DNA from: Burkholderiales bacterium
Lineage (GTDB): Bacteria; Pseudomonadota; Gammaproteobacteria; Burkholderiales; Casimicrobiaceae
Length of the DNA: 64,000 bases
Direction: 5' to 3'
Assembly (NCBI GenBank): GCA_016790165.1
Contig: JAEUPL010000006.1
Span: 1-64,000, forward strand
Position 1 is the first letter of the stretch. Each line of letters starts with the position of its first letter. The notes under the pieces are model-generated. The model was given only the letters and a program-made list of their open reading frames with translations, was not told the origin of the DNA and made no database searches. Below are positions 1 to 64,000 of this stretch, piece after piece. A program made the translations under genes and the position numbers.

Positions 1-27
1 GCGCGAAAATACGACACGCCCCGCAGG

Positions 28-127
28 GTTGCAGCGAGACGGCGTGTCTGCGGCGTTGCGATGCTTGAACGTGGAACCACCACGTTCTTCGCCTCGCGCC
101 TTGCAGCCAACGCCGTCTCGCTGCAAC
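28..127. repeat. Long inverted repeat with nested hairpin
   Basis: The 17 bases at 28-44 are the exact reverse complement of 111-127. Between them lies a second perfect 8-bp hairpin (67-74 with 80-87, loop 75-79). The whole block is bracketed by a direct repeat of CGCGAAAATA at 3-12 and 134-143. A further small hairpin follows at 153-167. No protein is recognisable in 1-304. The block could be a REP-like or miniature mobile element; the direct repeats may be target duplications, but that is inference. Confidence 0.6.
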
Positions 128-212
128 GCATCTCGCGAAAATAGTGTTAACACGCCCTTGTTGGGCGGGCGGGAACGACGCACCGAGCGGCGCGGGGGTG
201 AAGATCATGTCA

Positions 213-332
213 ACAGCTTTTCGCTGGTATCGACTCGCCTTTGGTGTTTGCAGGCTGATTTCGATTAATGTCGACTTGATGAAAAAAAGGGGCGCAAGCG
301 CCTAGTGGAAGCCATCAGAGCGGAAAAGCTGA
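213..332 (+). repeat. 120-bp palindromic element, copy A
   Basis: First of seven equal-length copies in this window. It starts ACAGCTTTTC, has GTCGAC at 270-275 (57 bases in) and AAAAGC at 324 (54 bases further). Folded about the centre, about 31 of 60 opposed positions form Watson-Crick pairs by hand count. Its right end is GCTGA rather than GCCGT, which restores pairing with the left ACAGC at one position. The right arm contains the apparent start codon of the cysQ-like gene. Confidence 0.8.
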
Positions 333-1126
333 ATCAGGCCCGGATCGCTGCGGCGGAACCGGACGTTCGCCTGGCGCGGGATCTCGCCCTGCGCGCGGGG
401 GCGCTGCTGCTTGATCTCCGCGCACGCGCCTGCGGCGACGACCGGCTGACGGGGCGCGAACTGGGCGACGCCGGGGACGCGCAGGCCAACGCGCTGCTCC
501 TGGCGGCGCTGGCGGCGGAGCGACCGGACGACCGGGTGCTCTCGGAAGAGTCGACCGATGACCTGCGCCGACTGCGTGCATCGCGCGTGTGGATCATCGA
601 CCCGCTCGACGGCACCCGTGAATTCCGCGAAGGCCGCGACGACTGGGCGGTGCACGTCGCGCTGGTTGCGGGCGGGCAAGTCATCGCTGCCGCCGTATCT
701 CAGCCAGCGCGTGGCGACGTGTTTGATTCGATGCCGCCGATGGGCGGCGCGGACGCGGGGGCTGCGGGCGCTGCGGGTGCGCGTCGCATCGTCATCAGCC
801 GCTCACGCCCGCCGCGCTTCGCGCAGGCCGTCGCCGATGCGGTAGACGCCACGCTCTGGCCAGTGGGCTCCGCTGGCGCCAAGGCACTCACCGTGGTGCG
901 GGGTGAGGCGCTCGCCTACGTGCACGACGGCGGCATGAACGAGTGGGATGCCGCCGCGCCGGTTGGGGTTGCCCTGGCGCGGGGGCTGCACGTGAGCGAT
1001 TTGCGCGGTGAGCCCATCGCGTTCAATCAGCGCGACGTTGTGCTGCATCAGGGGCTGGTGATCTGCCGGCCAGAACTCGCGCGCACCGTCCTGCAGATCA
1101 CGTCTGCAGCAAGTCGTAGCGGTTAG
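305..1126 (+). CDS. cysQ: CysQ-like 3'(2'),5'-bisphosphate nucleotidase / inositol monophosphatase family
   Basis: A cytoplasmic Mg-dependent phosphatase of the inositol monophosphatase superfamily. CysQ members remove the 3' phosphate of PAP, a by-product of sulfate assimilation. Visible motifs are the metal-binding EES at residues 81-83, DPLDGT at 99-104 and WDAAAP near residue 213. The length of 273 residues is normal. The start is odd: the only plausible codon is GTG at 305, and it and about the first nine codons lie inside the right arm of a 120-bp palindromic element, so the element seems to have supplied the present 5' end. The recognisable domain begins near residue 19. Assignment to CysQ rather than another phosphatase of the superfamily is likely but not certain. 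Confidence 0.75.
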   Translation: MEAIRAEKLNQARIAAAEPDVRLARDLALRAGALLLDLRARACGDDRLTGRELGDAGDAQANALLLAALAAERPDDRVLSEESTDDLRRLRASRVWIIDPLDGTREFREGRDDWAVHVALVAGGQVIAAAVSQPARGDVFDSMPPMGGADAGAAGAAGARRIVISRSRPPRFAQAVADAVDATLWPVGSAGAKALTVVRGEALAYVHDGGMNEWDAAAPVGVALARGLHVSDLRGEPIAFNQRDVVLHQGLVICRPELARTVLQITSAASRSG

Positions 1127-1162
1127 CCGCCAACTGGCTGAATCGCGTCAGACGAAAGCGGC

Positions 1163-1189
1163 CCCGCGACGAGCCGCTGCCATCGCGGG
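1163..1189. terminator. Hairpin between convergent genes, possible bidirectional terminator
   Basis: CCCGCGA at 1163-1169 pairs with TCGCGGG at 1183-1189 across a 13-base loop, in the 75-bp gap between two convergent genes. There is no clear T-tract on either side, so the terminator call is tentative. Confidence 0.3.
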
Positions 1190-1201
1190 CAGTGGGTTTC
1201 C

Positions 1202-1510
1202 CTAAATCCGCAACCGCTCCACGACGCGCCCATTCTGCAGGTGCTCGCTGATGATCTCGTCGACATCTGCCTCGGTTTCGTAGTGGTACCAGACTTCTTC
1301 CGGGTAGATCACCATCGTCGGGCCTTCGTCGCAACGGTCGAGGCAGCCGGCGTTGTTCACGCGCACGCGGCCCTTGCCAGCGAGGCCAAGACCTTTCACC
1401 TTCTTCTTCGCGTAGTCGCGCAGATCGCCGGCGCAGCGCTCACCGCACGACGGCCGACCGTCGTCGCGCTCATTGGTGCAGAAGAAAACGTGGTGCTGGT
1501 AGTAACTCAT
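1202..1510 (-). CDS. Thioredoxin-like [2Fe-2S] ferredoxin
   Basis: A 102-residue protein that begins MSYYQHHVFFC. Cysteines at 11, 22, 56 and 60 match the spacing of the thioredoxin-fold [2Fe-2S] ferredoxins (C-x10-C then C-x3-C); an extra cysteine is at 26. Such proteins carry single electrons in the cytoplasm; the partner is unknown. The open frame extends upstream to 1708, but that would run into the divergent CoA-transferase, and family alignment clearly supports the ATG at 1508-1510. The intergenic gap to the divergent gene is only 37 bases, so the two promoters must be close or overlapping. Confidence 0.88.
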   Translation of the reverse strand: MSYYQHHVFFCTNERDDGRPSCGERCAGDLRDYAKKKVKGLGLAGKGRVRVNNAGCLDRCDEGPTMVIYPEEVWYHYETEADVDEIISEHLQNGRVVERLRI

Positions 1511-1547
1511 AATTGCAAATCGAACGTTCAACGCATCTGCATCAATT

Positions 1548-2789
1548 ATGTCTGGCCCGCTCTCGCACCTCCGCGTTCTCGATCTCACCCGCGTGCTCGC
1601 CGGGCCGTGGTGCACGCAAACGCTGGGTGATCTCGGCGCCGACGTCATCAAGGTTGAGCGACCCGACACCGGCGACGACACCCGCGCGTGGGGCCCGGCA
1701 TGGCTCACCGATAGCGAAGGCGAGCCGACGACGGATTCAGCCTACTTCTCCAGCTGCAACCGCAACAAGCGCTCCATCACCGTCGATATCTCCAAGCCCG
1801 AAGGGCAAGCGCTGCTGCGCGAATTGGCCGCGAAATGCGACATCCTCGTCGAGAACTACAAGCTGGGTGACCTCAAACGCTACGGGCTCGATTACGCGTC
1901 CCTGTCGCAGGTGAACCCGAAGCTGGTGTACTGCTCAATCACCGCCTACGGACAGGATGGCCCCTACGCGCAACGACCGGGTTACGACCTGCTGTGTCAG
2001 GCCGAGGGCGGCCTGATGGCGATCAACGGTCACGCCGACATTGAGGACGGCGGCCCCGGCGGTGGCCCGGTGAAGGTGGTCATCGCCGTCACCGACGTAC
2101 TCTCGGGACTGAACGCGACCATCGGCATTCTGGCGGCGGTGGAAGCGCGGCATCGCACCGGGCGCGGCCAGCAGATCGACATCGCGCTGCTTGATTCCAT
2201 CGTACAGTTCGGCGCCAACCAGATCGCCACCTACTTCATCACCGGCAAGCAGCCCAAGCGCGTTGGCAACGCACACGTCAATCTGGCACCGTACCAGTCA
2301 TTCAAAACGGCCGATGGCTACATGATCGTTGGCGCCGGCAACGACGGTCAGTGGCGCAAGCTCTGCGAGGCGATGGGCGTGGCGGACATGGCATTCCGCC
2401 CCGAGTATCTTGAAATGAAGGACCGCAACGCCAATCGCCCGCAACTGGTGCGCGACATGGAGGCGATCCTCACGCGGCACCCGACCCAGCACTGGCTCGA
2501 TACCTTTGCAAGCCTCGGCATTCCGCACGCCCCGATCAATACCTATGACCAGGTCTTCGCGCACCCACAGGTGCAGCATCGCGAGCTTCGGCTGGACATG
2601 CAGCGCCCGCCGCAGCAGGGCGGCGGCAAGGTCGCCATGGTGACCAGCCCAATCCGTCTGAGCGACACGCCCGTCACCTATCGTCACGCGCCCCCAGCCC
2701 GAGGCGCGAGCACCGACGACGTGCTGCGTGAGGTGCTGGGCAAAGACGCGGGCGAAATCGCCGTATTGCGCCACCGCGGCATTCTGTAG
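1548..2789 (+). CDS. CaiB/BaiF family (class III) CoA-transferase
   Basis: A 413-residue cytoplasmic enzyme that moves CoA between carboxylic acids through an aspartyl-CoA intermediate. The N-terminal HLRVLDLTRVLAGPWCTQTLGDLGADVIKVE-type CoA-binding segment is typical; the expected catalytic aspartate is D183 in the VTDVLSG motif by analogy with formyl-CoA transferase. Full length for the family. It stands alone next to a divergent ferredoxin, so its substrate cannot be read from context. A second paralogue lies at 17057-18325 in a catabolic cluster. Confidence 0.9.
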   Translation: MSGPLSHLRVLDLTRVLAGPWCTQTLGDLGADVIKVERPDTGDDTRAWGPAWLTDSEGEPTTDSAYFSSCNRNKRSITVDISKPEGQALLRELAAKCDILVENYKLGDLKRYGLDYASLSQVNPKLVYCSITAYGQDGPYAQRPGYDLLCQAEGGLMAINGHADIEDGGPGGGPVKVVIAVTDVLSGLNATIGILAAVEARHRTGRGQQIDIALLDSIVQFGANQIATYFITGKQPKRVGNAHVNLAPYQSFKTADGYMIVGAGNDGQWRKLCEAMGVADMAFRPEYLEMKDRNANRPQLVRDMEAILTRHPTQHWLDTFASLGIPHAPINTYDQVFAHPQVQHRELRLDMQRPPQQGGGKVAMVTSPIRLSDTPVTYRHAPPARGASTDDVLREVLGKDAGEIAVLRHRGIL

Positions 2790-3157
2790 GCGCCGTCGAT
2801 AGCGCTTAGTTTGTCGCCCTGCCCCGGCACGCCAGGTCACGCCGTCTGCTTGCGTTCGTCGCGTCGTGGTGGCGTCGCTCGCCGGGGTTCGACGTACTGG
2901 ATAGGGCAATCGCGCCGAATCGACCACCCCGTGGTCGTTTCACGCTGTTCATGGTCGTCGACATCCTCATGGATTGGCGGCTTTGGAGCACTGGCTGGAC
3001 ATCGGCGCAACAAAACTGATGCGAAGAGTCGAACTTCGGCCTGATAATTCCCGTTTGGCCCGTTCTTGACGCGTCCCGTCGATTGTTTTCGTCCTTCAAG
3101 GCGCGGCCAGCTTTCGCCGTCTGTGGCACCACACTTCACACGCCAAGGGGTTGCACG
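2790..3157. other. Intergenic region, no gene seen
   Basis: No protein or RNA is recognisable in these 368 bases. A GTCGAC at 2957 with partly similar flanks (GGTCGTTT upstream, AAAAC downstream) faintly resembles the 120-bp palindromic element, but the conserved ends are missing. The region must hold the promoter of the secreted repeat protein that follows. Confidence 0.5.
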
Positions 3158-4726
3158 ATGTTCTCCGCTGTTGAAACGTCACCACCGTTCGCCAGCGTCG
3201 GCGCCTACGCTCTGGGCTGCGCGCGCGCACTGCTCATCGCGTTTGCCGCCGTCTTGGCGACGATCTTCGCGGCATCGAGTCTCGCCATTCCGGGGCAACC
3301 CGGCACACTGGACGCCACCTGGGCCACCACCAGTCCGCTTGGTGCAGGCAAGTTGATATCTCCCATCGGCACCGGCCACGACTATGCCTTCGCCCTCGCC
3401 CTACAGCCCGATGGCAAGGTCCTGGTGGCGGGGTATTGCGACAACGGTGGCAACGCCGACTTCTGCCTCGCGCGCTACAGCGCCGGCGGCGCGCTCGACA
3501 CGAGCTTTAACGGCACCGGCAAAGTCATCACTGCCATCGGCCTGGGCAGTGACATCGCCCGCGCCCTCGCCATTCAACCTGACGGCAAGATCGTCGTGGC
3601 CGGGTATTGCCTCGGTGCCGCCACTACCGATTTCTGCCTTGCCCGATACACCGCCAGCGGCGCGCTCGACACGAGCTTTAACGGCACCGGCAAAGTCATC
3701 ACCGCCATCGGCCTAGGCAGTGACGTCATCCGCGCCCTCGCCATTCAACCCGATGGCAAGATCGTCGCGGCAGGGTATTGCGACAACGGTGCCAACGCCG
3801 AATTCTGTCTCGCGCGCTACACGGCCGGCGGCGCGCTCGACACAAGCTTTAACGGCACCGGCACAGTCGTCACCGCCGTCGGTACCGGTAATGACTACGC
3901 CTTTGCCCTCGCCCTGCAACATGACGGCAAGATATTGTTGGCAGGCTATTGCTCCAACGGTACCAACAGCGACGTCTGCCTCGCTCGCTATAGCATCGGT
4001 GGCACACTCGACTTGAGCTTCAACAGCACCGGCAAAGTGATCACCCCCGTCGGCTCAGGCGAAGATAGAGCCTACGCTATCGCCGTGCAACCCGATGGCA
4101 AGATCGTGGTGGCGGGGTATAGCGACAATGGCGGCAACGCCGAGGTCGCCGTCGTCCGCTATAGCGCCAATGGCGCGCTCGACACAAGCTTTGGCGGTAC
4201 CGGCAAGGTCCTCACCGCCATCGGTACCGGCACTGACATCGCCTCTGCTCTCGCCCTGCAGCCCGATGGCAAAGTGGTTGTGGCAGGGATATGTTTGGGC
4301 GCCTTCTATGACGACTTCTGCCTCGCCCGCTATGGTGCCAACGGCACGCTCGACGCGAGCTTCAACAGCAGCGGCAAAGTGATCACGCCCATCGGCTCAA
4401 CGCAAGATCGAGCCTACGCTCTCGCTTTGCAACCCGATGGCAAGATCGTGGTCGCAGGGTATTGCGACAACGCCGGCAGCTTCGATTTCTGCGTTGCCCG
4501 ATACGATGGTGGGCCATTCGATGCACAGAACTGCAAGCTCGATCTGGATGGTGACGGCGTGGTCCTCGCCACCACCGACATGCTGATCGGCGCCCGCGTC
4601 GCGCTCGGCCTGACTGGCAACGCCGTGATTGGCGGGATCACGTTTGCTCCCCACGCCAGCCGCCAAACCTGGGCCGACATCCGGACTTATCTTGTCACGC
4701 AGTGCGGCCTGTCCATCGCGCCATGA
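3158..4726 (+). CDS. Secreted delta-60 repeat (beta-propeller) protein with C-terminal dockerin-like module
   Basis: A 522-residue predicted exported protein. The start at 3158 is chosen because it follows AAGGGG by 7 bases and begins just before a signal peptide (hydrophobic run ending near AASSLA). The body holds seven repeats of 57 residues with the core QPDGKxxVAGYC...CLARY...GxLDTSFN, the delta-60 pattern expected to fold as blades of a seven-bladed propeller. The C-terminus carries one dockerin-like module: LDLDGDG, then TTDMLIGARVALGLTG, and two cysteines (before the loop and in QCG near the end) that could form a disulfide. Ligand and function are unknown. Two paralogues lie at 12144-13667 and 20644-22362. 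Confidence 0.82.
   Translation: MFSAVETSPPFASVGAYALGCARALLIAFAAVLATIFAASSLAIPGQPGTLDATWATTSPLGAGKLISPIGTGHDYAFALALQPDGKVLVAGYCDNGGNADFCLARYSAGGALDTSFNGTGKVITAIGLGSDIARALAIQPDGKIVVAGYCLGAATTDFCLARYTASGALDTSFNGTGKVITAIGLGSDVIRALAIQPDGKIVAAGYCDNGANAEFCLARYTAGGALDTSFNGTGTVVTAVGTGNDYAFALALQHDGKILLAGYCSNGTNSDVCLARYSIGGTLDLSFNSTGKVITPVGSGEDRAYAIAVQPDGKIVVAGYSDNGGNAEVAVVRYSANGALDTSFGGTGKVLTAIGTGTDIASALALQPDGKVVVAGICLGAFYDDFCLARYGANGTLDASFNSSGKVITPIGSTQDRAYALALQPDGKIVVAGYCDNAGSFDFCVARYDGGPFDAQNCKLDLDGDGVVLATTDMLIGARVALGLTGNAVIGGITFAPHASRQTWADIRTYLVTQCGLSIAP
3404..4516 (+). repeat. Coding tandem repeat, 171-bp unit
   Basis: Seven in-frame units of about 171 bp (57 codons). The first three are nearly identical at DNA level; for example GCGCTCGACAC recurs at 3491 and 3662, and a close variant at 3833, exactly 171 bp apart. 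This points to recent unit duplication and makes the gene prone to slippage or recombination. Confidence 0.85.
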
Positions 4727-4808
4727 CACATCGCGGCGAGCAGACGCAGGCTCGGCCGCGCTTTCTTTACCCAGGCGCCAGCACAACGCAGCGACGTCAA
4801 ACCGTCGC

Positions 4809-5786
4809 CTACACCCAGCGAATTTTTCGGAAAAATGCCCACAGCGCGGCACTGCCCACGACCATGAGCGTGACTGCGGCCGGGTAGCCCCAGGTCCATT
4901 CAAGCTCCGGCATGTGTTTGAAGTTCATGCCGTAGATGGTGCCAACAATGCTCGGCACCATGAGGATGGCGCCCCAGCCAGCGAGTTTTTTGGTGACTTC
5001 GCTCTCCGCCAGCGTGATCAGCGAAAGGTTCGTCTGGGTGGCGCTGTTTTCCATGTCGCGCAGATTGTCGAGCGATTCGTCGATGCGCGTGACGTGGTCG
5101 AGCACGTCGCGGAAGTAGGGCCGCAGCGGCTCCTGAAACACCGAATGCTTGTGCGTGAGAAGACGCCCGCAGACCTCCACCAGGGGCGTCACGGCGCGGC
5201 GCACGCACATGGTGTCGCGCTTGAGATCGTACAGCGCCTCGGCCGCTCGCCTACGATCGGTGCGGGCGTCGAAAATCGTTTCTTCGATGGTGTCGAGCCG
5301 GTCCTCCAGCGCATCGGCTTCCGGAAACAGACGGTCCACCACGGTGTCGATCAGGCCGTGCAACGCGGCACCTGGCCCGTGCGCGAGGAACTCCGGTTCG
5401 CGCTCGAGTTCTGACCGCACGGCCGCAAATCCCACCTCGGCGCGATGACGGACGGTGAGCAGAAAGTGTTCGCCGACGTAGATGTGCAACTCTCCGTCCA
5501 CCAGTGTGCCCTGCTGCCGCTCGATGGTATGCAACACCACGAACAGTGTGCTGCCGTATTCCTCCAGCTTGGGGCGCTGCGATCCCCGATTGGTGTCCTC
5601 GATGGCGAGTTCGTGCAGGTTGAATTCCTCCTGCATCTTGGCGAGCAGCGAGGGCACCGGTTCAAACAGCGCCACCCAGACAAACGCGCCGGGTGGCTGC
5701 GGCTGAGCCAGAAAGTCGCTGATGGCCTCGATGTCCATCGGCGATTGGCGGATTCCGTTGACGTAGGCGGCGCAGTCAATCAACAT
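4809..5786 (-). CDS. corA: CorA family magnesium/divalent cation transporter
   Basis: An inner-membrane divalent cation channel of 325 residues. The C-terminus has the two CorA transmembrane helices with the signature GMN loop (in YGMNFKH), ending in a basic tail. The long soluble N-terminal domain is typical. The open frame extends to a TTG at 5849, but I prefer the ATG at 5784-5786 (MLIDCAAYVNG), which matches the usual N-terminus; no strong ribosome site is visible for either. Transcribed divergently from the GspE-like gene; its 3' end faces the end of the secreted repeat protein. Confidence 0.9.
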   Translation of the reverse strand: MLIDCAAYVNGIRQSPMDIEAISDFLAQPQPPGAFVWVALFEPVPSLLAKMQEEFNLHELAIEDTNRGSQRPKLEEYGSTLFVVLHTIERQQGTLVDGELHIYVGEHFLLTVRHRAEVGFAAVRSELEREPEFLAHGPGAALHGLIDTVVDRLFPEADALEDRLDTIEETIFDARTDRRRAAEALYDLKRDTMCVRRAVTPLVEVCGRLLTHKHSVFQEPLRPYFRDVLDHVTRIDESLDNLRDMENSATQTNLSLITLAESEVTKKLAGWGAILMVPSIVGTIYGMNFKHMPELEWTWGYPAAVTLMVVGSAALWAFFRKIRWV

Positions 5787-5902
5787 GCAGAAGGCGTGAC
5801 CGGAATCGTCCGGCTCGTATCGTAGTGGTGCTGTGATTATCCGCCGCAATGCAGCAACACGGCAGCAACACGGCCGAAAGGCGGCTGTAGCAAAATAGGT
5901 TG

Positions 5903-7723
5903 ATGCTTGCCGCCAAACCCAAGTCTTCCAACGCCCGAGCCGATACCGACGCCCCGGGCGCCGCGCAGCCGGATCGCCCCTTGACGCTGGATGCCGTGCT
6001 GCGCGAGCTGGCGGCTGATGAGTTGGTAGCGCCGGAATTGATCGATGGCTTGCGCGCCACCGCCAAATTTCGCAGCTACGATCATCCGCTGATTCTGATT
6101 GCGGAGCAGAAGTGGCGAAGCGCCAAACCTCCGCGTCGCGTGCTCACGCTGGAGTTGCTTTCCGAATGGCTGGCGGCGCGGCTCAAGGTGCCTTACCTGC
6201 ACATCGATCCGCTCAAGGTGGACTTTGCGGCTGTGGGCTCGGTGATGAGTTCGAGCTACGCCAACCGCTACCGAATCCTCCCGGTGGCCGTGACGCCGGA
6301 CACCGTGACGGTCGCCACCAGCGAGCCCTTTGTACGCTCGTGGATACCGGAACTCTCCAATCTGTTGCGCCGCCGCGTGGAACTGGTGTTCGCCAATCCG
6401 CTCGACGTCAAGCGCTACGTCGCGGAATTTTTCGCGCTCGCGCAATCGGTGCGCCGTGCGCAGGAAAAGGCGCAGGACGAGCGTTCGTCCATCTCGTCGT
6501 TCGAGCAACTGGTACAGGTCGAATCGCAGTCGGGCACGACACCCGACGCCAACGACCGGCACATCGTGCGCATCGTCGACTGGCTCTGGCAGTACGCCTT
6601 CGAGCAGCGCGCCAGCGACATTCACATTGAGCCGCGTCGTGATGTGGGCGTCGTGCGTTTTCGCATCGACGGCGTGTTGCATCAGGTCTACCAGATCCCG
6701 CAGGCGGTGTTTACGGCGATGGTGAGTCGCGTGAAACTGCTCGCACGCATGGAGATTGTTGAAAAGCGACGGCCGCAGGATGGGCGCATCAAGACCGTGT
6801 CGCCGGAAGGGCAGGAGATCGAACTGCGTGTGGCCAGCATGCCCACCGCGTTCGGCGAAAAAGTCGTCATGCGCATCTTCGACCCGGAAGTGCTGGCGCG
6901 CGATTTCCGCGATCTGGGCTTCAGTGATGATGACCTCGCGCGCTGGGAGCAAATGATTGCGCGGCCGCACGGCATCATTCTGGTGACGGGGCCGACGGGT
7001 TCGGGCAAAACGACCACGCTGTATTCCACGCTGAAAACGCTGGCGACACCCGAGGTGAACGTATGCACGGTGGAAGACCCGATCGAAATGGTCGAACCGT
7101 CGTTCAACCAGATGCAGGTACAGCCGCAAATCGGCGTCGACTTTGAAAACGGCGTGCGCACCTTGATGCGGCAGGACCCCGACATCATCATGGTCGGTGA
7201 AATTCGCGACCTCGCAACCGCTGAAATGGCGGTGCAGGCGGCGCTGACAGGCCACCTTGTCCTCTCAACGCTGCACACCAACGACGCGCCCACGGCGGTG
7301 ACCCGCCTGATTGATCTGGGTATTCCGCCGTATCTTGTGAATTCAACGATCATCGGCGTGATGGCGCAGCGGCTGATTCGCACGCTGTGCAGCAAGTGCC
7401 GCACGCCCGTGGACACGCTCGCCGACGACGAATGGGCGGCGCTGACCAAACCCTATCGCGCCAGCAAGCCCGCGCTGACCTATCAGGCGGTGGGTTGCCT
7501 CGATTGCCGCATGACCGGGTATCGTGGTCGCGCCGGCCTCTACGAGGTGATGCTGATGACGCCGGAGTTGCGCAAACTCATCAGCAGCGGTGCCGACATT
7601 GATGCCCTGCGCGAACAGGCGTTCCGCGACGGCATGAAACCGCTGCGCGCATCGGGGGCGCACAAGATTGCCAGTGGTCTCACCACGGCGGATGAAGTGG
7701 AGCGCGTCGCGCCGCCCGTTTGA
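5903..7723 (+). CDS. GspE/PilB-type secretion ATPase, orphan
   Basis: A 606-residue hexameric ATPase of the type II secretion / type IV pilus assembly class, working at the cytoplasmic face of the inner membrane. Seen: N-terminal GspE/MshE-like domain (residues 20-180), Walker A GPTGSGKTTT at about 363-372, Asp box TVEDPIE near 389, Walker B DPDIIMVGEIRD near 425, His box LSTLHTND near 454, and a CxxC zinc motif at 496-499 with a second CLDC pair later. ATG 5903 is preferred over the adjacent TTG 5900. No other secretion or pilus genes are nearby, so whether it powers secretion or a pilus is open. Its nearest functional relative in the window is the FimV-like gene at 27529. Confidence 0.88.
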   Translation: MLAAKPKSSNARADTDAPGAAQPDRPLTLDAVLRELAADELVAPELIDGLRATAKFRSYDHPLILIAEQKWRSAKPPRRVLTLELLSEWLAARLKVPYLHIDPLKVDFAAVGSVMSSSYANRYRILPVAVTPDTVTVATSEPFVRSWIPELSNLLRRRVELVFANPLDVKRYVAEFFALAQSVRRAQEKAQDERSSISSFEQLVQVESQSGTTPDANDRHIVRIVDWLWQYAFEQRASDIHIEPRRDVGVVRFRIDGVLHQVYQIPQAVFTAMVSRVKLLARMEIVEKRRPQDGRIKTVSPEGQEIELRVASMPTAFGEKVVMRIFDPEVLARDFRDLGFSDDDLARWEQMIARPHGIILVTGPTGSGKTTTLYSTLKTLATPEVNVCTVEDPIEMVEPSFNQMQVQPQIGVDFENGVRTLMRQDPDIIMVGEIRDLATAEMAVQAALTGHLVLSTLHTNDAPTAVTRLIDLGIPPYLVNSTIIGVMAQRLIRTLCSKCRTPVDTLADDEWAALTKPYRASKPALTYQAVGCLDCRMTGYRGRAGLYEVMLMTPELRKLISSGADIDALREQAFRDGMKPLRASGAHKIASGLTTADEVERVAPPV

Positions 7724-7777
7724 GCGACGACGTCACGCCGTGCCGCAACCGCGCGGCCAACAAGGAGGAACTCACGC

Positions 7778-8701
7778 ATGCAAATCGTACTCATCGGCCT
7801 GGGCCGCATGGGGGCCAACATGGCGCGGCGCTGGGCGCGCGGTGGCATTCAGGTCATCGCCTGGGACCAAAGCGCGGAAGCCCGGGCCGCCGTGGCCGAA
7901 GCGGGCGTTCAGGCGATGCCCACGCTCGCCGATGCGCTGGCCGCCGGTGCCACGGAAGGGAACGTGCCCTCACCCCGGATTGTCTGGATGATGTTGCCGG
8001 CCGGCACGGTCACCGAAACGACAATTGATGCCTTGTTGCCGCAACTTCAAGCGGGTGATTTGCTGGTCGACGGCGGCAACGCGAACTACAAGGACACGCA
8101 GCGCCGCGCTGCGCGCGTCAATGCGGCGGGCTTCGGTTATGCCGATGTGGGTGTGTCGGGCGGCGTGTGGGGGCTGGCCAATGGCTACTGCGTGATGGCC
8201 GGTGCGACCGCGACGGACTATGCGCGACTCAAGCCGTTTCTCGAGGTGCTCGCACCGTCGCCCACGCGGGGCATCGTCCATGCCGGTGCGGTGGGGGCCG
8301 GGCACTACGCGAAGATGGTGCACAACGGCATTGAGTACGGCATGATGCAGGCGCTGGCCGAGGGCTTTGCGCTGATCGAAGCGAAGCGCGAGTTCGCCAT
8401 GCCGATTGCCGATATCGCGGAGGCATGGCGCGACGGTTCGGTGGTCCGCTCGTGGCTGCTCGATCTCACTGCCGATGCCCTGAAAAAGCCCGACGAAATT
8501 GCCGCCATCGCACCCTTTGTGTCGGACTCTGGCGAAGGGCGCTGGGCGGTCGAAGCAATGATTGATCTGGGTGTGCCGGCGCCGGTGACCGCGCTCGCGC
8601 TCACCACCCGCTTTGCCACGCAGGGCAAAGGCGACTACGCCGCCAAGTTGCTCGCGCAAATGCGGGCAGGGTTTGGTGGTCACGCGGTAAAAAAAGCTTA
8701 G
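7778..8701 (+). CDS. 6-phosphogluconate dehydrogenase, short (YqeC/GndA-like) form
   Basis: Oxidative decarboxylation of 6-phosphogluconate to ribulose 5-phosphate, in the cytoplasm. The 307-residue length fits the short, decarboxylating YqeC-type enzymes rather than the 470-residue classic Gnd. Seen: N-terminal Rossmann motif GLGRMGANMARR, VDGGNANYKD, GVSGGVWGLANGY, and KMVHNGIEYGMMQ with the catalytic lysine. A strong ribosome site (AAGGAGG) lies before the ATG. Downstream come a small peptide gene and a gluconokinase, so the region handles gluconate and the pentose phosphate pathway. Confidence 0.9.
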   Translation: MQIVLIGLGRMGANMARRWARGGIQVIAWDQSAEARAAVAEAGVQAMPTLADALAAGATEGNVPSPRIVWMMLPAGTVTETTIDALLPQLQAGDLLVDGGNANYKDTQRRAARVNAAGFGYADVGVSGGVWGLANGYCVMAGATATDYARLKPFLEVLAPSPTRGIVHAGAVGAGHYAKMVHNGIEYGMMQALAEGFALIEAKREFAMPIADIAEAWRDGSVVRSWLLDLTADALKKPDEIAAIAPFVSDSGEGRWAVEAMIDLGVPAPVTALALTTRFATQGKGDYAAKLLAQMRAGFGGHAVKKA

Positions 8702-8825
8702 GGCCTTCCGTCGCGATCACGTGAGAAATGATGGCGTGTCGATAGTTTGCCGAAAGTGGCTGTGGTATCGTCCCGCAGGCTAGGTCGGGCCGTTGCCTGC
8801 TGGCCAATTCTTTGGAGGAACATTT

Positions 8826-8954
8826 ATGAATCTGAGCGAGAGCCAAGTTAAAGGGGGACTTGAACGGGTGACCGACGAGCTCATCGTCGTGATCCCGGAG
8901 GATCAGCTGGACCAGATCGGTGGCGGAATACAGAACCCGCTCCACCGAGGCTAG
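8826..8954 (+). CDS. Short peptide with double-glycine (bacteriocin-type) leader
   Basis: A 42-codon frame with a strong ribosome site (GGAGG at 8814-8818, 7 bases before ATG). The peptide starts MNLSESQ and has the run EDQLDQIGGG at residues 26-34. This matches the leader pattern of double-glycine peptides (LxxxELxxIxGG) that C39 peptidase-containing ABC exporters cleave. Cleavage would leave only about 8-9 residues (core IQNPLHRG), very short, so it could be a signalling peptide or a decayed precursor. No C39 exporter or modification enzyme is in the window. It sits between 6-phosphogluconate dehydrogenase and gluconokinase, same strand. Peptide identity is inference; the frame and ribosome site are seen. 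Confidence 0.5.
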   Translation: MNLSESQVKGGLERVTDELIVVIPEDQLDQIGGGIQNPLHRG

Positions 8955-9041
8955 TAGCGCCACGATCAACACTGCAAGGCAATCAGGCTGCGCCGCGGGC
9001 GTGGCCTCGTTGGCGGTGCGCCAGCGCACCGGCCTTTGATG

Positions 9042-9063
9042 CGATCGTCCCGCGCGACGATCG
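9042..9063 (+). other. Perfect hairpin upstream of gluconokinase
   Basis: CGATCGTC pairs with GACGATCG (8-bp stem, 6-base loop). It is followed by GGGGG, not a T-run, so a terminator call is weak; it could act as attenuator or merely mark the end of the small peptide transcript. Confidence 0.35.
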
Positions 9064-9095
9064 GGGGTTAGAAAATTGAAGGAGCGCTTGCCGAC

Positions 9096-10178
9096 GTGCA
9101 GCGTAATACCGATCTAATTTGCGCCCCGATCATCGTCATGGGCGTATCCGGCTCAGGCAAAAGCACGCTGGGCCGCGCTCTCGCTGACGCGTTGCACGGC
9201 ACCTTTCTCGACGCCGACGATTTTCATCCGCCGGAGAATGTCGAGAAAATGCGCTGCGGCGTCGCGCTCAACGATTCGGATCGCGCGCCTTGGCTGAACC
9301 GGCTCAACGGCGAGCTGCGCGCTCGACAGACAGCGGGCGAATGCGCCGTGCTCGCCTGTTCTGCGCTTAAGGCGCGCTATCGCGACACGCTTGCCGCGGG
9401 GCTGCCGGCGGTGGATTGGGTGTTTCTCGACGGCGATGCGGAGGTGATCGCAGCACGGCTGCGTGAACGCCGCGACCACTACATGCCGCCCTCGCTGTTA
9501 CAGAGCCAACTTGACGCGCTTGAACGCCCCGCAGACGCGGTGGTGGTGCCGATCACCCTGCCGACGGCGGCGCAGGTCAGTCGCGTCCTGACGGCGCTCT
9601 ACGGTGGCGTGACGATCCCGGACGATTTCGCGGCCCAGATGGAGGCGGCTGAAGTCTCGCCGCAGCAGCACGCGCAACGCTTTGCGCGAGATCGGGACGA
9701 AGCAACCGAGACGCTGCACGCGGTGGCGGTTGCCGCCGACCCTGCGGCACGCTTCTATGCAGTCACCCGCGCGGCGCTGGCCGCCTGCTGTCTCGAGCGA
9801 TACACCGACGCTGCGGCGTTTGCGCAAACCGCGCTGGAGCTCGCACCCGAATTCGCCGGGGAATGGAATTACGGCAACGCGATCCACGATGCACACACCG
9901 CGCTCGGCTTGACCGCGCTGCATCGCGGCGATCTCGCGGCAGCCACGCGCGAACTCGCCGCGGCCGGTGCAACGCCCGGCTCGCCGCAGCTGGATACGTT
10001 TGGTCCGACCATGCAGCTCGCTCACGCACTGCTGGCTGTGGGCGAGCGGGATGCGGTGCTTCAGTACTTCACGCAGTGCCGGAAGTTCTGGCGGATGGAC
10101 TACGGATTTCTCGATCTCTGGACGGCGATGGTGTTACGCGGCGACGTGCCGCGGTTTCCGCTGCATCTACGTTGGTAG
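9096..10178 (+). CDS. gntK: Gluconokinase fused to a C-terminal helical-repeat domain
   Basis: Phosphorylates gluconate with ATP to 6-phosphogluconate, the substrate of the enzyme encoded just upstream. Residues 10-172 form a complete GntK: Walker A GVSGSGKST, DADDFHPPENVEKM, DRAPWL, and CSALKARYRD. Residues 173-360 are extra, alanine-rich and helical, resembling a tetratricopeptide-like protein (SPQLDTFGPTMQLAHALL and ...YFTQCRKFW). Normal gluconokinases end near 170 residues. The start is GTG 9096 with GGAG 12 bases upstream; a shorter start at ATG 9138 would enter directly at the P-loop. The fusion suggests a regulatory or scaffolding role, which is inference. Confidence 0.85.
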   Translation: MQRNTDLICAPIIVMGVSGSGKSTLGRALADALHGTFLDADDFHPPENVEKMRCGVALNDSDRAPWLNRLNGELRARQTAGECAVLACSALKARYRDTLAAGLPAVDWVFLDGDAEVIAARLRERRDHYMPPSLLQSQLDALERPADAVVVPITLPTAAQVSRVLTALYGGVTIPDDFAAQMEAAEVSPQQHAQRFARDRDEATETLHAVAVAADPAARFYAVTRAALAACCLERYTDAAAFAQTALELAPEFAGEWNYGNAIHDAHTALGLTALHRGDLAAATRELAAAGATPGSPQLDTFGPTMQLAHALLAVGERDAVLQYFTQCRKFWRMDYGFLDLWTAMVLRGDVPRFPLHLRW

Positions 10179-10194
10179 CCCGCGTCGCTGAACA

Positions 10195-11208
10195 CTAACC
10201 CAATCGCCGGCGCGCACGCGGTTTTGGTGTCGCGGCGCTGGTGCCGCCGCGCGAAAAGCCACGTGGCTTGCCGGTCAGGTTGTCGCGGTTGCTCCAGCCG
10301 CCTCCGCCCGCGGCACCGCGCGGCGCACGACCCGCACCGCCCGCGCTGGCGTCACCGTCGCGGTCACGACGGCGGCTGTCAAAGCCACCACCTGACGCGT
10401 TGCCGTCGCGGCGGTCGCCCCAACGGCTGCCCGAGGCCGGCGCGGCACGACGGCCACCGCCGCCACCTGCATTGCGATCCGTGCGATCAAAGCCGCCACT
10501 GCTACGCGCGCGCGGCGGGCGCGCAGCGCCGTCGTCGGCAATTCCGCGCCCCCCACGCGGTGGCCCGTTGCGACCACCGCTGGCGTAGCCATCCCGACCG
10601 TCGCCACCCTCGCCGTCGTCGCCGCCGAATCGCGCGGCACCGCGGCGGTTGCGCGGCGCCCAGCCTTCGCGCTGGGGTGGTGGTGCGACCGGTTCACCGT
10701 AGCGATAGCGTTCGCCCTCGGCGCGACCGCGTGGCGCACCGCGTCCGCCCGTCGACGAACTGCGCGCCTTCGGCGCAGCACCGTCTCCGCCCCGCGCTGG
10801 CGCGCGTCCGCTGCGACCCGCGACTTTGCTGGGTGGCAATTTGGCGCGCGGGCCGCGACCGGATTTGCTGGCGCCAGAGGCGCTCGTCAGATCGTCATCC
10901 ACCGCGCCACTGTCTGCCGCGTTGCGCCACAACACCAGCAATTTGCCAAGGTGCTGCACGTTTTCGCAACCCAGTTTCTGGCAGATTTCGGCGAGAAAGG
11001 CCTCGCGGGTTTCGCGCTCATCGGACTGCACGCGCACTTTGATCAGAGCGTGCGCGGTCAGCGCGAGGTCGATTTCGTGCAGCACCGGCGGGGTGAGCCC
11101 GTGCTGGCCAATCATGACGACCGGATCGAGGTGGTGCGCCGCCGCGCGCAAGGCTCGTCGTGCGCTGGAGGACAGGGTAGAGGAGGGCGTCATGGCGTCG
11201 CTTTCCAT
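10195..11208 (-). CDS. yhbY: YhbY/CRM-domain RNA-binding protein with long glycine-arginine-rich tail
   Basis: Residues 10-95 are a YhbY (CRS1-YhbY) domain (LRAAAHHLDPVVMIGQHGLT, LIKVRV, CQKLGCENVQHLGKLLVLWR), which binds pre-50S ribosomal RNA. Ordinary bacterial YhbY is about 100 residues; here a further 230 residues of low-complexity sequence rich in G, R, D and A follow, with RGG/RG pairs throughout, likely disordered and RNA-binding. It is divergent from rlmE, the arrangement found in E. coli. The start may instead be the ATG at 11191-11193, which has GGAAAG 7 bases upstream. Both genes act on the large ribosomal subunit. Confidence 0.85.
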   Translation of the reverse strand: MESDAMTPSSTLSSSARRALRAAAHHLDPVVMIGQHGLTPPVLHEIDLALTAHALIKVRVQSDERETREAFLAEICQKLGCENVQHLGKLLVLWRNAADSGAVDDDLTSASGASKSGRGPRAKLPPSKVAGRSGRAPARGGDGAAPKARSSSTGGRGAPRGRAEGERYRYGEPVAPPPQREGWAPRNRRGAARFGGDDGEGGDGRDGYASGGRNGPPRGGRGIADDGAARPPRARSSGGFDRTDRNAGGGGGRRAAPASGSRWGDRRDGNASGGGFDSRRRDRDGDASAGGAGRAPRGAAGGGGWSNRDNLTGKPRGFSRGGTSAATPKPRARRRLG

Positions 11209-11377
11209 ATTCTTGTTCTGATGAATTGGCGGCGATTATCTCGCGGATGGCCCCGACCGCCCGCGCGTACCCATCGGTGCGGCCGTGAAGCGGCGGAGCG
11301 TTCCGGCGCAAACACCGATAATTGCGCCCGCGTCACCCCTCCTTCGTCATTCGTCCTCGTGCCTTGTTCTCGTCACC

Positions 11378-12013
11378 ATGCTCAACCCGTCCGGCAAACG
11401 TCACAAATCCAAGAAAGACTGGCTCACCGAGCACGTGAATGACGCCTATGTCCAGAAGGCGAAACAGGAGGGCTATCGCTCACGTGCGGCGTACAAGCTG
11501 ATCGAGATCGACCAGAAGGATCGCTTGCTGCGCGGCGGGCAGGTGGTGGTGGATCTCGGCTCGGCGCCCGGAAGCTGGTGTCAGGTGGTGATGAAAAAAC
11601 TCGGCGGCAACGGCAAGATCGTCGCCATCGACTTGCTGGAGATGCAGGGGCTGAACCACGTTGAGTTCATTCAGGGCGACTTTAGCGAGGAAGGCCCGCT
11701 GAAGCAGGTGGAGGCCGCGCTCGGCGGTGCCAAGGTGGATGTGGTGCTGAGCGACATGCTGCCCAACATGACCGGTGTGCCGGCGATTGATTCGCCGCGT
11801 GCGATTTATCTGTGCGAGCTGGCCGCTGAGTTTGCGCTCGCTCACCTGAAGCCGGACGGCAAGTTTCTTACCAAGGCCTATCAGGGGCCAGGCTATCAGG
11901 AGTTCTTTCAGCAACTCAAGCAGCAGTTCAAGACGGTGGTCAGCCGCAAGCCCGATGCGTCGCGCAACCGCAGCGCGGAAATCTATCTGCTGGCGACGGG
12001 GTTGAAGGCGTAG
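11378..12013 (+). CDS. rlmE: 23S rRNA 2'-O-methyltransferase (U2552) RlmE
   Basis: Methylates the ribose of U2552 in 23S rRNA in the late 50S subunit, using S-adenosylmethionine. The 211-residue frame from ATG 11378 has the SAM site VDLGSAPGSW and the catalytic tetrad K40, D126, K166, E201, equivalent to K38/D124/K164/E199 of the E. coli enzyme. The frame is open upstream to 11285, but the family begins at this ATG. In many proteobacteria ftsH follows; here a secreted repeat protein follows instead. Confidence 0.95.
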   Translation: MLNPSGKRHKSKKDWLTEHVNDAYVQKAKQEGYRSRAAYKLIEIDQKDRLLRGGQVVVDLGSAPGSWCQVVMKKLGGNGKIVAIDLLEMQGLNHVEFIQGDFSEEGPLKQVEAALGGAKVDVVLSDMLPNMTGVPAIDSPRAIYLCELAAEFALAHLKPDGKFLTKAYQGPGYQEFFQQLKQQFKTVVSRKPDASRNRSAEIYLLATGLKA

Positions 12014-12143
12014 TCTCGGACGGTGCCGTCCCTGTCCGACGATGATCAGTTGTCGCAACTTGTCAACCGGTCCCGTCTATCTCCATACTGGGCGTTGATC
12101 GCGCTGCTTGCGGGCACTGAGACGAACACGAAGGGAGACTCCA

Positions 12144-13667
12144 ATGACCGACTGGCTGTTTCGTTGCATCCATGTGGGCCTGTGCTCCGCGCTGCTGGGG
12201 TTGGCGGCGCCCGCAGTATCTGCACCGGGCGACCTGGACACCACGTTCAACACGACGGGGTATGTGCTGACCCAGATTGACGTCGCCAATCAGGATTTCG
12301 GCTGGGCGATGGCCATCCAGCCCGATCAAAAAATTGTGGTCGCCGGTCAGTGCATGGTGCAAGGCGACATCGACTTTTGCCTTGCCCGGTACTTGCCCAA
12401 CGGCAGCCTCGACACCAGTTTCAGCACCGACGGCCTGGTGACGGCGACCCTGTCCAGCACCGGCACGATGCATGATCGTGCCCGCGCGATGGCGATTCAG
12501 CCCGATGGCAAGATCATCGTGGGCGGTAGCTGCGACTCCACCACGGTCAGTGATTTTTGCCTCGCGCGGTTTACCACTGCGGGCGCGCTGGATACCACGT
12601 TTGGCACCAATGGCCGCGTGTTTACCGATTTTCAGGGGGGTGTCGACCGCATCAACGCCATCGCCATTGCGCCCGACGGAAAAATTGTGGCCGGTGGGGA
12701 ATGCGCGACCAGTACGGCGACGGTCACGGATTCCTGTACGGCACGCTACCTTAGCAACGGCGCCCTCGACATCTCGTTTGGACCGTTTCTTGATGGCAAG
12801 TACATTTTGGCTGGCGGTGCCGGCAACTACAGTGTGAATGCGGTCGCTGTACAGGCGGACGGCCGCACGTTTCTCGGGCACACCCTCTTCTCGACGGATG
12901 GACTAACTTCGGTGCGCATCCTACGTCGGCTTTCGCCCTCGGGGGTTGTTGAGGTGACATTCTTCCCTTCGACCGTCGACTTTACGCCATTCGATAGCGT
13001 GAACAGCCTCGTGCAGCAGCCGGACGGCGCGATCGTCATGGGGGGGCTCTGTGAGTACGCAGCCGGGACATTTGGTATTTGCGTCTTGCGCAACAAGTCG
13101 AGCCTTGCCGCCGATGCGTCGTTCGCCAACAATGCGGTCGGCTACTCGAATGGCACGGTGTCGGGCGCCTACGCCGCGCTACAGCCCGACGGCAAAGTGC
13201 TGGTCGTCAGCCTCTGCCGCGGTATGGCGGTCTTCCGCGATCAAATCTGTCTCGACCGCTTTCATTCTGACGGAAAATTTGACAGTAGCTTTGGCAGTGG
13301 CGGCCAGGCCTACGCCGACTTTGGCTTCGACCTCCGATTCAAGCGGATGCGGGCAGTTGCGGTGCAAAACGACGGCAACATTGTGGTGGCGGGCGCTTGC
13401 GAGGCGTCGACCAATGGGCCTGTGCGCTTTTGCGTTGCGCGCTTTCAGGGTGGGCCGCTGGGCTATCGTGCGTGCAGCATGGATATTGACGGCGACAATG
13501 CGGTGCGCTCCACCACAGACGCCCTGATCCTCGCGCGTGTATCGCTCGGACTGACGGGTAACGCCGTGGTCGGTGGCATCACCTTCCCGGCCACCGCAAC
13601 GCGCACGACCTGGTCGGCGATTCGTGCTTACCTCGTGAGTCAATGTGGCATGAGCCTGGCGCAGTAG
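12144..13667 (+). CDS. Secreted delta-60 repeat protein with dockerin-like C-terminus (second paralogue)
   Basis: A 507-residue exported protein. ATG 12144 follows AAGGGAGA and opens a clear signal peptide (ALLGLAAPAVSA). About seven delta-60 repeats follow, more divergent than in the first paralogue (cores QPDQK, QPDGK, APDGK, QADGR, QPDGA, QPDGK, QNDGN), each with the blade pattern ...CLARY...LDTTF. The C-terminal module carries MDIDGDN, TTDALILARVSLGLTGNAV, and W..IRAYLVSQCG, nearly the same as in the first paralogue. Its stop is followed within 15 bases by a 120-bp palindromic element. Function unknown; probably a surface-exposed propeller. Confidence 0.8.
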   Translation: MTDWLFRCIHVGLCSALLGLAAPAVSAPGDLDTTFNTTGYVLTQIDVANQDFGWAMAIQPDQKIVVAGQCMVQGDIDFCLARYLPNGSLDTSFSTDGLVTATLSSTGTMHDRARAMAIQPDGKIIVGGSCDSTTVSDFCLARFTTAGALDTTFGTNGRVFTDFQGGVDRINAIAIAPDGKIVAGGECATSTATVTDSCTARYLSNGALDISFGPFLDGKYILAGGAGNYSVNAVAVQADGRTFLGHTLFSTDGLTSVRILRRLSPSGVVEVTFFPSTVDFTPFDSVNSLVQQPDGAIVMGGLCEYAAGTFGICVLRNKSSLAADASFANNAVGYSNGTVSGAYAALQPDGKVLVVSLCRGMAVFRDQICLDRFHSDGKFDSSFGSGGQAYADFGFDLRFKRMRAVAVQNDGNIVVAGACEASTNGPVRFCVARFQGGPLGYRACSMDIDGDNAVRSTTDALILARVSLGLTGNAVVGGITFPATATRTTWSAIRAYLVSQCGMSLAQ

Positions 13668-13681
13668 AGCGGCGGGTTGTA

Positions 13682-13801
13682 ACAGCTTTTTTCCGCTAAC
13701 GAGCCACCCGCGGTCTTTGTAGCCATTTTTTGGGAACTATCGACTTGCCCATAAAACAGCCTAAAGCGACCATTTGGAAGTCGCTTGAGTCAAAAAGCCG
13801 T
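13682..13801 (+). repeat. 120-bp palindromic element, copy B
   Basis: Fills the gap between the convergent ends of a secreted repeat protein (stop 13667) and the aconitase-like gene (stop 13809). Starts ACAGCTTTTTT, has the central motif (ATCGAC variant) at 13739 and AAAAGCCGT at the right end, with the same 57/54 spacing as all other copies. About 33 of 60 opposed positions pair by hand count. Confidence 0.85.
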
Positions 13802-13808
13802 AACCGCG

Positions 13809-15824
13809 TCAATCGGCTGACGCGATCAGTTCAGCAAACGATGCGATGTACCCAAGGATCGCGCTCGCTGCAACGGTCGGTGGGCTGGCGAGCCAGACGC
13901 CGCCGGGTCCGCCGCGGCCGGGGAAATTGCGGTTGATCGCGCTGATCGTGACTTGCGCGGCGTCGGTAGAGGTGCCCGGCCCGCAGTTGGCGCATGCTCC
14001 GCACGCGGGCTGCAAGAGCGTTGCGCCAACCGCCTCGAACGCTGCCAAGTATCCGCGCTCAATGCAGTAGTCACGCACATCCACCGTGCCGAATTGCAAG
14101 AAGAGCTTCACATGCTCATGCACGCGCAAGCCGCGCGCCGCCGCCCACGCGAGCACGGCGTGGTAGTGATCGAAATCTTCGCGCTTGCCCGCCGTGCACG
14201 AGCCGCCATAGGCGATGTCGATACGTGTTCTCGCACCGAGCCATGACAGCGGCACACCATTGCCGGGGTCGCCCGGCATGGCGATCATGGGTGTAACTGC
14301 GCTGCAATCGAGCGTGAGGGTCTCAACGTACGTTGCGCCTTCGTCGCTCGTCATCCAATCTTCGAGCGCGAATTCGATGCCACGTCGTTCGCGCAAAAAG
14401 CGCACGGTTTCGTCGTCTGGCGCAAAGAGCCCCGAAAAGCCGCCGAGCTCAGCGCACATGTTGGTGATCGTAGCGCGCTCGTCGGTGCTTAACTGCGACG
14501 CAGCGCTTCCTGTGAATTCAAACACCTTGCCCATACCCGCGCCCGCGTGAATCGCAGGCAGCGCCAGCAGATGCAACACGAGGTCTTTCGCCGTCACGCC
14601 CAACGGCACGGTGCCGTCAAGCACGATGCGCAGCGACTGCGGCACGGTCACACGAACAACGCCAGTCATCATGGCGTTGGCCATGTCCGTGGTGCCCACG
14701 CCGAACGCAAGGCAGCCCAGCGCGCCGCTGTGTGGCGTGTGCGAGTCGGTACCGACCACGATCTGGCCCGGAAGACTGTAACGCTCAGCCATCAGCGCGT
14801 GTGAAATGCCCTGTGAACCGCCATCGTATTGGCTGCGCGGCAGGTAGCCGTGATCGTGCAAGCCATAGTCGCGCACAAAGTCACGATGTCCTGTCGAGAG
14901 CGCCTGCACGGTAGGCAGTAGTCCGTTGTTCACGTGCATCGCGCTTTGGTGCACGTAAGAGTAGTGATCTTCAAACGTGAGAATCGTTTCGGGCTCATGG
15001 AGTGCAAGCGGGCGACCGAACGTTTCGTGCAACATGTTCGACGCCATCGCTGTGTAGATGTCGTGAATGAAGCGCCAATCAGCGCGCACAAAAATGCCGC
15101 TGCCTGCGCGCAAATCGGTATTGGTGTTCGCCGTTGCGAGCACGTGGCGAGCGAGAATTTTCTCCGTGAACGTTTGCGGCGCTAAGAGGCCCGGGTACTT
15201 TTTGGGAGCGGCCTGAGCCGCGATGGGTGGTGGTGCACATTCAATGGCTGCCAAGGTCGCTGGCACAGCGATATTGGTTGGGCGCGTGCGCAAATGCACC
15301 GCACCGAAACGCAGCAAACCGCCTGCGCGCAACACGGCGTCGGTCAATGCATCACGTCCCGCGACGAGATCATCCACCGAGATCGTTTCGCCACGTTCGA
15401 TACGTTCAATGAGTCCGAAATCGGTGGACGTGAATAACCCCAAGTTATCTGCGTTTTGCCGATAGATGCGCTCGAAACTTTTGGCAATCACCAAGCGAAT
15501 TCCGGCGCGCAACTCTGCGGCGGGCGAGTGCTCGCGCGATGAGCCCTTGCCATAGCGATGGCCGGCGACGGTTACACAAAAGCCGCCGCCGCGCACAGCG
15601 TCGACGCCCAATGGCAAACGGTCACCACACTTCACGCCGGTATAGGGATAACGCCCCAAGCGCTGATCGAAATACACAACGGTGGAAAGCGGCGTGATTT
15701 CGTCGGTGGACACGTCATCGCGCAATTCACCGGCCTGCGCGAGCGTGAGCTGACGTCCCGCCAGCTGCGACTCAACGCGCGCGGGATCCTTCGTCAGAAA
15801 AAGAATTCGGCCAGTGAATTGCAT
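13809..15824 (-). CDS. Domain-swapped aconitase / isopropylmalate dehydratase-like enzyme
   Basis: A 671-residue hydro-lyase of the aconitase superfamily. The order is reversed from classic aconitase A: the LeuD-like swivel domain comes first (residues 1-200; YGKGSSREHSP at 91-101), then the LeuC-like catalytic part (residues 210-665; VGTDSHTPHSGALG near 357). Expected [4Fe-4S] ligands are C543 (GGSCTAGK) and C608/C611 (PACGACANCG). The substrate is unknown. Genes upstream on the same strand encode a Bug receptor, a CoA-transferase and an HMG-CoA-lyase-like enzyme, suggesting a branched hydroxy-dicarboxylate or tricarboxylate pathway. No clear ribosome site precedes the ATG at 15824; a repeat lies directly upstream. 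Confidence 0.82.
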   Translation of the reverse strand: MQFTGRILFLTKDPARVESQLAGRQLTLAQAGELRDDVSTDEITPLSTVVYFDQRLGRYPYTGVKCGDRLPLGVDAVRGGGFCVTVAGHRYGKGSSREHSPAAELRAGIRLVIAKSFERIYRQNADNLGLFTSTDFGLIERIERGETISVDDLVAGRDALTDAVLRAGGLLRFGAVHLRTRPTNIAVPATLAAIECAPPPIAAQAAPKKYPGLLAPQTFTEKILARHVLATANTNTDLRAGSGIFVRADWRFIHDIYTAMASNMLHETFGRPLALHEPETILTFEDHYSYVHQSAMHVNNGLLPTVQALSTGHRDFVRDYGLHDHGYLPRSQYDGGSQGISHALMAERYSLPGQIVVGTDSHTPHSGALGCLAFGVGTTDMANAMMTGVVRVTVPQSLRIVLDGTVPLGVTAKDLVLHLLALPAIHAGAGMGKVFEFTGSAASQLSTDERATITNMCAELGGFSGLFAPDDETVRFLRERRGIEFALEDWMTSDEGATYVETLTLDCSAVTPMIAMPGDPGNGVPLSWLGARTRIDIAYGGSCTAGKREDFDHYHAVLAWAAARGLRVHEHVKLFLQFGTVDVRDYCIERGYLAAFEAVGATLLQPACGACANCGPGTSTDAAQVTISAINRNFPGRGGPGGVWLASPPTVAASAILGYIASFAELIASAD

Positions 15825-15839
15825 GACGACGTGAATATT

Positions 15840-15914
15840 CCCGTTCGCCCTGTGCGAAGCGAAGGGTTTGAATTGGTCGCTATCAAACCCTTCGCTAAGC
15901 TCAGGGCGAACGGG
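15840..15914. repeat. Dispersed palindromic repeat (GTTCGCCCTGAGC type)
   Basis: Two 32-base arms at 15840-15871 and 15883-15914 are inverted copies with about three mismatches and an 11-base loop. The core GTTCGCCCTG...CGAAGGG is a REP-like sequence I recognise as dispersed in many proteobacterial genomes. It sits between two genes of one putative operon, so its transcript could form a strong stem and set unequal mRNA levels. Confidence 0.8.
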
Positions 15915-15942
15915 TCATGCACCACGCCAATGCGCGCCCAAC

Positions 15943-16926
15943 TCAATCAAGCTTGACGCCCGCCTTCTTCACGAGCTTTGCGTACTTCTCCAATTCCGAT
16001 TTGAAGAATTCTGCCGATTGTTCCGGCGATTGAATGGTGATTGAGTTGCCTTGTTTGCCCATCGCCTCTTTGACCTCGGATGACGCAAACGCAGTCGTGA
16101 ACGCGGCGTTCACGCGTTTGACCTCGGCGGCGGGCAATCCTCTCGGCGCGATCACCGCGAACCAGCCCTCAACGATGTAGCCCGGCAATCCTTGTTCTGC
16201 GAAGGTAGCGATCTCCGGTGCGGCGGCGAGGCGTGCTTTCGACGAGGTGCCAATTGCACGCAACGCGCCGCTCTTGAGGTGCGCTTGAATCGACGGCAAT
16301 GCGAGGACGCCAAAATCCACCTGCCCACCGAGCAAATCCGTCACCATCGGGCCCACGCCTTTGTACGGAATATGTTTGGCCTTCACGTTCGCTTCGTCGA
16401 GAAACATTTCTGCGGCCAAATGAAGAATTGTGCCGTTGCCGGACGACGCATAGTTCAAGCCATCGGGCTTCGCTTTGAGCAACGCAACGAGTTCTTTCGC
16501 GTCCTTCGCCGCAACCTTCGGATTGACCACCAAGACGAGTGGCGTGGTGCCCATCACGGCAATCGGCGTGATGTCTTTGATCGGATCAAACGGCAACGAC
16601 TTGTAGACACTTGGGTAGATCACATGGTTGTTCGACACCACGGAAAGTGTTGCGCCATCGGGCGCAGACTTCACCAACGCTTGCGTGCCGACGATACCGC
16701 CTGCGCCGGGCTGGTTTTCAATCACGACCGCCGTTCCGAGCGCGGTGGCGAGCGCTTTGCTGCTGGCGCGTGTGATGGTGTCGACGCCTGAGCCGGCAGC
16801 CACCGGCAGGATGAGTTTTGTGACTTTGTCCGTCTGCGCGTGCGCAGCGGCTGCGCCGAGAAGCGCAGCGCAGGCGAGCGCTGCGAGCGCCGCGTTGCGG
16901 GCCTGTTGGGTGAGCGAATAACTCAT
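15943..16926 (-). CDS. Bug/TctC-family periplasmic solute receptor
   Basis: A 327-residue periplasmic binding protein of the tripartite tricarboxylate transporter (TctC/Bug) family, typical of Burkholderiales. A signal peptide ends at AAAAHA; the ribosome site AGGAG lies 7 bases before the ATG at 16924-16926. Family motifs include VVIENQPGAGGIVGTQ and HIPYKGVGPMVTDLLGGQVDF. No TctA/TctB membrane genes are near, which is common for these orphan receptors. Lying in the same run as an aconitase-like hydratase and a CoA-transferase, it probably captures the carboxylate that these enzymes degrade. Confidence 0.92.
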   Translation of the reverse strand: MSYSLTQQARNAALAALACAALLGAAAAHAQTDKVTKLILPVAAGSGVDTITRASSKALATALGTAVVIENQPGAGGIVGTQALVKSAPDGATLSVVSNNHVIYPSVYKSLPFDPIKDITPIAVMGTTPLVLVVNPKVAAKDAKELVALLKAKPDGLNYASSGNGTILHLAAEMFLDEANVKAKHIPYKGVGPMVTDLLGGQVDFGVLALPSIQAHLKSGALRAIGTSSKARLAAAPEIATFAEQGLPGYIVEGWFAVIAPRGLPAAEVKRVNAAFTTAFASSEVKEAMGKQGNSITIQSPEQSAEFFKSELEKYAKLVKKAGVKLD

Positions 16927-16979
16927 TGGGGACTCCTTTTTGATGTGTCTACTCATGTCATTGTTTGCGGTTGCGATGC

Positions 16980-17044
16980 GGGACCGGCTTTGGCCGCGAT
17001 TTCCGGGTGCCGCGCGACACATCGCCGCCAAGGCCGCTCCCACA
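16980..17044. repeat. REP-like inverted pair (GGGAGCGGC type)
   Basis: On the minus strand the sequence TGTGGGAGCGGCCTTGGCGG (17025-17044) faces an inverted partner at 16980-17000 (ATCGCGGCCAAAGCCGGTCCC on that strand). This resembles the GGAGCGGC REP class seen in pseudomonads and xanthomonads. It lies between the CoA-transferase and Bug receptor genes of the same putative operon. Confidence 0.65.
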
Positions 17045-17056
17045 GAAAAGAGATCA

Positions 17057-18325
17057 TCAGGCCACCGCCTTCGCGGCAAGTAGTTCGTTCACCATCGTCT
17101 CATCGAAGCCGAGCGTGCCGAGCAGCTCGCGCGTCTGTGCGCCGCAGGCGGGTGGCTGCAGGCGCACACCGAGGCGCTCACCGTTCATGGTGAATGGCAA
17201 AAGCGTCGTGCGTGCCGTCTCGCCCGCGCGCGCGCCGTCGGGCAGCGTGATGTCGGCGAGCGCGCCGGTGGCGTTGAGGTGTTCATCGTCAAACAGTTCT
17301 TCCGGCTTGCGGATGGGCGCGAACGGCAAACCAGCGCGCTCGAAGATGGCCGCGAGCTCAGTCGCGCGACGCGTGGCAAGCCGCGCACGCAGCTCGGGCA
17401 GCAGCACGCTACGCAGTTCAACGCGTGCGTTGTTGTTGGCGTAGCGCGGATCGGCCTTCAGATCAGCGAAGCCCAGAACATCGCAGAACGTGGCCCATTG
17501 CGCATCACTCACGGCGGCGAGGAAAATTTGCTCGTCACCTTTCACGGTGAACACGTCATACACCGCCCAAGCCGAAATGCGCTCGGGCATCGGCGCGGCG
17601 GCCTTGCCCGTGATCGCGTATTGCAGCATGTGCTGACCGACCAGAAACACATTGTTTTCAAACAGGGCCGAGGTGATTTCCTGTCCCTTGCCTGTGATGC
17701 CGCGCTGCACCATCGCACCGAGTGCGCCAATCGCGCCGAACATGCCGCCCATGATGTCATTCACGCTGGTGCCCGCGCGCAGCGGATCCCCCGGCCGCCC
17801 GGTCATGTACGCGAGGCCGCCCATCATCTGCACCACTTCGTCGAGCGCCGTGCGATGCTCGTACGGACCCGGCAGGAAGCCCTTGCAGGTGACGTAAATC
17901 AGCCGTTCATTGACTTTGCTTAACGCGGCGTAGTCGAGCCCGTATTTCGCCATGGTGCCGGGCTTGAAATTTTCAGCGACCACATCGGCGCTGGCTGCGA
18001 GCTTGCGAGCCACCTCGGCACCTTGCGGGTGGTGCAGATCAATAGCAATGCTCTTTTTATTGCGATTGAACATCGGGAAGAAACCGGCACCCGCGCCCAG
18101 CAAATGCCGCGTTCGGTCGCCGTCAATCGGCTCCACTTTGATGACCTCTGCCCCCATGTCGGCCAGCACCATGCCGCAGGTCGGGCCCATCACCATGTGG
18201 GTGAATTCGACGACACGGAGACCTGCCAGCGGCAGGGCTTTGTTGCCGTTCCCAGGCGCAGCGACAGTGGTAGTCGGGTGTGTGAGCGGCGCGCTGGATT
18301 TCGATTCGGTGCCGTGAGTAGTCAT
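17057..18325 (-). CDS. CaiB/BaiF family CoA-transferase (cluster member)
   Basis: A 422-residue class III CoA-transferase. The CoA-binding N-terminal block (LAGLRVVEFTHMVMGPTCGMVLADMGAEVIKVE type) and the predicted catalytic aspartate D190 in the SVNDIMGG motif are present. A start at 18323-18325 (MTTHGTESK) is preferred; a longer frame to 18367 would run into a repeat. In the cluster it would activate a carboxylate as its CoA thioester for the HMG-CoA-lyase-like enzyme encoded upstream. Divergent from its paralogue at 1548, especially in the C-terminal third. Confidence 0.9.
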   Translation of the reverse strand: MTTHGTESKSSAPLTHPTTTVAAPGNGNKALPLAGLRVVEFTHMVMGPTCGMVLADMGAEVIKVEPIDGDRTRHLLGAGAGFFPMFNRNKKSIAIDLHHPQGAEVARKLAASADVVAENFKPGTMAKYGLDYAALSKVNERLIYVTCKGFLPGPYEHRTALDEVVQMMGGLAYMTGRPGDPLRAGTSVNDIMGGMFGAIGALGAMVQRGITGKGQEITSALFENNVFLVGQHMLQYAITGKAAAPMPERISAWAVYDVFTVKGDEQIFLAAVSDAQWATFCDVLGFADLKADPRYANNNARVELRSVLLPELRARLATRRATELAAIFERAGLPFAPIRKPEELFDDEHLNATGALADITLPDGARAGETARTTLLPFTMNGERLGVRLQPPACGAQTRELLGTLGFDETMVNELLAAKAVA

Positions 18326-18342
18326 GCGGTTGATTTCTCTGG

Positions 18343-18430
18343 CGTCATGCTCGCCGTAGGCGGGCATCCAGACATTTTGACTATGAGATTGGTAGTTATT
18401 ACTGGATTCCCGCCTACGGCGAGAATGACG
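18343..18430. repeat. Inverted repeat of the GGATTCCCGCC type
   Basis: Arms at 18343-18371 and 18402-18430 are near-perfect inverted copies (core GCCGTAGGCGGG / CCCGCCTACGGC) around a 30-base spacer. The same class recurs at 57253. The right arm overlaps the last codons and stop of the HMG-CoA-lyase-like gene. Confidence 0.8.
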
Positions 18431-19358
18431 GCATCGAAGGATCTACGCGAGCGCCTGCGCTCGGTACACCCGCCCGCCAGATCGCGCCGCCGAGCTGCTC
18501 GCCGGTGAGCCATTCTGCGATTTGTTTGCGCAGCGCGAGTAGTGCGTCGAGGTTGATCCCCGTGTCGTAGCCCATGCGGGTGAGCATGAATACCACGTCC
18601 TCGGTCGCCGCATTGCCGCTGGCACCGGGTGCGTGCGGGCAGCCGCCGATGCCGGCCGTGGAGGCATCGAAGCGGCGGATGCCTAGGTCGAGCGCGATGA
18701 GCGTGTTGGCCAGCGCCAGCCCGCGCGTGTCGTGAAAGTGCGCGCAGGTCAGGCGTTCCCCCACCGCGCGCAGCGCGCGCTCAAACAGGCGCCGCACCTG
18801 GCCAGGATCGGCATAGCCCACGGTGTCGGCGAGACTGACGCACTCTGCGCCCGCGTCCAGTGCGCCTTGCAGGAAGGCGATCACATCGGCCTCGGGCACG
18901 TCGCCCTGGAGCGTACAGCCGAAGGCCGTGCTCATGCCGACTTCGATGCGCGTTTTCGAGCCCACGGCGTCACGCGCGGCGCGAATGGCGGCGATGGTCG
19001 CGAGCATTTCTTCGGGCGTTTTCCGCACATTGGCGGCGCTGTGCGCGCGGCTTGCCGACATCGGAATCAGTATCGAATGGGCGCCAACTTCGATGGCGCG
19101 TTCCGCCCCTTTGAGGTTCGGCACCAGCACCGAGGCGATGAGTCCCGGTAGCGTTTTTGCGTGCGCGACGAGGGCCGCTGTGTCGGCTAGTTGCGGCAGC
19201 AATTTCGCGGGCACGAACGAGCCCACCTCAATCTCGCGCTGACCTGCGGCGTAGGCGGCGTTGATCCATTCAATCTTCAGTGCGGTGGGCAGAACGGTCG
19301 CGATGCTTTGCAGACCATCGCGCAGGCCGACTTCGCGAACGACAACGGAGGTGTTCAT
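18414..19358 (-). CDS. Hydroxymethylglutaryl-CoA lyase-like enzyme
   Basis: A 314-residue TIM-barrel lyase (DRE-TIM/HMGL family) that cleaves a 3-hydroxy-acyl-CoA, classically HMG-CoA to acetyl-CoA and acetoacetate. Seen: VREVGLRDGLQ (metal and catalytic residues), AHFHDTRG, and the active-site cysteine in GIGGCPHAPGASGN. The start at 19356-19358 fits the family; no ribosome site is evident. The last nine or so residues (DPSMPSFSP) are encoded inside the right arm of a dispersed repeat, so the C-terminus has been rebuilt by it. The real substrate is likely a related branched acid given the aconitase-like and CoA-transferase neighbours. Divergent from a LysR gene. Confidence 0.87.
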   Translation of the reverse strand: MNTSVVVREVGLRDGLQSIATVLPTALKIEWINAAYAAGQREIEVGSFVPAKLLPQLADTAALVAHAKTLPGLIASVLVPNLKGAERAIEVGAHSILIPMSASRAHSAANVRKTPEEMLATIAAIRAARDAVGSKTRIEVGMSTAFGCTLQGDVPEADVIAFLQGALDAGAECVSLADTVGYADPGQVRRLFERALRAVGERLTCAHFHDTRGLALANTLIALDLGIRRFDASTAGIGGCPHAPGASGNAATEDVVFMLTRMGYDTGINLDALLALRKQIAEWLTGEQLGGAIWRAGVPSAGARVDPSMPSFSP

Positions 19359-19437
19359 GGTGGCGGGATGAATGAGGCGTTGCGTGATTTTAGGATTGCA
19401 CAAAATGTCGCGTGACGATAAAAAATAAACTTAAATA

Positions 19438-19450
19438 TTCCCTTTGGGAA
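19438..19450. promoter_or_regulatory. Possible regulator site upstream of LysR gene
   Basis: TTCCCTTTGGGAA is a perfect short palindrome in the AT-rich divergent gap between the lyase gene and the LysR gene, the usual place for a LysR operator. It is 11 bases before the LysR start codon. Role is inference. Confidence 0.3.
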
Positions 19451-19461
19451 AGTCTTAAACA

Positions 19462-20382
19462 ATGCGTGACCTTGATCTGACGTCGCTTCGCCTCTTCATC
19501 GCGGTCTGCGAGACGCGCAACATGGCTCGCGCGGCGCAGACGGCGAATCTGGTCGGCTCAGCGGTGAGCAAACGGCTAGCGCAACTTGAAGCGCAGATGG
19601 GCGTGCCCTTGTTGCAGCGCCGACGGCATGGCGTGGAGCCCACCGCCGCCGGGTTCACACTGCTGGAGCAGGCGCGCGACATGCTCGCCACCGCAAACCG
19701 CATCGAACAAGCGATGTCGGGCTACGCCGCTGGTGTGCGTGGCGAAGTGCGCGTGCTGGCGTCTGCTTCGGTAATGGCCGAATCGCTCGCGGATGATGTC
19801 GCGGCGTTTCTCTCGCAACCGCCGCATCGCGACATTCGTGTGACGATGGAAGAAATGATTAGCCCGGACATCGTGCGCCGCGTGCGCGAGGGCGCCGCCT
19901 CGCTCGGTATCTGCTGGGACGCTGCGGACACCACGGGCCTGACGACCGCGCCGTACCGCAGCGATACGCTGATGGTTGCCGTCCATCCTGCCCACCCATT
20001 GGCCGCGCGCCCGAGCCTGCGTTTCACCGACACGCTCGACTTCGAGCAAGTGAGCATGCCAGTGTCGAGTGCGGTGCAGGTGCTGCTCGCGCGCGCAGCG
20101 GCTGCGGCGGGCAAGCGCGTGCTGCATCGCGTCGTCGTCACCAATTTCGAGGCGGCGCTGCGCGTGGTGCGCGCCAACCTCGCCATCAGCGTCGTCCCGC
20201 GCGAAGTGGCCGCGCCGTATCTCGATGTGTACGGCCTGCGCTGTATCCCACTTGAGGAATCTTGGGCCGAGCGCCGTTTCACGATGTGCTATCGCGACGG
20301 CGACACGCTTTCGGCGGCCGCGCGACTGTTGATCGGGCAGTTGCGGCGCGATGATCCGGTGTCGGCAGTTCAGCGTCGCTAA
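19462..20382 (+). CDS. LysR-family transcriptional regulator
   Basis: A 306-residue regulator with the winged helix-turn-helix at residues 5-64 (LRLFIAVCETRNMARAAQTANLVGSAVSKRL pattern) and a periplasmic-binding-like effector domain. It is divergent from the catabolic run 19358-13809, so it probably controls that run in response to its substrate. Its TAA stop codon overlaps the first base of a 120-bp palindromic element. Confidence 0.92.
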   Translation: MRDLDLTSLRLFIAVCETRNMARAAQTANLVGSAVSKRLAQLEAQMGVPLLQRRRHGVEPTAAGFTLLEQARDMLATANRIEQAMSGYAAGVRGEVRVLASASVMAESLADDVAAFLSQPPHRDIRVTMEEMISPDIVRRVREGAASLGICWDAADTTGLTTAPYRSDTLMVAVHPAHPLAARPSLRFTDTLDFEQVSMPVSSAVQVLLARAAAAAGKRVLHRVVVTNFEAALRVVRANLAISVVPREVAAPYLDVYGLRCIPLEESWAERRFTMCYRDGDTLSAAARLLIGQLRRDDPVSAVQRR

Positions 20383-20501
20383 CAGCTTTTTAGCTCTAGC
20401 GACGGCCACATGGCGAATACAGGTCCAAAAGCGACAAAGTCGACAAATCGATTTTCCGGTATGCAAGGTCTACAGCGCCTTCGCTTACTGCAAAAAGCCG
20501 T
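20382..20501 (+). repeat. 120-bp palindromic element, copy C
   Basis: Begins inside the stop codon of the LysR gene (TAACAGC). ACAGCTTTTT at the left, GTCGAC at 20439 and AAAAGCCGT at 20493, with the invariant 57/54 spacing. About 29 of 60 opposed positions pair by hand count. It lies upstream of a secreted repeat protein gene. Confidence 0.85.
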
Positions 20502-20643
20502 ATCCGTCACTTTTTTGGGTAACCAAAGCGCCACGCGGCGAGTTTGATGGCGAATTTTCGTCTTTATGGTGTGCGGCGAACATTTACCGCTGCGCCGCGC
20601 GCGCTTTCTTTGGATTTCGTTTTATCCACACTACAGGCTTCCG

Positions 20644-22362
20644 ATGTTTGCTTCCCGGCCTCTTGCTCAAATATTCCACCACATTGCTGCCCGCCTCCTG
20701 TTGGGCGCAGCGATGCTTTGCGTCACGGCGTTGGCGCACGCCATCCCCGGCCAGCCGGGCACGCTTGACACCACGTGGGCGCTAGCTAATCCCTACGGTG
20801 ACGGCAAACGGGTGACGTCGATTGGCACGGACGACGCAGCCTATGGCGTTGCCGTGCAGCCTGACGGAAAAGTGGTGGTCGCGGGGACCTGCCGACTCGG
20901 CAACAAGAACGAGTTTTGTCTCGCGCGCTACAGTTCGAGCGGCACGCTGGATAACACGTTTGGCACCGGAGGCATCGTCCATACCGACGTCGGTGTGAGC
21001 GGCAGCAACGCTGCGGGCCTTCGCTTGCAGCCGGACGGCAAGATCGTCGTCGCGGGCGTTTGCTATGCCGCAAGCGGGCTCGCCGATGTCTGTCTTGCGC
21101 GCTACACCACCGTGGGCGCGCTCGATACGTCGTTCGGCAGCGGTGGCAAGGTGCTGACGTCGCTCGTTTCAAGCCATGACATCGCCAACGCACTGGCGCT
21201 GCAAATCGACGGCAAAATCGTGCTGGCGGGCACCTGTTCCAGCAGTGTCCCCGATGATGTTTGCCTCGTGCGCTACCTCAGCGATGGGGCGCTCGACGCA
21301 ACCTTCGGCAGCGCTGGCAAAGTCATCACGCCAATTGGCAGTCACCACGACCGCGCCTGGGCCGTAGCGCTTCTGGGCGACAACAAGATTGTGGTGGCCG
21401 GCGGCTGTCTGGTCGTAGGCTCGCAATTCTGCCTCGCCCGCTTCGATACCAATGGCGCACTCGACAGCGCATTCGGCAGTGGTGGCAAGGTGATAGTCGC
21501 GATCGGCAGCGAGCAGGACGAGGTTCGCGCCATTGCGGTGCAACCCGACGGCAACGTCGTCGTCGCGGGCCAGTGCGTTGTCAGCGGCGTTTTCCACTTC
21601 TGCCTCGCACGCTTCAATCCGAGCGGCGCACTCGACACCACCTTTGGAACCGGCGGCAGCGTCATCGCGGATCTCAGCAGCACGGGTGACGACTACGCCT
21701 ACGCACTGGCGCTGCAGCCCGACGGCAAGATGGTGGTGGCCGGCGGTTGCTGGAACGGCAACACGAACGAATTTTGTCTGGCGCGCTATCTCCCCGGCGG
21801 ACTGCTTGACGCGACCTTCGGTAGCTCAGGCCGTGTGGCGACGACGGTCGGCGGCAGCGCGACGGCAAATGCCCTCGCGTTGCAGACCGACGGCAAGATT
21901 GTGGTGGCGGGCCAGTGCTGGGGTGACAGCGACAACGATGTCTGTGTCGCCCGGTATGACGGCGACGCGCCGCTGAACTGCCCGCCGGACTTTGACGGTG
22001 ACGGCGTGGTCGACGCCACCAACGATGCGCTGATACTCGCGCGCATGAGTCTTGGCCTGACCGGCAACGCGGTAGTGGCCGGCCTCAGCTTCGCGCCACA
22101 AGCGACGCGCAAGACTTGGCCGTTGATCCGTGACTACTACGCGACGCAGTGCGCGCCGGTGCAGACGCAGCGCTGCCGCCCCGATTTTGACGGCGACGGC
22201 CTCGTGCTCGCTACGACCGATGCGCTGATCCTCGCCCGCGCCCGGCTCGGACTGACCGGCCCGGCGGTGATGAACGGCATTACCACCAACGGCGTGCGCA
22301 ACACGTGGCCGCTGGTCTTTGACTACCTCCTCAACCAGTGCGGGGTGACGTTTCCACCGTGA
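20644..22362 (+). CDS. Secreted delta-60 repeat protein with two dockerin-like modules (third paralogue)
   Basis: A 572-residue exported protein. ATG 20644 is preferred because the signal peptide (ARLLLGAAMLCVTALAHA) follows it; the open frame starts earlier at 20566. Seven delta-60 repeats (QPDGK-, QIDGK-, LGDNK- and QTDGK-type cores, each followed by a C-LARY blade) precede two tandem C-terminal modules: DFDGDGVVDATNDALILARMSLGLTG and, after QTQRC, DFDGDGLVLATTDALILARARLGLTG types. The duplicated module resembles the paired calcium loops of a type I dockerin more closely than in its paralogues. A terminator follows. Confidence 0.82.
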   Translation: MFASRPLAQIFHHIAARLLLGAAMLCVTALAHAIPGQPGTLDTTWALANPYGDGKRVTSIGTDDAAYGVAVQPDGKVVVAGTCRLGNKNEFCLARYSSSGTLDNTFGTGGIVHTDVGVSGSNAAGLRLQPDGKIVVAGVCYAASGLADVCLARYTTVGALDTSFGSGGKVLTSLVSSHDIANALALQIDGKIVLAGTCSSSVPDDVCLVRYLSDGALDATFGSAGKVITPIGSHHDRAWAVALLGDNKIVVAGGCLVVGSQFCLARFDTNGALDSAFGSGGKVIVAIGSEQDEVRAIAVQPDGNVVVAGQCVVSGVFHFCLARFNPSGALDTTFGTGGSVIADLSSTGDDYAYALALQPDGKMVVAGGCWNGNTNEFCLARYLPGGLLDATFGSSGRVATTVGGSATANALALQTDGKIVVAGQCWGDSDNDVCVARYDGDAPLNCPPDFDGDGVVDATNDALILARMSLGLTGNAVVAGLSFAPQATRKTWPLIRDYYATQCAPVQTQRCRPDFDGDGLVLATTDALILARARLGLTGPAVMNGITTNGVRNTWPLVFDYLLNQCGVTFPP

Positions 22363-22391
22363 CCCACTGCGCGGCGCGATGATCGGTTGGC

Positions 22392-22416
22392 AACGGGCCG
22401 TCGTTGCCCGTTCTTT
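22392..22416 (+). terminator. Rho-independent terminator
   Basis: AACGGGC (22392-22398) pairs with GCCCGTT (22406-22412) across a 7-base loop and is followed by CTTTAT. It lies 30 bases after the stop of the third secreted repeat protein. Confidence 0.7.
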
Positions 22417-22483
22417 ATGCCCGCGACGATCCCGACAGGGCGCGTGGACCCATGCTACGGCGGTGGGTGGGACGCGAAGGCCG

Positions 22484-23806
22484 TTAGCCGCTCAACCCCT
22501 CGCGGCGTCGCTGCACGCGTGTTCGCACCAGATCAATGTCGTCGCGGATGCCGAACTGGTCGTTGCTGTAGCCATTGGGGATTGCCATTTGTCCGACTGC
22601 GGCGTCAAGCGCGTCCAGCTCGCGCTCGGCGTTGTCGAGGGCCTCGTGCGTACTGGCGTCGCGGACGCGCTGGTCGATGCGCTTCATTTCTTTGTAATGC
22701 GAGAACAGGCGTGACTTGACGCGCATGCCGTAGAGTTTGGGCAACCAGTCGGTCAGCGGCAGCAAGAGTGCGATCAACGGCAGCAGGAACACGACGGCGC
22801 GGCTGACGAAGTTCGCGACCTTGAATGGCAGATAGCGATACAAAAACGGCACCCCCTCCTTCGCAAATCGCTCCGCCTCGGGCGCGACTGGAAAATCCTG
22901 CTGCAACGCGAGACTTGGAAACTCGTTGTTTTTTGACAGCGCGCCGCCCGGGTTGTGCAATTTCTTCGCAGCGCGCATCAGCAAAAAGATCACCGCAGGG
23001 TGCAGGTCATCGCGGATGATGAGGCTGGAGGCGGCCGCCACGGTGCGCACGGGCGCCGCGGGGATCATCGCGGGCAAATCAATCACGCCTGCCGGCAGCG
23101 TCACCATCGATAGCGCGGGCTTCAGGCGCGCGTAGGTCTCGGCCAGCGCCAGGTCCGCAACGCGCAGCGTTGCATCGCGAAAGGCCGATTGCACCAGCGG
23201 GGCGCTGACCGCACCGACAAGGAAGACGGCGTCAACCGCGCCCGCGCGTAGCTGGTCGAGACTGGCCTGCGCGCCGAGTTCGGCCAAGGTCGCGTTTTGA
23301 GTGGTGATGGCGTGCAGCGCGAGCACATCGCCGACCAGCACGCGGGTGCCGCTCCCCTGCGCACCGACCGCGATGCGCTTGCCCGCCAGTTGCGCGAGCG
23401 AGCTCACGGGTTGGGCGAAGGAAGCGGGCCGATAGAACACCCACAGCGGCTCGAAAAACATGCTGCCGAGCGACACCAGAGCACTGACTTCCATTTTCTC
23501 GCGATCGGCGATTCCGCTCTGAATCAGCGCCACGTCCACGCCGGATCTCTCGTCGCTGAGACGGGCGAGGTTTTCGACCGCTCCGTTGGACGGCTTAAGC
23601 GTCAGGGTGACACCCTCCTCAGCGAGCGCGGCTGCATACTTTTTGCCAAACGCTTCGTACGCGCCACCGCTGCCGCCGGTGGACATGATGACTTCGGCGG
23701 GCAGCGCGGGCCGCGCAAATTTGTAGGCGATCGCCATCAGCGCGATGATCAGCGCCGCGGCGCCCAGCACCCACCAGCGTCGTTCCTTGTCCAAGGCAAT
23801 GCCCAT
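22484..23806 (-). CDS. TAXI-family (TRAP-associated) binding protein with C-terminal membrane extension
   Basis: About 440 residues. An N-terminal membrane anchor (residues 12-32) leads into a TAXI solute-binding domain (STGGSGGAYEAFGKKYAAALAEEG, AVGAQGSGTRVLVGDVL). Unusually, a second hydrophobic segment (VSRAVVFLLPLIALLLPL) and a charged, probably coiled cytoplasmic tail of about 90 residues follow. The tail has heptad-like ALDNAERELDALDAAV. Ordinary TAXI receptors are soluble periplasmic proteins of about 320 residues and need a TRAP permease; none adjoins. A receptor that signals across the membrane rather than feeds a permease is a reasonable inference. The start at 23804-23806 has GGGGGG just upstream; ATG 23821 is the alternative. 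Confidence 0.8.
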   Translation of the reverse strand: MGIALDKERRWWVLGAAALIIALMAIAYKFARPALPAEVIMSTGGSGGAYEAFGKKYAAALAEEGVTLTLKPSNGAVENLARLSDERSGVDVALIQSGIADREKMEVSALVSLGSMFFEPLWVFYRPASFAQPVSSLAQLAGKRIAVGAQGSGTRVLVGDVLALHAITTQNATLAELGAQASLDQLRAGAVDAVFLVGAVSAPLVQSAFRDATLRVADLALAETYARLKPALSMVTLPAGVIDLPAMIPAAPVRTVAAASSLIIRDDLHPAVIFLLMRAAKKLHNPGGALSKNNEFPSLALQQDFPVAPEAERFAKEGVPFLYRYLPFKVANFVSRAVVFLLPLIALLLPLTDWLPKLYGMRVKSRLFSHYKEMKRIDQRVRDASTHEALDNAERELDALDAAVGQMAIPNGYSNDQFGIRDDIDLVRTRVQRRREGLSG

Positions 23807-23910
23807 ACGTCCCCCCGCCAACTTTTCTGTGAATGCGTTGCGCCGAAGCGCAGCAGAAAAAAGGCCGACACATCGGTCGGCCTCATCAGCGCTGCGAGAA
23901 CGACGCTGCG

Positions 23911-24726
23911 TTACTCGACGCTCAACTCCACACGGCGCGCTTCGGCATTATCGCCGGAGCCGGTCGTTTCCTGCGGCTTGCGCATTTCGATTCGCGCCTC
24001 GTCGATGCCTGCCGCACGCAACACCTCGCGCACGCTCTTGGCGCGGTCTTTCGCCAGTTGCTCGTTCTTCGCCTTGTCGCCTCGCGGATCGTGGAAGCCC
24101 GAAAGTACCGCCTTGGCGCCCGCGTTCGCCTTGAGATACCCAAGCACGCTCGCGATGGCGTCGCGGTCTTTTGCGTCGATGTCCACCTTGCCCGTTTCGA
24201 AATAAATCTTGACGGTGGGTGGCTTGGCGGCGGCGCCCGCGTCTGGCGCCTTCACTTGCAGCTGATTGTCGATCGCCACGCCCGGGCCATACAGCGATGC
24301 GGCCCAGTCGCCGCGCGCTCTCTTCTCGGCCTCGGTGGCAACGGTTCCGCTGAGCACGACTTTGCTCGCCGCATTGGCGTTCACGGTGAGTTGATCAAGC
24401 ACATTACCGGCGCCATAACGCGCGGTCGCGGCGTCGATGATCGCCTTCCTCGTCGCTTCGTCCTTGACGTTGCCGGTCAACGTCACTTTGCCATCCGCAC
24501 CCCAGGCGAGGCCGCCGACCGCGGCAGCCGCGCTGGCGGTCGTAGCGGCCGGGGTCGAGGCGGCCGTGCCAGCCGCTGACGGCACCGCGCAACAGCCCGC
24601 CGCATTCGGGCCACGACCCATCATCCACAGGACGATGAGCAGCAGTGCCAGCAGCAGCGCGATCCAGCCGCTGGCGCTGTCAAAGGCCCGCCAGTTGGCG
24701 GGCGAGCGTTCGTTCAATCGAGACAT
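23911..24726 (-). CDS. Membrane-anchored BON and OmpA-like domain protein
   Basis: A 271-residue envelope protein. One N-terminal membrane helix (IALLLALLLIVLWMM) is followed by an alanine-rich linker, two BON-like segments (KVTLTGNVKDEATRKAI and KVVLSGTVATEAEKRA) and a C-terminal OmpA-type peptidoglycan-binding domain (IYFETGKVDID, GYLKANAGAKAVLSGFHDPRGD, DRAKSVREVL). It probably links the inner membrane to the cell wall. The ribosome site AGGAG precedes ATG at 24724-24726. It lies 15 bases after the helix-hairpin-helix membrane gene and is very likely cotranscribed with it. Confidence 0.85.
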   Translation of the reverse strand: MSRLNERSPANWRAFDSASGWIALLLALLLIVLWMMGRGPNAAGCCAVPSAAGTAASTPAATTASAAAAVGGLAWGADGKVTLTGNVKDEATRKAIIDAATARYGAGNVLDQLTVNANAASKVVLSGTVATEAEKRARGDWAASLYGPGVAIDNQLQVKAPDAGAAAKPPTVKIYFETGKVDIDAKDRDAIASVLGYLKANAGAKAVLSGFHDPRGDKAKNEQLAKDRAKSVREVLRAAGIDEARIEMRKPQETTGSGDNAEARRVELSVE

Positions 24727-24741
24727 GATGGGCTCCTGCGC

Positions 24742-25269
24742 TTAGGCGTTGTCGTCTTTGAGCGCAACACCCGCCACCAACTCATCCTGCAGCTTCTTCA
24801 GGGTCTCCCACGAACCGCTGGCGCAGAGCGCGGCTTGCTGTGCCCAACTCTGCGGGTTGGCGAGCTTGAAGTTCGGTCCGGCGGCGTCGAGGATTTTGGA
24901 GATGGAGGCGACGTCCATCGCCGCCAGTTGCGAGAACGTGTGAACGCTGGCCGCATGCAGGACGCCGTTGATCTTTGGACCAATGCCTTCGATGATTTCG
25001 AAGTTGTCATAGCCGTTCGCGCTCTTCAATCTGCCAAAACCAAAGCCCGCAGCGCTCGCGATGGCAGCGGCGGAAAGCCCGGTCGATGGCGTTGCCGGCG
25101 CAGGCGCGTCAGCTGGTGTTGCCGTGAACGCAGCGGGTGTTGCGTGTGTTCCACCGTGGTCGCCGTTCGAGCCGCCGCGACGGAAGAATTTGTCGAACAA
25201 CCAATGCAGGAGCCAACCCAATAACAGCCCGAGCAGAAACCACCACACACAGCACATCAAACCGGACAT
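24742..25269 (-). CDS. Membrane protein with helix-hairpin-helix-like domain
   Basis: A 175-residue protein from ATG 25267-25269 (GGGAGA 5 bases upstream). It has one strong N-terminal membrane helix (CCVWWFLLGLLLGWLLHWLF), a basic stop-transfer (FFRRGG), a low-complexity linker, and a C-terminal domain with NFEIIEGIGPKINGVLHAASVHTFSQLA, a helix-hairpin-helix motif of the type found in L21-like/DUF4332 proteins. Such domains usually bind nucleic acid, odd for a membrane protein. It heads an operon with the OmpA/BON gene. Function unknown. Confidence 0.75.
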   Translation of the reverse strand: MSGLMCCVWWFLLGLLLGWLLHWLFDKFFRRGGSNGDHGGTHATPAAFTATPADAPAPATPSTGLSAAAIASAAGFGFGRLKSANGYDNFEIIEGIGPKINGVLHAASVHTFSQLAAMDVASISKILDAAGPNFKLANPQSWAQQAALCASGSWETLKKLQDELVAGVALKDDNA

Positions 25270-25728
25270 GAATGTCTCCCCAAAATCGGTTGAAGTTCTC
25301 ATCGGCTCAGGTCGTCTGCGCACCCACACCGCGCAATGTTCTGCCCTGATGCGCGTGCAATATCGCGCGGTGCAACACGTGCGTCAAGCAAAAATCGCCG
25401 GCTCTCGCAGCAGACGAGAATGTTCTGACCGCAACGCGCCGCGTGCAGCACGCGGCCAGCGCTCTAGCGCGACGTACGCGGTTACAGCTTTCTAGTGCTA
25501 ATGACAGGCTGGCGGTCGTTCGCAGCTATTTCATGGCAAAGTCGACAGGATCACTTTTCGAGCCCAATGCGCCGTCGACAGGCCGGTCGTAGCGAAAAGC
25601 CGTATTGGATGGAGCGCGAACCAGTCACTCGGCACACCCGTGTCTGGCCGCCGCGGCGGCAGATGCTTCGGTGCAGCGCAGCGCGGATGCGGCCGAGCCG
25701 GTGTCAGCGAGCGTCGGCGCGCAGCCTG
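25270..25728. other. Intergenic region holding one palindromic element
   Basis: These 459 bases carry no recognisable gene. They contain a 120-bp palindromic element at 25484-25603; the part at 25270-25480 must hold the promoter of the helix-hairpin-helix gene (minus strand). Confidence 0.5.
25484..25603 (+). repeat. 120-bp palindromic element, copy D
   Basis: ACAGCTTTCT at the left, GTCGAC at 25541, AAAAGCCGT at 25595: same 57/54 spacing. This is the least self-complementary copy (about 24 of 60 pairs by hand count) yet keeps the exact length and ends. It also contains a second GTCGAC at 25574. Confidence 0.75.
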
Positions 25729-26217
25729 CTAGAACGGAATATCGTCGTCGAAGTCGTCGAGCTTCGCCTTTTTTGGCGCGTTCGAAGCGCTGCCCGCGCC
25801 ACCGCCCTGGAACGGCTGGCCGGACTGGCGCGGCGTGCTGCCGCCCTTGTCTTCTTCGTAGGGCGCATCGGAGCTGCCACCGCCGCCGCGGCCGCCCAGC
25901 ATCTGCATGCGGTCGCCGCGAATCTTGGTCATCGTCTTTTCGACGCCTTCCTTGTCAGTCCACTTGTCGTACTGGATGCGACCTTCGATGTAGACCGGCG
26001 CGCCCTTTTTCAGGTATTCGCCGCAGACCTCGGCGGTGCGGCCGATGAATTCAATGCGGTGCCAGTCGGTGCGTTCCTGCTTGTTGCCCTGCTTGTCTTT
26101 CCACTGCTCGGTGGTTGCGATGGAGAACGTGGCAACGGCTTCGCCGCTGGGCAGGTAACGCATTTCGGGGTCGCGCCCGAGGTTGCCGATAAGGGTGACA
26201 CGGTTGACGGATGCCAT
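25729..26217 (-). CDS. ssb: Single-stranded DNA-binding protein
   Basis: A 162-residue SSB. The OB fold covers residues 1-110 (MASVNRVTLIGNLGRDPEMRY pattern, WHRIEFIGRTAEVCGEYLKKG); a glycine-rich linker leads to the acidic tip DFDDDIPF, which docks replication and repair partners. The start at 26215-26217 has AAGGAG 8 bases upstream. It lies directly after an MFS gene whose stop overlaps this ribosome region, an order common in betaproteobacteria. Confidence 0.96.
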   Translation of the reverse strand: MASVNRVTLIGNLGRDPEMRYLPSGEAVATFSIATTEQWKDKQGNKQERTDWHRIEFIGRTAEVCGEYLKKGAPVYIEGRIQYDKWTDKEGVEKTMTKIRGDRMQMLGGRGGGGSSDAPYEEDKGGSTPRQSGQPFQGGGAGSASNAPKKAKLDDFDDDIPF

Positions 26218-26219
26218 GA

Positions 26220-27413
26220 TCAGATCTCCTTCTTTCTTGCCGGTGGCGGTTGCATCGAGAATGCCGCCACGAACCAGATCGCCGCGAGGGCGGCGCACGC
26301 GTAAAAAACCGCATTATGGCCAAAGTGCTTGGCCACGGAACCGCCGACCACGCCGCCCACGAAGAAGCCCGCAGCCCGCGTCGTGCCAAAAACGCCCAGT
26401 GCGAAACCCTTGACCGATGGTGGTGCGAGCCGCGACACCAGGGAAGGCTGCATCGATTCGAGCAGATTGAAGGCAAAGAAAAACAGGAACAACAGCGTCG
26501 CCAGCAATGCCAGCGAAGTGCCGCCCGTGACGGCGCCGAACAGCAATGCGGCCACCAGCATCGCGATGCCAAACAGGAACACCTCACGCATGCGCCCGCG
26601 CTTCTCTGCGATCACCATCGGCAACAGCATCAGCAGGAACGAGCCAACCACCACTGGCAGATACACCTTCCACTGCTCGGGCGAGGGCAGGCCGCCGTTT
26701 TCCACCAGCAGGGTCGGCACAACGACGAACATGGCCGTCTGACAGGCGTGCAAGGCGAAGGCACCGAGATTCAGCCGCCACAAATTGGGGTCGAACAACA
26801 CATCGCCGTGCCGGATCGTCGCGGGCGGATCGTCGCGCAGGGGGGCATTCGGAATGGCCAGATAGAGTACGGCGAGCGCTGCCACGCCGAGCAGGGCATT
26901 CATCCAGAAAATACCGGACAAGCCGACGTGCCCAGCCACGATGGGCGAGACGACCATCGCGGTGACGAAGGCCAGCCCGATCGACACGCCGATCATCGCC
27001 ATCGCTTTGGTACGAACTTCATCGCGCGTGGAATCTGCCGTAAACGCGGACACCGCCGACGAAATCGCTGCCAGCCCCTGCAGCACGCGCCCGACCAGCA
27101 CGCCGTAGATGGAGTCTGAAAGCGCCGCGACGACACTGCCGCTGATGAACAGTAGCAGGCCAAAGGCGATCACGGGTTTGCGGCCAAAGCGGTCCGAGGC
27201 GGCACCGAAGGCAATCTGCATCAACGCTTCGCCAATGCCGTAAATCGCCAGCGTGAGCGCCATGATGTACACGGAATCGCCGCCGCGCAAGTCTTTGGCG
27301 TAAATCGCAAAGATCGGCAACAACGAAAACAGGCCGAACATGCGCAGGGCGAAGATGGAAGCGAGCCAGCCGCTGGCGCGGCGCTCGGTCGGGGTCATGG
27401 CGTTGGGATTCAA
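26220..27413 (-). CDS. MFS transporter (YajR-like)
   Basis: A 397-residue inner-membrane transporter of the major facilitator superfamily with about twelve helices. The signature DRFGRKPVIAFGL-type loop lies between helices 2 and 3, and ESMQPSLVSRLAP in the second half fits the YajR-like group usually found beside ssb. Substrate unknown; many relatives are drug exporters. The stop is two bases from the ssb start, so the two genes are probably cotranscribed. The upstream neighbour here is fimV, whereas a divergent uvrA is usual for this pair in related genomes. Confidence 0.88.
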   Translation of the reverse strand: MNPNAMTPTERRASGWLASIFALRMFGLFSLLPIFAIYAKDLRGGDSVYIMALTLAIYGIGEALMQIAFGAASDRFGRKPVIAFGLLLFISGSVVAALSDSIYGVLVGRVLQGLAAISSAVSAFTADSTRDEVRTKAMAMIGVSIGLAFVTAMVVSPIVAGHVGLSGIFWMNALLGVAALAVLYLAIPNAPLRDDPPATIRHGDVLFDPNLWRLNLGAFALHACQTAMFVVVPTLLVENGGLPSPEQWKVYLPVVVGSFLLMLLPMVIAEKRGRMREVFLFGIAMLVAALLFGAVTGGTSLALLATLLFLFFFAFNLLESMQPSLVSRLAPPSVKGFALGVFGTTRAAGFFVGGVVGGSVAKHFGHNAVFYACAALAAIWFVAAFSMQPPPARKKEI

Positions 27414-27528
27414 GGCGGGCGTGAACGGTCGGGGCAGCGCGATTGCGCCTGCGGGATGGTGCGAAACGGTGGCAGTTATTTTGGCAGTTAGTGCGACATA
27501 GGGTTAGCGTTCACGTTGCCGTCCAGTT

Positions 27529-29694
27529 CTAATTCTTGTCGCGCGGCGGCAAGCCGCGCTTGAACTCGTCGAGTTCGTTGTTCGCCGGCGGCTCCACCAT
27601 GTCGAGCGCCAAATCCCACTTTGGCGTGCCGTCCGCGTCGTTGGCGCCGCGGGACTCCCAATCGACCGAATCCAGCGGGTTCGGTTCGCTCGCCAGTGTG
27701 TCATGCAGCTGCAGGAGCAGCAGAATGTCGCGGTAGGCCGCGAGGCTGAACCCCAGGCGCGAGCCGCCGCGATTGTCGTACAGCAGGTCTTCGAGGAACT
27801 TGCGTGCGTCCGGTGTGCCCCAGGTGCGCTCGAGTCGCGCGACGAGGTGCGGGAAGGCTTCCAGGCCATCGTCGAGCGCGAGCTCGTGACCGTAAGTTTC
27901 CCAATCCGGCATACGCCCGTTGAAACGTTTGCGGAATAGTGGCGCCAACTGGTCGTAACCGGAGCGGTTATTGGTGCGGCGGTACAGGTCGAAAATCATC
28001 AACCATGGCGCGGGTGAGGTGCGATCGCCGGTTTGCGCATCGATGTGCGCGCGCAAAATTTCGATCGCCTGCTCATTGCGACCGAGGTCGGCGTACACCT
28101 GCGCCTCGTCGGTGGCTTGCGACAGCTCACTGACGTCCACGTGCGACGCGGTATCGCTCGGCTGGAACAAGGGGCTGTTCAGCCGCTCCGACGCTTCAGA
28201 CAGCGCTTTCGCCGTGCGCTCCGCCTCGGTATTCGTCTGCGTATGCGTGATCGGGAAGGGCGCCGTCTGCGTTAGCGTCTGCGGCGCCGTGGACGGGAAC
28301 CGTGTTGACGTCTGCGCGAACTGCGGATCCGTGACGGTGCGCGTTGCCGTGGCACCCGTTGCCAGGCCCGTGAACCGGGTGTCGGCTGCGGTCGTCTGCA
28401 CAATGGTAATCGGCGGCTCGGCGGCGAAGCGCTTCTGTTCGCGTTGCACGCGGCGCTGCCGCAGCAGGAACGCCAGCAGTCCCGCCACCAGTGCGACGGC
28501 AGGCACCCAGATCCATTCCTGCCAGTCCCAGCCGCTGTCGGCGGCGGGGGCGGGGGCGGCCGGAGGCGCGGCTTTCTTTGCGGTCTCCGCCGACGATGGC
28601 GCAGCCGCCGCGGCGGGCGCACTGGCGGCCGGCGGCGTTGCCCCTGCGGCCGTGAGCTGGGCCTGCATTTCGGCGAGGCGCCGACGCGCGACCACCAGGT
28701 CGGCTTCCAGTCTTGGGGCGAGGTCTTCTTCGATGGGCGCAGCGAGCAGCCGGGCGCGCCGATCCTTGGCAATCGCGGCGCCGAGTTCATCCGCGGGCGC
28801 TGTGGTTCCGACTGCGCCTGCCGCACCTGGTTGCGGCGAGGTCAAGTCGCTGGAAATGCGAAGCCGCGGAATGGCCAAGGCGGCGAGCGATGCGTCCGCG
28901 ATCGGCGAGCCACTCGCGTCCGCCGCTGCTTGCACGCGCAAGCGGTCTCCTGCCGGCGTGGGCTGCACTTTCGCCACCGGCGGCGCAGGGCGCTGCCCGG
29001 CGCTCCCCCGGCTTACGGGTGGCTTTGGGGGCGGGGCGCGTTTGGGTGCGACCGATGTCGCCGCGCCCGCACTGCCGCGATCTCGTGCGGCGCCGCTGCC
29101 ACGCGCGCTGGCGGTCGCGGCGTCGTTGCCAACGGGTGCGCGCGCGCTGCTGGTGCCGTCTGCGACGGCGGCCGTGGCTGCAGGTGGCGCGCTGGGTGCT
29201 GGCGATGATGAGCTCGCCGCACTAACGGGCGGCGTGACAGACGCTGCGCGGACCGGCGGCGGGTCGAGCAGGACGGTGTATTCACGCCGGATCGGCGTGT
29301 CACAGACAGATTCCAGCGCAAAGCTCAGCACCGGGTCGTCGACTGGGCGAAGCGAGCGGACAATCAGCTGCGGTGCACGCGATGAGGTCTGCAGCTCAAC
29401 GCGACCATTGAGCAGGCTCCCGATGCCGTCGTTGCGCTGCGAGTGAGAGAGGCGGAAACAACGCGCTTCCAGGGCGTCGCCCGACGAGCCGAGCAACGGG
29501 ATGGTCGCCACGAATGGCTGACCCAGGTAGGAGCTGACCTGCTCCGTGCCAAACGACAGGGCGCCAACGGGCGTGGCGCTACCAGCAAGCGCGGCCGCGA
29601 CGGCGATGGGCAACCCACGGAGCGGCGCGACGGGCGACCGTGCCGGGGACGCTGCCATCTGGCACCGTTCTGCGGTGGGCTTGTTTTTCTTCAT
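27529..29694 (-). CDS. FimV-like polar/pilus assembly protein
   Basis: About 721 residues. N-terminal signal-like segment (LPIAVAAALAGSATPVGA), then the FimV N-terminal domain (LSFGTEQVSSYLGQPFVATIPL, FALESVCDTP), a long Pro/Ala-rich linker, one membrane helix (WIWVPAVALVAGLLAFLL) and a cytoplasmic part with a tetratricopeptide-like stretch (DEAQVYADLGRNEQAIEILRAHI). FimV proteins organise the cell pole and type IV pili in relatives. I see no LysM domain, unlike Pseudomonas FimV. The start at 29692-29694 is chosen from the position of the signal peptide; no good ribosome site is visible. It sits below the deoxynucleoside kinase gene. Confidence 0.78.
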   Translation of the reverse strand: MKKNKPTAERCQMAASPARSPVAPLRGLPIAVAAALAGSATPVGALSFGTEQVSSYLGQPFVATIPLLGSSGDALEARCFRLSHSQRNDGIGSLLNGRVELQTSSRAPQLIVRSLRPVDDPVLSFALESVCDTPIRREYTVLLDPPPVRAASVTPPVSAASSSSPAPSAPPAATAAVADGTSSARAPVGNDAATASARGSGAARDRGSAGAATSVAPKRAPPPKPPVSRGSAGQRPAPPVAKVQPTPAGDRLRVQAAADASGSPIADASLAALAIPRLRISSDLTSPQPGAAGAVGTTAPADELGAAIAKDRRARLLAAPIEEDLAPRLEADLVVARRRLAEMQAQLTAAGATPPAASAPAAAAAPSSAETAKKAAPPAAPAPAADSGWDWQEWIWVPAVALVAGLLAFLLRQRRVQREQKRFAAEPPITIVQTTAADTRFTGLATGATATRTVTDPQFAQTSTRFPSTAPQTLTQTAPFPITHTQTNTEAERTAKALSEASERLNSPLFQPSDTASHVDVSELSQATDEAQVYADLGRNEQAIEILRAHIDAQTGDRTSPAPWLMIFDLYRRTNNRSGYDQLAPLFRKRFNGRMPDWETYGHELALDDGLEAFPHLVARLERTWGTPDARKFLEDLLYDNRGGSRLGFSLAAYRDILLLLQLHDTLASEPNPLDSVDWESRGANDADGTPKWDLALDMVEPPANNELDEFKRGLPPRDKN

Positions 29695-29816
29695 TGATCT
29701 AAAGGAGTGTAACCAAGTCACCCCGAGTCGACATCGGCTTGCATGCAGAAAACGCGGCCACGATATGCTGAGGTCATAAATGCTTGCAAACGGTGCGTTC
29801 CGACGGGCCGGCTGTG

Positions 29817-30464
29817 TCAATCCGACGTGGACACATTGAAAAATTCGCGCTCACCGCGCATCTTTTGCACGTGCTGCCAGAGCCAGTCGAGATGCTCTGC
29901 GTTATCGACAAAATTCAGCCCGTCGGTGTTGACGAACAGCACCGGCGCGGCGTCATAGCGATGAAACAGGCGGGTGTAGGCGTCGGTGAGTCGAGCGAGG
30001 TATTCGGCCGCGATCGGTTGCTCATAGCGGATCGCGCGCTGCCGGACGCGCGCCAGCAGGGTGTCGGTGGACGCTTGCAGCGCAATCACCAGATCGGGAC
30101 GGGGCGCTTGCGGTTGCAAGTGTGCATACAGCCGGCGATATAGCGAGAGTTCGTCCTCGGCCAGATTCAGTTCGGCAAAGAGTGGATCCTTGTCGAGCAT
30201 GAAATCGGCGACGACCGTGCGCGAAAACAGGTTGAGCTGCGCCAATGCACGGACCTGGTCGGCACGTTGAAACAGAAAGTTGAGTTGCGTCGGTAACGCA
30301 AAGCGCGCTGGCTCGGCGTAAAAGCGGGCGAGAAACGGGTTTTCCGCCGGCGCTTCCAGCAGCAGTTCTGCGCCCAGCTTCCCGGCCAACCGTCGCGCTA
30401 GACTGGTTTTGCCGACGCCGATCGGGCCTTCGACAACGACGTAGCGAAGCTGCTGGGTGTCCAT
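29817..30464 (-). CDS. Deoxynucleoside kinase (deoxyadenosine/deoxyguanosine kinase family)
   Basis: A 215-residue nucleoside salvage kinase. Walker A GPIGVGKTSLARRLA at residues 14-28, the ENPFL segment, and the lid RxxxxRxxE-like run (ARVRQRAIRYEQ) match the dGK/dAK family. It phosphorylates a deoxynucleoside using ATP. It follows folK by one base and thus belongs to the pcnB-folK-kinase run typical of betaproteobacteria (panB usually comes next, but is absent here). Confidence 0.9.
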   Translation of the reverse strand: MDTQQLRYVVVEGPIGVGKTSLARRLAGKLGAELLLEAPAENPFLARFYAEPARFALPTQLNFLFQRADQVRALAQLNLFSRTVVADFMLDKDPLFAELNLAEDELSLYRRLYAHLQPQAPRPDLVIALQASTDTLLARVRQRAIRYEQPIAAEYLARLTDAYTRLFHRYDAAPVLFVNTDGLNFVDNAEHLDWLWQHVQKMRGEREFFNVSTSD

Positions 30465-30465
30465 G

Positions 30466-31002
30466 TCAATGATTTTCGCTGGAAACGGGGCGGTCGTGCC
30501 GACCGAATTTTCGTACGCCAGCGATTTCAGCGGGGGAGAGCGCCGCCAGCAGGTCAGCGACCCGACCGCGACCAGGCACGCTCAGCGTGGGCGCGATTTC
30601 AACCAGCGGCAACAGCACAAAGGCGCGCTCATGCAGGCGGGGGTGCGGCAGCGTCAGCGCGGCCGTGTCGATTTGCCGGTCTCCGTGCAGCAGCAGATCA
30701 ATGTCGAGCGTGCGCGCGGCGTAGCGTTCGCCGGCACGGACCCGGCCTCGTGCCCGCTCGATGTGGTGCAAGGCATCCAGCAGTGCCTGCGGCCCGAGCG
30801 TGGTCTCGATCGCAACGACCGCATTCAGGTAGTCTGGCTGCGCTGTGCTCGTGCCCCAGGCTGCGCTCTCATAAAGCGATGATTGACTCAGCAGACGCGT
30901 GTGGGGCAATTCGGCGATGGCCTGTATCGCCGCCGCAATTTGCTGCTCAGGATGGCCCAGGTTGCTACCCAGCCCGAGCCAGGCGACCGCCGCTCCCACC
31001 AC
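30466..31002 (-). CDS. folK: 2-amino-4-hydroxy-6-hydroxymethyldihydropteridine pyrophosphokinase
   Basis: The HPPK step of folate biosynthesis: transfers pyrophosphate from ATP to the pterin. The 178-residue protein has GLGSNLG near the start, RTLDIDLLLHG (metal-binding DxD) and PHPRLHERAFVLLPL, all classic. It uses a GTG start with no clear ribosome site; only 12 bases separate it from pcnB, suggesting translational coupling. Confidence 0.95.
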   Translation of the reverse strand: MVGAAVAWLGLGSNLGHPEQQIAAAIQAIAELPHTRLLSQSSLYESAAWGTSTAQPDYLNAVVAIETTLGPQALLDALHHIERARGRVRAGERYAARTLDIDLLLHGDRQIDTAALTLPHPRLHERAFVLLPLVEIAPTLSVPGRGRVADLLAALSPAEIAGVRKFGRHDRPVSSENH

Positions 31003-31014
31003 GCGCGGCAGCGG

Positions 31015-32406
31015 CTATTCGCCCAGGCCCGGAGCGCCGGACGGTTCGCCGTCCGCGCCGCCCGATGCCCGGCGCCGCCCTCGTCCGCCGCGTGATCGGC
31101 GGCGGCGGCCGCTGCCTTCCGCAGGCGCGGTGCTGTGCCTGGCCTGTGCCCGCTGGCGCTGGTTAATAAGCTCCTGGCGGATGTCGGGGTCAGACTCGAT
31201 GAAATGGGTCCACCAGTCGGTCAGCTCCTGCTCCACTTCACCGGCTGCAGTCCGCAGCAGCAGGAAGTCGTAGGCCGCGCGAAATCGGGGTTGCTCCACC
31301 ATGCGCAGGGCGGCCTTGCTGTTGCGTTGCTCGAAGCGCGGCTGCATCAGCCAGATTTCGCGTGTGATGCCAGCAAATCGCTGCGGCAAGGTGATGGTCT
31401 CGCGCTGCTCGTCAATCACTTGTTCCATCGCCAGCATCAGCGCAGGTACATGGTGTTCGCCGGCCGCTTCGATTTCGCCCCAGCGCTTGACCACTTGATG
31501 CCAGAGCAGGCTCGCGAACAGAAACGCTGGCGATACCGGCTTGTCCTCACGCACGCGGCGATCCGTATTGTCGAGCGCGAGTTCGATGAACTTCTGTCCA
31601 CCGGGCTGTTGGTAGATGAGATCCAGCAGCGGCAACAGGCCTTCGGCGAGTCCGTGCTTGCGCAGTTCAGCCAGCGTGGCATTGGCGTAGCCGGAGAGCA
31701 GTAGCTTCTGGATCTCATCGAACAGTCGCGCGGGCGGCACGTTCTTGATCAGTTCCGAGTGCTGCCGGATCGGTGTCGCGGTCGCTTTCGCGATGCTGCA
31801 GTTGAGCTTCACCGCGAGGCGCACGGCACGAAGCATGCGCACAGGGTCTTCACGGTAGCGCGTCTCGGCGGCGCCGATCAGGCGCAGCGTTCGCTTTTCG
31901 ACGTCCTTGAGGCCGCCCATGAAATCGACGACGACGTCTTTGCCCGGATCGTAATAGAGCGCATTGATGGTGAAGTCACGGCGGGCGGCATCTTCTGCCT
32001 GCGTGCCATAGACGTTGTCTGACGTGATGCGGCCCGTGGCGTCGGATTCGACCTCGCCGCCGCGATTGCTGCGGAAGGTGGACACTTCGATCGTCTCGTC
32101 GCCGAACGTGACGTGCACGAGCTTGAAGCGACGGCCAATGATGAAGGCGCGGCGGAACTCATGGCGTACTTGTTCTGGCGTCGCGTTGGTGGCGACGTCG
32201 AAGTCCTTTGGGATCACGCCGAGCAGCGCGTCACGCACGGCGCCGCCAACGATGTAGGCCTCGAACCCGGCGCGCTGCAGTTTGTCGCAGACGTAGACTG
32301 CGTTCTTGCTCATATGCTCGCTGTGGATGCCGAGCGCTTTGCCGGAGTGCTCAACGCGAACCGCCTTTTTGCGGGGCAGAACACGTTCGATGAATGCTTT
32401 GATCAT
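31015..32406 (-). CDS. pcnB: Poly(A) polymerase I
   Basis: Adds 3' A-tails to RNA and so marks it for decay. From ATG 32404-32406 the protein is 463 residues. Nucleotidyltransferase motifs are GGAVRD at 54-59 and DFD at 68-70; the RRDFTINALYYD and RFKLVHV motifs separate it from CCA-adding enzymes as the PcnB class. The C-terminus has an arginine-rich tail (GRRRRSRGGRGRRRASGG) suited to RNA binding. First gene of the folK-kinase run. Confidence 0.93.
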   Translation of the reverse strand: MIKAFIERVLPRKKAVRVEHSGKALGIHSEHMSKNAVYVCDKLQRAGFEAYIVGGAVRDALLGVIPKDFDVATNATPEQVRHEFRRAFIIGRRFKLVHVTFGDETIEVSTFRSNRGGEVESDATGRITSDNVYGTQAEDAARRDFTINALYYDPGKDVVVDFMGGLKDVEKRTLRLIGAAETRYREDPVRMLRAVRLAVKLNCSIAKATATPIRQHSELIKNVPPARLFDEIQKLLLSGYANATLAELRKHGLAEGLLPLLDLIYQQPGGQKFIELALDNTDRRVREDKPVSPAFLFASLLWHQVVKRWGEIEAAGEHHVPALMLAMEQVIDEQRETITLPQRFAGITREIWLMQPRFEQRNSKAALRMVEQPRFRAAYDFLLLRTAAGEVEQELTDWWTHFIESDPDIRQELINQRQRAQARHSTAPAEGSGRRRRSRGGRGRRRASGGADGEPSGAPGLGE

Positions 32407-32601
32407 GCGACGAAAGCCTATGCAACAGTCGCGGCCACAGCCGCGAGGTGCGCGTCCCAAGGCGTCGTCATTGCGCTGGCTGGTCGTCGCGCGGTGGCGG
32501 ACCGGGCAGTGAAATGACCCCGTGGGACGGCGGTGGAAAGTGCGCGAAGTATAGCCAGCGTGGTTTCGCGGGCCGCTTGCCCGCCCGCCCGATGGGTCGC
32601 T

Positions 32602-32657
32602 GCTAGCCAGCCGGACGCATGATCGCTAGCCAGCCGGACGCATGATCGCTAGCCAGC
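32602..32657 (+). repeat. 23-bp tandem repeat, 2.4 copies
   Basis: The unit GCTAGCCAGCCGGACGCATG plus ATC occurs at 32602-32624 and 32625-32647 without change, and its first ten bases again at 32648-32657. It lies about 60 bases before the ppa start, in the divergent gap to pcnB, where promoters are expected. Confidence 0.85.
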
Positions 32658-32719
32658 TTTGTGTCAGGTCACGTCACTACAATGTTGCGACGCAACAATC
32701 CCGTTTTCGCGAGACATTC

Positions 32720-33262
32720 ATGGCATTCGATCAACTTTCCCCCGGCCGCGACGTTCCGAACGACATCAACGTGGTCATCGAAATTCCGATGAACGGCGAG
32801 CCGATCAAGTATGAAGTCGACAAGGCCAGCGGCGCGATCTTTGTCGATCGCTTCATGTCGACCGCCATGCACTACCCCTGCAACTACGGCTACATCCCGA
32901 AAACACTGTCAGGCGACGGCGATCCGGCCGATGTGCTGGTCCTCTCGCCCGTGCCGCTGATGCCGGGCGTTGTGGTGCGCTGCCGCCCGATCGGCATGCT
33001 CAAGATGCAGGATGAAGCCGGCAGCGACGAAAAGCTGCTCGCGGTGCCGGTCGACAAACTCACGAGCATTTACCGCAACATTCAAAGCCCGCGCGATCTG
33101 CCGCCCATTGAGATTGATCGCATCACGCACTTCTTTGAGCATTACAAAGACCTCGAGCCGGGCAAGTTTGTCAAGGTCATCGGCTGGTCCGAGGCGGCGG
33201 ATGCACGCGCGGAAATCGTCGAGGCCATGGCTCGCTTCAACAAGGCGGACGGCAAGAAATAA
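32720..33262 (+). CDS. ppa: Inorganic pyrophosphatase
   Basis: Hydrolyses pyrophosphate to two phosphates, pulling biosynthetic reactions forward. The 180-residue length fits family I enzymes. The motif DGDPADV at residues 65-71 supplies metal-binding aspartates; YEVDKASGAIFVDRFM and MHYPCNYGYIPKTL are typical. The start ATG 32720 (MAFDQLSPG) is chosen on family length; the frame is open upstream across the tandem repeat. Confidence 0.96.
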   Translation: MAFDQLSPGRDVPNDINVVIEIPMNGEPIKYEVDKASGAIFVDRFMSTAMHYPCNYGYIPKTLSGDGDPADVLVLSPVPLMPGVVVRCRPIGMLKMQDEAGSDEKLLAVPVDKLTSIYRNIQSPRDLPPIEIDRITHFFEHYKDLEPGKFVKVIGWSEAADARAEIVEAMARFNKADGKK

Positions 33263-33470
33263 TCGCAACGTGACGTCGGCGCGCCGCGCGTAGCGTTCTG
33301 CTACGCCCTGCGTACCGAACGCAGCTCACCGTTCGCGCCGGCCTTCGACCGCTGGCGCTCCCTGCCGGGAAATTGTCGCAGCGCTGCCGCACGCATCGGC
33401 GCTGTGCCATGATTCATGCACCGACCGCACCAGGGCGACGCGCCCGCGTGGGTCCAGCCTCGATTGACGC

Positions 33471-34649
33471 ATGAATCCACGCCTCGCCACCCGACTCAAA
33501 CCGGGCACCGACTACCACCCGCTTCAGGTGATTGCCTTCTTTCGCCGCTGGCCACCCTCGGCGCTGCGCAATCTGCTGTTCACCGCGATCGTCTGCGCGG
33601 TGGTGATTGCGGTCATTACCCTGGTCGGGTTCGGCATGGGGCACCGCATCACCTGGCGCGGCCTGTACGAAATCGCCGTCTTCACCGTGATGATCGGCTA
33701 CATGCAGCACTTGCTGTACAAGTTGATGATTACCTGGGCCCGCCGCAGCGAACGCATGGCCCCGATCATCATGCATCCGGTGTCACTCGGGTTCGTCGTG
33801 CCGGTGGCCGCCATTTACGTGGGCTACACGCTGGCGCGCTCGCTGCTTGCGGGCGCCCTCTGGTTCAACTTGAGCGATAACTGGCGCGGCTTCGTATTTG
33901 CCAGCAGCATTAGCGTGGGCATAGGTTGGGCGGTGTGGGAGGGCGTCGAAGCGTCGCGCCGCCGCGAAGTGGAACGCCGCGAACGCGCTGAGCTCGAAGC
34001 GGCCGTCGAGCGCGCCGACAAAGAGCGCGCTACGGCCGAACTGAAGACGCTGCGCGCACAGGTCGAGCCCCACTTCCTGTACAACACGCTGTCCAACGTG
34101 GTCAGCCTGATTGAGCGCGAGCCGCGTACAGCAAAGCACATGACCGAGCGGCTGATCGGATACCTGCGGCACACCCTGGATGCGTCACGTCGTGAGCGCG
34201 CCACCGTCGGTGATGAACTCGCGATCATCGCCGACTACCTGGAAATCTTGCGCCTGCGCATGGGGGACCGGCTGAGTTATGCCATTGCGGCTGATGACGA
34301 GGTGCGCGCGCAACCGTTGCCGCCAATGCTGCTGCAACCGCTGGTGGAGAACGCCATCAAGCACGGCCTGGAGCCCAAAATCGAAGGCGGGGCGGTGCGC
34401 GTCACCGTGACGCAGCGCGCCGACCCGGCCACGGCGACGCCGACGCTGGACATTGTGATCGAGGACAGCGGACTCGGGTTCGGCGCGTCACCGCAGACGG
34501 CCGGTGCCGGCAGCGGCCTGGATAACGTTCGGGCGCGCTTGCGTGCCTTGTATGGCGACGGCGCGAAGCTTGCGATCGAGCAGCCAGGCGTTGGCACGCG
34601 CATCCGCGTCAGCGTTCCGGGCGGGGCGCATGCCGGACAGGTCGAATGA
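33471..34649 (+). CDS. LytS/AlgZ-type sensor histidine kinase
   Basis: A 392-residue inner-membrane kinase. Four predicted helices (residues about 33-55, 65-85, 103-123, 140-157) lead to a short coiled coil and a HisKA_7TM/His_kinase domain: the phospho-accepting H201 in QVEPHFLYNTLSNV, N-box VENAIKHG and G-box GSGLDNVRARLRALYG. It should phosphorylate the LytTR regulator encoded downstream. The two genes are 199 bases apart, a gap occupied by a palindromic element, whereas such pairs normally overlap or nearly so. Signal unknown. Confidence 0.9.
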   Translation: MNPRLATRLKPGTDYHPLQVIAFFRRWPPSALRNLLFTAIVCAVVIAVITLVGFGMGHRITWRGLYEIAVFTVMIGYMQHLLYKLMITWARRSERMAPIIMHPVSLGFVVPVAAIYVGYTLARSLLAGALWFNLSDNWRGFVFASSISVGIGWAVWEGVEASRRREVERRERAELEAAVERADKERATAELKTLRAQVEPHFLYNTLSNVVSLIEREPRTAKHMTERLIGYLRHTLDASRRERATVGDELAIIADYLEILRLRMGDRLSYAIAADDEVRAQPLPPMLLQPLVENAIKHGLEPKIEGGAVRVTVTQRADPATATPTLDIVIEDSGLGFGASPQTAGAGSGLDNVRARLRALYGDGAKLAIEQPGVGTRIRVSVPGGAHAGQVE

Positions 34650-34693
34650 GTCCCGCTGCGGCGTGCGCGTTTTGTTCACGGTTTTCGGCAGGT

Positions 34694-34813
34694 ACAGCTT
34701 CAACCTGCAGACGGCTAGCCGGCGGTCGTTTGCATAGATTTTTTCTGTAAGTCGACTATGAACAAAATGCGCTGCCAACGACCGATGGCTGGTCATTAGA
34801 CCAAAAAAGCTGA
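34694..34813 (+). repeat. 120-bp palindromic element, copy E
   Basis: Sits inside a two-component operon, between kinase stop 34649 and regulator start 34849. ACAGCTT at the left, GTCGAC at 34751, AAAAGCTGA at the right; exact 57/54 spacing. The segment GGTCGTTTGC in the left arm pairs almost completely with GCCAACGACC in the right. About 35 of 60 opposed positions pair by hand count. Confidence 0.85.
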
Positions 34814-34848
34814 ATCGACTCCGAATCATATCTGGACTGACATTCCCC

Positions 34849-35700
34849 ATGACTAAACCCGTCGCCCTGATTGCTGAAGATGAGCCCAATCTCGCGCTCG
34901 CGTTGAAGGACGCGCTGGCTCGTGTCTGGCCCGAGCTCAAGATCGCCGACGTCGTCGGCAACGGCCCCGCCGCGCTCCACGCCGTCGACGCGCATTCACC
35001 CGAGGTGCTGTTTCTCGACATCCGGATGCCAGGCCTCACGGGCTTGCAGGTCGCCGAACGCCTCGCCAACTCGGCGGCGGGCGACGGGCCGCTGGTCGTG
35101 TTTGTCACGGCCTACAACGAATACGCGGTGCAGGCGTTCGAGCGCGAAGCGGTGGACTATCTGGTGAAGCCCGTCGACGACGAGCGTCTGGCCGAAACCG
35201 TGGCCCGCGTCAAAAAGCGCCTCGCAGCGCGCGAGGGTGCCGCCGGCACCGTCGCGGCGCCGGAGATCGCGCCGGGCGAGCTCGCGCGCGCCTTGGCGCT
35301 GATCCAGCGGCTGGCCGGCGGCGGCAGTGGTGCCGGGCTTGCTTCGGGGGGCATGACCGCCGCTCCGGGGGCGCGGTACCTGAAATTCCTGCGTGCGGGC
35401 ATCGGCGATACGGTGCGCATCATCCCCGTGGACGACGTGATCTACCTGCAGGCGCAGGACAAATATGTCTCCATCTACACCGCCGATGGCGAAGACCTGA
35501 TCCGCATTTCGCTCAAGGAACTCGCCGAGCAGCTCGACCCCGGTCTGTTCGTGCAGGTGCACCGCTCAACGATCGTCAACCTGCGTGCCGTGCTGACCGC
35601 CGACCGCGACTTCACCGGGCGTGTACTGCTCACGTTACGCGGCGTGCGCGACAAAGTGCAAGTGTCACGACAGAACGCGCATCTGTTTGCGCGGATGTAG
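34849..35700 (+). CDS. LytTR-family response regulator
   Basis: A 283-residue regulator. Receiver domain residues 1-125 with phospho-accepting D57 (VLFLDIRMPG), then a linker rich in alanine and glycine, and a LytTR DNA-binding domain from about residue 175 (VDDVIYLQAQDKYVSIYTADGE, FVQVHRSTIVNL). Partner of the upstream LytS-type kinase; the AlgR/AlgZ or BtsS/R class is the closest functional analogy. Target genes cannot be inferred. Confidence 0.93.
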   Translation: MTKPVALIAEDEPNLALALKDALARVWPELKIADVVGNGPAALHAVDAHSPEVLFLDIRMPGLTGLQVAERLANSAAGDGPLVVFVTAYNEYAVQAFEREAVDYLVKPVDDERLAETVARVKKRLAAREGAAGTVAAPEIAPGELARALALIQRLAGGGSGAGLASGGMTAAPGARYLKFLRAGIGDTVRIIPVDDVIYLQAQDKYVSIYTADGEDLIRISLKELAEQLDPGLFVQVHRSTIVNLRAVLTADRDFTGRVLLTLRGVRDKVQVSRQNAHLFARM

Positions 35701-35710
35701 GGCGGGGCGC

Positions 35711-36586
35711 CTACACCAGCACGTCACGCGCAATGCGTGGCGCATCGACGACGGCGACCTCGGCCGGCACCAGCTCGCGATAGGCATGCCAGGTGGCATG
35801 CCCGAGCCACGGGCCCACCACAATCAGGCCGATGAACGCGGGCAGCATCGCCAGCAGCGTCAAGAGCGCGATGGTCAGGCCCCACAGCGCCAGTGTGATG
35901 GGCGATGCCAGGCAGACCCGCACGCTGGTCAGGGCCGCGGTGATCGCATCGGTATTGCGATTGAGCATGAGTGGAATCGCGACCACGCTGGCCACAAACA
36001 CCAGCGTCGCGAAGATCGCACCGACGACGAGGTAGGCGATCACAAACGGCACATTGTCGAGCGTGAGGAACGCGCGCATGATGTCACCGGTTTCCGGCAA
36101 TCCACCCTGGTAGAACAGCGCGAACACCACCAGCGACGCGCGACCCCAGAGCAACTCCAGCACGCCGAGCACGGCGGCGAAGATGGCGATGTTTTTGGCG
36201 TTGTTGCGAAAGGCCAGCGCGGCGCGCTTGATCTCCGGCTGTTTGCCACGCTCGAGCGCATACGATATCGCGTAGCAGCCCACGCAGATGAACGGGCCGA
36301 TCAGCAGGAAGCCGGAGATCAGCGCCATGAGTGACGCTGGCGCGTGCTTGAAGGCCAGCGCGAGCAAGGTGCCCATCGCCACGAAGCACACGCCGAACCA
36401 CACGCCTGTGAGGTAGGAGCGCATCAGGTCGCGCCAGCCGCGCGACAGCCACCGGCCAATCGCAGCGAGCGGCACGTCGCGAGCGATGGGGATCAGGAAC
36501 GAAGCGGGCGGCGGCGCTGCCTGTGCCTCACTGGCGTCTGGCGCGTCAACGGCGGGTGACTTCTCGGGTGGCATCGTCATAGGCAT
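35711..36586 (-). CDS. DUF2189 integral membrane protein (copy 1)
   Basis: A 291-residue membrane protein with about six hydrophobic segments. Its last third has the characteristic GLIVVGPWLGHATWHAYREL, the hallmark of DUF2189 proteins, whose function is unknown. Convergent with the LytTR regulator (10 bases between stops). A paralogue lies at 56139-57041. Confidence 0.85.
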   Translation of the reverse strand: MPMTMPPEKSPAVDAPDASEAQAAPPPASFLIPIARDVPLAAIGRWLSRGWRDLMRSYLTGVWFGVCFVAMGTLLALAFKHAPASLMALISGFLLIGPFICVGCYAISYALERGKQPEIKRAALAFRNNAKNIAIFAAVLGVLELLWGRASLVVFALFYQGGLPETGDIMRAFLTLDNVPFVIAYLVVGAIFATLVFVASVVAIPLMLNRNTDAITAALTSVRVCLASPITLALWGLTIALLTLLAMLPAFIGLIVVGPWLGHATWHAYRELVPAEVAVVDAPRIARDVLV

Positions 36587-36728
36587 CTATTAATGAGAAG
36601 ACTGCTGCGCCGGAGCGTGGGGCGAGCAAGGCAACGCTGCCGCGACCGCACCTCACCCTCCCCTGTCGTCTGCACGGCAACTGTACCGCAACTGAGTGGC
36701 AGCGGCCGGCCTGCAGCGCACGGTGCGG

Positions 36729-38963
36729 CTACTTGTACAGCACCTCCGGCAACCAAAGTCCGATGGCGGGGAACAGGTACAGCAGCAACAGCGCGATGAC
36801 CTGGATCACCATGAACGGCATCATGCCGGCGAAGATCTGGTTCAACGTGACGTTCGGCGGCGCGACGCCCTTGAGGTAGAACGCAGCCATCGCGACTGGC
36901 GGCGAGAGGAAGGCGGTTTGCAGATTCAACGCGACGAGCAGGCCGAAGAACAGCGGGTCGACGTTGAATTTCGCCAGCAGCGGAATGAAGATTGGCATGA
37001 AGATGACGATGATCTCGGTCCATTCCAGCGGCCAGCCGAGAATGAAAATAATGAACTGCGACAGCACCAGGAACTGCGTCGTGGTCAGGCCGAGCGACAG
37101 CACCCATTTTTCGATGACCTCCTGCCCGCCGAGCAGTGCGAAGGCGGCCGAGAAGATGGACGAGCCGACAAACAGCCAGCACACCATCGCCGAGGTTTTG
37201 GCGGTGAGGAACACCGATTCGCTCAGCACGCCCTGCAAGCGCACCTGAACGGTCGCCAGTGCGCACCACACCGCAAACGCCGTCATCGACAACCATCCGA
37301 GCCACAGTGGCACCGGTGAGCGAATGAACTCGGACTTGAGCAGGATGAACCAGACCACCGCAGCGAGCGTGAGCGCCCAAAGCGGCGCCCAGGTGCGCAG
37401 AATGCGCTGACGCTCGGCGGCTGGTCGCGCGATGACCAGATACGCCGCAGCGAGCACGAAGCCGCCGATGGAGCCGACCGCGGCCGCCTCAGTTGGCGTG
37501 GCGAGGCCGAAAACAATGGTGCCGAGCACGGCAAGGATCAGGAACGCCAGCGGAAAAAAGCTCGCGAGCAGCAGCTTGTACACCTCGTAGCGCTGCCAGT
37601 TCATGATGCCGTACATCAGCAGGAGTGCGGCGCCGCTGCCGCCGAGCAGCCACCAGAACCAGCCCGGCGCCGGGACGTGTCGCGTGCTTTCTGTCGTGCC
37701 CGATGACGTGGCGGCACTTGCGGCTGCCGCTGTCGTCGCGTTCGACGCTTTGCTGTCGGGCGCGGCGAGGGTCGCTGAACCGGGCGGCTCCTGTACTCCG
37801 CCGGCGGCCGGGGGTTCTTTCAACTCCGTGCCCGGTGGCTCCTTGAGTTCACCGATCGCCGCTGCCGCCTTGGCGCCCTCGGTGGGAGGCTCCTGTAAAT
37901 CACCACCGGTCGCCGGAGCCGCCTGCGCAGTGGGCGCGCGCTCGGCGACGCTCCCCATCTCCTGCAATCCGGTGGTTTCCTGCGCCACCACCTCGGTCGT
38001 CACGGCGCGGTGAATGGCCAGCAGCAGAAGCGCCGCGAGAATGGCGGGTAGCAGCGCAACCACGGCCTCGCGCACGACCGCTTTGCGCGGCGCGTCAACG
38101 CGTTGTGCGCCAAGCGCGGCGCGCACTAACGCCGGGACGGCGAGTTGTGCGCCACCCCGGCTGACTGTCGCGGGGACGGCAGAGAGCGGCACAATACGCT
38201 CGGTGGCCGGCAAGGGCGGCGCCAGTGCCGGATTCAGTTTGGCGCGCACCATCACGTAGACGATGTAGAGCAGAGCCAGCATGATGCCGGGGAAAAATGC
38301 CCCGGCGTAGAGCTTGACGACCGACACGCCCGCCGTGGCGCCGTAGACGATCAGCATGACCGACGGCGGGATCAAGATGCCGAGGCAGCCGCCCGCAGTG
38401 ATCGCACCTGCGGAGAGCTTCATGTCGTAGCCGGCGCGCGTCATCGCCGGTAGCGCGAGCAGTCCCATCAGCGTCACCACGGCCCCGACGATGCCGGTGG
38501 CTGTGGCGAAAATCGCGCAAGTCACGAGTGTGGCGACTGCGAGCGACCCCGGCACGCGGGCGAGCGCGAGATGCAATGAGCGGAACAATTTCTCAATCAG
38601 GTTCGCTCGTTCGACCAAGTAGCCCATGAACACGAACAGCGGAATCGAGATCAGCACTTCGTTGGTCATCACGCCATACGTGCGCTGCACCATCAGGTCC
38701 AGCGTGTGCTTGACGGCGGCGCCTGAGTCGCCGCCCTTTTGCGCGTAGTACGCAATGAAAGCGAAGATCACTCCCATGCCCATCAGCGTGAACGCCGTGG
38801 GAAAGCCGAGCATGATGGCCACCACCACCAGCGCCAGCATCATCAGGCCATAGTGCCCGAGCGTCATCGCGCCCCAGGGCATCATCACCAGCGTGGGCAG
38901 CACAATGGCGGCCATGATGATCAGGCCGAACCAGAGTTCCCTCTTGAGCACTGGGGTTTTCAT
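36729..38963 (-). CDS. TRAP transporter large permease (DctM) with a long EPP-repeat insertion
   Basis: The large membrane subunit of a tripartite ATP-independent periplasmic transporter, which uses ion gradients to import organic acids. At 744 residues it is much longer than usual DctM proteins (about 430). The extra is mainly a 110-residue hydrophilic insertion (about 321-430), rich in A, T, S and P, with four EPP motifs at about 358, 375, 383 and 392 (contexts DLQEPP, ELKEPP, ELKEPP, VQEPP). Extra helices flank it (300-320 and 435-452, and 520-575). The motifs GGCLGILIPPSVMLIVYG and LATPTEAAAVGSIGGF are typical. Its ATG overlaps the DctQ stop by one base. Confidence 0.9.
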   Translation of the reverse strand: MKTPVLKRELWFGLIIMAAIVLPTLVMMPWGAMTLGHYGLMMLALVVVAIMLGFPTAFTLMGMGVIFAFIAYYAQKGGDSGAAVKHTLDLMVQRTYGVMTNEVLISIPLFVFMGYLVERANLIEKLFRSLHLALARVPGSLAVATLVTCAIFATATGIVGAVVTLMGLLALPAMTRAGYDMKLSAGAITAGGCLGILIPPSVMLIVYGATAGVSVVKLYAGAFFPGIMLALLYIVYVMVRAKLNPALAPPLPATERIVPLSAVPATVSRGGAQLAVPALVRAALGAQRVDAPRKAVVREAVVALLPAILAALLLLAIHRAVTTEVVAQETTGLQEMGSVAERAPTAQAAPATGGDLQEPPTEGAKAAAAIGELKEPPGTELKEPPAAGGVQEPPGSATLAAPDSKASNATTAAAASAATSSGTTESTRHVPAPGWFWWLLGGSGAALLLMYGIMNWQRYEVYKLLLASFFPLAFLILAVLGTIVFGLATPTEAAAVGSIGGFVLAAAYLVIARPAAERQRILRTWAPLWALTLAAVVWFILLKSEFIRSPVPLWLGWLSMTAFAVWCALATVQVRLQGVLSESVFLTAKTSAMVCWLFVGSSIFSAAFALLGGQEVIEKWVLSLGLTTTQFLVLSQFIIFILGWPLEWTEIIVIFMPIFIPLLAKFNVDPLFFGLLVALNLQTAFLSPPVAMAAFYLKGVAPPNVTLNQIFAGMMPFMVIQVIALLLLYLFPAIGLWLPEVLYK

Positions 38964-39547
38964 TACTTCGCCTCCGCCGTGTGCGAGCTCACCATGGCCT
39001 TGAGCTTCTCGACGTCGACTTCCTCCACGTCGTCATCCCGCGACGGCCACTCGCCTCCTTTCAGGCAGATCACACAGCGAATGATCTCGACGGCGCCCTG
39101 CGCCAGCAAGAGCGCGCCGGCCAGCGGAATCACGGCCTTGAAGGGGTAGATCGGTGGGCCGTCTGCAGCGATGGACGAGCGCTCGTTCTGCGCGAGCGAC
39201 GTCATGAAGAAATCCCAACCGGCGTAGACCAGCGCAACGACGCCACCGACGAAGAACAGCACGTAGAGCACCAGATCGAAAAACGCCTGCGTGCGCGGCT
39301 CGAAAAAGCCGTACAAGACGTCACCGCGGACGTGTCCGTTCTTTGAGAGCGTGTAGGCCCCCGCGAGCATGAACAATGCGCCGTACAGCATGTTGCTGGC
39401 GTCCATCACCCAGGGATGCGGGTTCGATAGCACGTAACGGGAAAACACCTCCCAGCCGATCAGGAGTGTGAGCGCGACGATGGACCACGCGGAAATCTGG
39501 CCGATTGAGGTGGAGATTCGATCAACCAGACGAAGCCACTTTTGCAT
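38963..39547 (-). CDS. TRAP transporter small permease (DctQ)
   Basis: A 194-residue, four-helix membrane subunit that pairs with DctM. The segment LTLLIGWEVFSRYVLSNPHPWVMDASNML is the typical DctQ entry region, and KNGHVRGDVLYGF follows. It lies between the DctP and DctM genes, same strand; a 221-base gap with nothing recognisable separates it from DctP. Confidence 0.92.
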   Translation of the reverse strand: MQKWLRLVDRISTSIGQISAWSIVALTLLIGWEVFSRYVLSNPHPWVMDASNMLYGALFMLAGAYTLSKNGHVRGDVLYGFFEPRTQAFFDLVLYVLFFVGGVVALVYAGWDFFMTSLAQNERSSIAADGPPIYPFKAVIPLAGALLLAQGAVEIIRCVICLKGGEWPSRDDDVEEVDVEKLKAMVSSHTAEAK

Positions 39548-39768
39548 CTAGGGCACTCCTGAGTGCGGTGGAAGGGCGCACGACGTGGCGCCAGAACGGG
39601 CGCGCGCATCCACTGCGGCCTGCGCCCTTGGAGAATATTTCGCCGACCGGAGCGAGTACGTCCGGCAGCGGGTGACACAGAGCGCGACGAGCACCGTCTT
39701 GGCGAGCACACACCGCGCAAGCCGCGCGGCGGCACTCGCGACGGGAGCGCCGTGCGAGTGTTGCCGGA

Positions 39769-40935
39769 CTAGGCCTTCTTGCTGGTTGCGTGGCGGAACG
39801 CCATGCGGTAGTCGACGTTGGTGTCGTTTTGCCAGCGACAGGCGCGCATGGCAAATTTCTCCATTGATTCGAGCACCTTCTTGAACAGCGGGTTCTCTGC
39901 CGACTTCTTCCTGGTGATGTCGTCCCAGGCCTTGAGCTGGGCCTGCAGGATTGCGTCCGGTGTTTTGTAGAACTTGACACCGCCCTTCTGCAGTTCGATG
40001 TAATCCTGCGAGTAGCGATCAATCGCTTTCCAGCTCATTTCAGCCGATGCAGCCTGGACCGCGTTGCCAATCACTGCCTTGAGGTCGGCCGGCAGCGCGT
40101 TGTACTTGCCCTTGTTGAACAGGATTTCGAACTGCTCCGAGCACTGATGGAAGGATTGCAGCATGCATACCTTGGACACATCGGGGAAGCCGAGCAGCTT
40201 GTCGGAGGTCGCGTTGTTGAACTCGGCCGCATCGAGCAGGCCACGATCCATCGCAGCGACGATTTCGCCGCCGGGCAGCGCGTTCACGGCGGCGCCCATC
40301 GCCGTGAAAATATCGATCGAGAGACCGACCGTGCGGTACTTGAGCCCTTTAAAGTCCTCCACTTTCGTGATTGGCTTCTTGAACCAGCCGAGCGGCTGCG
40401 TCGGCATCGGGCCGTAGAGGAACGACACGACATCAAGATTCAGGCCTTTGTAGATTTCGTCAAGCAGCGCCTTGCCTCCGCCGAATTCGTGCCACGCAAG
40501 CACCATATTCGGGTCCATGCCAAACGACGGGCCGGAGCCCCACAGCGCCATCGCCGAATTCTTGCCGTACCAGTACGCCAGCACGCCGTGCCCGCCGTCC
40601 AGGGTGCCTTTCGAAACCGCATCGATGAGGTCGAACGCCTTGACCACGGCGCCGGAAGGCAGCACTTCGATCTTCAGCCGACCGCCCGACATATCGTTGA
40701 CTTTCTTGGCGAAATCGAGCGCGTACTCGTGGAAGATGTCCTTAGCCGGCCAGGTCGACTGCCAGCGGAATGAGATCGGCGTCTGCGCGACGCTCACCAT
40801 CGGCGCCGCACCAACGACGACGCCACCGGCGACGGTGGCAGCTTTCAAAAATGTGCGTCGTTGTGCCGACGGTTGCTCGGCAGCAACGTCGCGAGTGCAT
40901 TGAACGGATGAGTCCGTGCCAGTCTGCGTAGTCAT
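39769..40935 (-). CDS. TRAP transporter substrate-binding protein (DctP), Tat-exported
   Basis: A 388-residue periplasmic receptor. A Tat signal with RRTFLK at residues 26-31 and a hydrophobic core ends around VSVAQ. The body has TWPAKDIFHEYALDFAKKVNDMSGGRL and the conserved arginine in GLKYRTVG that binds the substrate carboxylate. The class is close to the dimeric TakP type known for 2-oxo acids. Strong ribosome site AAGGAGG. First gene of the DctP-DctQ-DctM run. Confidence 0.93.
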   Translation of the reverse strand: MTTQTGTDSSVQCTRDVAAEQPSAQRRTFLKAATVAGGVVVGAAPMVSVAQTPISFRWQSTWPAKDIFHEYALDFAKKVNDMSGGRLKIEVLPSGAVVKAFDLIDAVSKGTLDGGHGVLAYWYGKNSAMALWGSGPSFGMDPNMVLAWHEFGGGKALLDEIYKGLNLDVVSFLYGPMPTQPLGWFKKPITKVEDFKGLKYRTVGLSIDIFTAMGAAVNALPGGEIVAAMDRGLLDAAEFNNATSDKLLGFPDVSKVCMLQSFHQCSEQFEILFNKGKYNALPADLKAVIGNAVQAASAEMSWKAIDRYSQDYIELQKGGVKFYKTPDAILQAQLKAWDDITRKKSAENPLFKKVLESMEKFAMRACRWQNDTNVDYRMAFRHATSKKA

Positions 40936-41145
40936 GATGTAGCCTCCTTGTGGCGTTTCAGAGTCGCTTGTTTATCTTGCGTAACACCCGGTGAAATCGT
41001 TCGCACGATGCGGTGAGACCATTCTGAAAGCTGCAGCGACATGGGCTGAGAGGGCTAACCCGCGGGTGCCGGTTCACGGGTTTCAGTTTCTGCGAATTGC
41101 ATGCTGCGGTGCAGCGCAGCGGCCCGTGCGGTTTCGGGCGACGGG

Positions 41146-42381
41146 CTAGTCGCCCAACGACTCGAGCGCGAGCAGTTCCGGCATTGTCTGCCGCCGCCGG
41201 ATCAACCGTGCGGCGTCGCCATCCACCAGCACCTCGGCCGCATAGGGGCGGGAGTTGTAGTTCGATGACATGGACGCGCCGTAGGCGCCCGCGTCGTGAA
41301 ACACCAGCAGATCACCCACACGCGCCTGGGGCAGATCGCGCGTCAGCACCACGCCGCCCTCGGCCTGGGTGAAAACGTCGCCCGATTCACACAGCGGCCC
41401 GGCGACGACGGTTGCTTGCGATGCGCGCGGGGTGTCGTCGGCGGCGAGCACGCTGATCTCGTGATAACTGCCATACATCGATGGGCGGACGAGTTCGTTG
41501 AAGCCGGCGTCCACCAGCACGAAGTGATTTTGGCCCATGCGCTTGACGGCTCGCACCTCGGCCAGCAGTACGCCAGATTCGGCCACCAGAAAGCGGCCCG
41601 GTTCGATTTCCAATTGCACCGGCGCGCCGTGGCGTTGAGCGATCTCGCGCCGCGCGGCGTCCCAGAGACTGAAGTAATGCGCGGTATCGACACTAGGTTC
41701 CCCCGTGCGGTACGGAACCGACAGGCCGCCACCGGTAGAAATGGCCTCGATGGGCCGATCCAGCTGACTCACCAGGTCGACCATCGCGCCGCAGACGTTT
41801 TGCAGATGAAGGTAGTCGACCCCGGATCCGATGTGCATGTGCAAGCCGACCAGGTGAAGACCATAGCGTCGAACGGCCGCCAGGGCTTCGGGCAAGTCGT
41901 CGTGCCAGATGCCGTGCTTGCTGTGCTCACCGCCGGTATTGGTCTTGTTGGAGTGCCCATGGCCAAAGCCCGGATTGATTCGCAACCAGACACGATGACC
42001 CGGTGAGTGCGCCCCGAGCTGGTGCAGCATGTCGATGGAGCCTGCGTTGACGGCGACGCCATGCTCGGCCACCTTGGCGAGCGTGGCGCGGTCCAGCACG
42101 TCAGCGGTGAACACCAGTTCGTCACTACCGGGGCCAATGGGGTAACCAGCAGCGATGGCGCGCTCGATTTCGCCGAGCGACACGGCATCGACGAGAACGC
42201 CCTCTGCGCGCATCAGGCGCAAGAGGTGGGTGTTGGAATTGGCCTTCTGCGCGTAGCGAATACGGTCGAACGCGCGCAACGCCGCGATGCGTGCGCGAAT
42301 GGTGGCGGCGTCATAGACCCAAAGGGGCGTGCCGTGTTGTTGCGCCAGGGCGCGCAAGGTGGTCGGGGCGAAGGGATTCAT
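41146..42381 (-). CDS. lysA: Diaminopimelate decarboxylase
   Basis: Last step of lysine synthesis: decarboxylates meso-diaminopimelate with PLP. 411 residues. The PLP lysine is in RYAQKANSNTHLL; the glycine-rich phosphate site is STGGGLSVPY; EPGRFLVAESG and CESGDVFTQ complete the active site at the dimer interface. Stand-alone, downstream of egtD. The family also includes related decarboxylases of other amino acids, but these motifs fit LysA best. Confidence 0.88.
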   Translation of the reverse strand: MNPFAPTTLRALAQQHGTPLWVYDAATIRARIAALRAFDRIRYAQKANSNTHLLRLMRAEGVLVDAVSLGEIERAIAAGYPIGPGSDELVFTADVLDRATLAKVAEHGVAVNAGSIDMLHQLGAHSPGHRVWLRINPGFGHGHSNKTNTGGEHSKHGIWHDDLPEALAAVRRYGLHLVGLHMHIGSGVDYLHLQNVCGAMVDLVSQLDRPIEAISTGGGLSVPYRTGEPSVDTAHYFSLWDAARREIAQRHGAPVQLEIEPGRFLVAESGVLLAEVRAVKRMGQNHFVLVDAGFNELVRPSMYGSYHEISVLAADDTPRASQATVVAGPLCESGDVFTQAEGGVVLTRDLPQARVGDLLVFHDAGAYGASMSSNYNSRPYAAEVLVDGDAARLIRRRQTMPELLALESLGD

Positions 42382-42529
42382 GGGGCCAAGTTTATCGGGC
42401 GGTGGCTGTGAGCCGCTGCGATTGGCGGTCGCAGCGAGCGGCGAAGCCGTTCGACGCCGCAGCGCCCGCGGCTCGTCCCCAGCGTTTCTCTGCGGCGCGA
42501 GACTTGTTCAGCGTTTCCCCAAGGCTGAG

Positions 42530-43543
42530 TCATCCTCCCGTGCTTGCGTGAAACACGCTGAAGTCTGCCGCATCATCCTGCCAGCAGCGCGGCGCAACGA
42601 AACCCGCTTCGCGCAGGACGGCGCTGAATTCCTCGGGCGCGTACTTGTAGGAGTTTTCGGTGTGGATGCGTTCACCCGCGGCGAAATGTCGCCGGTGCCC
42701 GCGAATGCGCACCTGGGTGGCGCGCCGCGCCTCGAGGTGCATCTCGATGCGGCCGAGCGCGGGGTGGTAGAAACCGCGGTGCTGCCAGTCGCGCACGTCG
42801 AAATCGGTGCCCAGCAAGGTGTTGATGTGGCGCAACACATTGAGGTTGAATGCCGCGGTCACGCCCAGCGCGTCGTCGTATGCGGCGTTGAGTCGCGCCG
42901 GGTCTTTCTTGGTATCGACGCCGATGAGCAGGCCGCAGTGCGGCGTGCTGCAGTGGGCGCGAATCTGCTTGAGGAACCAAAGCGCCTCATCGGGCATGAA
43001 GTTGCCGATCGACGAGCCAGGATAGAAGAATAGCGTCGGCCCGGGTCGCAGCACGGGCGAGACGTCCAGCACGCGCGAGAAATCGGTAATCAGGCCGGCC
43101 AGTTCCGGCGCGTCGGGGTTGCCGACCAGCCGCAGCAGGGCGTCGTTCAAGGCGGCGCTGGAAATGTCGACCGCGACATAGCGCGACGGGCGCAGCGCGG
43201 CGAACCAATGCTCGGCCTTCACCGAGTCGCCGGAGCCCAGGTCGACGAACTGTTTGCCGGGGCCGATGTATCCGGCAATCTCGCTGCGATAGCGCGCGAA
43301 GATGGCCGCCTCGGTGCGCGTCGGGTAATACTCGGGTGTCAGAACGATCGCGTTGTACAGCGTTGAACCCAGCGCGTCGTAGAAAAATTTCGGCGCGATG
43401 CTCGCTGCGGGCGCGAGCAGGCCGCGCTCAAGCGCATCCAGTTCGGCCTGCGCGTCGAGTTTCAAGGTGTTGGTGATGGTGAAACTCACGGCGTTGGCAT
43501 TCGCGGGGGCGGGGTGAGTGGTGATCAGGTGTTTGCGTGGCAT
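42530..43543 (-). CDS. egtD: L-histidine N-alpha-methyltransferase EgtD
   Basis: Trimethylates histidine to hercynine using three SAM, the first step of ergothioneine synthesis. From ATG 43541-43543 (MPRKHLITTHP) the protein is 337 residues. Seen: YDALGSTLYNAIVLTPEYYPTRTE near the N-terminus, SAM-binding VDLGSGDSVKA, and FYPGSSIGNF. GGAG lies nine bases before the start. It follows egtB by 31 bases, so the two are an operon. Confidence 0.93.
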   Translation of the reverse strand: MPRKHLITTHPAPANANAVSFTITNTLKLDAQAELDALERGLLAPAASIAPKFFYDALGSTLYNAIVLTPEYYPTRTEAAIFARYRSEIAGYIGPGKQFVDLGSGDSVKAEHWFAALRPSRYVAVDISSAALNDALLRLVGNPDAPELAGLITDFSRVLDVSPVLRPGPTLFFYPGSSIGNFMPDEALWFLKQIRAHCSTPHCGLLIGVDTKKDPARLNAAYDDALGVTAAFNLNVLRHINTLLGTDFDVRDWQHRGFYHPALGRIEMHLEARRATQVRIRGHRRHFAAGERIHTENSYKYAPEEFSAVLREAGFVAPRCWQDDAADFSVFHASTGG

Positions 43544-43574
43544 GGCGCGGCACTCCAATGGCTGGTGCGGTGGC

Positions 43575-44906
43575 TCACAGCGACTTCGCCAGCCGTAGTC
43601 CGCTGAACTGCCAGCGCTTTTCCGGCTGGAAGAAGTTGCGGTAAGTTCGCCGCGCATGCCCCGCCGGCGTCGCCACCGAGGAGCCGCGCAGCACGAACTG
43701 ATTGCACATGAATTTGCCGTTGTATTCCCCCACCGCGCCTTCGGCGGTGACAAATCCGGGGTAGCCCAGGTAGGCCGACGCCGTCCATTGCCACACGGCG
43801 CCGAACATCTGGGTCAGTCCCACGCGGTCAGGTGCCGTCGGGTGCAACGCGCCCTCATTGGCCTGCAGGGCGACGCCAGCGGCGGCGTGTTCCCACTCCG
43901 CCTCCGTGGGCAGGCGCGCTTCGGCCCACCGCGCATATGCGTCGGCCTCAAAGAAACTCAGATGGCAGGCCGCGGCATCGAGATCGAGCGGGACGAGTCC
44001 GCGTAGCGTGAACTCGCGCCACGCGCCGTCGCTGCCGCTCGCGCCCTTGGCTTCGTCGTCACGCCGCCAGTAAAACGGCGCCTGCCAGCCCTCACGCACT
44101 ACGCGGTCCCAGCCGTCGGACAGCCATAACTCGTGCCGACGGTAACCCCCGTCGGCGATGAAGGCGAGGTAATCGCGATTGCTGACGAGTCGGTCTGCCA
44201 ATTGGTAGGGTCGCAGAAACACCTGATGGCGCGGCGATTCATTGTCGAACGCGAACGCGGTGGACTCGCTGGCGTCATGTCCAATTTCGACCAGTCCGCC
44301 CGTGAAGCGGGTCCATCCGGCCGTTGGCGTCGGCGTTGCGGTGGCGCGGGCTGGCGCCTCACCGATGGGCGCGTAGGCGGGGTACAGCGGATTCACCGAC
44401 AGCATGTGTTTGACGTCGGTAAGCAGCAGTTCCTGATGTTGCTGCTCGTGATGCAAGCCCAGTTCCAGTAGCGCGCGAAGGGAGGGCGCGATCGCGGCCT
44501 GCGTTGTGCCGGCCAGCACCGCCCGCATCGCTGCGTCCACGTGGGCGCGGTAGGCAAGCACGCGGTCGAGCGACGGTCGCGAGAGCAGGCCGCGCTCGGG
44601 GCGCGGGTGCTTGTCGCCGACCGTGTTGTAGTAGCTGTTGTAGATGACACGGAACGCCGGGTCGAAGGGCACGTAGCCTCGCGCGTGGGGCGTCAGGATG
44701 AACGTCTCGAAGAACCAGGTGGTATGTCCAAGGTGCCACTTCACGGGGCTGGCATCGGGCATCGACTGCACCTGGCAATCCTCGGCGGAGAGGGGCGCCG
44801 CAAGTGCTCTGGAATGCTCGCGGACACGGCAATAGGTCTCGGCCGGATCGGCGCTGAGCGTTCCTGACGCGCCGACTTGCGCTACCGCCGCCTCGGTTCC
44901 TGACAT
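43575..44906 (-). CDS. egtB: Ergothioneine biosynthesis sulfoxide synthase EgtB
   Basis: A non-heme iron oxygenase that joins a thiol to hercynine with O2. From ATG 44904-44906 (AAGGAG upstream) it has 443 residues: DinB-like N-terminal half with iron ligands H58 (WHLGH), H153 and H157 (HHEQQHQE), and a formylglycine-generating-enzyme-like C-terminal half (PTEAEWEHAA, NFFQPEKRWQFSGLRLA). No egtA, egtC or egtE homologue is in the window; the donor thiol (gamma-glutamylcysteine or cysteine) and the lyase step must be settled elsewhere. Confidence 0.93.
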   Translation of the reverse strand: MSGTEAAVAQVGASGTLSADPAETYCRVREHSRALAAPLSAEDCQVQSMPDASPVKWHLGHTTWFFETFILTPHARGYVPFDPAFRVIYNSYYNTVGDKHPRPERGLLSRPSLDRVLAYRAHVDAAMRAVLAGTTQAAIAPSLRALLELGLHHEQQHQELLLTDVKHMLSVNPLYPAYAPIGEAPARATATPTPTAGWTRFTGGLVEIGHDASESTAFAFDNESPRHQVFLRPYQLADRLVSNRDYLAFIADGGYRRHELWLSDGWDRVVREGWQAPFYWRRDDEAKGASGSDGAWREFTLRGLVPLDLDAAACHLSFFEADAYARWAEARLPTEAEWEHAAAGVALQANEGALHPTAPDRVGLTQMFGAVWQWTASAYLGYPGFVTAEGAVGEYNGKFMCNQFVLRGSSVATPAGHARRTYRNFFQPEKRWQFSGLRLAKSL

Positions 44907-45047
44907 GATCTTCTCCTTCGTCTGCCGCATGCTACGCCGTCTGCCCAGCAGCGGTTTTCCAGCGTACCTCGTCGCCATGCCGGAGCAGTCGCAGTGCCGT
45001 GCGCTGTCCTTACAGACCTCACACGGGGCATTGCGTTCGAGGCGTCA

Positions 45048-45167
45048 ACAGCTTTTTCCGTGAAGCCACCGCCCAACAGTCGATGTGACCCAATTTGCGA
45101 TAGAGTCGACTTTAACAAAAATAGGGTCAAAACCGCCATTGGCTGGTCTACTGAGCTGAAAAGCCGT
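45048..45167 (+). repeat. 120-bp palindromic element, copy F
   Basis: Lies in the divergent gap between egtB and the TetR gene. ACAGCTTTTT at the left, GTCGAC at 45105, AAAAGCCGT at 45159; exact 57/54 spacing. GACCCAATTT in the left arm faces AAAATAGGGTC in the right. About 37 of 60 opposed positions pair by hand count, one of the best copies. Confidence 0.88.
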
Positions 45168-45190
45168 ATCCGGAGACGGGTCACTTTACA

Positions 45191-45237
45191 ACTGACCGTC
45201 AGTCATTTACAGTTCACGCCTAAATGACTTCTGGTCA
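45191..45237. promoter_or_regulatory. Predicted TetR operator
   Basis: ACTGACCGTCAGT at 45191-45203 is a perfect 13-base palindrome. In addition TGACCGTCAGTCATTTA (45193-45209) faces TAAATGACTTCTGGTCA (45221-45237) as an imperfect 17-base inverted repeat. Both lie 26-72 bases before the TetR start codon, the right place for autoregulation and control of the downstream efflux genes. Confidence 0.7.
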
Positions 45238-45262
45238 TTAACAAGGCGCCCGGATAAAAACG

Positions 45263-45997
45263 ATGACCCTGTTCAAGAATTTTCGCTGTCCCGCTGCCGC
45301 CTTGCGTGAGGCGGCCGCAGGGGGACGCACCCGCCAGCGCGCGATGGATGGCGACGACAAGGAAGCGCGTCGCCAGGCGATTCTCGATGCGGCAGAACGC
45401 CTCTTTGCGGATCGCCACGAACTGGTCAACGTGGCCGACGTCGCCGAGGCGGCTGGTCTCGCCAAGGGAACGGTCTACCTGTATTTCCAGACCAAGGAAG
45501 AGATTTACCTCGCCCTTCACCTGCGTCACGTCGAGCGTTTCTTCACCACGCTCATTCATTTGCTCGAGAGCGGGCAGCCCTTTGCGTTCGAGCAACTGCA
45601 TCGCCTCACCGACGAGCACATGGTGCGTGCACCGATCTACATGCCGCTGGGCGCCTGCTGCATCGGGTTCGCGCCAGACGCGGTGCCGATCGAGGCTGCG
45701 GGCCACTTTCAGGCGCAATTGACGCACTGGCTCATCCGCGCGGGCCGCGGCCTGGAGCACCACTTTCCCAAGCTGCCGGCCGGCGAGGGCGCGCGCCTGC
45801 TCAAGCACAGCTACGCGATGATGATCGGCATGTACAGCCTGATGCGGGGCACTGAGGCAGGCGATCCGAAATGCCCCGTAATACCTGGCATGGGCAGTTA
45901 CGAAGACGAAGTGGCGCTGGCGCTGACCCGCTACTGGGCTCACGTTGCAGGGATAGCCGACGGCAGTGCTGACGCGCTTGGTCGCATCCAGCGATAG
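45263..45997 (+). CDS. TetR-family regulator of the adjacent RND efflux genes
   Basis: A 244-residue repressor. Helix-turn-helix residues about 35-80 (QAILDAAERLFADR, VADVAEAAGLAKGTVYLYFQTKEEIY). The C-terminal domain has the ligand pocket; an unusual MRAPIYMPLGACCIGF-type segment with two adjacent cysteines is seen. ATG 45263 or the internal ATG 45344 could be the start; the first 27 residues are not conserved in the family. It heads the same strand as the MFP and RND genes, and a palindromic operator precedes it. Confidence 0.9.
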   Translation: MTLFKNFRCPAAALREAAAGGRTRQRAMDGDDKEARRQAILDAAERLFADRHELVNVADVAEAAGLAKGTVYLYFQTKEEIYLALHLRHVERFFTTLIHLLESGQPFAFEQLHRLTDEHMVRAPIYMPLGACCIGFAPDAVPIEAAGHFQAQLTHWLIRAGRGLEHHFPKLPAGEGARLLKHSYAMMIGMYSLMRGTEAGDPKCPVIPGMGSYEDEVALALTRYWAHVAGIADGSADALGRIQR

Positions 45998-46050
45998 TGC
46001 CGTATCCACGCAACCACACACCATTCTCCCGACCCGAGAGAGACAACACG

Positions 46051-47244
46051 ATGTTCAAAAAGAAGGCGACTCTCCTCCTCACCCTCGCCGCGGCTGCCGT
46101 CAGCACATTGACGCTCACGCAGATTGCCGGCTGCGGCAGTAAAGACCATGCCGCTACCGACGGCAAACCCGCTGCCGCGGTCAGCAAGGCCGAACCGCCG
46201 CGCCCGGTGCGCTTCATGCAAGTCGGATTGTCGGCGCTCGCCGACCTGAGCTATCTGCCGTCGGAAGTGCGCCCGCGCTACGAGCAGCGCTATGGCTTCC
46301 GCGTGCCCGGCAAGATTGCACGACGCCTCGTCGACGTTGGGCAAGCAGTGACGGCAGGACAGGTTCTCGCCGTGCTCGATTCCGCTGATGTGCTGCCGAA
46401 CATTCAGGCGCAAGCGGCGCAGGTGGAAGTGGCACGCACCGATCTGAAACTGCAACAAAGCGAGCTCAAGCGGCAGCAGGAATTGCGTGACAAGGGCTTC
46501 GTGTCTGGCGCCGCGCTGGAACGGCAAGCCGCGACCACCGACGCAGCCGAGGCACGACTCAAGGCAGCGCAGTCGCAACTGGCCAGCGTGCAGAACGGCC
46601 TCAATTTCCAGACCCTGCGCGCCGACAAGGCGGGGGTCGTGGTCGGCATTGACGCGGAGGCCGGCAGTGTGGTCGCCGCCGGACAAAGTGTGGTGCGGGT
46701 AGCGCAACTGGGCGAAAAGGAATTGGTGGTGAATGTGCCGGAGCGCCTGGTCGCACAGATGCAGCGAGCCAAAGGCTTCGCAGCGAAGATCGACGCCGTG
46801 CCCGACAAACTCTACGCGGCAAAACTGCGCGAACTCTCACCTGCCGCCGATGCCGCGAGCCGCACGTACACGGCGCGGCTCACCGTGCTCAACGCCGACG
46901 ACGCGCTCAAGCTCGGCATGAGCGCCACGGTGCGTGCAGACCTTGGCGCGGCACCGGCCATTGTGGTGCCGGACACGGCGCTGTACACACGTGACAACAC
47001 CCCCCGCGTGTGGCTGATCGATCGTGCCAGCGAGACGGTACAACCGCAGGCGGTTAAGCTCGGCGAGGCAACCGATGACGGGGTGACCGTTACCTCCGGC
47101 CTCAAGCCGGGAGATCTCGTCGTCACTGCCGGCGCGAACTTGCTGCTGGCGGGGCAGAAAGTGCGGCTGATCGATGCACCCGCCGCCGCAACTGCGACCG
47201 CCCCCAGCGCAGCGCCTGCGGCCAAAGAAAGCGCCAAACCATGA
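46051..47244 (+). CDS. RND efflux periplasmic adaptor (membrane fusion) lipoprotein
   Basis: A 397-residue adaptor that couples an RND pump to an outer-membrane channel. Signal peptide with a lipobox (IAGC near residue 28) anchors it to the inner membrane. Barrel-sandwich and hairpin domain: YGFRVPGKIARRLVDVGQAVTAGQVLAVLD, coiled hairpin about residues 110-180, then the returning lipoyl half (LRADKAGVVVGIDAEAGSVVAAGQ). ATG 46051 chosen for the signal peptide. Its last four bases overlap the RND start (ATGA). Confidence 0.93.
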   Translation: MFKKKATLLLTLAAAAVSTLTLTQIAGCGSKDHAATDGKPAAAVSKAEPPRPVRFMQVGLSALADLSYLPSEVRPRYEQRYGFRVPGKIARRLVDVGQAVTAGQVLAVLDSADVLPNIQAQAAQVEVARTDLKLQQSELKRQQELRDKGFVSGAALERQAATTDAAEARLKAAQSQLASVQNGLNFQTLRADKAGVVVGIDAEAGSVVAAGQSVVRVAQLGEKELVVNVPERLVAQMQRAKGFAAKIDAVPDKLYAAKLRELSPAADAASRTYTARLTVLNADDALKLGMSATVRADLGAAPAIVVPDTALYTRDNTPRVWLIDRASETVQPQAVKLGEATDDGVTVTSGLKPGDLVVTAGANLLLAGQKVRLIDAPAAATATAPSAAPAAKESAKP

Positions 47245-50200
47245 TCGGCGGCCAAAACGCCGGCGGCGACAAATTCAATGTCTCTGCTGCCGCGATCAAA
47301 CACAAGCAGCTCACGATCTTCTTCATCCTCGCGATCGCCATTGCCGGACTGGCCGCTTACTTCAAGCTCGGCCAGCGCGAGGACCCGGACTTTACGTTCC
47401 GCGCCGTCACCGTACGCACCTTGTGGCCCGGCGCCACCACCTCGCAGGTCGACAGCCAGATCACCGACCGGCTGGAGAAAAAGCTCCAGGAGATGCCCTA
47501 CTTCAAGCGGACGCAGAGCTACTCCAAGCCCGGCGAGTCGATGATCATTCTCGAGCTGGTCGACACCGCGCCGCGCAAGGAGATCCAGCAGCTCTGGTAT
47601 CAGGTACGCAAGAAAGTGCAGGACATCCGCCACACGCTGCCACCCGAGGTGCTGGGGCCGTTCTTCAACGACGAATTCGGCGATGTGTTCGGCTCAATCT
47701 ACGCATTTACTGGCGACGGGTTCAGCCTGACCGAATTGCGTGATCGGGTGGAAGACGTGCGGCAGGAGTTGCTGCGCATCCCCGATGTGTCGAAGATTGA
47801 ACTGGTCGGTGTGGTCGACGACAAGATCTACGTCGAAATCGCGAATGCAAAGATCGCCGCACTCGGCATTGACGCCAACGCCATCGCCGCCCAGTTGCAG
47901 GCGCAGAATGCGATCACACCATCCGGCGTGGTGCAGACGAAAGACAACGCCGTCGCACTCCGCGTTTCGGGTACCTTCGCCTCGGTCAAGGCGGTGCGTG
48001 AACTGGAACTCGCGGTCAACGGTCGCACCGTTCGTCTCGGCGACATCGCCACGGTCACTCGCGGCTATGCCGACCCGCCAGTGCAAACCATCCGCTTCGG
48101 CGGCAAACCCGCCATCGCGCTGGCCGTGTCGATGAAGAGCGACGGCGACGTGCTGCAACTCGGCAAGCAGCTCGAAGGCGAGATGGCGCGGATCAAGAAC
48201 GATCTGCCCGTAGGTATCGAGTTCCATCAGGTGAGCGACCAGCCGAAGATTGTGAAGGGCTCGGTCGGAACTTTCATGCGTTCACTGCTGGAAGCGGTTG
48301 CCATCGTGCTTGCCGTCAGTTTTCTCTCGCTGGGCTGGCGTGCTGGCGCCGTGGTTGCATTGACGATCCCGTTTGTGCTGCTGGCAACGTTTCTCGCGAT
48401 GCAGTGGTTCAAGATCGACCTGCATCGCATCTCGACCGGTGCGCTGATCATCGCACTCGGACTGCTGGTCGACGATGCGATGATCGTGGTTGAAATGATG
48501 GTGCGCAAACTCGAGGAAGGTCTCGACAAATTTGCGTCGGCAACCTTCGCGTACGCCAGCACCGCGTGGCCCATGCTTTCCGGCACGCTGGTCACGGCGG
48601 CGGGCTTCCTGCCCATTGCAACCGCCAAATCGAGTACTGGCGAGTACACGTTTGACATGTTCAGCGTGACGACCATTGCGCTGGTTATTTCCTGGTTCGC
48701 CGCGATCATCGCCACCCCACTCTTTGGTTACTGGATTCTGCGGCGACCCAGGAACGCGACAGCGGAAGGGGAAGCGCATGAACACTTCGACACGCCGTTC
48801 TACACGCGGCTGCGTGCAGCCATCGAGTGGTGCATCAGCCATCGCTGGATCACGATTGCCATCACGCTCGCCGGTCTCGTGCTCGGCTTCGTCGGGATGG
48901 GGCTCACCGAGAAGCAGTTCTTCCCCACCAGTGACCGCACCGAGGTGATGGTGGAGATGTGGCTCCCCGAAGGATCGAGCTTCAAGGCGACCGAGACGCA
49001 GGTCGCGCGGATGGAAGGGTTGATTCGAGCGCAGGCTGGCGTGCAGACCTTCGTCACCAGCGTGGGCATGTCGTTGCCGCGCTTCTACCTCTCGCTGAAT
49101 CAGGAGCTGTTTCGTCCGAACTTTGCCCACATGCTGATCTTGACCCAGGACGTCGCGACGCGCGACAAGGTCGCCGCGACATTGCAGCGGGAGCTGGACA
49201 GCAACTTCCCGGGCGTGCGCGGTCGTGCCATGAAAACCCCGCTCGGTCCGCCGGTGGCTTATCCGATCATTTTCCGGGTGAGCGGGCCCGACATTGCCAG
49301 GCTCAAGCAGATCGGCGAGGATGTGGCGGCGGTGATGCGCAAGCATCCATCGACGGTTGAAGTCAACACCGACTGGGGCGATCGAACGCTTGCGATCGAA
49401 ATCGACGTCGATCAGGACCGCGCACGTGCGCTGGGGGCGACGTCGCTCGGGGTGGCTCGCACGCTGGGCGCGGCGGTATCGGGTGCCACGATTGGCCAAT
49501 ATCGCGAACGCGACAAGTTGATCGACGTGGTGATTCGCGGGCCCGCCAACGAGCGCGCCGCGATCTCGCAGATTCAGGATTTGCAGATTCCAACAGCGAC
49601 CGGTCGTACCGTGCCGCTGTCGCAGGTCGCCACCGTGCGGCAGGTGATGGAGGAGCCCATCATCCGGCGTTACTCGCGCATTCCGACGCTCTCGGTGCGC
49701 TCCGATATCGTCGACGGCGTGCAGGCGCCCGATGTGTCGGCGCAGATCAGCCCCCAGCTCGACGCGATTCGCGCCAAACTGCCGCCCGGATACCGCATTG
49801 AAACTGGCGGTGCGTTTGAGGAGAACACCAAGGCGCAAAGCTCAATCGGCGCTGGTGTGCCGATGATGATCTTCGTCTGGCTCATGCTTCTGATGTTGCA
49901 ATTGCAGAGCTTCTCCCTCGCCGGGATGGTGCTGCTCACGGCCCCGTTCGGCATCGCCGGTGTGGCGCTGGGCTTGCTGACGTTCCGCATGCCGTTCGGG
50001 TTTGTTGCGATGCTGGGCGTGATTGCGTTGATGGGTATCATCATGCGCAACACGATTATCCTGATCGATCAGATCAAGCAGGACATGGCCACCGGCACGC
50101 ATGCGTGGGTTGCGGCGCGCGAGGCTGCGGTTCGTCGCTTTCGGCCGATTTCGTTGACCGCTGCCGCCGCCGTTCTCGCCATGATCCCGTTGACGCGCAG

Positions 50201-50318
50201 CGTGCTGTGGGGTCCGATGGCCGTGGCCATCATGGCCGGTCTTGTCATCGCCACCGTGCTGACCATTCTCGCGGTGCCGGCCATTTACGCCGCGTGGTAT
50301 CGCGTGAAGCGGCCATGA
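47241..50318 (+). CDS. RND-family efflux permease (AcrB/HAE type)
   Basis: A 1025-residue inner-membrane proton antiporter with the usual twelve helices and two large periplasmic loops. Seen: ISTGALIIALGLLVDDAMIVVEMM with the proton-relay aspartates in helix 4 (LVDDAM), PLFGYWILRRP, and the repeat half with VMLLTAPFGIAGVALGL and RRFRPISLTAAAAVLAMIPL. It pairs with the adaptor upstream; the outer-membrane TolC partner is not in the operon. Drug or solvent export is likely; the exact substrate is unknown. Confidence 0.94.
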   Translation: MIGGQNAGGDKFNVSAAAIKHKQLTIFFILAIAIAGLAAYFKLGQREDPDFTFRAVTVRTLWPGATTSQVDSQITDRLEKKLQEMPYFKRTQSYSKPGESMIILELVDTAPRKEIQQLWYQVRKKVQDIRHTLPPEVLGPFFNDEFGDVFGSIYAFTGDGFSLTELRDRVEDVRQELLRIPDVSKIELVGVVDDKIYVEIANAKIAALGIDANAIAAQLQAQNAITPSGVVQTKDNAVALRVSGTFASVKAVRELELAVNGRTVRLGDIATVTRGYADPPVQTIRFGGKPAIALAVSMKSDGDVLQLGKQLEGEMARIKNDLPVGIEFHQVSDQPKIVKGSVGTFMRSLLEAVAIVLAVSFLSLGWRAGAVVALTIPFVLLATFLAMQWFKIDLHRISTGALIIALGLLVDDAMIVVEMMVRKLEEGLDKFASATFAYASTAWPMLSGTLVTAAGFLPIATAKSSTGEYTFDMFSVTTIALVISWFAAIIATPLFGYWILRRPRNATAEGEAHEHFDTPFYTRLRAAIEWCISHRWITIAITLAGLVLGFVGMGLTEKQFFPTSDRTEVMVEMWLPEGSSFKATETQVARMEGLIRAQAGVQTFVTSVGMSLPRFYLSLNQELFRPNFAHMLILTQDVATRDKVAATLQRELDSNFPGVRGRAMKTPLGPPVAYPIIFRVSGPDIARLKQIGEDVAAVMRKHPSTVEVNTDWGDRTLAIEIDVDQDRARALGATSLGVARTLGAAVSGATIGQYRERDKLIDVVIRGPANERAAISQIQDLQIPTATGRTVPLSQVATVRQVMEEPIIRRYSRIPTLSVRSDIVDGVQAPDVSAQISPQLDAIRAKLPPGYRIETGGAFEENTKAQSSIGAGVPMMIFVWLMLLMLQLQSFSLAGMVLLTAPFGIAGVALGLLTFRMPFGFVAMLGVIALMGIIMRNTIILIDQIKQDMATGTHAWVAAREAAVRRFRPISLTAAAAVLAMIPLTRSVLWGPMAVAIMAGLVIATVLTILAVPAIYAAWYRVKRP

Positions 50319-50520
50319 GGACCGAACGGAGGGGATCGCCCGTCCTGTCCGGCGCGGCTTGCCGCTAACCGCAAAGGCATCGTAGCCGCCGGCACGCAGG
50401 CCGTGCCCGCGATGGCCGACCCGGCTACACCGCGATGCAGGACGCATACGAAGGCGGACACCCGCCGACGCTGTGCATTGGCAACGCCGCCCGCGGCGTC
50501 ATTCGCACCGGAAGCCCTCG

Positions 50521-51789
50521 CTATTTCGCGCCGGCAGCTTCGAGCAGACGGATGACCTCGGTCTGATTGCTTTCCCGTGCAATCTGTAGTGGCGTGCGAC
50601 CCTGGTCATCGCGTGCGTTGACGTTGGCACCGCGCACGATGGCGTTGCGTACCGCGTCCACTTGCCCCGCGCGCAGGGCAGAGAACAGTGCGACGTTCGC
50701 CATGCCCTGTTGCATCGGCGGTGTCATGTCGCCGATCCGCGCAGGTGGCGCCGACGCAGAAGCCACGGCCGCCGCTTTGGCGCGCATCTCCGTGTTGGGC
50801 GCAGTGCGCTCAGCGCGCAGGAGTGCACCCGCGGCCCCGACGTCGCGATTGACCGAGTCGGACGCTGGCGCGGGTTGTTCTGCTTTCGCCACGCGGGTTG
50901 CAGTGCGTTTCGCCATCTCTGCCATGGCCACGGTTTCATCAGCGGGGGGCGCCGCCATCGCACCGGCCGGTGCGGCAGGCAAGGGCTGCGGCGAGCGCGC
51001 GGCGAGAACCGCGGCGGGTGGGGGCGGCGCGGCGGGGGCGGCGGGCGGAGTGACCGCCAGCGTAGCCGCCGGGCTTGCCGTTGCGACCGCGGCTGCACCG
51101 GTGCTCTCGGTGGTCATGCCCACCGCCGATGGTGCGTACACGGCGACCGGTGGCACGTCAGGCACCGGCGACGTGGGCGCGGCGGTACTGCCGCTGCCGG
51201 GCATGCGGTCAATCGATCCCGTTTTCACGTTCCCGCCTGATTGCGCCTTTTGCCCTGCAGCCCCTGTACCACGCGATTCCGTTCGCGCCGAAGGCGCAGC
51301 TGCGGTTGGCAAGGCGGCGTCGGCGACCGGGCTGGCACTGGCGACCTGCGGCGGCGTTGTGGCACTGTCGCGCGTCGTGTCGGCGGCGTTCGCCCCTGCC
51401 GCGACGGGCGCGGCTGGGCTTGCAACCACAGGCGCGGACGCCACCGTCGCCGCTTCGCCGCCGAGCGTGGCAACCCGATAACCCCAAACCCCGAGTACTC
51501 CGATCACCAGACCAGCAGCGACGCGCCAGTACCAGGCGGCGTCATTGGCGGCCGCGCGCGACACGGTGGCTCCGGGCATGGTTCGAGTGGAATGCAACGC
51601 CGTCGTGTCGGCGCGGTGGGTTGACTCGTCCGGTTGCTGCGATGCGGCGCGTGCGTGCGCCAGCACCGCGTCTCGGACGCTCGGCGACGGGCGACGCCCT
51701 TCATGCGCACTCGCTTGCCGATAGGCGTCGAGCAATGGGTCGGGACGATCCCCGACGCCGCTCCGCGCGGGCGTGGGTCGTTCGCTCAT
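50521..51789 (-). CDS. Putative anti-sigma factor with membrane helix and C-terminal ankyrin repeats
   Basis: A 422-residue protein. Residues 1-85 are cytoplasmic; one membrane helix at about 86-107; a long Ala/Pro/Ser/Thr-rich linker (110-360), likely periplasmic; then about two ankyrin repeats (ALFSALRAGQVDAVRNAIVRGANVNARDDQGRTPLQIARES). Its start overlaps the ECF sigma stop (ATGA), the classic sigma/anti-sigma arrangement. I do not see the zinc motif HxxxCxxC of ZAS anti-sigmas, so the anti-sigma role rests on gene context and topology. Confidence 0.6.
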   Translation of the reverse strand: MSERPTPARSGVGDRPDPLLDAYRQASAHEGRRPSPSVRDAVLAHARAASQQPDESTHRADTTALHSTRTMPGATVSRAAANDAAWYWRVAAGLVIGVLGVWGYRVATLGGEAATVASAPVVASPAAPVAAGANAADTTRDSATTPPQVASASPVADAALPTAAAPSARTESRGTGAAGQKAQSGGNVKTGSIDRMPGSGSTAAPTSPVPDVPPVAVYAPSAVGMTTESTGAAAVATASPAATLAVTPPAAPAAPPPPAAVLAARSPQPLPAAPAGAMAAPPADETVAMAEMAKRTATRVAKAEQPAPASDSVNRDVGAAGALLRAERTAPNTEMRAKAAAVASASAPPARIGDMTPPMQQGMANVALFSALRAGQVDAVRNAIVRGANVNARDDQGRTPLQIARESNQTEVIRLLEAAGAK

Positions 51790-52385
51790 GCGCGCACCTC
51801 CGCGAAATCAGCCAGCAGTTCCTTCAGTTTGTTACGCGCGTAGCGCAGCCGGCTCTTGGCCGTCTCGAAGCTGACGCCGGTGGCCGCTGCGATCTCGTCC
51901 ACGCTCATGTCGCCCTCGGCTTGCAACAGAAACGCCTCGCGTTGATCGGCCGGCAATTGCTCAATGGCATCGAGCAGCGCCCGGGCTTGTTCGCGCGAGG
52001 TGACTTGCCGCAGCGGACCAAGGCGCGAATCTGCGGCCAGCTCCGAGAACATCGGTTCACCCTCGTCGTCTTCGGCGTCGACGCTGACGTGCTGCTTCGC
52101 GGTACGCGTGTAGTCGATCACCCGGTTGCGTGCCATGGTGAACAGCCAGGTCCTGAATTTGGCCGTTGGCTGGTAACTCGCCGCCGAACGCGTGACGGCG
52201 AACCAGAGCTCCTGCACCAGATCGTCGGTGACAGCCTCGTTCTGCACGCTGCGGTACACGAAGCGCCAGACGCCCATCTCGTGCCGATCGTATAGCTGTT
52301 CAAACGCGTTCATATTGCCTCGCGCAAACGCCAGCATCAGGGCTTCATCGCTGTCATCAAGCGGATTGGAAGGTGGCGCGGCCAT
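51786..52385 (-). CDS. ECF-type RNA polymerase sigma factor
   Basis: A 199-residue extracytoplasmic-function sigma factor from ATG 52383-52385. Sigma-2 region about 22-90 (FEQLYDRHEMGVWRFVYRSVQNEAVTDDLVQELWFAV), sigma-4 region about 140-195 (QLPADQREAFLLQAEGDMSVDEIAAATGVSFETAKSRLRYARNKLKE). It overlaps the putative anti-sigma by four bases and lies 59 bases after a secreted protein gene, same strand, suggesting one stress-response operon. Confidence 0.93.
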   Translation of the reverse strand: MAAPPSNPLDDSDEALMLAFARGNMNAFEQLYDRHEMGVWRFVYRSVQNEAVTDDLVQELWFAVTRSAASYQPTAKFRTWLFTMARNRVIDYTRTAKQHVSVDAEDDEGEPMFSELAADSRLGPLRQVTSREQARALLDAIEQLPADQREAFLLQAEGDMSVDEIAAATGVSFETAKSRLRYARNKLKELLADFAEVRA

Positions 52386-52444
52386 GCACGGAATTATCCA
52401 TGCACGGCCGCCCGATGCGCCAGACAGGGCCTCGAACGCTCGGC

Positions 52445-53365
52445 CTATCGCCAATGGCGCGGCGGATCGGGCACGAAGCCCAGACTGTCCGGGAACGGGT
52501 TCGGTTGCCGCGGGCCGTGCGGGAACGGGTAGCGCTCGCGGATCACGCCCATCGCAATGAGGTTTTCGCGACTGTCGTAGCGGATGCGAATCGTCTCGTT
52601 CGGCGTGGTTTGTGCGCGCTCAAAGGCGGTGTGCTGCACGTCGGAACGCTCACGCTCGCCATGCCCCGTGCCGAGTTTTTCGCGCAGTACCTCCTGCCGG
52701 GCAGACGGGCTGCTTTCAGCGCGCTTGGCCAGCTCGGGCATCGGGGACGACGGTGCGGGCGACGCCGCCGCGGACGGAGGCGCAGCCGGATGGGGGGTCG
52801 CGGCCGATCCGACGGTGTCAGCGGCGCCCGAATCAGCGGCACCGAACTTGCGCCGTCCCCCCCACGACTGAGGCTCGTGGTAGATCACGGCGGGCGGCGT
52901 GTAACGTTCCTTGAACAGCGCAACCCCAATCACGCCCACATTCGCCGGGCGGCCAGTGCGCTCGGCGTAGGACGCCGGTGAGGCAACAAATTCGAACGCG
53001 GCGACTTCGTGGTTGCTCTTGCGCCAGCCGGTCACTTCGTAGCGTTGGTAGCCGTTGAACACGTAGCCGGACTGATCCACGCTCGCCGTTTGCCCGTTGA
53101 GCACATTGACGCCGTCCACCGACATCACCGCCAGCACGCGACCTCCGGAGGCGTTGGCCACCGAGACCGCGTACTTGGCGCCGGGGGTGCCAGCTACCCA
53201 GTACTCACCCCGGTAGTAGTGAACGGGCAAAGTCTGGCCCGTTGCGCGATCAATGACGGCCACGTCTGCCAGTTGGCCGACGGCATGTGCATTGCCAGCC
53301 GTGAGTGCCATCGCGGCGAGCAGAGCGGACGGCAGTGAGCGACGGAAGCGGGGGAGCGACGACAT
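52445..53365 (-). CDS. Exported protein of unknown function, partner of ECF sigma operon
   Basis: A 306-residue protein with a signal peptide (ALLAAMALTAGNAHA) and good ribosome site (AAAGGA). The conserved part (residues 35-165) has HYYRGEYWVAGTPGAKYAVSVAN, VDGVNVLNGQTASVDQSGYV and RYEVTGWRKSNHEVAAFEF; then a proline/alanine-rich stretch. I recognise this N-terminal pattern only as a hypothetical family often near sigma genes. No enzymatic motif is visible. It is the first gene of the run and may be the envelope sensor or an effector of the sigma system; inference. Confidence 0.72.
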   Translation of the reverse strand: MSSLPRFRRSLPSALLAAMALTAGNAHAVGQLADVAVIDRATGQTLPVHYYRGEYWVAGTPGAKYAVSVANASGGRVLAVMSVDGVNVLNGQTASVDQSGYVFNGYQRYEVTGWRKSNHEVAAFEFVASPASYAERTGRPANVGVIGVALFKERYTPPAVIYHEPQSWGGRRKFGAADSGAADTVGSAATPHPAAPPSAAASPAPSSPMPELAKRAESSPSARQEVLREKLGTGHGERERSDVQHTAFERAQTTPNETIRIRYDSRENLIAMGVIRERYPFPHGPRQPNPFPDSLGFVPDPPRHWR

Positions 53366-53564
53366 GGCAGAGTCCTTTCGATCAGTCTGTGGACGCCAAA
53401 ACGATGGCGCGTGTTGTCTGAAACGAATGAACCTGACCGATGGGGTTGCGCGTCAGCAGAAATTTTTCGTCACCGCCCAGTGAGCAATTTCGGGCTGACC
53501 AGCTCGCGCTGCATCGCGTCAACGCTACATTCGCCGCACTACATCAATGTCAGGGAGCAGAGTT

Positions 53565-54557
53565 ATGTCGAATGCCCGATGGATCGGCCGTTGTGCGCAG
53601 TGGGGTGCAGCGTTGGCGCTCGCGATGGCGGGCGGCGCGGCGCTGGCGCAACCGGCCAGCGGGTTCCCTGACAAGCCGGTGCGCATCGTAGTGACGTTCA
53701 CGACGGGCGGCGCCCCGGATCTGCTGGCCCGCGTGCTTTCGGAAAAGCTCTCCAGCAGCTGGGGGCAACCGGTGGTGGTGGACAACAAGCCCGGCGCCGG
53801 CGGCAATCCCGGCGCCGACTTCGTGGCCAAGGCGCCCGCCGACGGCTACACCATCGTGGTGGGCACCGTCGGCACGCACTCCATCAACGGCGCGCTGTAT
53901 GCAAAGATGCCCTACGACATGGTGAAGGACTTCGCGCCGATCACGCTGCTTGCGACGACGCCCAACATGCTGGTGGTCAGCCCGACGGTTCCCGCAAAGA
54001 ACCTGACTGAATTCATCGCCCTGGGCAAAAAGGAAGGCAAGATGACCTTTGCCTCCAGTGGCTCCGGCACCTCCATTCACGTGGCGGGCGAGCTGTTCAA
54101 GTCGATGACCGGCATTGATATGGTGCACATCCCCTACAAGGGCCGCGCCACCGCGATCCCCGATGTGCTCGGTGGTCGCGTCACGATGATGTTTGACAAC
54201 ATGCCGTCGAGCCTTGCGCTGGTGCGCGAGGGCAAACTGCGCGCCCTCGGTGTGACCAGCGCGCAGCGCTCTGCGGCGGCGCCGGAGATTCCCACCCTCG
54301 CCGAGCAGGGGCTGAGTGGTTTCGACGCGGTGAGCTGGTTTGCCCTATTTGCACCGGCCAACACCCCCAAACCGATCATCGACAAATGGTCCGCCGAGGT
54401 GCGTCGCGTGCTCAAGCTGCCGGACGTCGCGAAGAAGCTCGCCGACAACGGCCTCGACGGCGTTGGCTCGACGCCGGAGGAACTGGCCGCCTATCAAAAG
54501 ACCGAAATCGCGAAATGGGCGAAGGTGGTCAAAGACTCCGGCGCCAAAGCGGAGTAG
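53565..54557 (+). CDS. Bug/TctC-family periplasmic solute receptor (second)
   Basis: A 330-residue receptor with signal peptide (ALALAMAGGAALA), VVDNKPGAGGNPGADFVAK, and HIPYKGRATAIPDVLGGRVTMMFDN. GGGAG lies eight bases before ATG 53565; an ATG 18 bases earlier is less well placed. It has no transport or enzyme genes around it, so its ligand (some carboxylate) is unknown. Confidence 0.93.
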   Translation: MSNARWIGRCAQWGAALALAMAGGAALAQPASGFPDKPVRIVVTFTTGGAPDLLARVLSEKLSSSWGQPVVVDNKPGAGGNPGADFVAKAPADGYTIVVGTVGTHSINGALYAKMPYDMVKDFAPITLLATTPNMLVVSPTVPAKNLTEFIALGKKEGKMTFASSGSGTSIHVAGELFKSMTGIDMVHIPYKGRATAIPDVLGGRVTMMFDNMPSSLALVREGKLRALGVTSAQRSAAAPEIPTLAEQGLSGFDAVSWFALFAPANTPKPIIDKWSAEVRRVLKLPDVAKKLADNGLDGVGSTPEELAAYQKTEIAKWAKVVKDSGAKAE

Positions 54558-54762
54558 CGCGCCGCACGCCGCGCTGTGCTGCGCGGGCGTCACGTCACCG
54601 GACGCCGACTGGACGATGCGTAGAGCGATCACTCCAGCGCATTGGCGCCGCGCTTGCGCCGCATCAATGCCTAGCCACTGATCGCGGCACACCATCAATG
54701 CGAGGCGATACGGGACGGCCCGACAGCTCGACCGCCCGAAGTCGCAGCGCAGGAGGTGACTC

Positions 54763-55887
54763 GTGGCAATCCGGACAACGCTTGCAACGTGCCTGGCGTC
54801 GGCCATGGCGTGTGTTGTGCTACCCGTGTGTGCGACGTGCCTGCCACCGCCTTCGGGGTTGACCCACTGGTGGCGCGCCGATGGTCACGGTGCAGATATC
54901 GTCGGTGCGCGCAACGGAGCTCGAATGCTGGGCGCCGGTTATGCCAGCGGCGTCATCGGGCAGGCGTTCAACTTCGACGGGGTCGATGACTACGTCCATG
55001 TGGGTGTGCGGGACGACATTGGAGTCAACGAAGACGGTCCTTTCACGGTGTCGGCCTGGGTCAATCCGCTCGACCTGGCGCGCACCGCGCCGCAAGTCGT
55101 CGTGAGCAACTACATGGGCGAACGCGGCGGTACGGGCGACTACTCGACGCACATGTTCTACGTGGGAACCCAGCTTTACTTTGGCGTGGGTCAGCGGCAG
55201 ATCGCTGGCATCAACGTACTTGCCACGCTCACACCCGGCTGGCACCTCTTGACAGGCACCTATGACGGCAGCACGCTGACGCTATATGTGGACGGCGTTC
55301 AGGCCGACACCGGTGCGCGCAATTTTTCGGGGGCAACGCCGAACACACGGGGCTGGAATTTCGGTGATTTCTCGCCGGAAACCAACTGGTCGCACCTCAA
55401 TCTGGGTGGTGCCGACCGCAATGGAGCGCTGACCGGGCAGCTTGATGAGATTCAGTTCTTTAACCGCGCGCTCTCGGGCGCCGAGGTTGCCAGTCTGTTC
55501 CAGGCCGCAGGCGAGGTTTGTGCGCCACCCCATCCGACGCTCGATGTGGACGCCAACACCGTCGGCAATAGATACGCCGCAACGACCGACGGGCTGCTCG
55601 TGTTGCGGTATCTGCTGGGCTTGAACGGGACGGCGCTGAGCACGCATGCCCTTGCCGACGGCGCCGCACGGGATGATGCTGCCGTGCTCGCGTACCTCGA
55701 TGCGATGCGTTGGGCGATCGATGTCGACGACAACGGCGTGGTCGAACCCGCGACCGACGGCGTGATGATCTTGCGCTATCTGCTTGGCATTCGCGGCGCG
55801 GCGCTGATTGCCGATGCACTCGGCGCCAACGCCAGCCGTGCCGACGCCGATGCCGTCGCCCAGTGGCTGGGGAGCCTCACGCCCTGA
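54763..55887 (+). CDS. Secreted LamG/concanavalin-like protein with paired dockerin-like modules
   Basis: A 374-residue exported protein. GTG start after AGGAGGTGACTC; signal peptide to about residue 26 (MACVVLPVCATC). A LamG-type lectin fold (GLTHWWRADGHGADIVG, FNFDGVDDYVHVG, FTVSAWVNPLD, WHLLTGTYDGSTLTLYVDG, GQLDEIQFFNRALS) is followed by two modules: LDVDANTVGNRYAATTDGLLVLRYLLGLNG and IDVDDNGVVEPATDGVMILRYLLGIRG types, each with a calcium-loop-like start. Same module class as the three delta-60 proteins and the protein at 61506. Likely binds a surface glycan or matrix. Confidence 0.82.
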   Translation: MAIRTTLATCLASAMACVVLPVCATCLPPPSGLTHWWRADGHGADIVGARNGARMLGAGYASGVIGQAFNFDGVDDYVHVGVRDDIGVNEDGPFTVSAWVNPLDLARTAPQVVVSNYMGERGGTGDYSTHMFYVGTQLYFGVGQRQIAGINVLATLTPGWHLLTGTYDGSTLTLYVDGVQADTGARNFSGATPNTRGWNFGDFSPETNWSHLNLGGADRNGALTGQLDEIQFFNRALSGAEVASLFQAAGEVCAPPHPTLDVDANTVGNRYAATTDGLLVLRYLLGLNGTALSTHALADGAARDDAAVLAYLDAMRWAIDVDDNGVVEPATDGVMILRYLLGIRGAALIADALGANASRADADAVAQWLGSLTP

Positions 55888-55929
55888 ACGGCGAATCGCC
55901 GGATCGCCGAAAAGTTCAGGCGACCGGCG

Positions 55930-56142
55930 TTACTTGTTGATGATCCAGGTGATCACCTGCTTCGCGATGAATCCGGTCATGCCGAACCCCAGCGCGAGAA
56001 ACAGCACGAAGGTGCCCATCTTGCCGGCTTTGCTCTCCCACGCCAGTTGCGCGATGATGAACACCATGTAGAGCATGAACGCCGCCACGCCAAAGGTGAG
56101 GCCGAACCAGGAAATCTGCTCCTCTGTCAGCCCGAAAATCAT
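55930..56142 (-). CDS. DUF2788 small membrane protein
   Basis: A 70-residue protein (MIFGLTEEQISWFGLTFG start) with two hydrophobic segments, ending TWIINK. It matches the DUF2788 family of unknown function. Its start overlaps the stop of the DUF2189 gene by four bases (ATGA), so the two are translationally coupled. Convergent with the LamG protein. Confidence 0.8.
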   Translation of the reverse strand: MIFGLTEEQISWFGLTFGVAAFMLYMVFIIAQLAWESKAGKMGTFVLFLALGFGMTGFIAKQVITWIINK

Positions 56143-57041
56143 TGTGCCGCCCCGGCAGGGTTGGATGCGGTGCCGCCCGGTGCGACGCGCTCGGGCACGT
56201 CGGACACGTCCAGCAGATCGCGATAGGCGTGCCAGCTGGCGTGGCCCAGAATCGGCACGATCGCCACCATGGCAAGCAGCGCGGTGACAAAGCCGCAGAA
56301 CGTGAACATCATCAGCATCGCCGCCCACAGCGCCATCGGCATCGGGTTGGCGAGCACCACGCGCCAGCTCGCGAGCACCGCCTGCAGCGCATTGACGTGA
56401 CGATCCAGCAAGAGCGGCATCGCGATCACGCTTGAGGCGAATACCGGCGCCGCAAGCAGCCCGCCCATCGCGAGCCAGGCTTCGAACACAAAGTGGTCCG
56501 GCGCAATCACGACGTGGCGGATGAAATCCTCGGGGCGCACAATGGGCACCGGCGCAAAGACGGTGATGAACGCCGCCGACGTCAGCACCCAACCCGTGCC
56601 CGCCAGTGCGAGCAGCAGGCCAAAGCGCACGAGGCACCAGTAGCTGCCCGGGTCGCTGCGGCGGTGCGTGCCCCAGTGCGTCCAGGTGCGTAGCAAGAGC
56701 GCCATGTCGGCCGGCTCGCCGCGCTCCAGCGCGCGGCTCAGCGCGTAGAGGCCCGTGGCAAACACTGGCGCCACCACCAGAAACCCGGAGAACGCACCCG
56801 CCAGCAGCCAAAACCGGTCATGCGCCAGCCAGAACAGCAGCGCGCCAAACACCGCGACCGCCACGCCGTGCGCGGCGCTCACCCAGCGGCAGGCGATGAA
56901 ATCGCGCCCGCCGCGCGCCATCCACGAAATTGGGCGCCAAAGATCAACGTTGCGCACCTGCCCAACGGCGGCAGTGCGTGGTGTCGCGGAAGGGGCGGGC
57001 GGGGGGCTGGCGGTCGGGGAGGGGGTGGGCGATTCATTCAC
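56139..57041 (-). CDS. DUF2189 integral membrane protein (copy 2)
   Basis: A 300-residue protein with a proline-rich N-terminus and about six membrane segments. The end has ILGHASWHAYRDLLDV, the same signature as copy 1 at 35711, but overall similarity is modest. Coupled to the DUF2788 gene. Function unknown in either case. Confidence 0.84.
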   Translation of the reverse strand: MNESPTPSPTASPPPAPSATPRTAAVGQVRNVDLWRPISWMARGGRDFIACRWVSAAHGVAVAVFGALLFWLAHDRFWLLAGAFSGFLVVAPVFATGLYALSRALERGEPADMALLLRTWTHWGTHRRSDPGSYWCLVRFGLLLALAGTGWVLTSAAFITVFAPVPIVRPEDFIRHVVIAPDHFVFEAWLAMGGLLAAPVFASSVIAMPLLLDRHVNALQAVLASWRVVLANPMPMALWAAMLMMFTFCGFVTALLAMVAIVPILGHASWHAYRDLLDVSDVPERVAPGGTASNPAGAAQ

Positions 57042-57252
57042 GCGCCGGAGTTTATCGGCCCGATCACGTCATGCCGTTGATGCCGATCAAGCGGTGTTGC
57101 TCACGAATGCGTTAACGCGATCGTCGCGAAACCCCATCGCCCGCCAGTAGGAGCGTGGATGAGGGTGAGGGGAACAGACCGTGCGTTGGCGACGCCGCAT
57201 TGGCCAGCTGCCCCGGCGGCAGGACACACCACGTGCATCCAGCACCTTGTCA

Positions 57253-57340
57253 TTCCCGCGAAGGCGGGAATCCAGCGTCTTTGGGTTCACGAGGGCGATC
57301 CGTAGCGCGAAAAGTCGCCGGGCCCCTGCCTTCGCAGGGG
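57253..57340. repeat. Pair of short dispersed hairpins
   Basis: TTCCCGC-GAAG-GCGGGAA at 57253-57270 and CCCCTGC-CTTC-GCAGGGG at 57323-57340, each with a perfect 7-bp stem. The first, with the following TCCAG, is the widespread ATTCCCGCGAAGGCGGGAATCC repeat class. Nothing else is seen in 57042-57377. Confidence 0.75.
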
Positions 57341-57377
57341 CGGCGTATCGAGCAGACCAATTCAGCGTTGCCCCAAG

Positions 57378-58559
57378 TCACGCGCGGATGACCGATGCCA
57401 GCGCCCGGCGCGGCGCGGCGGGCGTGGGCTCGGTGGTGTAGCCGATGCGGCACAGCATCTGCACTGTGGCGTCGCTCTCGCTGCGTGGCGCGTCGCGATT
57501 GAGCACGGCGCGGTGCACGGCGGTGTAGTGCGCCGCCATTTCCGGGTATTCCTGCAGCGCCTGGCTCATCGGATGCACGCCGATGCCGAGTTCGGTCGCC
57601 TTGAGTTGCAGGCGCACGAAGGCGCGCCCCGCCTCGACTTGCTGGTCGCGCCGGTTGCCAGCCGTGGTCAGCCAGATCCAGCCCATCGTCTCCTGCGTGG
57701 TGGTGACGTACATCTCGGTCATCTGCTTGTCGGCCGGACTGCCGGGCGCGGGCACCGCCTTGCGGTCCAGCATGCCGAAGGTGTCGGCGAAGCGGGCGAG
57801 GAAATTGGTGAGCGCCACGCCGTCGCGGTGCGCCATGATCTCGGCGGAACCGATGCGCAGTTTGCCCAGCGTTTCGATGACGACGCGCGGTACCTTCTTG
57901 TCGAGCAGCCCCGCTTCGCGTGCAATGTCACGCAGGCGCTGCACCTGCGCCGCCTCGACCGTGCCACCGGCGGCCACGGCGTTGCTCTGCGCGGTGCTGC
58001 TGAGCGTGCGTAGCACGTCGGCGCTGATCGGCTTGCTCATGTCGTAGCCCCAGCGCGCCGTGCGCCGAGCCAGCACGTGAGCGAACAGCGGGTCGCGCTG
58101 GCCTTGCCCGGCCAGCTCCACGCGCGCGACCGGGCGCTGATCCCACTGCGCCAACGGCTGCGGCAGGGCACCCTGGGGCCACAGCGTCACCCGGGCGCCG
58201 ATGCCTTGGTCGCCGAGCGCCTGCACCAGCAGTTCGAGAAAGCAGCCGTGGCCGACCAGAATCTGCCGACCAAACGGATCGGAATCGGCGAGCAGGCGAT
58301 CGCGGTCGCAGTAGAGCGTGATCGCGTTGGCCTCGCGCAAGTCCACGATCCACGGCTGCATGTTGTGCGGGTTCGGCGCGGTGATCGCATACGCCACGGC
58401 ACGCCGCCGCGGGTCGCGCTCGGCGCTGCCGGGGCCGCTCCACGCCTCGACGGCCTCGGCGGGAAACGCGGTGAAACTGGCGCAGCCGCCGAGCGAGCCG
58501 ACACCCGCAGCGACGAGCACGCCGCCACCGGCCAGACGAATGAAATTGCGACGATCCAT
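57378..58559 (-). CDS. Tat-exported nitroreductase-like (Acg family) lipoprotein
   Basis: From ATG 58557-58559 a 393-residue protein. The signal has RRNFIRLAGG (Tat) and a lipobox LGGC at residues 24-27, so it is a Tat lipoprotein. The body resembles Acg-type FMN-binding nitroreductases (ITAPNPHNMQPWIVDL, HRDGVALTNFLARFADTFGMLDR, AGRAFVRLQLKATELGIGVHPMSQALQEYPEM). Redox substrate unknown. It may bind FMN, but catalysis is not certain as Acg proteins are often degenerate. Divergent from the toxin-antitoxin pair, with a palindromic element between. Confidence 0.78.
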   Translation of the reverse strand: MDRRNFIRLAGGGVLVAAGVGSLGGCASFTAFPAEAVEAWSGPGSAERDPRRRAVAYAITAPNPHNMQPWIVDLREANAITLYCDRDRLLADSDPFGRQILVGHGCFLELLVQALGDQGIGARVTLWPQGALPQPLAQWDQRPVARVELAGQGQRDPLFAHVLARRTARWGYDMSKPISADVLRTLSSTAQSNAVAAGGTVEAAQVQRLRDIAREAGLLDKKVPRVVIETLGKLRIGSAEIMAHRDGVALTNFLARFADTFGMLDRKAVPAPGSPADKQMTEMYVTTTQETMGWIWLTTAGNRRDQQVEAGRAFVRLQLKATELGIGVHPMSQALQEYPEMAAHYTAVHRAVLNRDAPRSESDATVQMLCRIGYTTEPTPAAPRRALASVIRA

Positions 58560-58669
58560 ACGAGCTCCAACGAAGTGTGTGATGACGCGGTGGATTCTCG
58601 GAAGCGTTACGCAGCTGCACAATTCCCCACGGCTGCATAGGAGCTATGCGCGAGCGACCCACGGTCGCA

Positions 58670-58789
58670 ACAGCAATTGAGATGTATCGACGGCTGGACG
58701 GTATATGCAGGGCGATTTTTTGCCAAGTCGACTTGCATAAAAAAGTGCCCGAATACACCGTACGGCGGTCGCTGAAGCGGAAAAGATGT
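58670..58789 (+). repeat. 120-bp palindromic element, copy G
   Basis: In the divergent gap (58560-58905) between the nitroreductase-like and antitoxin genes. ACAGCAATTG at the left, GTCGAC at 58727, AAAAGATGT at the right; exact 57/54 spacing despite altered ends. It has the best self-pairing (about 38 of 60 by hand count), for example AAGTCGACTT at the centre. Confidence 0.8.
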
Positions 58790-58843
58790 ATGAGCAACGT
58801 CGTTGCACGGTGCCCTCAGGCGACGCGGGGGCGTGTACGTAAA

Positions 58844-58860
58844 TTACATAAATTGTGTAA
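58844..58860. promoter_or_regulatory. Possible antitoxin operator/promoter
   Basis: TTACA and TGTAA form an inverted pair around TAAATTG, and TAAGAT at 58858 could be a -10 box, about 46 bases before the antitoxin start. Phd-type antitoxins usually repress their own promoter at such short palindromes. Inference. Confidence 0.4.
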
Positions 58861-58905
58861 GATAGGCAAAGACCGCCATCGCCCCGCACTCACAAAGGAG
58901 CCGCC

Positions 58906-59259
58906 ATGTCCGTCGCCGTTGATGCCCTGCCCAAAGTCACTGCCAGCGCGCTCGTGACGGGCATGCAGCAGGTCAGCAACACCGTGCTCACGCAGGGTGC
59001 GGTGGTCATCACCAAGCACGACCAGCCCGCGATGGTGCTGCTCTCGGTGGAGCGCTACCGCGAGCTGGCGCAGGCCAGCGCGCCCGATCTCGACGCCCTC
59101 GCACGCGATTTCGACGCGCTGTACGCGCGCATGCAAGCCCCCGACGCGCGCACGCGCATGCACGACGCCTTCGCGGCGGCCCCCGCCGACATGGGGGCCG
59201 CCGCGCTCGCCGCGGCACAGCCCACGCGGCCGAAGGCCGAGACCGCCGCCCCCGCCTGA
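58906..59259 (+). CDS. Phd/YefM-family antitoxin
   Basis: A 117-residue antitoxin. The N-terminal 55 residues are a Phd/YefM DNA-binding fold (VTASALVTGMQQVSNTVLTQGAVVITKHDQPAMVLLSVERYREL). The C-terminal half is acidic to alanine-rich and probably disordered until it binds the toxin. AAAGGAG lies seven bases before the ATG. The toxin starts three bases after the stop. Confidence 0.85.
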   Translation: MSVAVDALPKVTASALVTGMQQVSNTVLTQGAVVITKHDQPAMVLLSVERYRELAQASAPDLDALARDFDALYARMQAPDARTRMHDAFAAAPADMGAAALAAAQPTRPKAETAAPA

Positions 59260-59262
59260 CCG

Positions 59263-59901
59263 ATGCCCGCCTGTATCTTTGTGCTCGCCGGCGTGAACGG
59301 CGCGGGCAAATCGAGCATTGGCGGCGCGCTGTTCGCGGCCCACGCCGTGGACTACTTCAACCCCGACCTCGCCGCCCGCGCGCTCATCGACGCGCGCCCG
59401 ACGCTCACGCAAACCGAGGCCAACGCGCAGGCCTGGGCGCTCGGGCAGCGCGGCCTCGCGCGTGCGCTCGAAACGGGCGGCACCTACGCCTTTGAAACCA
59501 CGCTCGGCGCCAGCACCATCCCCAATCAACTGCTCAAAGGCGCACAACAGGGCGCCGGGATTCACGTCTGGTTTGCCGGGCTCGCCAGCGCGGAGCTTCA
59601 CCTGCAGCGCGTCCGCGAACGCGTCGCCGCGGGCGGGCACGACATCCCCGAGCAAAGGATTCGCGAGCGCTACACCAGCAGCCGGCAAAACCTCATCCGC
59701 CTCGTGCCGCACCTCGCCTCGCTACGCGTTTACGACAACAGCCAGGACAACGATCCCAAACTCGGCCGCGCCCCCACGCCGCTGCCCGTGCTGCACATGG
59801 AAAACCGACGCCTGCGTTACCTCACCGCCAACGTGCCGCCCTGGGCCAAAGCCATCGCCATGGCGGCCATCCACTGCGACGTGGCCGCGCGCGGCGAGTA
59901 G
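59263..59901 (+). CDS. Zeta-toxin-like kinase
   Basis: A 212-residue P-loop protein: Walker A GVNGAGKSS at residues 10-18, NPDLAAR, FETTLGAST and a region with conserved arginines (QRVRERVAAGGHDIPEQRIRERY). This is the short zeta-like class; classic zeta toxins phosphorylate UDP-N-acetylglucosamine and block cell wall synthesis. Paired here with a Phd/YefM antitoxin rather than an epsilon or PezA type. Toxicity is unproven; some members of this class are merely ATPases. Confidence 0.75.
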   Translation: MPACIFVLAGVNGAGKSSIGGALFAAHAVDYFNPDLAARALIDARPTLTQTEANAQAWALGQRGLARALETGGTYAFETTLGASTIPNQLLKGAQQGAGIHVWFAGLASAELHLQRVRERVAAGGHDIPEQRIRERYTSSRQNLIRLVPHLASLRVYDNSQDNDPKLGRAPTPLPVLHMENRRLRYLTANVPPWAKAIAMAAIHCDVAARGE

Positions 59902-60664
59902 GTGGTGCGCTGGCTCACCGCGCAGGCGAGGCGCGCCCGAGGGAGGCGATGAGGTCATTCTCGTTGCGCCAGGCAGGCGCGCGACGCCGTACACCGCTGC
60001 CTTGGTCCCGTCCCGAAACAAGCAACAATACTGACCGATTCGAGCGCGCCGTGTCATTTCGCCGACGCTTGAATAACACCAAAATCCAGGTGCTATTTGT
60101 GTGTGGTTGGCGCGGACAAGACAGGGCAACCATCGCAGTGAAGGTCCGTCGAACATCCGAGGAAAAAACGGCGCTGAGCGACGCGAAGGATGGGCGCAAT
60201 ACCGTCGCCGAATCCCGTAGCAAGAGCCGTGCGGCCATGGCAAAGCGGAAGGCGGGCGCGAAACGTGACTGCGGCGAGCCGATGCCGTGGTCACTCTCAA
60301 GCTGGCGGGCTCCGCTGAGGAAATTGGAGCAGAGGTGAGTCGGGCGGGTCGGCGTTCTTGGCGCAAGATCCCCGCCGCACCTCTCGCCGAGTACGTGGAT
60401 CGGACGCTCGAAACGCGCACCGCGAAGCAGATAAACTCAGGTTCGAAGACGAGGCCGCTCCTGACGAACGCAAAGAAGATCGTTCGGCCGCGTCGATCGG
60501 TCTACCAGCGGCCTTGGCACGGGGCAGCGATGGCTAACAGGTCGGTCGACTCGGACACGCGTCGGCCAACGGCCGCGTAGTGCCGTTGGAACTCGTGCAC
60601 CGCGCAGGCTCTTGCCGCGACGTGCCGATCAGCTTCACGTCAGGATGCTTGGAAGGCGAAGACT
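59902..60664. other. Gene-poor region
   Basis: These 763 bases hold only weak open frames with arginine- and serine-rich, unrecognisable translations on both strands. Texture looks slightly less GC-rich than neighbours. It may be decayed sequence after the toxin-antitoxin pair. I see no RNA gene or repeat. Confidence 0.45.
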
Positions 60665-61078
60665 TTGGCGACCGTTTATCGTTCAAAAACTGATGCATGG
60701 CTGCTTGCGGTTCTGGCGATCGCAATGGCTGCCTCGATCTTTGGCGCGTTCATGACTTTCGCGGCGGGCTCACCGGCAGCTTGGGCGATCAGCTTGTTCA
60801 CGCTACTCCTCGGCGTTGGTCTACCACTCTGGTTGGTGCTCTCTACGCGCTACACACTAGGGCACGGCCAGCTTCTGGTTCAAAGCGGACCGTTTAGGTG
60901 GCGCGTCCCGATCGCAGATATCACAAGCATCACGCCTACCTCCAACGCACTGTCCAGCCCGGCCCTTTCGCTTGATCGCCTGCGCATCGACTACGGGCAT
61001 GCAAAGTCGCTCATGATCTCTCCACGGAACAGGGAGCAGTTCATCCGTGACATTGAGGTCGCCCGTCGTAGTGCGTAG
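60665..61078 (+). CDS. Small PH-domain membrane protein (YyaB-like)
   Basis: A 137-residue protein with two membrane helices near the N-terminus (residues 11-33 and 37-59) and a bacterial PH-like domain (YTLGHGQLLVQSGPFRWRVPIADITSITPTSNALSSPALSLDRLRIDYG). It uses a TTG start with GGAAGG eight bases upstream. Relatives are small membrane proteins of unknown role. Stands alone. Confidence 0.7.
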   Translation: MATVYRSKTDAWLLAVLAIAMAASIFGAFMTFAAGSPAAWAISLFTLLLGVGLPLWLVLSTRYTLGHGQLLVQSGPFRWRVPIADITSITPTSNALSSPALSLDRLRIDYGHAKSLMISPRNREQFIRDIEVARRSA

Positions 61079-61505
61079 CCAGGGTTTCAAATCCAGCCCG
61101 AACGAACGCCTGCAACGTGCCAGGTTTGAAACCCAGCCTACGACGCTGCTCGTCGAAGGCGCCCGCCAGATCGACATTCCCACCCGCGACACCGCGCCGT
61201 GGCGTGCGGCGTTGAACGACTTGAAAGCAATCCGCCACACGCCGCGCGGCGTCTGCGCGATAGCCTGAGCTCGCCTCTGAGCGACACAACGCACGTTCGC
61301 GACACGCATCGCTGATCGGCGCCTGCTTTGCTCATGTCGGGTACGGCGGTTGCCCAGGCGCGCCCCCACGCTGCACCGGCGAGCGCGTGTGGTCACCCAA
61401 CCGTCATCTTTTGTAGTAACGTGGCAACACAGCGTCCGGGCCGTTCCGGCGGCGTCATGCCGGGGCCCGCAGCAGTGAGCGCTGAACGGCGCGGGGGGAA
61501 ATCAG
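61079..61505. other. Intergenic region with one inverted repeat
   Basis: GGGTTTCAAA (61082-61091) faces TTTGAAACCC (61125-61134) across a 33-base loop, just after the PH-domain gene. The rest is unremarkable and should hold the promoter of the large secreted protein; GGGGGGA lies about eight bases before its ATG. Confidence 0.55.
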
Positions 61506-64000
61506 ATGCGTTTTGTTGTCACGCTGACAATTTTGGTGATCAGTTTGCTGCTCGCTGCGGCGAACCCATCATCGGCCGCCACCAAAACCTGGACCGGGGG
61601 TGGCGGCAATGCCAACTGGTCAACCGCTGCCAACTGGAGCCCCCCGGGCGCGCCGGTGGCGGGCGACCTTGTTCAATTCAACACCCCCGCCACTTCGAAC
61701 GCCAACCTCGGCGCGGTGGCGATTATCGGCATCATCTTGGGCCCCAACTCCGGCGGCACCGTCATCAACGGCGCGGTCACCATCAACGCCTCCATTCTCA
61801 CGATCAACATTGACGACCAGAGCACCAGCGCCACCGCCAGCCAGATTAACGCCACAGTCGCGATCACCGGCGCCGGGCTCTACATCAAGTCCGGCAACGC
61901 CGCGCACACGCTCTCCATGGGCGCAGCCATCAGCGGCGCCCACGCGGTGCGCATCATTGGCCCCGGCGCGGTGGAATTTGCGAGCGCGTCCAACAACACC
62001 TACACCGGCGCCACCACCGTCGCCTCGGCCGGCAGCAACGGCGGCGCAGGCGTGCTGCGGCTCAGCGGATTTGCCACGCAACTGGTGCCGGGCGATTTGC
62101 TTATCGGCGAAGGCGTCGGCGCAGCCAACTCCGCCAAAGTGCAGTTGGTCGCGACCTTCCCGCAACTGATCAAAGACACTTCCATCGTCAACGTCGCCTC
62201 CGACGGAGTGCTGGAGATGGGCCAGTTGTCCGAAACCATCGCCCGGCTCACCGGCACCGGCGCGGTGACGAGTACGGACGCCAACGCGCTCTTGATCGTC
62301 GGTGACAGCGGCGACTTCACCTGGGGCGGCGTGATCTCCGGGCCGGGCCGAATCAACAAGGTCGGCACCGGAACCATGACCTACACCGCCGTCAACACCT
62401 ACACCGGCACCACCACCGTGAGCGGCGGCACGCTGGTGCTGGGCGCGCCGTCCAGAACCATCTTCGGCCCGCTCAACATCGGCCTGGGCGTCGGCACAAC
62501 GACCACCGCTACCGTGCGTCTTGCAAACTTCTACCAAAACGATAACTCGTTCCTGCCAATCACCATCAATGCCGACGGGAAATTGGACATTGATGCGTTC
62601 TTGGACGATCTTGGCGCTGTCACCATGAACGGTGGCCACTTTACAAACGCCGACGGGGCTCGCATCGATGGTGGCCTGACCATGAATGGCGGCACTATCA
62701 CCGCCGCGACCAGCGACCCGTTAACGATGGGATCCAATGTGGTCGCGACGTCGACCGGGCCGTTCGGCGCGGCGTCCATCAACGCGAACGTTCTGCTCCG
62801 AAACAGGCCCACAACTTTTACGGTCAACAGCGGCAGCGCACAGCCGGAATTGACCATTAACGGCATGTTAACGATCGGTGCCGGTTTGCCCAGCAGCCTC
62901 ATCAAAACCGGTGCCGGCACCCTGCGCCTCGCGGGCACCGCCGCCAACGACTACGGCGGCAGAACGACGATTGCGCAAGGTACGCTGGAGCTCGCCAAAC
63001 CCGACAACGTGGGTGCCATCACCGGCCCCATCGAGATTGGCAACGACACCGATCCCGCAGGCTCGGCCACGCTCAAAAATATGGCCAGCAATCAACTCAT
63101 CGGCAAACCCGATGTCACGATCTACGCGTCCGGCGTGTATCAGGTTGCCGACGCCTCGACGCCGCGCACCGAAACCATCGGCAAACTGAACGGCAGCGGA
63201 AAGCTCTTTCTGCCGTTCCGCCCCGAGCTCACCATCGACTTCCCCGCAGGCGCCAGCACATTCTCCGGTGTGATAGACCACCCCGCCCCCAACGCCTCAG
63301 GCAACAAACGCATTAACAAGCGCGGCGGCGGCGAACAAATTTTTGCCTTAAACACCAGCTACGACGGGTTGTTGGTGGTGTACGAAGGGGCTTTGTGGGT
63401 GGACGGGCAAATGGCTCAGGCACCCGTGTCCATTCAAGGTGGCACGTTAAGCGGCAAGGGACGGGTCGGGGATGTCGAAGTCGGCAGCAACGTCGCCGCG
63501 ATGTCCACGCTTTGGCCGGGCGGCGCCTTCGGCCCATTGACAACGGGGGCGGCGGCGTTTTCGTTCGGGCCCAGCGCCCGGCTCCGCATCGACCTGCCCA
63601 GCGCCACACCCGGCACCCACGGCAGGCTTTCGGTGACCGGCGCATTCCGGCCGGGTGACAACGGCGGCGGTTCGCTCTACGTCAACCCAATCGACAACCC
63701 AACGCCCGCCAACGGCACCGTCTTCGAGATCGTCTCCAAAGTCAGCGCGGGTGCCGTCACCGGCACCTTCCCAGGACTGCCCGAAGGCCGCTCGGTCTAC
63801 ATGGGCGCAAGAAACGGCAAGATTTCCTACGTCGGCGGCGACGGCAACGACGTCACCCTGACCGTTGCCCCGACGCTCGACATCGACGGCGACAGCCGGT
63901 ACTTGCCCGAGACCGACGGGCTGTTGATCACGCGCTACATCAACGGCGTCAGAGGCCCCGCCTTGATCGCCAACGCGGTCGCGGCCGGGGCGCGACGAAC
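61506..64000 (+). CDS. Large secreted beta-strand-repeat (PATR) protein with dockerin-like module, cut by window end
   Basis: At least 831 residues; no stop is reached. Signal peptide residues 1-25 (LTILVISLLLAAANPSSAA). The body is glycine/threonine/asparagine-rich and has autotransporter-associated beta-strand repeats of the type GTGTMTYTAVNTYTGTTTV and GAGTLRLAGTAANDYGGRTT followed by GTLVLG or GTLELA, expected to form a right-handed beta-helix. Close to the edge a dockerin-like module begins (LDIDGDSRYLPETDGLLITR), the same class as in four other genes here, where a classic autotransporter would have its beta-barrel. So secretion is probably not by type V, pending the missing 3' end. Confidence 0.82.
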   Translation, partial: MRFVVTLTILVISLLLAAANPSSAATKTWTGGGGNANWSTAANWSPPGAPVAGDLVQFNTPATSNANLGAVAIIGIILGPNSGGTVINGAVTINASILTINIDDQSTSATASQINATVAITGAGLYIKSGNAAHTLSMGAAISGAHAVRIIGPGAVEFASASNNTYTGATTVASAGSNGGAGVLRLSGFATQLVPGDLLIGEGVGAANSAKVQLVATFPQLIKDTSIVNVASDGVLEMGQLSETIARLTGTGAVTSTDANALLIVGDSGDFTWGGVISGPGRINKVGTGTMTYTAVNTYTGTTTVSGGTLVLGAPSRTIFGPLNIGLGVGTTTTATVRLANFYQNDNSFLPITINADGKLDIDAFLDDLGAVTMNGGHFTNADGARIDGGLTMNGGTITAATSDPLTMGSNVVATSTGPFGAASINANVLLRNRPTTFTVNSGSAQPELTINGMLTIGAGLPSSLIKTGAGTLRLAGTAANDYGGRTTIAQGTLELAKPDNVGAITGPIEIGNDTDPAGSATLKNMASNQLIGKPDVTIYASGVYQVADASTPRTETIGKLNGSGKLFLPFRPELTIDFPAGASTFSGVIDHPAPNASGNKRINKRGGGEQIFALNTSYDGLLVVYEGALWVDGQMAQAPVSIQGGTLSGKGRVGDVEVGSNVAAMSTLWPGGAFGPLTTGAAAFSFGPSARLRIDLPSATPGTHGRLSVTGAFRPGDNGGGSLYVNPIDNPTPANGTVFEIVSKVSAGAVTGTFPGLPEGRSVYMGARNGKISYVGGDGNDVTLTVAPTLDIDGDSRYLPETDGLLITRYINGVRGPALIANAVAAGARR

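What the first reader, a model, noticed from the sequence alone, without database searches (positions are those of the whole stretch)
213..58789. A family of exactly 120-bp palindromes, seven copies in 64 kb
Copies start at 213, 13682, 20382, 25484, 34694, 45048 and 58670. In every one, ACAGC begins the element, GTCGAC (ATCGAC in one) begins exactly 57 bases later, and AAAAG begins exactly 54 bases after that, so the centre of GTCGAC is the exact dyad axis of a 120-bp unit. Arm sequence diverges strongly between copies, yet 24 to 38 of 60 opposed positions pair by my hand count (about 15 expected at random). A half-site consensus is visible: ACAGCTTTTT, then a GCG-rich block, GGTCGTTTGCA, a T-run, and AAAGTC next to the centre. 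Constant length and symmetry with loose sequence suggests selection on structure. It could be a structured RNA, a protein-bound cruciform, or a miniature mobile element.
Basis: seen in the sequence. Interest (0 to 1): 0.9.

Follow-up and report, generated by a model that had tools for sequence, protein, structure and literature searches.

The report
Fixed-length mirror-symmetric DNA sites
An unnamed bacterium with relatives in sewage sludge carries an estimated 250 scattered DNA sites, nearly all exactly 122 letters long and mirror-symmetric, that keep their length and a few key letters across species while most other letters change, which suggests docking sites for an unknown DNA-binding machine rather than junk repeats.

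Summary
In detail: seven copies at the stated places, all one length. The true unit is 122 bp. From 28 copies in 422 kb I estimate about 250 in the 3.76-Mb genome. Relatives in the same genus carry species-specific 'dialects' in the same register.

The arms do not pair: opposed columns show no compensatory change in five sets, so the long palindrome is a symmetric consensus, not a cruciform or RNA hairpin. Among 96 copies none are more than 72.5% alike, and one unselected 358-kb contig shows no decaying copies or solo halves, so recent mobility is unlikely. At one operon gap, found by its protein, six species carry an element, all of 122 bp. In nine of ten same-locus pairs conserved columns stay 63-90% identical while free columns fall to 21-45%.

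Best reading: a roughly 100-bit, dyad-symmetric duplex site with A/T patches about every 10 bp, held in place by selection for an unidentified protein complex with a chromosome-wide role. Each half also holds a weak hairpin plus T-run, turned towards incoming transcription in two of three sets, so terminator activity is a secondary role or a rival. REPIN and structured-RNA readings fail tests. Gyrase is an untested candidate.

The parts
212..333 (.). element copy 1 (122 bp); left of it is the contig end; first called gene to the right 305-1126 (+), whose listed start lies inside the element and is probably too far upstream
13681..13802 (.). element copy 2, centre ATCGAC; between convergent genes 12108-13667 (+, DUF5122 beta-propeller) and 13809-15824 (-, aconitase family)
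20381..20502 (.). element copy 3; overlaps the last two bases of the LysR-type gene 19462-20382 (+), upstream of 20566-22362 (+, DUF5122)
25483..25604 (.). element copy 4; between called genes 24742-25329 (-) and 25729-26298 (-)
34693..34814 (.). element copy 5; between histidine kinase gene 33471-34649 (+) and LytTR response regulator gene 34849-35700 (+). The same gap holds a 122-bp element in five other species of the genus
45047..45168 (.). element copy 6; between 43575-44978 (-) and the called gene 45263-45997 (+), which precedes an HlyD-type gene
58669..58790 (.). element copy 7; next to gene 57378-58622 (-); right-hand neighbour uncertain (58816-59712 on - or 58906-59259 on +)
34693..34702 (.). 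example of the outer box (index 0-9 of the half, family consensus WACAGCTTTT; this copy deviates at its inner end); its mirror is at 34805-34814
   Evidence: profile of 192 halves; sequence
34710..34730 (.). example of the inner sub-dyad (index 17-37, consensus A-CGAC...GGTCG-T in this species' dialect, local axis at index 27); mirror at 34777-34797
34739..34743 (.). example of the inner A/T tract (index 46-50); mirror at 34764-34768
34748..34759 (.). example of the central box (family consensus AAAGTCGACTTT) with the exact dyad axis; TCGA is the most conserved core

Best explanation
The family is a set of duplex-DNA docking sites for one dedicated protein complex. Two copies of a 61-bp half-site (outer box, inner sub-dyad, A/T tract, centre) are laid out with rigid spacing so that a dimeric or multimeric protein contacts or wraps the whole 122 bp. 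The sites sit in gaps between genes, are inherited in place, and follow the changing specificity of the protein, which gives each species its dialect. The role is probably chromosome-wide (architecture, topology or segregation) rather than control of one regulon, since sites occur at similar rates in convergent, tandem and divergent gaps. Each half also carries a weak hairpin plus T-run, so many copies probably also help to end transcription arriving from their side. Shown by computation: near-constant length, dyad, roughly 10-bp A/T phasing in this species, in-place conservation, dialects, no arm pairing, no recent copying. Inferred: that a protein binds, that the DNA is wrapped, that dialects follow the protein, and the chromosome-wide role. 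Not identified: the protein.
For: Sharp 122-bp information block with flanks near background. About 100 bits per site against about 14 needed to specify 250 sites. 27 of 28 copies in the unselected 422 kb are exactly 122 bp. In the 358-kb contig all 21 copies score above 70 bits and nothing falls between 25 and 70; no solo half above 22 bits lies outside elements there. Ten same-locus pairs at eight loci: high-information columns 82% identical, low-information 37% overall (0.21-0.45 in nine pairs), in register without a gap. A/T period 9.7-10.1 bp in the half-site, no permutation of 2000 as strong. Element in gaps of 30 bp or more: convergent 5 of 35, tandem 10 of 99, divergent 5 of 36.
Against: No binding protein was found, and none was sought systematically. 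The ten pairs were assembled mostly from copies fetched with fixed-length patterns, so their equal length is partly by choice; the six-species gap is the fair test. Some elements of relatives have no counterpart at the aligned place in G000 (L009, L022, L029), so sites are gained or lost. Local hairpins inside the halves are better than column-permuted controls, which independent duplex contacts would not predict, although a symmetric dimer could. T-run polarity depends on transcription direction in two of three sets, which points to an RNA-level role. The 10-bp phasing is weak in the second dialect (best period 7.2 bp; P 0.04 for 9.5-11 bp). G002 has a much looser version, and G005 has a second, 120-bp class, so spacing is not absolutely fixed across the genus.
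Confidence: 0.5

Rival explanations
1. Bidirectional transcription terminator. Each half, read from outside to centre, is a GC-rich hairpin followed by a T-run, so the element stops RNA polymerase from either side; the rest would be a protein roadblock or spacer.
For: Half-site hairpins fold better than column-permuted halves (z -5.3 G000, -5.0 G011, -4.6 G008, -2.8 G005, -1.6 the short class of G005), and the hairpin register centred on index 27 gains most pairs in 4 of 4 sets examined. In tandem gaps the half facing the incoming gene has more T minus A at index 46-50 than the other half: 0.40 v 0.08 in G000 (57 pairs, P 0.003) and 0.52 v -0.26 in G011 (10 pairs, P 0.02); convergent halves resemble the facing half. 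Hairpin energy differs the same way in G000 (P 0.04, 0.06). These P values are not corrected for the several regions and sets tried.
Against: No T asymmetry in the third set (0.16 v 0.12, 20 pairs, P 0.58), where hairpin energy goes the other way (-8.2 facing v -9.4, P 0.23). No preference for 3-prime ends in the unselected contig: divergent gaps carry it as often (5 of 36). It sits between kinase and response-regulator genes, close to the regulator start in several species. T count and hairpin energy are unrelated to the distance to the next gene. Exact 122-bp length, outer box and centre are unexplained. Per-pair covariation inside halves at the hairpin register is clear in one of five sets (z 3.4 G011).
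Confidence: 0.2
2. Strong DNA gyrase site. A 122-bp symmetric, roughly 10-bp phased A/T pattern around a cleavage core on which gyrase wraps, working as a genome-wide relief point for supercoils.
For: The mapped E. coli gyrase motif is about 130 bp, symmetric about the cleavage site, with 10.75-bp G/C phasing resembling nucleosome patterns (PMC6379681, passages read). Size, symmetry and phasing here are similar. 13 of 17 genomes of the genus have one match to the gyrase/topoisomerase IV A-subunit family and 4 have two partial matches, so gyrase may carry extra work.
Against: The E. coli motif is described as degenerate, whereas this one carries about 100 bits with base-specific boxes. Dialects change these boxes within one genus. 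Single A-subunit matches also occur in relatives without the element. I did not compare against the published matrix.
Confidence: 0.12
3. Miniature mobile element (MITE or REPIN-like) from an old burst moved in trans by a transposase.
For: Dispersed, intergenic, symmetric, many copies; Y1-transposase family matches occur in 15 of 17 genomes of the genus and are missing in two (G009, G016) that show few or no elements by the patterns used. Some elements are not shared at the aligned place between species.
Against: No pair among 96 copies of this genome is more than 72.5% identical; nothing between 25 and 70 bits and no solo halves in the unselected contig; copies are at the same loci in other species with free columns largely changed; elements lie in only 5 of 17 fetched regions around the Y1-transposase genes of four genomes; the base just outside left and right is equal in 42 of 96, so no obvious target duplication.
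Confidence: 0.08
4. Structured RNA or protein-bound cruciform using the whole palindrome.
For: 24-38 of 60 opposed positions pair in single copies. Full elements fold somewhat better than column-permuted ones (z -2.6 to -6.1), which the local hairpins can explain.
Against: No arm-to-arm covariation at the true register in five sets (z -1.4, 1.5, 0.3, 1.3, -1.0). No consensus pair by RNAalifold. No Rfam match at gathering score in the window.
Confidence: 0.04

Closest known systems
REPIN (REP doublet forming a hairpin; Pseudomonas) with RAYT transposase
   Same: many dispersed intergenic copies, two inverted half-elements, several sequence classes
   Different: the REPIN paper reports compensatory changes on the two sides of the hairpin, common REP singlets and a REP beside each RAYT examined (PMC3116915, passages read); none of these was found here
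E. coli DNA gyrase binding motif (Topo-Seq)
   Same: about 130 bp, symmetric, about 10-bp phased A/T versus G/C (PMC6379681, passages)
   Different: degenerate in E. coli; here about 100 bits per site with base-specific boxes and dialects
DNA uptake sequence dialects of Neisseriaceae
   Same: chromosome-wide sites whose sequence differs by species (PMC3630211, title and start of abstract seen)
   Different: uptake sequences are about 10-12 bp (recalled); here 122 bp with fixed internal spacing
ERIC and other long intergenic palindromes of enterobacteria (recalled, no call)
   Same: about 120-130 bp, palindromic, intergenic
   Different: their copies are recognisably alike in sequence (recalled); here copies share a spacing code more than a sequence
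Integron attC sites / V. cholerae repeats (recalled)
   Same: about 120 bp, dyad, often at a stop codon
   Different: no arm covariation, not in cassette arrays; copies lie about 10-16 kb apart on average

Membership tests
REPIN/RAYT | arms of the doublet form one hairpin with compensatory changes | tested here: not met
   no arm-arm covariation in five sets
REPIN/RAYT | REP singlets (solo halves) present | tested here: not met
   none above 22 bits outside elements in one 358-kb contig; G004 has one half-element by eye
REPIN/RAYT | REP/REPIN next to the RAYT gene | tested here: not met
   all Y1-transposase matches of four genomes (G000, G005, G008, G011): element in 5 of 17 regions, 12 without; I did not check which Y1 matches are RAYTs
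REPIN/RAYT or MITE | near-identical copies within a genome | tested here: not met
   96 copies, mean identity 0.567, maximum 0.725
MITE | target-site duplication | tested here: inconclusive
   outer base is mostly A/T on both sides but equal in only 42 of 96; longer duplications judged by eye on 42 copies
Structured RNA family (Rfam) | match at gathering score | tested here: not met
   0 matches in the window
Gyrase strong site | about 130-bp symmetric pattern with about 10-bp A/T phasing | tested here: inconclusive
   122 bp; period 9.7-10.1 in G000, weak in G011
Gyrase strong site | cleavage by gyrase at the centre | not testable with these tools
   needs Topo-Seq
Intrinsic terminator | hairpin followed by T-run facing transcription | tested here: inconclusive
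   T-run polarity in two of three sets, no 3-prime preference in the unselected contig
Chromosome-wide protein site (duplex motif) | in-place conservation with rigid spacing | tested here: met
   six species with a 122-bp element at one gap found by protein; ten pairs at eight loci; 27 of 28 unselected copies exact
Chromosome-wide protein site (duplex motif) | known cognate protein | not tested
Integron attC | core sites at the ends and cassette array | not tested
   set aside on layout and lack of arm covariation

The most novel reading that the evidence does not exclude
A bacterial chromosome-organising code: one genus-specific protein complex wraps 122 bp of DNA at hundreds of fixed intergenic addresses, in the manner of a sequence-programmed nucleosome or insulator. 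Protein and sites have re-written their recognition sequence several times within the genus while keeping the geometry almost to the base pair.
Probability: 0.25. Interest if true: 0.93.

Novelty: categorically new. Interest (0 to 1): 0.78.

Why it matters
I know of no bacterial chromosome-wide site that combines this length (122 bp), this information content (about 100 bits) and this rigidity with species dialects. If a protein wraps these sites, they would be a programmed, position-fixed nucleoprotein system in bacteria, and the coordinated change of hundreds of sites without copying would make the co-evolution of a DNA-binding protein with its genome-wide targets directly observable across one genus. 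Sequence-similarity searches see little here because the copies share a spacing code more than a sequence, so similar systems may be hidden in other genomes. The claim of novelty rests on the searches, in a library that lacks most subscription papers. I saw only the listings of those paper searches; two listed surveys of palindromic repeat families (PMC2267715, PMC3733652) were not opened.

Tried and rejected
Structured RNA and cruciform: rejected on lack of arm covariation and no consensus structure. The first mixed-species set (42 copies) showed slight arm-arm and within-half excesses; I attribute the arm-arm part to mixing dialects because it vanishes within single dialects.

Regular spacing along the chromosome: the window looked regular (CV 0.33) but the 358-kb contig is not significantly so (CV 0.74, P 0.12).

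3-prime-end preference: the model-selected set (101 copies: 57 tandem, 25 convergent, 7 divergent, 8 overlapping a called gene, 4 without a neighbour) suggested one, but the unselected contig does not.

RAYT/REPIN: see membership table. Viral carriage: 0 exact matches to two patterns in the viral collection. Plasmids: no match to one copy with flanks. In G002 a naive iterative motif fit drifted into noise. A pooled model not trained on G002 gives 14 hits above its threshold, top score 39 against a reversed-sequence maximum of 0. Refitting gave 21 hits at 35-60 bits (leave-one-out 24-53, control maximum 14), but at least one of these (55626) reads by eye as coding sequence, so the number is soft. 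An aconitase query for a second same-locus comparison found matches in only 3 of 17 genomes. My guesses Accumulibacter (paper search) and Casimicrobium stay untested.
Full report
What is there. A profile of 192 half-sites from 96 copies of this genome shows a block with sharp edges: half index 0 is A or T in 95%, and outside it the columns fall back towards background. The unit is therefore 122 bp: W-ACAGC-TTTT, a GC-rich part with the inner sub-dyad A.CGAC...GGTCG.T (index 17-37), an A/T tract (46-50), then AA-GTC|GAC-TT at the dyad. The A/T tracts may be T or A, which suggests shape rather than base reading there. The half-site carries about 50 bits, the element about 100, against about 14 needed to specify 250 sites. 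The half-site A/T profile has a period of 9.7-10.1 bp, with 0 of 2000 permutations as strong; the second dialect, G011 (17 copies), peaks at 7.2 bp and reaches only P 0.04 for 9.5-11 bp.

How many and how constant. The two-anchor pattern has 106 whole-genome matches with 0 for the reversed pattern. The window plus one complete contig of 358 kb, the contig not chosen for its number of copies, hold 28 copies, hence about 250 per genome. In the contig all 21 score above 70 bits, nothing lies between 25 and 70, and three shuffles give 0. 27 of these 28 are exactly 122 bp. Of all 108 held copies of this genome 102 are exact, but many of those were fetched with fixed-length patterns or as top model hits; the six others are +1 (four), -1 (one) and +10 (one). 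No solo half above 22 bits lies outside elements in the contig. Paralogs are 57% alike on average and 72.5% at most among 96.

What it is not. If the arms paired, opposed columns would change together. In 96 copies of G000 the true register scores -1.4, below neighbouring registers, and in five sets (G000 103 copies, G011 37, G005 20, the short class of G005 15, G008 28) it scores -1.4, 1.5, 0.3, 1.3 and -1.0. RNAalifold predicts no pair on 54 aligned copies of mixed species. So the long palindrome is a symmetric consensus. Inside each half there is a weaker signal: halves fold better than column-permuted halves (z -5.3 G000, -5.0 G011, -2.8 G005, -1.6 G005 short, -4.6 G008), and the register with axis at index 27 gains most in all four sets examined. 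Column permutation also disturbs neighbour dependence, so this is good but not conclusive evidence; the stricter per-pair test at that register gives z 1.0, 3.4, -0.5, -1.2 and 0.0.

Selection in place. The gap between the histidine kinase 33471-34649 and its LytTR regulator was compared across the genus by protein search, without regard to the element. In G002, G007 and G010, whose best matches are only 39-41% identical and may not be orthologs, the two genes lie 0-7 bp apart. DNA alignments of other fetched loci gave ten same-locus pairs at eight loci. Compared in register without gaps, columns of high information are 82% identical (520 cells) and low-information columns 37% (420 cells). Apart from one close pair (90% identical), the low columns are 21-45% identical and the high columns 63-90%; unrelated letters of this composition would agree at about 27% (my arithmetic). 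Most of these copies were fetched with fixed-length patterns, so the lack of indels in this set is partly by choice. Not every site is shared: elements of L009, L022 and L029 have none at the aligned place in G000.

Dialects. G011, which it missed, has 20 good copies in 180 kb with its own consensus in the same register (AGCTT at index 3-7, A17, GCC, GG, T37, A40, T-rich 46-50, T59). G014 joins by the AGCTT...AAGCT test (31 against 10 in the reversed control), and G002 has a looser version. G007 and G010 show only weak hits in the one locus looked at. G016 shows none by the two G000- and AGCTT-based searches. By the AGCTT...AAGCT test none of the other 47 genomes of the family exceeds 7 matches, and five exceed their control by at most 2. 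G005 also has 15 sites of exactly 120 bp, both halves one base shorter. A scan of named genomes with a strict three-anchor pattern returned 25 loci, all titled Burkholderiales, Betaproteobacteria or Pseudomonadota MAGs.

What it does. In the unselected contig, gaps of at least 30 bp carry an element in 5 of 35 convergent, 10 of 99 tandem and 5 of 36 divergent cases (20 of the 21 elements placed), so the element is not tied to gene ends as such. Yet in tandem gaps of G000 the half facing the incoming gene is richer in T at index 46-50 (0.40 v 0.08, 57 pairs, P 0.003), and the same holds in G011 (0.52 v -0.26, 10 pairs, P 0.02), but not in a mixed third set (0.16 v 0.12, 20 pairs, P 0.58), where hairpin energies go the other way (P 0.23). 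The P values are uncorrected. Weaker skews of the same sign in G000 at 38-44 (P 0.004) and 10-16 (P 0.03) leave room for a general strand bias. Terminator activity thus looks real in places but secondary. The primary constraint, a 122-bp dyad with phased A/T patches and base-specific boxes, is what a multi-contact or DNA-wrapping protein would impose. I commit to that at 0.5 and cannot name the protein.

Comparison. REPINs are reported with compensatory hairpin changes, common singlets and REPs beside RAYT genes (PMC3116915, passages read); each was tested and not met. The gyrase motif of E. coli matches in size, symmetry and phasing (PMC6379681, passages read) but is degenerate. Dialects of genome-wide sites are known for DNA uptake sequences (PMC3630211, title and start of abstract seen), which are far shorter (recalled). 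Searches of the paper library for a comparable family listed nothing that evidently fits; I saw only their listings, and did not open two listed surveys of palindromic repeat families (PMC2267715, PMC3733652).

Limits. Most copies were found with models and patterns trained on the best-matching copies, so very divergent ones may be missed and length constancy outside the 422 kb is overstated. Gene calls are from a simple codon-score script. The search for a binder covered only two protein families.

Noticed in passing
genomes G000-G016 and relatives: 13 of 17 genomes of the genus, including the one-contig genome G005, have a single match to the gyrase/topoisomerase IV A-subunit family (PF00521); the other 4 have two partial matches, which in G003 overlap. 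19 of 24 sampled members of other families of the order have two. Gyrase may have to do the decatenation in this genus.
   Followed up: partly
L003:1501 (G000 C1:43540): One copy is 132 bp, with 10 extra bases in one half, about one helical turn; the other five deviations among 108 copies are of one base.
   Followed up: no
L183-L197 (G005): A second class of exactly 120 bp, one base shorter in each half; by eye the missing base lies between index 37 and 56.
   Followed up: partly
L147 (G004), downstream of the histidine kinase: By eye only a half-element remains, in a gap of 332 bp, as if broken by an insertion.
   Followed up: no
L014 and L022 (labelled MAG JAKPSO): The two flanks of these elements match different places of G000, so the elements lie at or near rearrangement junctions.
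   Followed up: no
G000 C18 20-50 kb and 300-310 kb: Lower G+C (0.57-0.59) and no elements; possibly acquired DNA without the sites.
   Followed up: no
window 12108-13667 and 20566-22362: Two DUF5122 beta-propeller genes, each next to an element copy.
   Followed up: no
window 2915-3018 (-): Weak match to the element model (14.8 bits, E 0.0017), not counted as a copy; could be a remnant.
   Followed up: no
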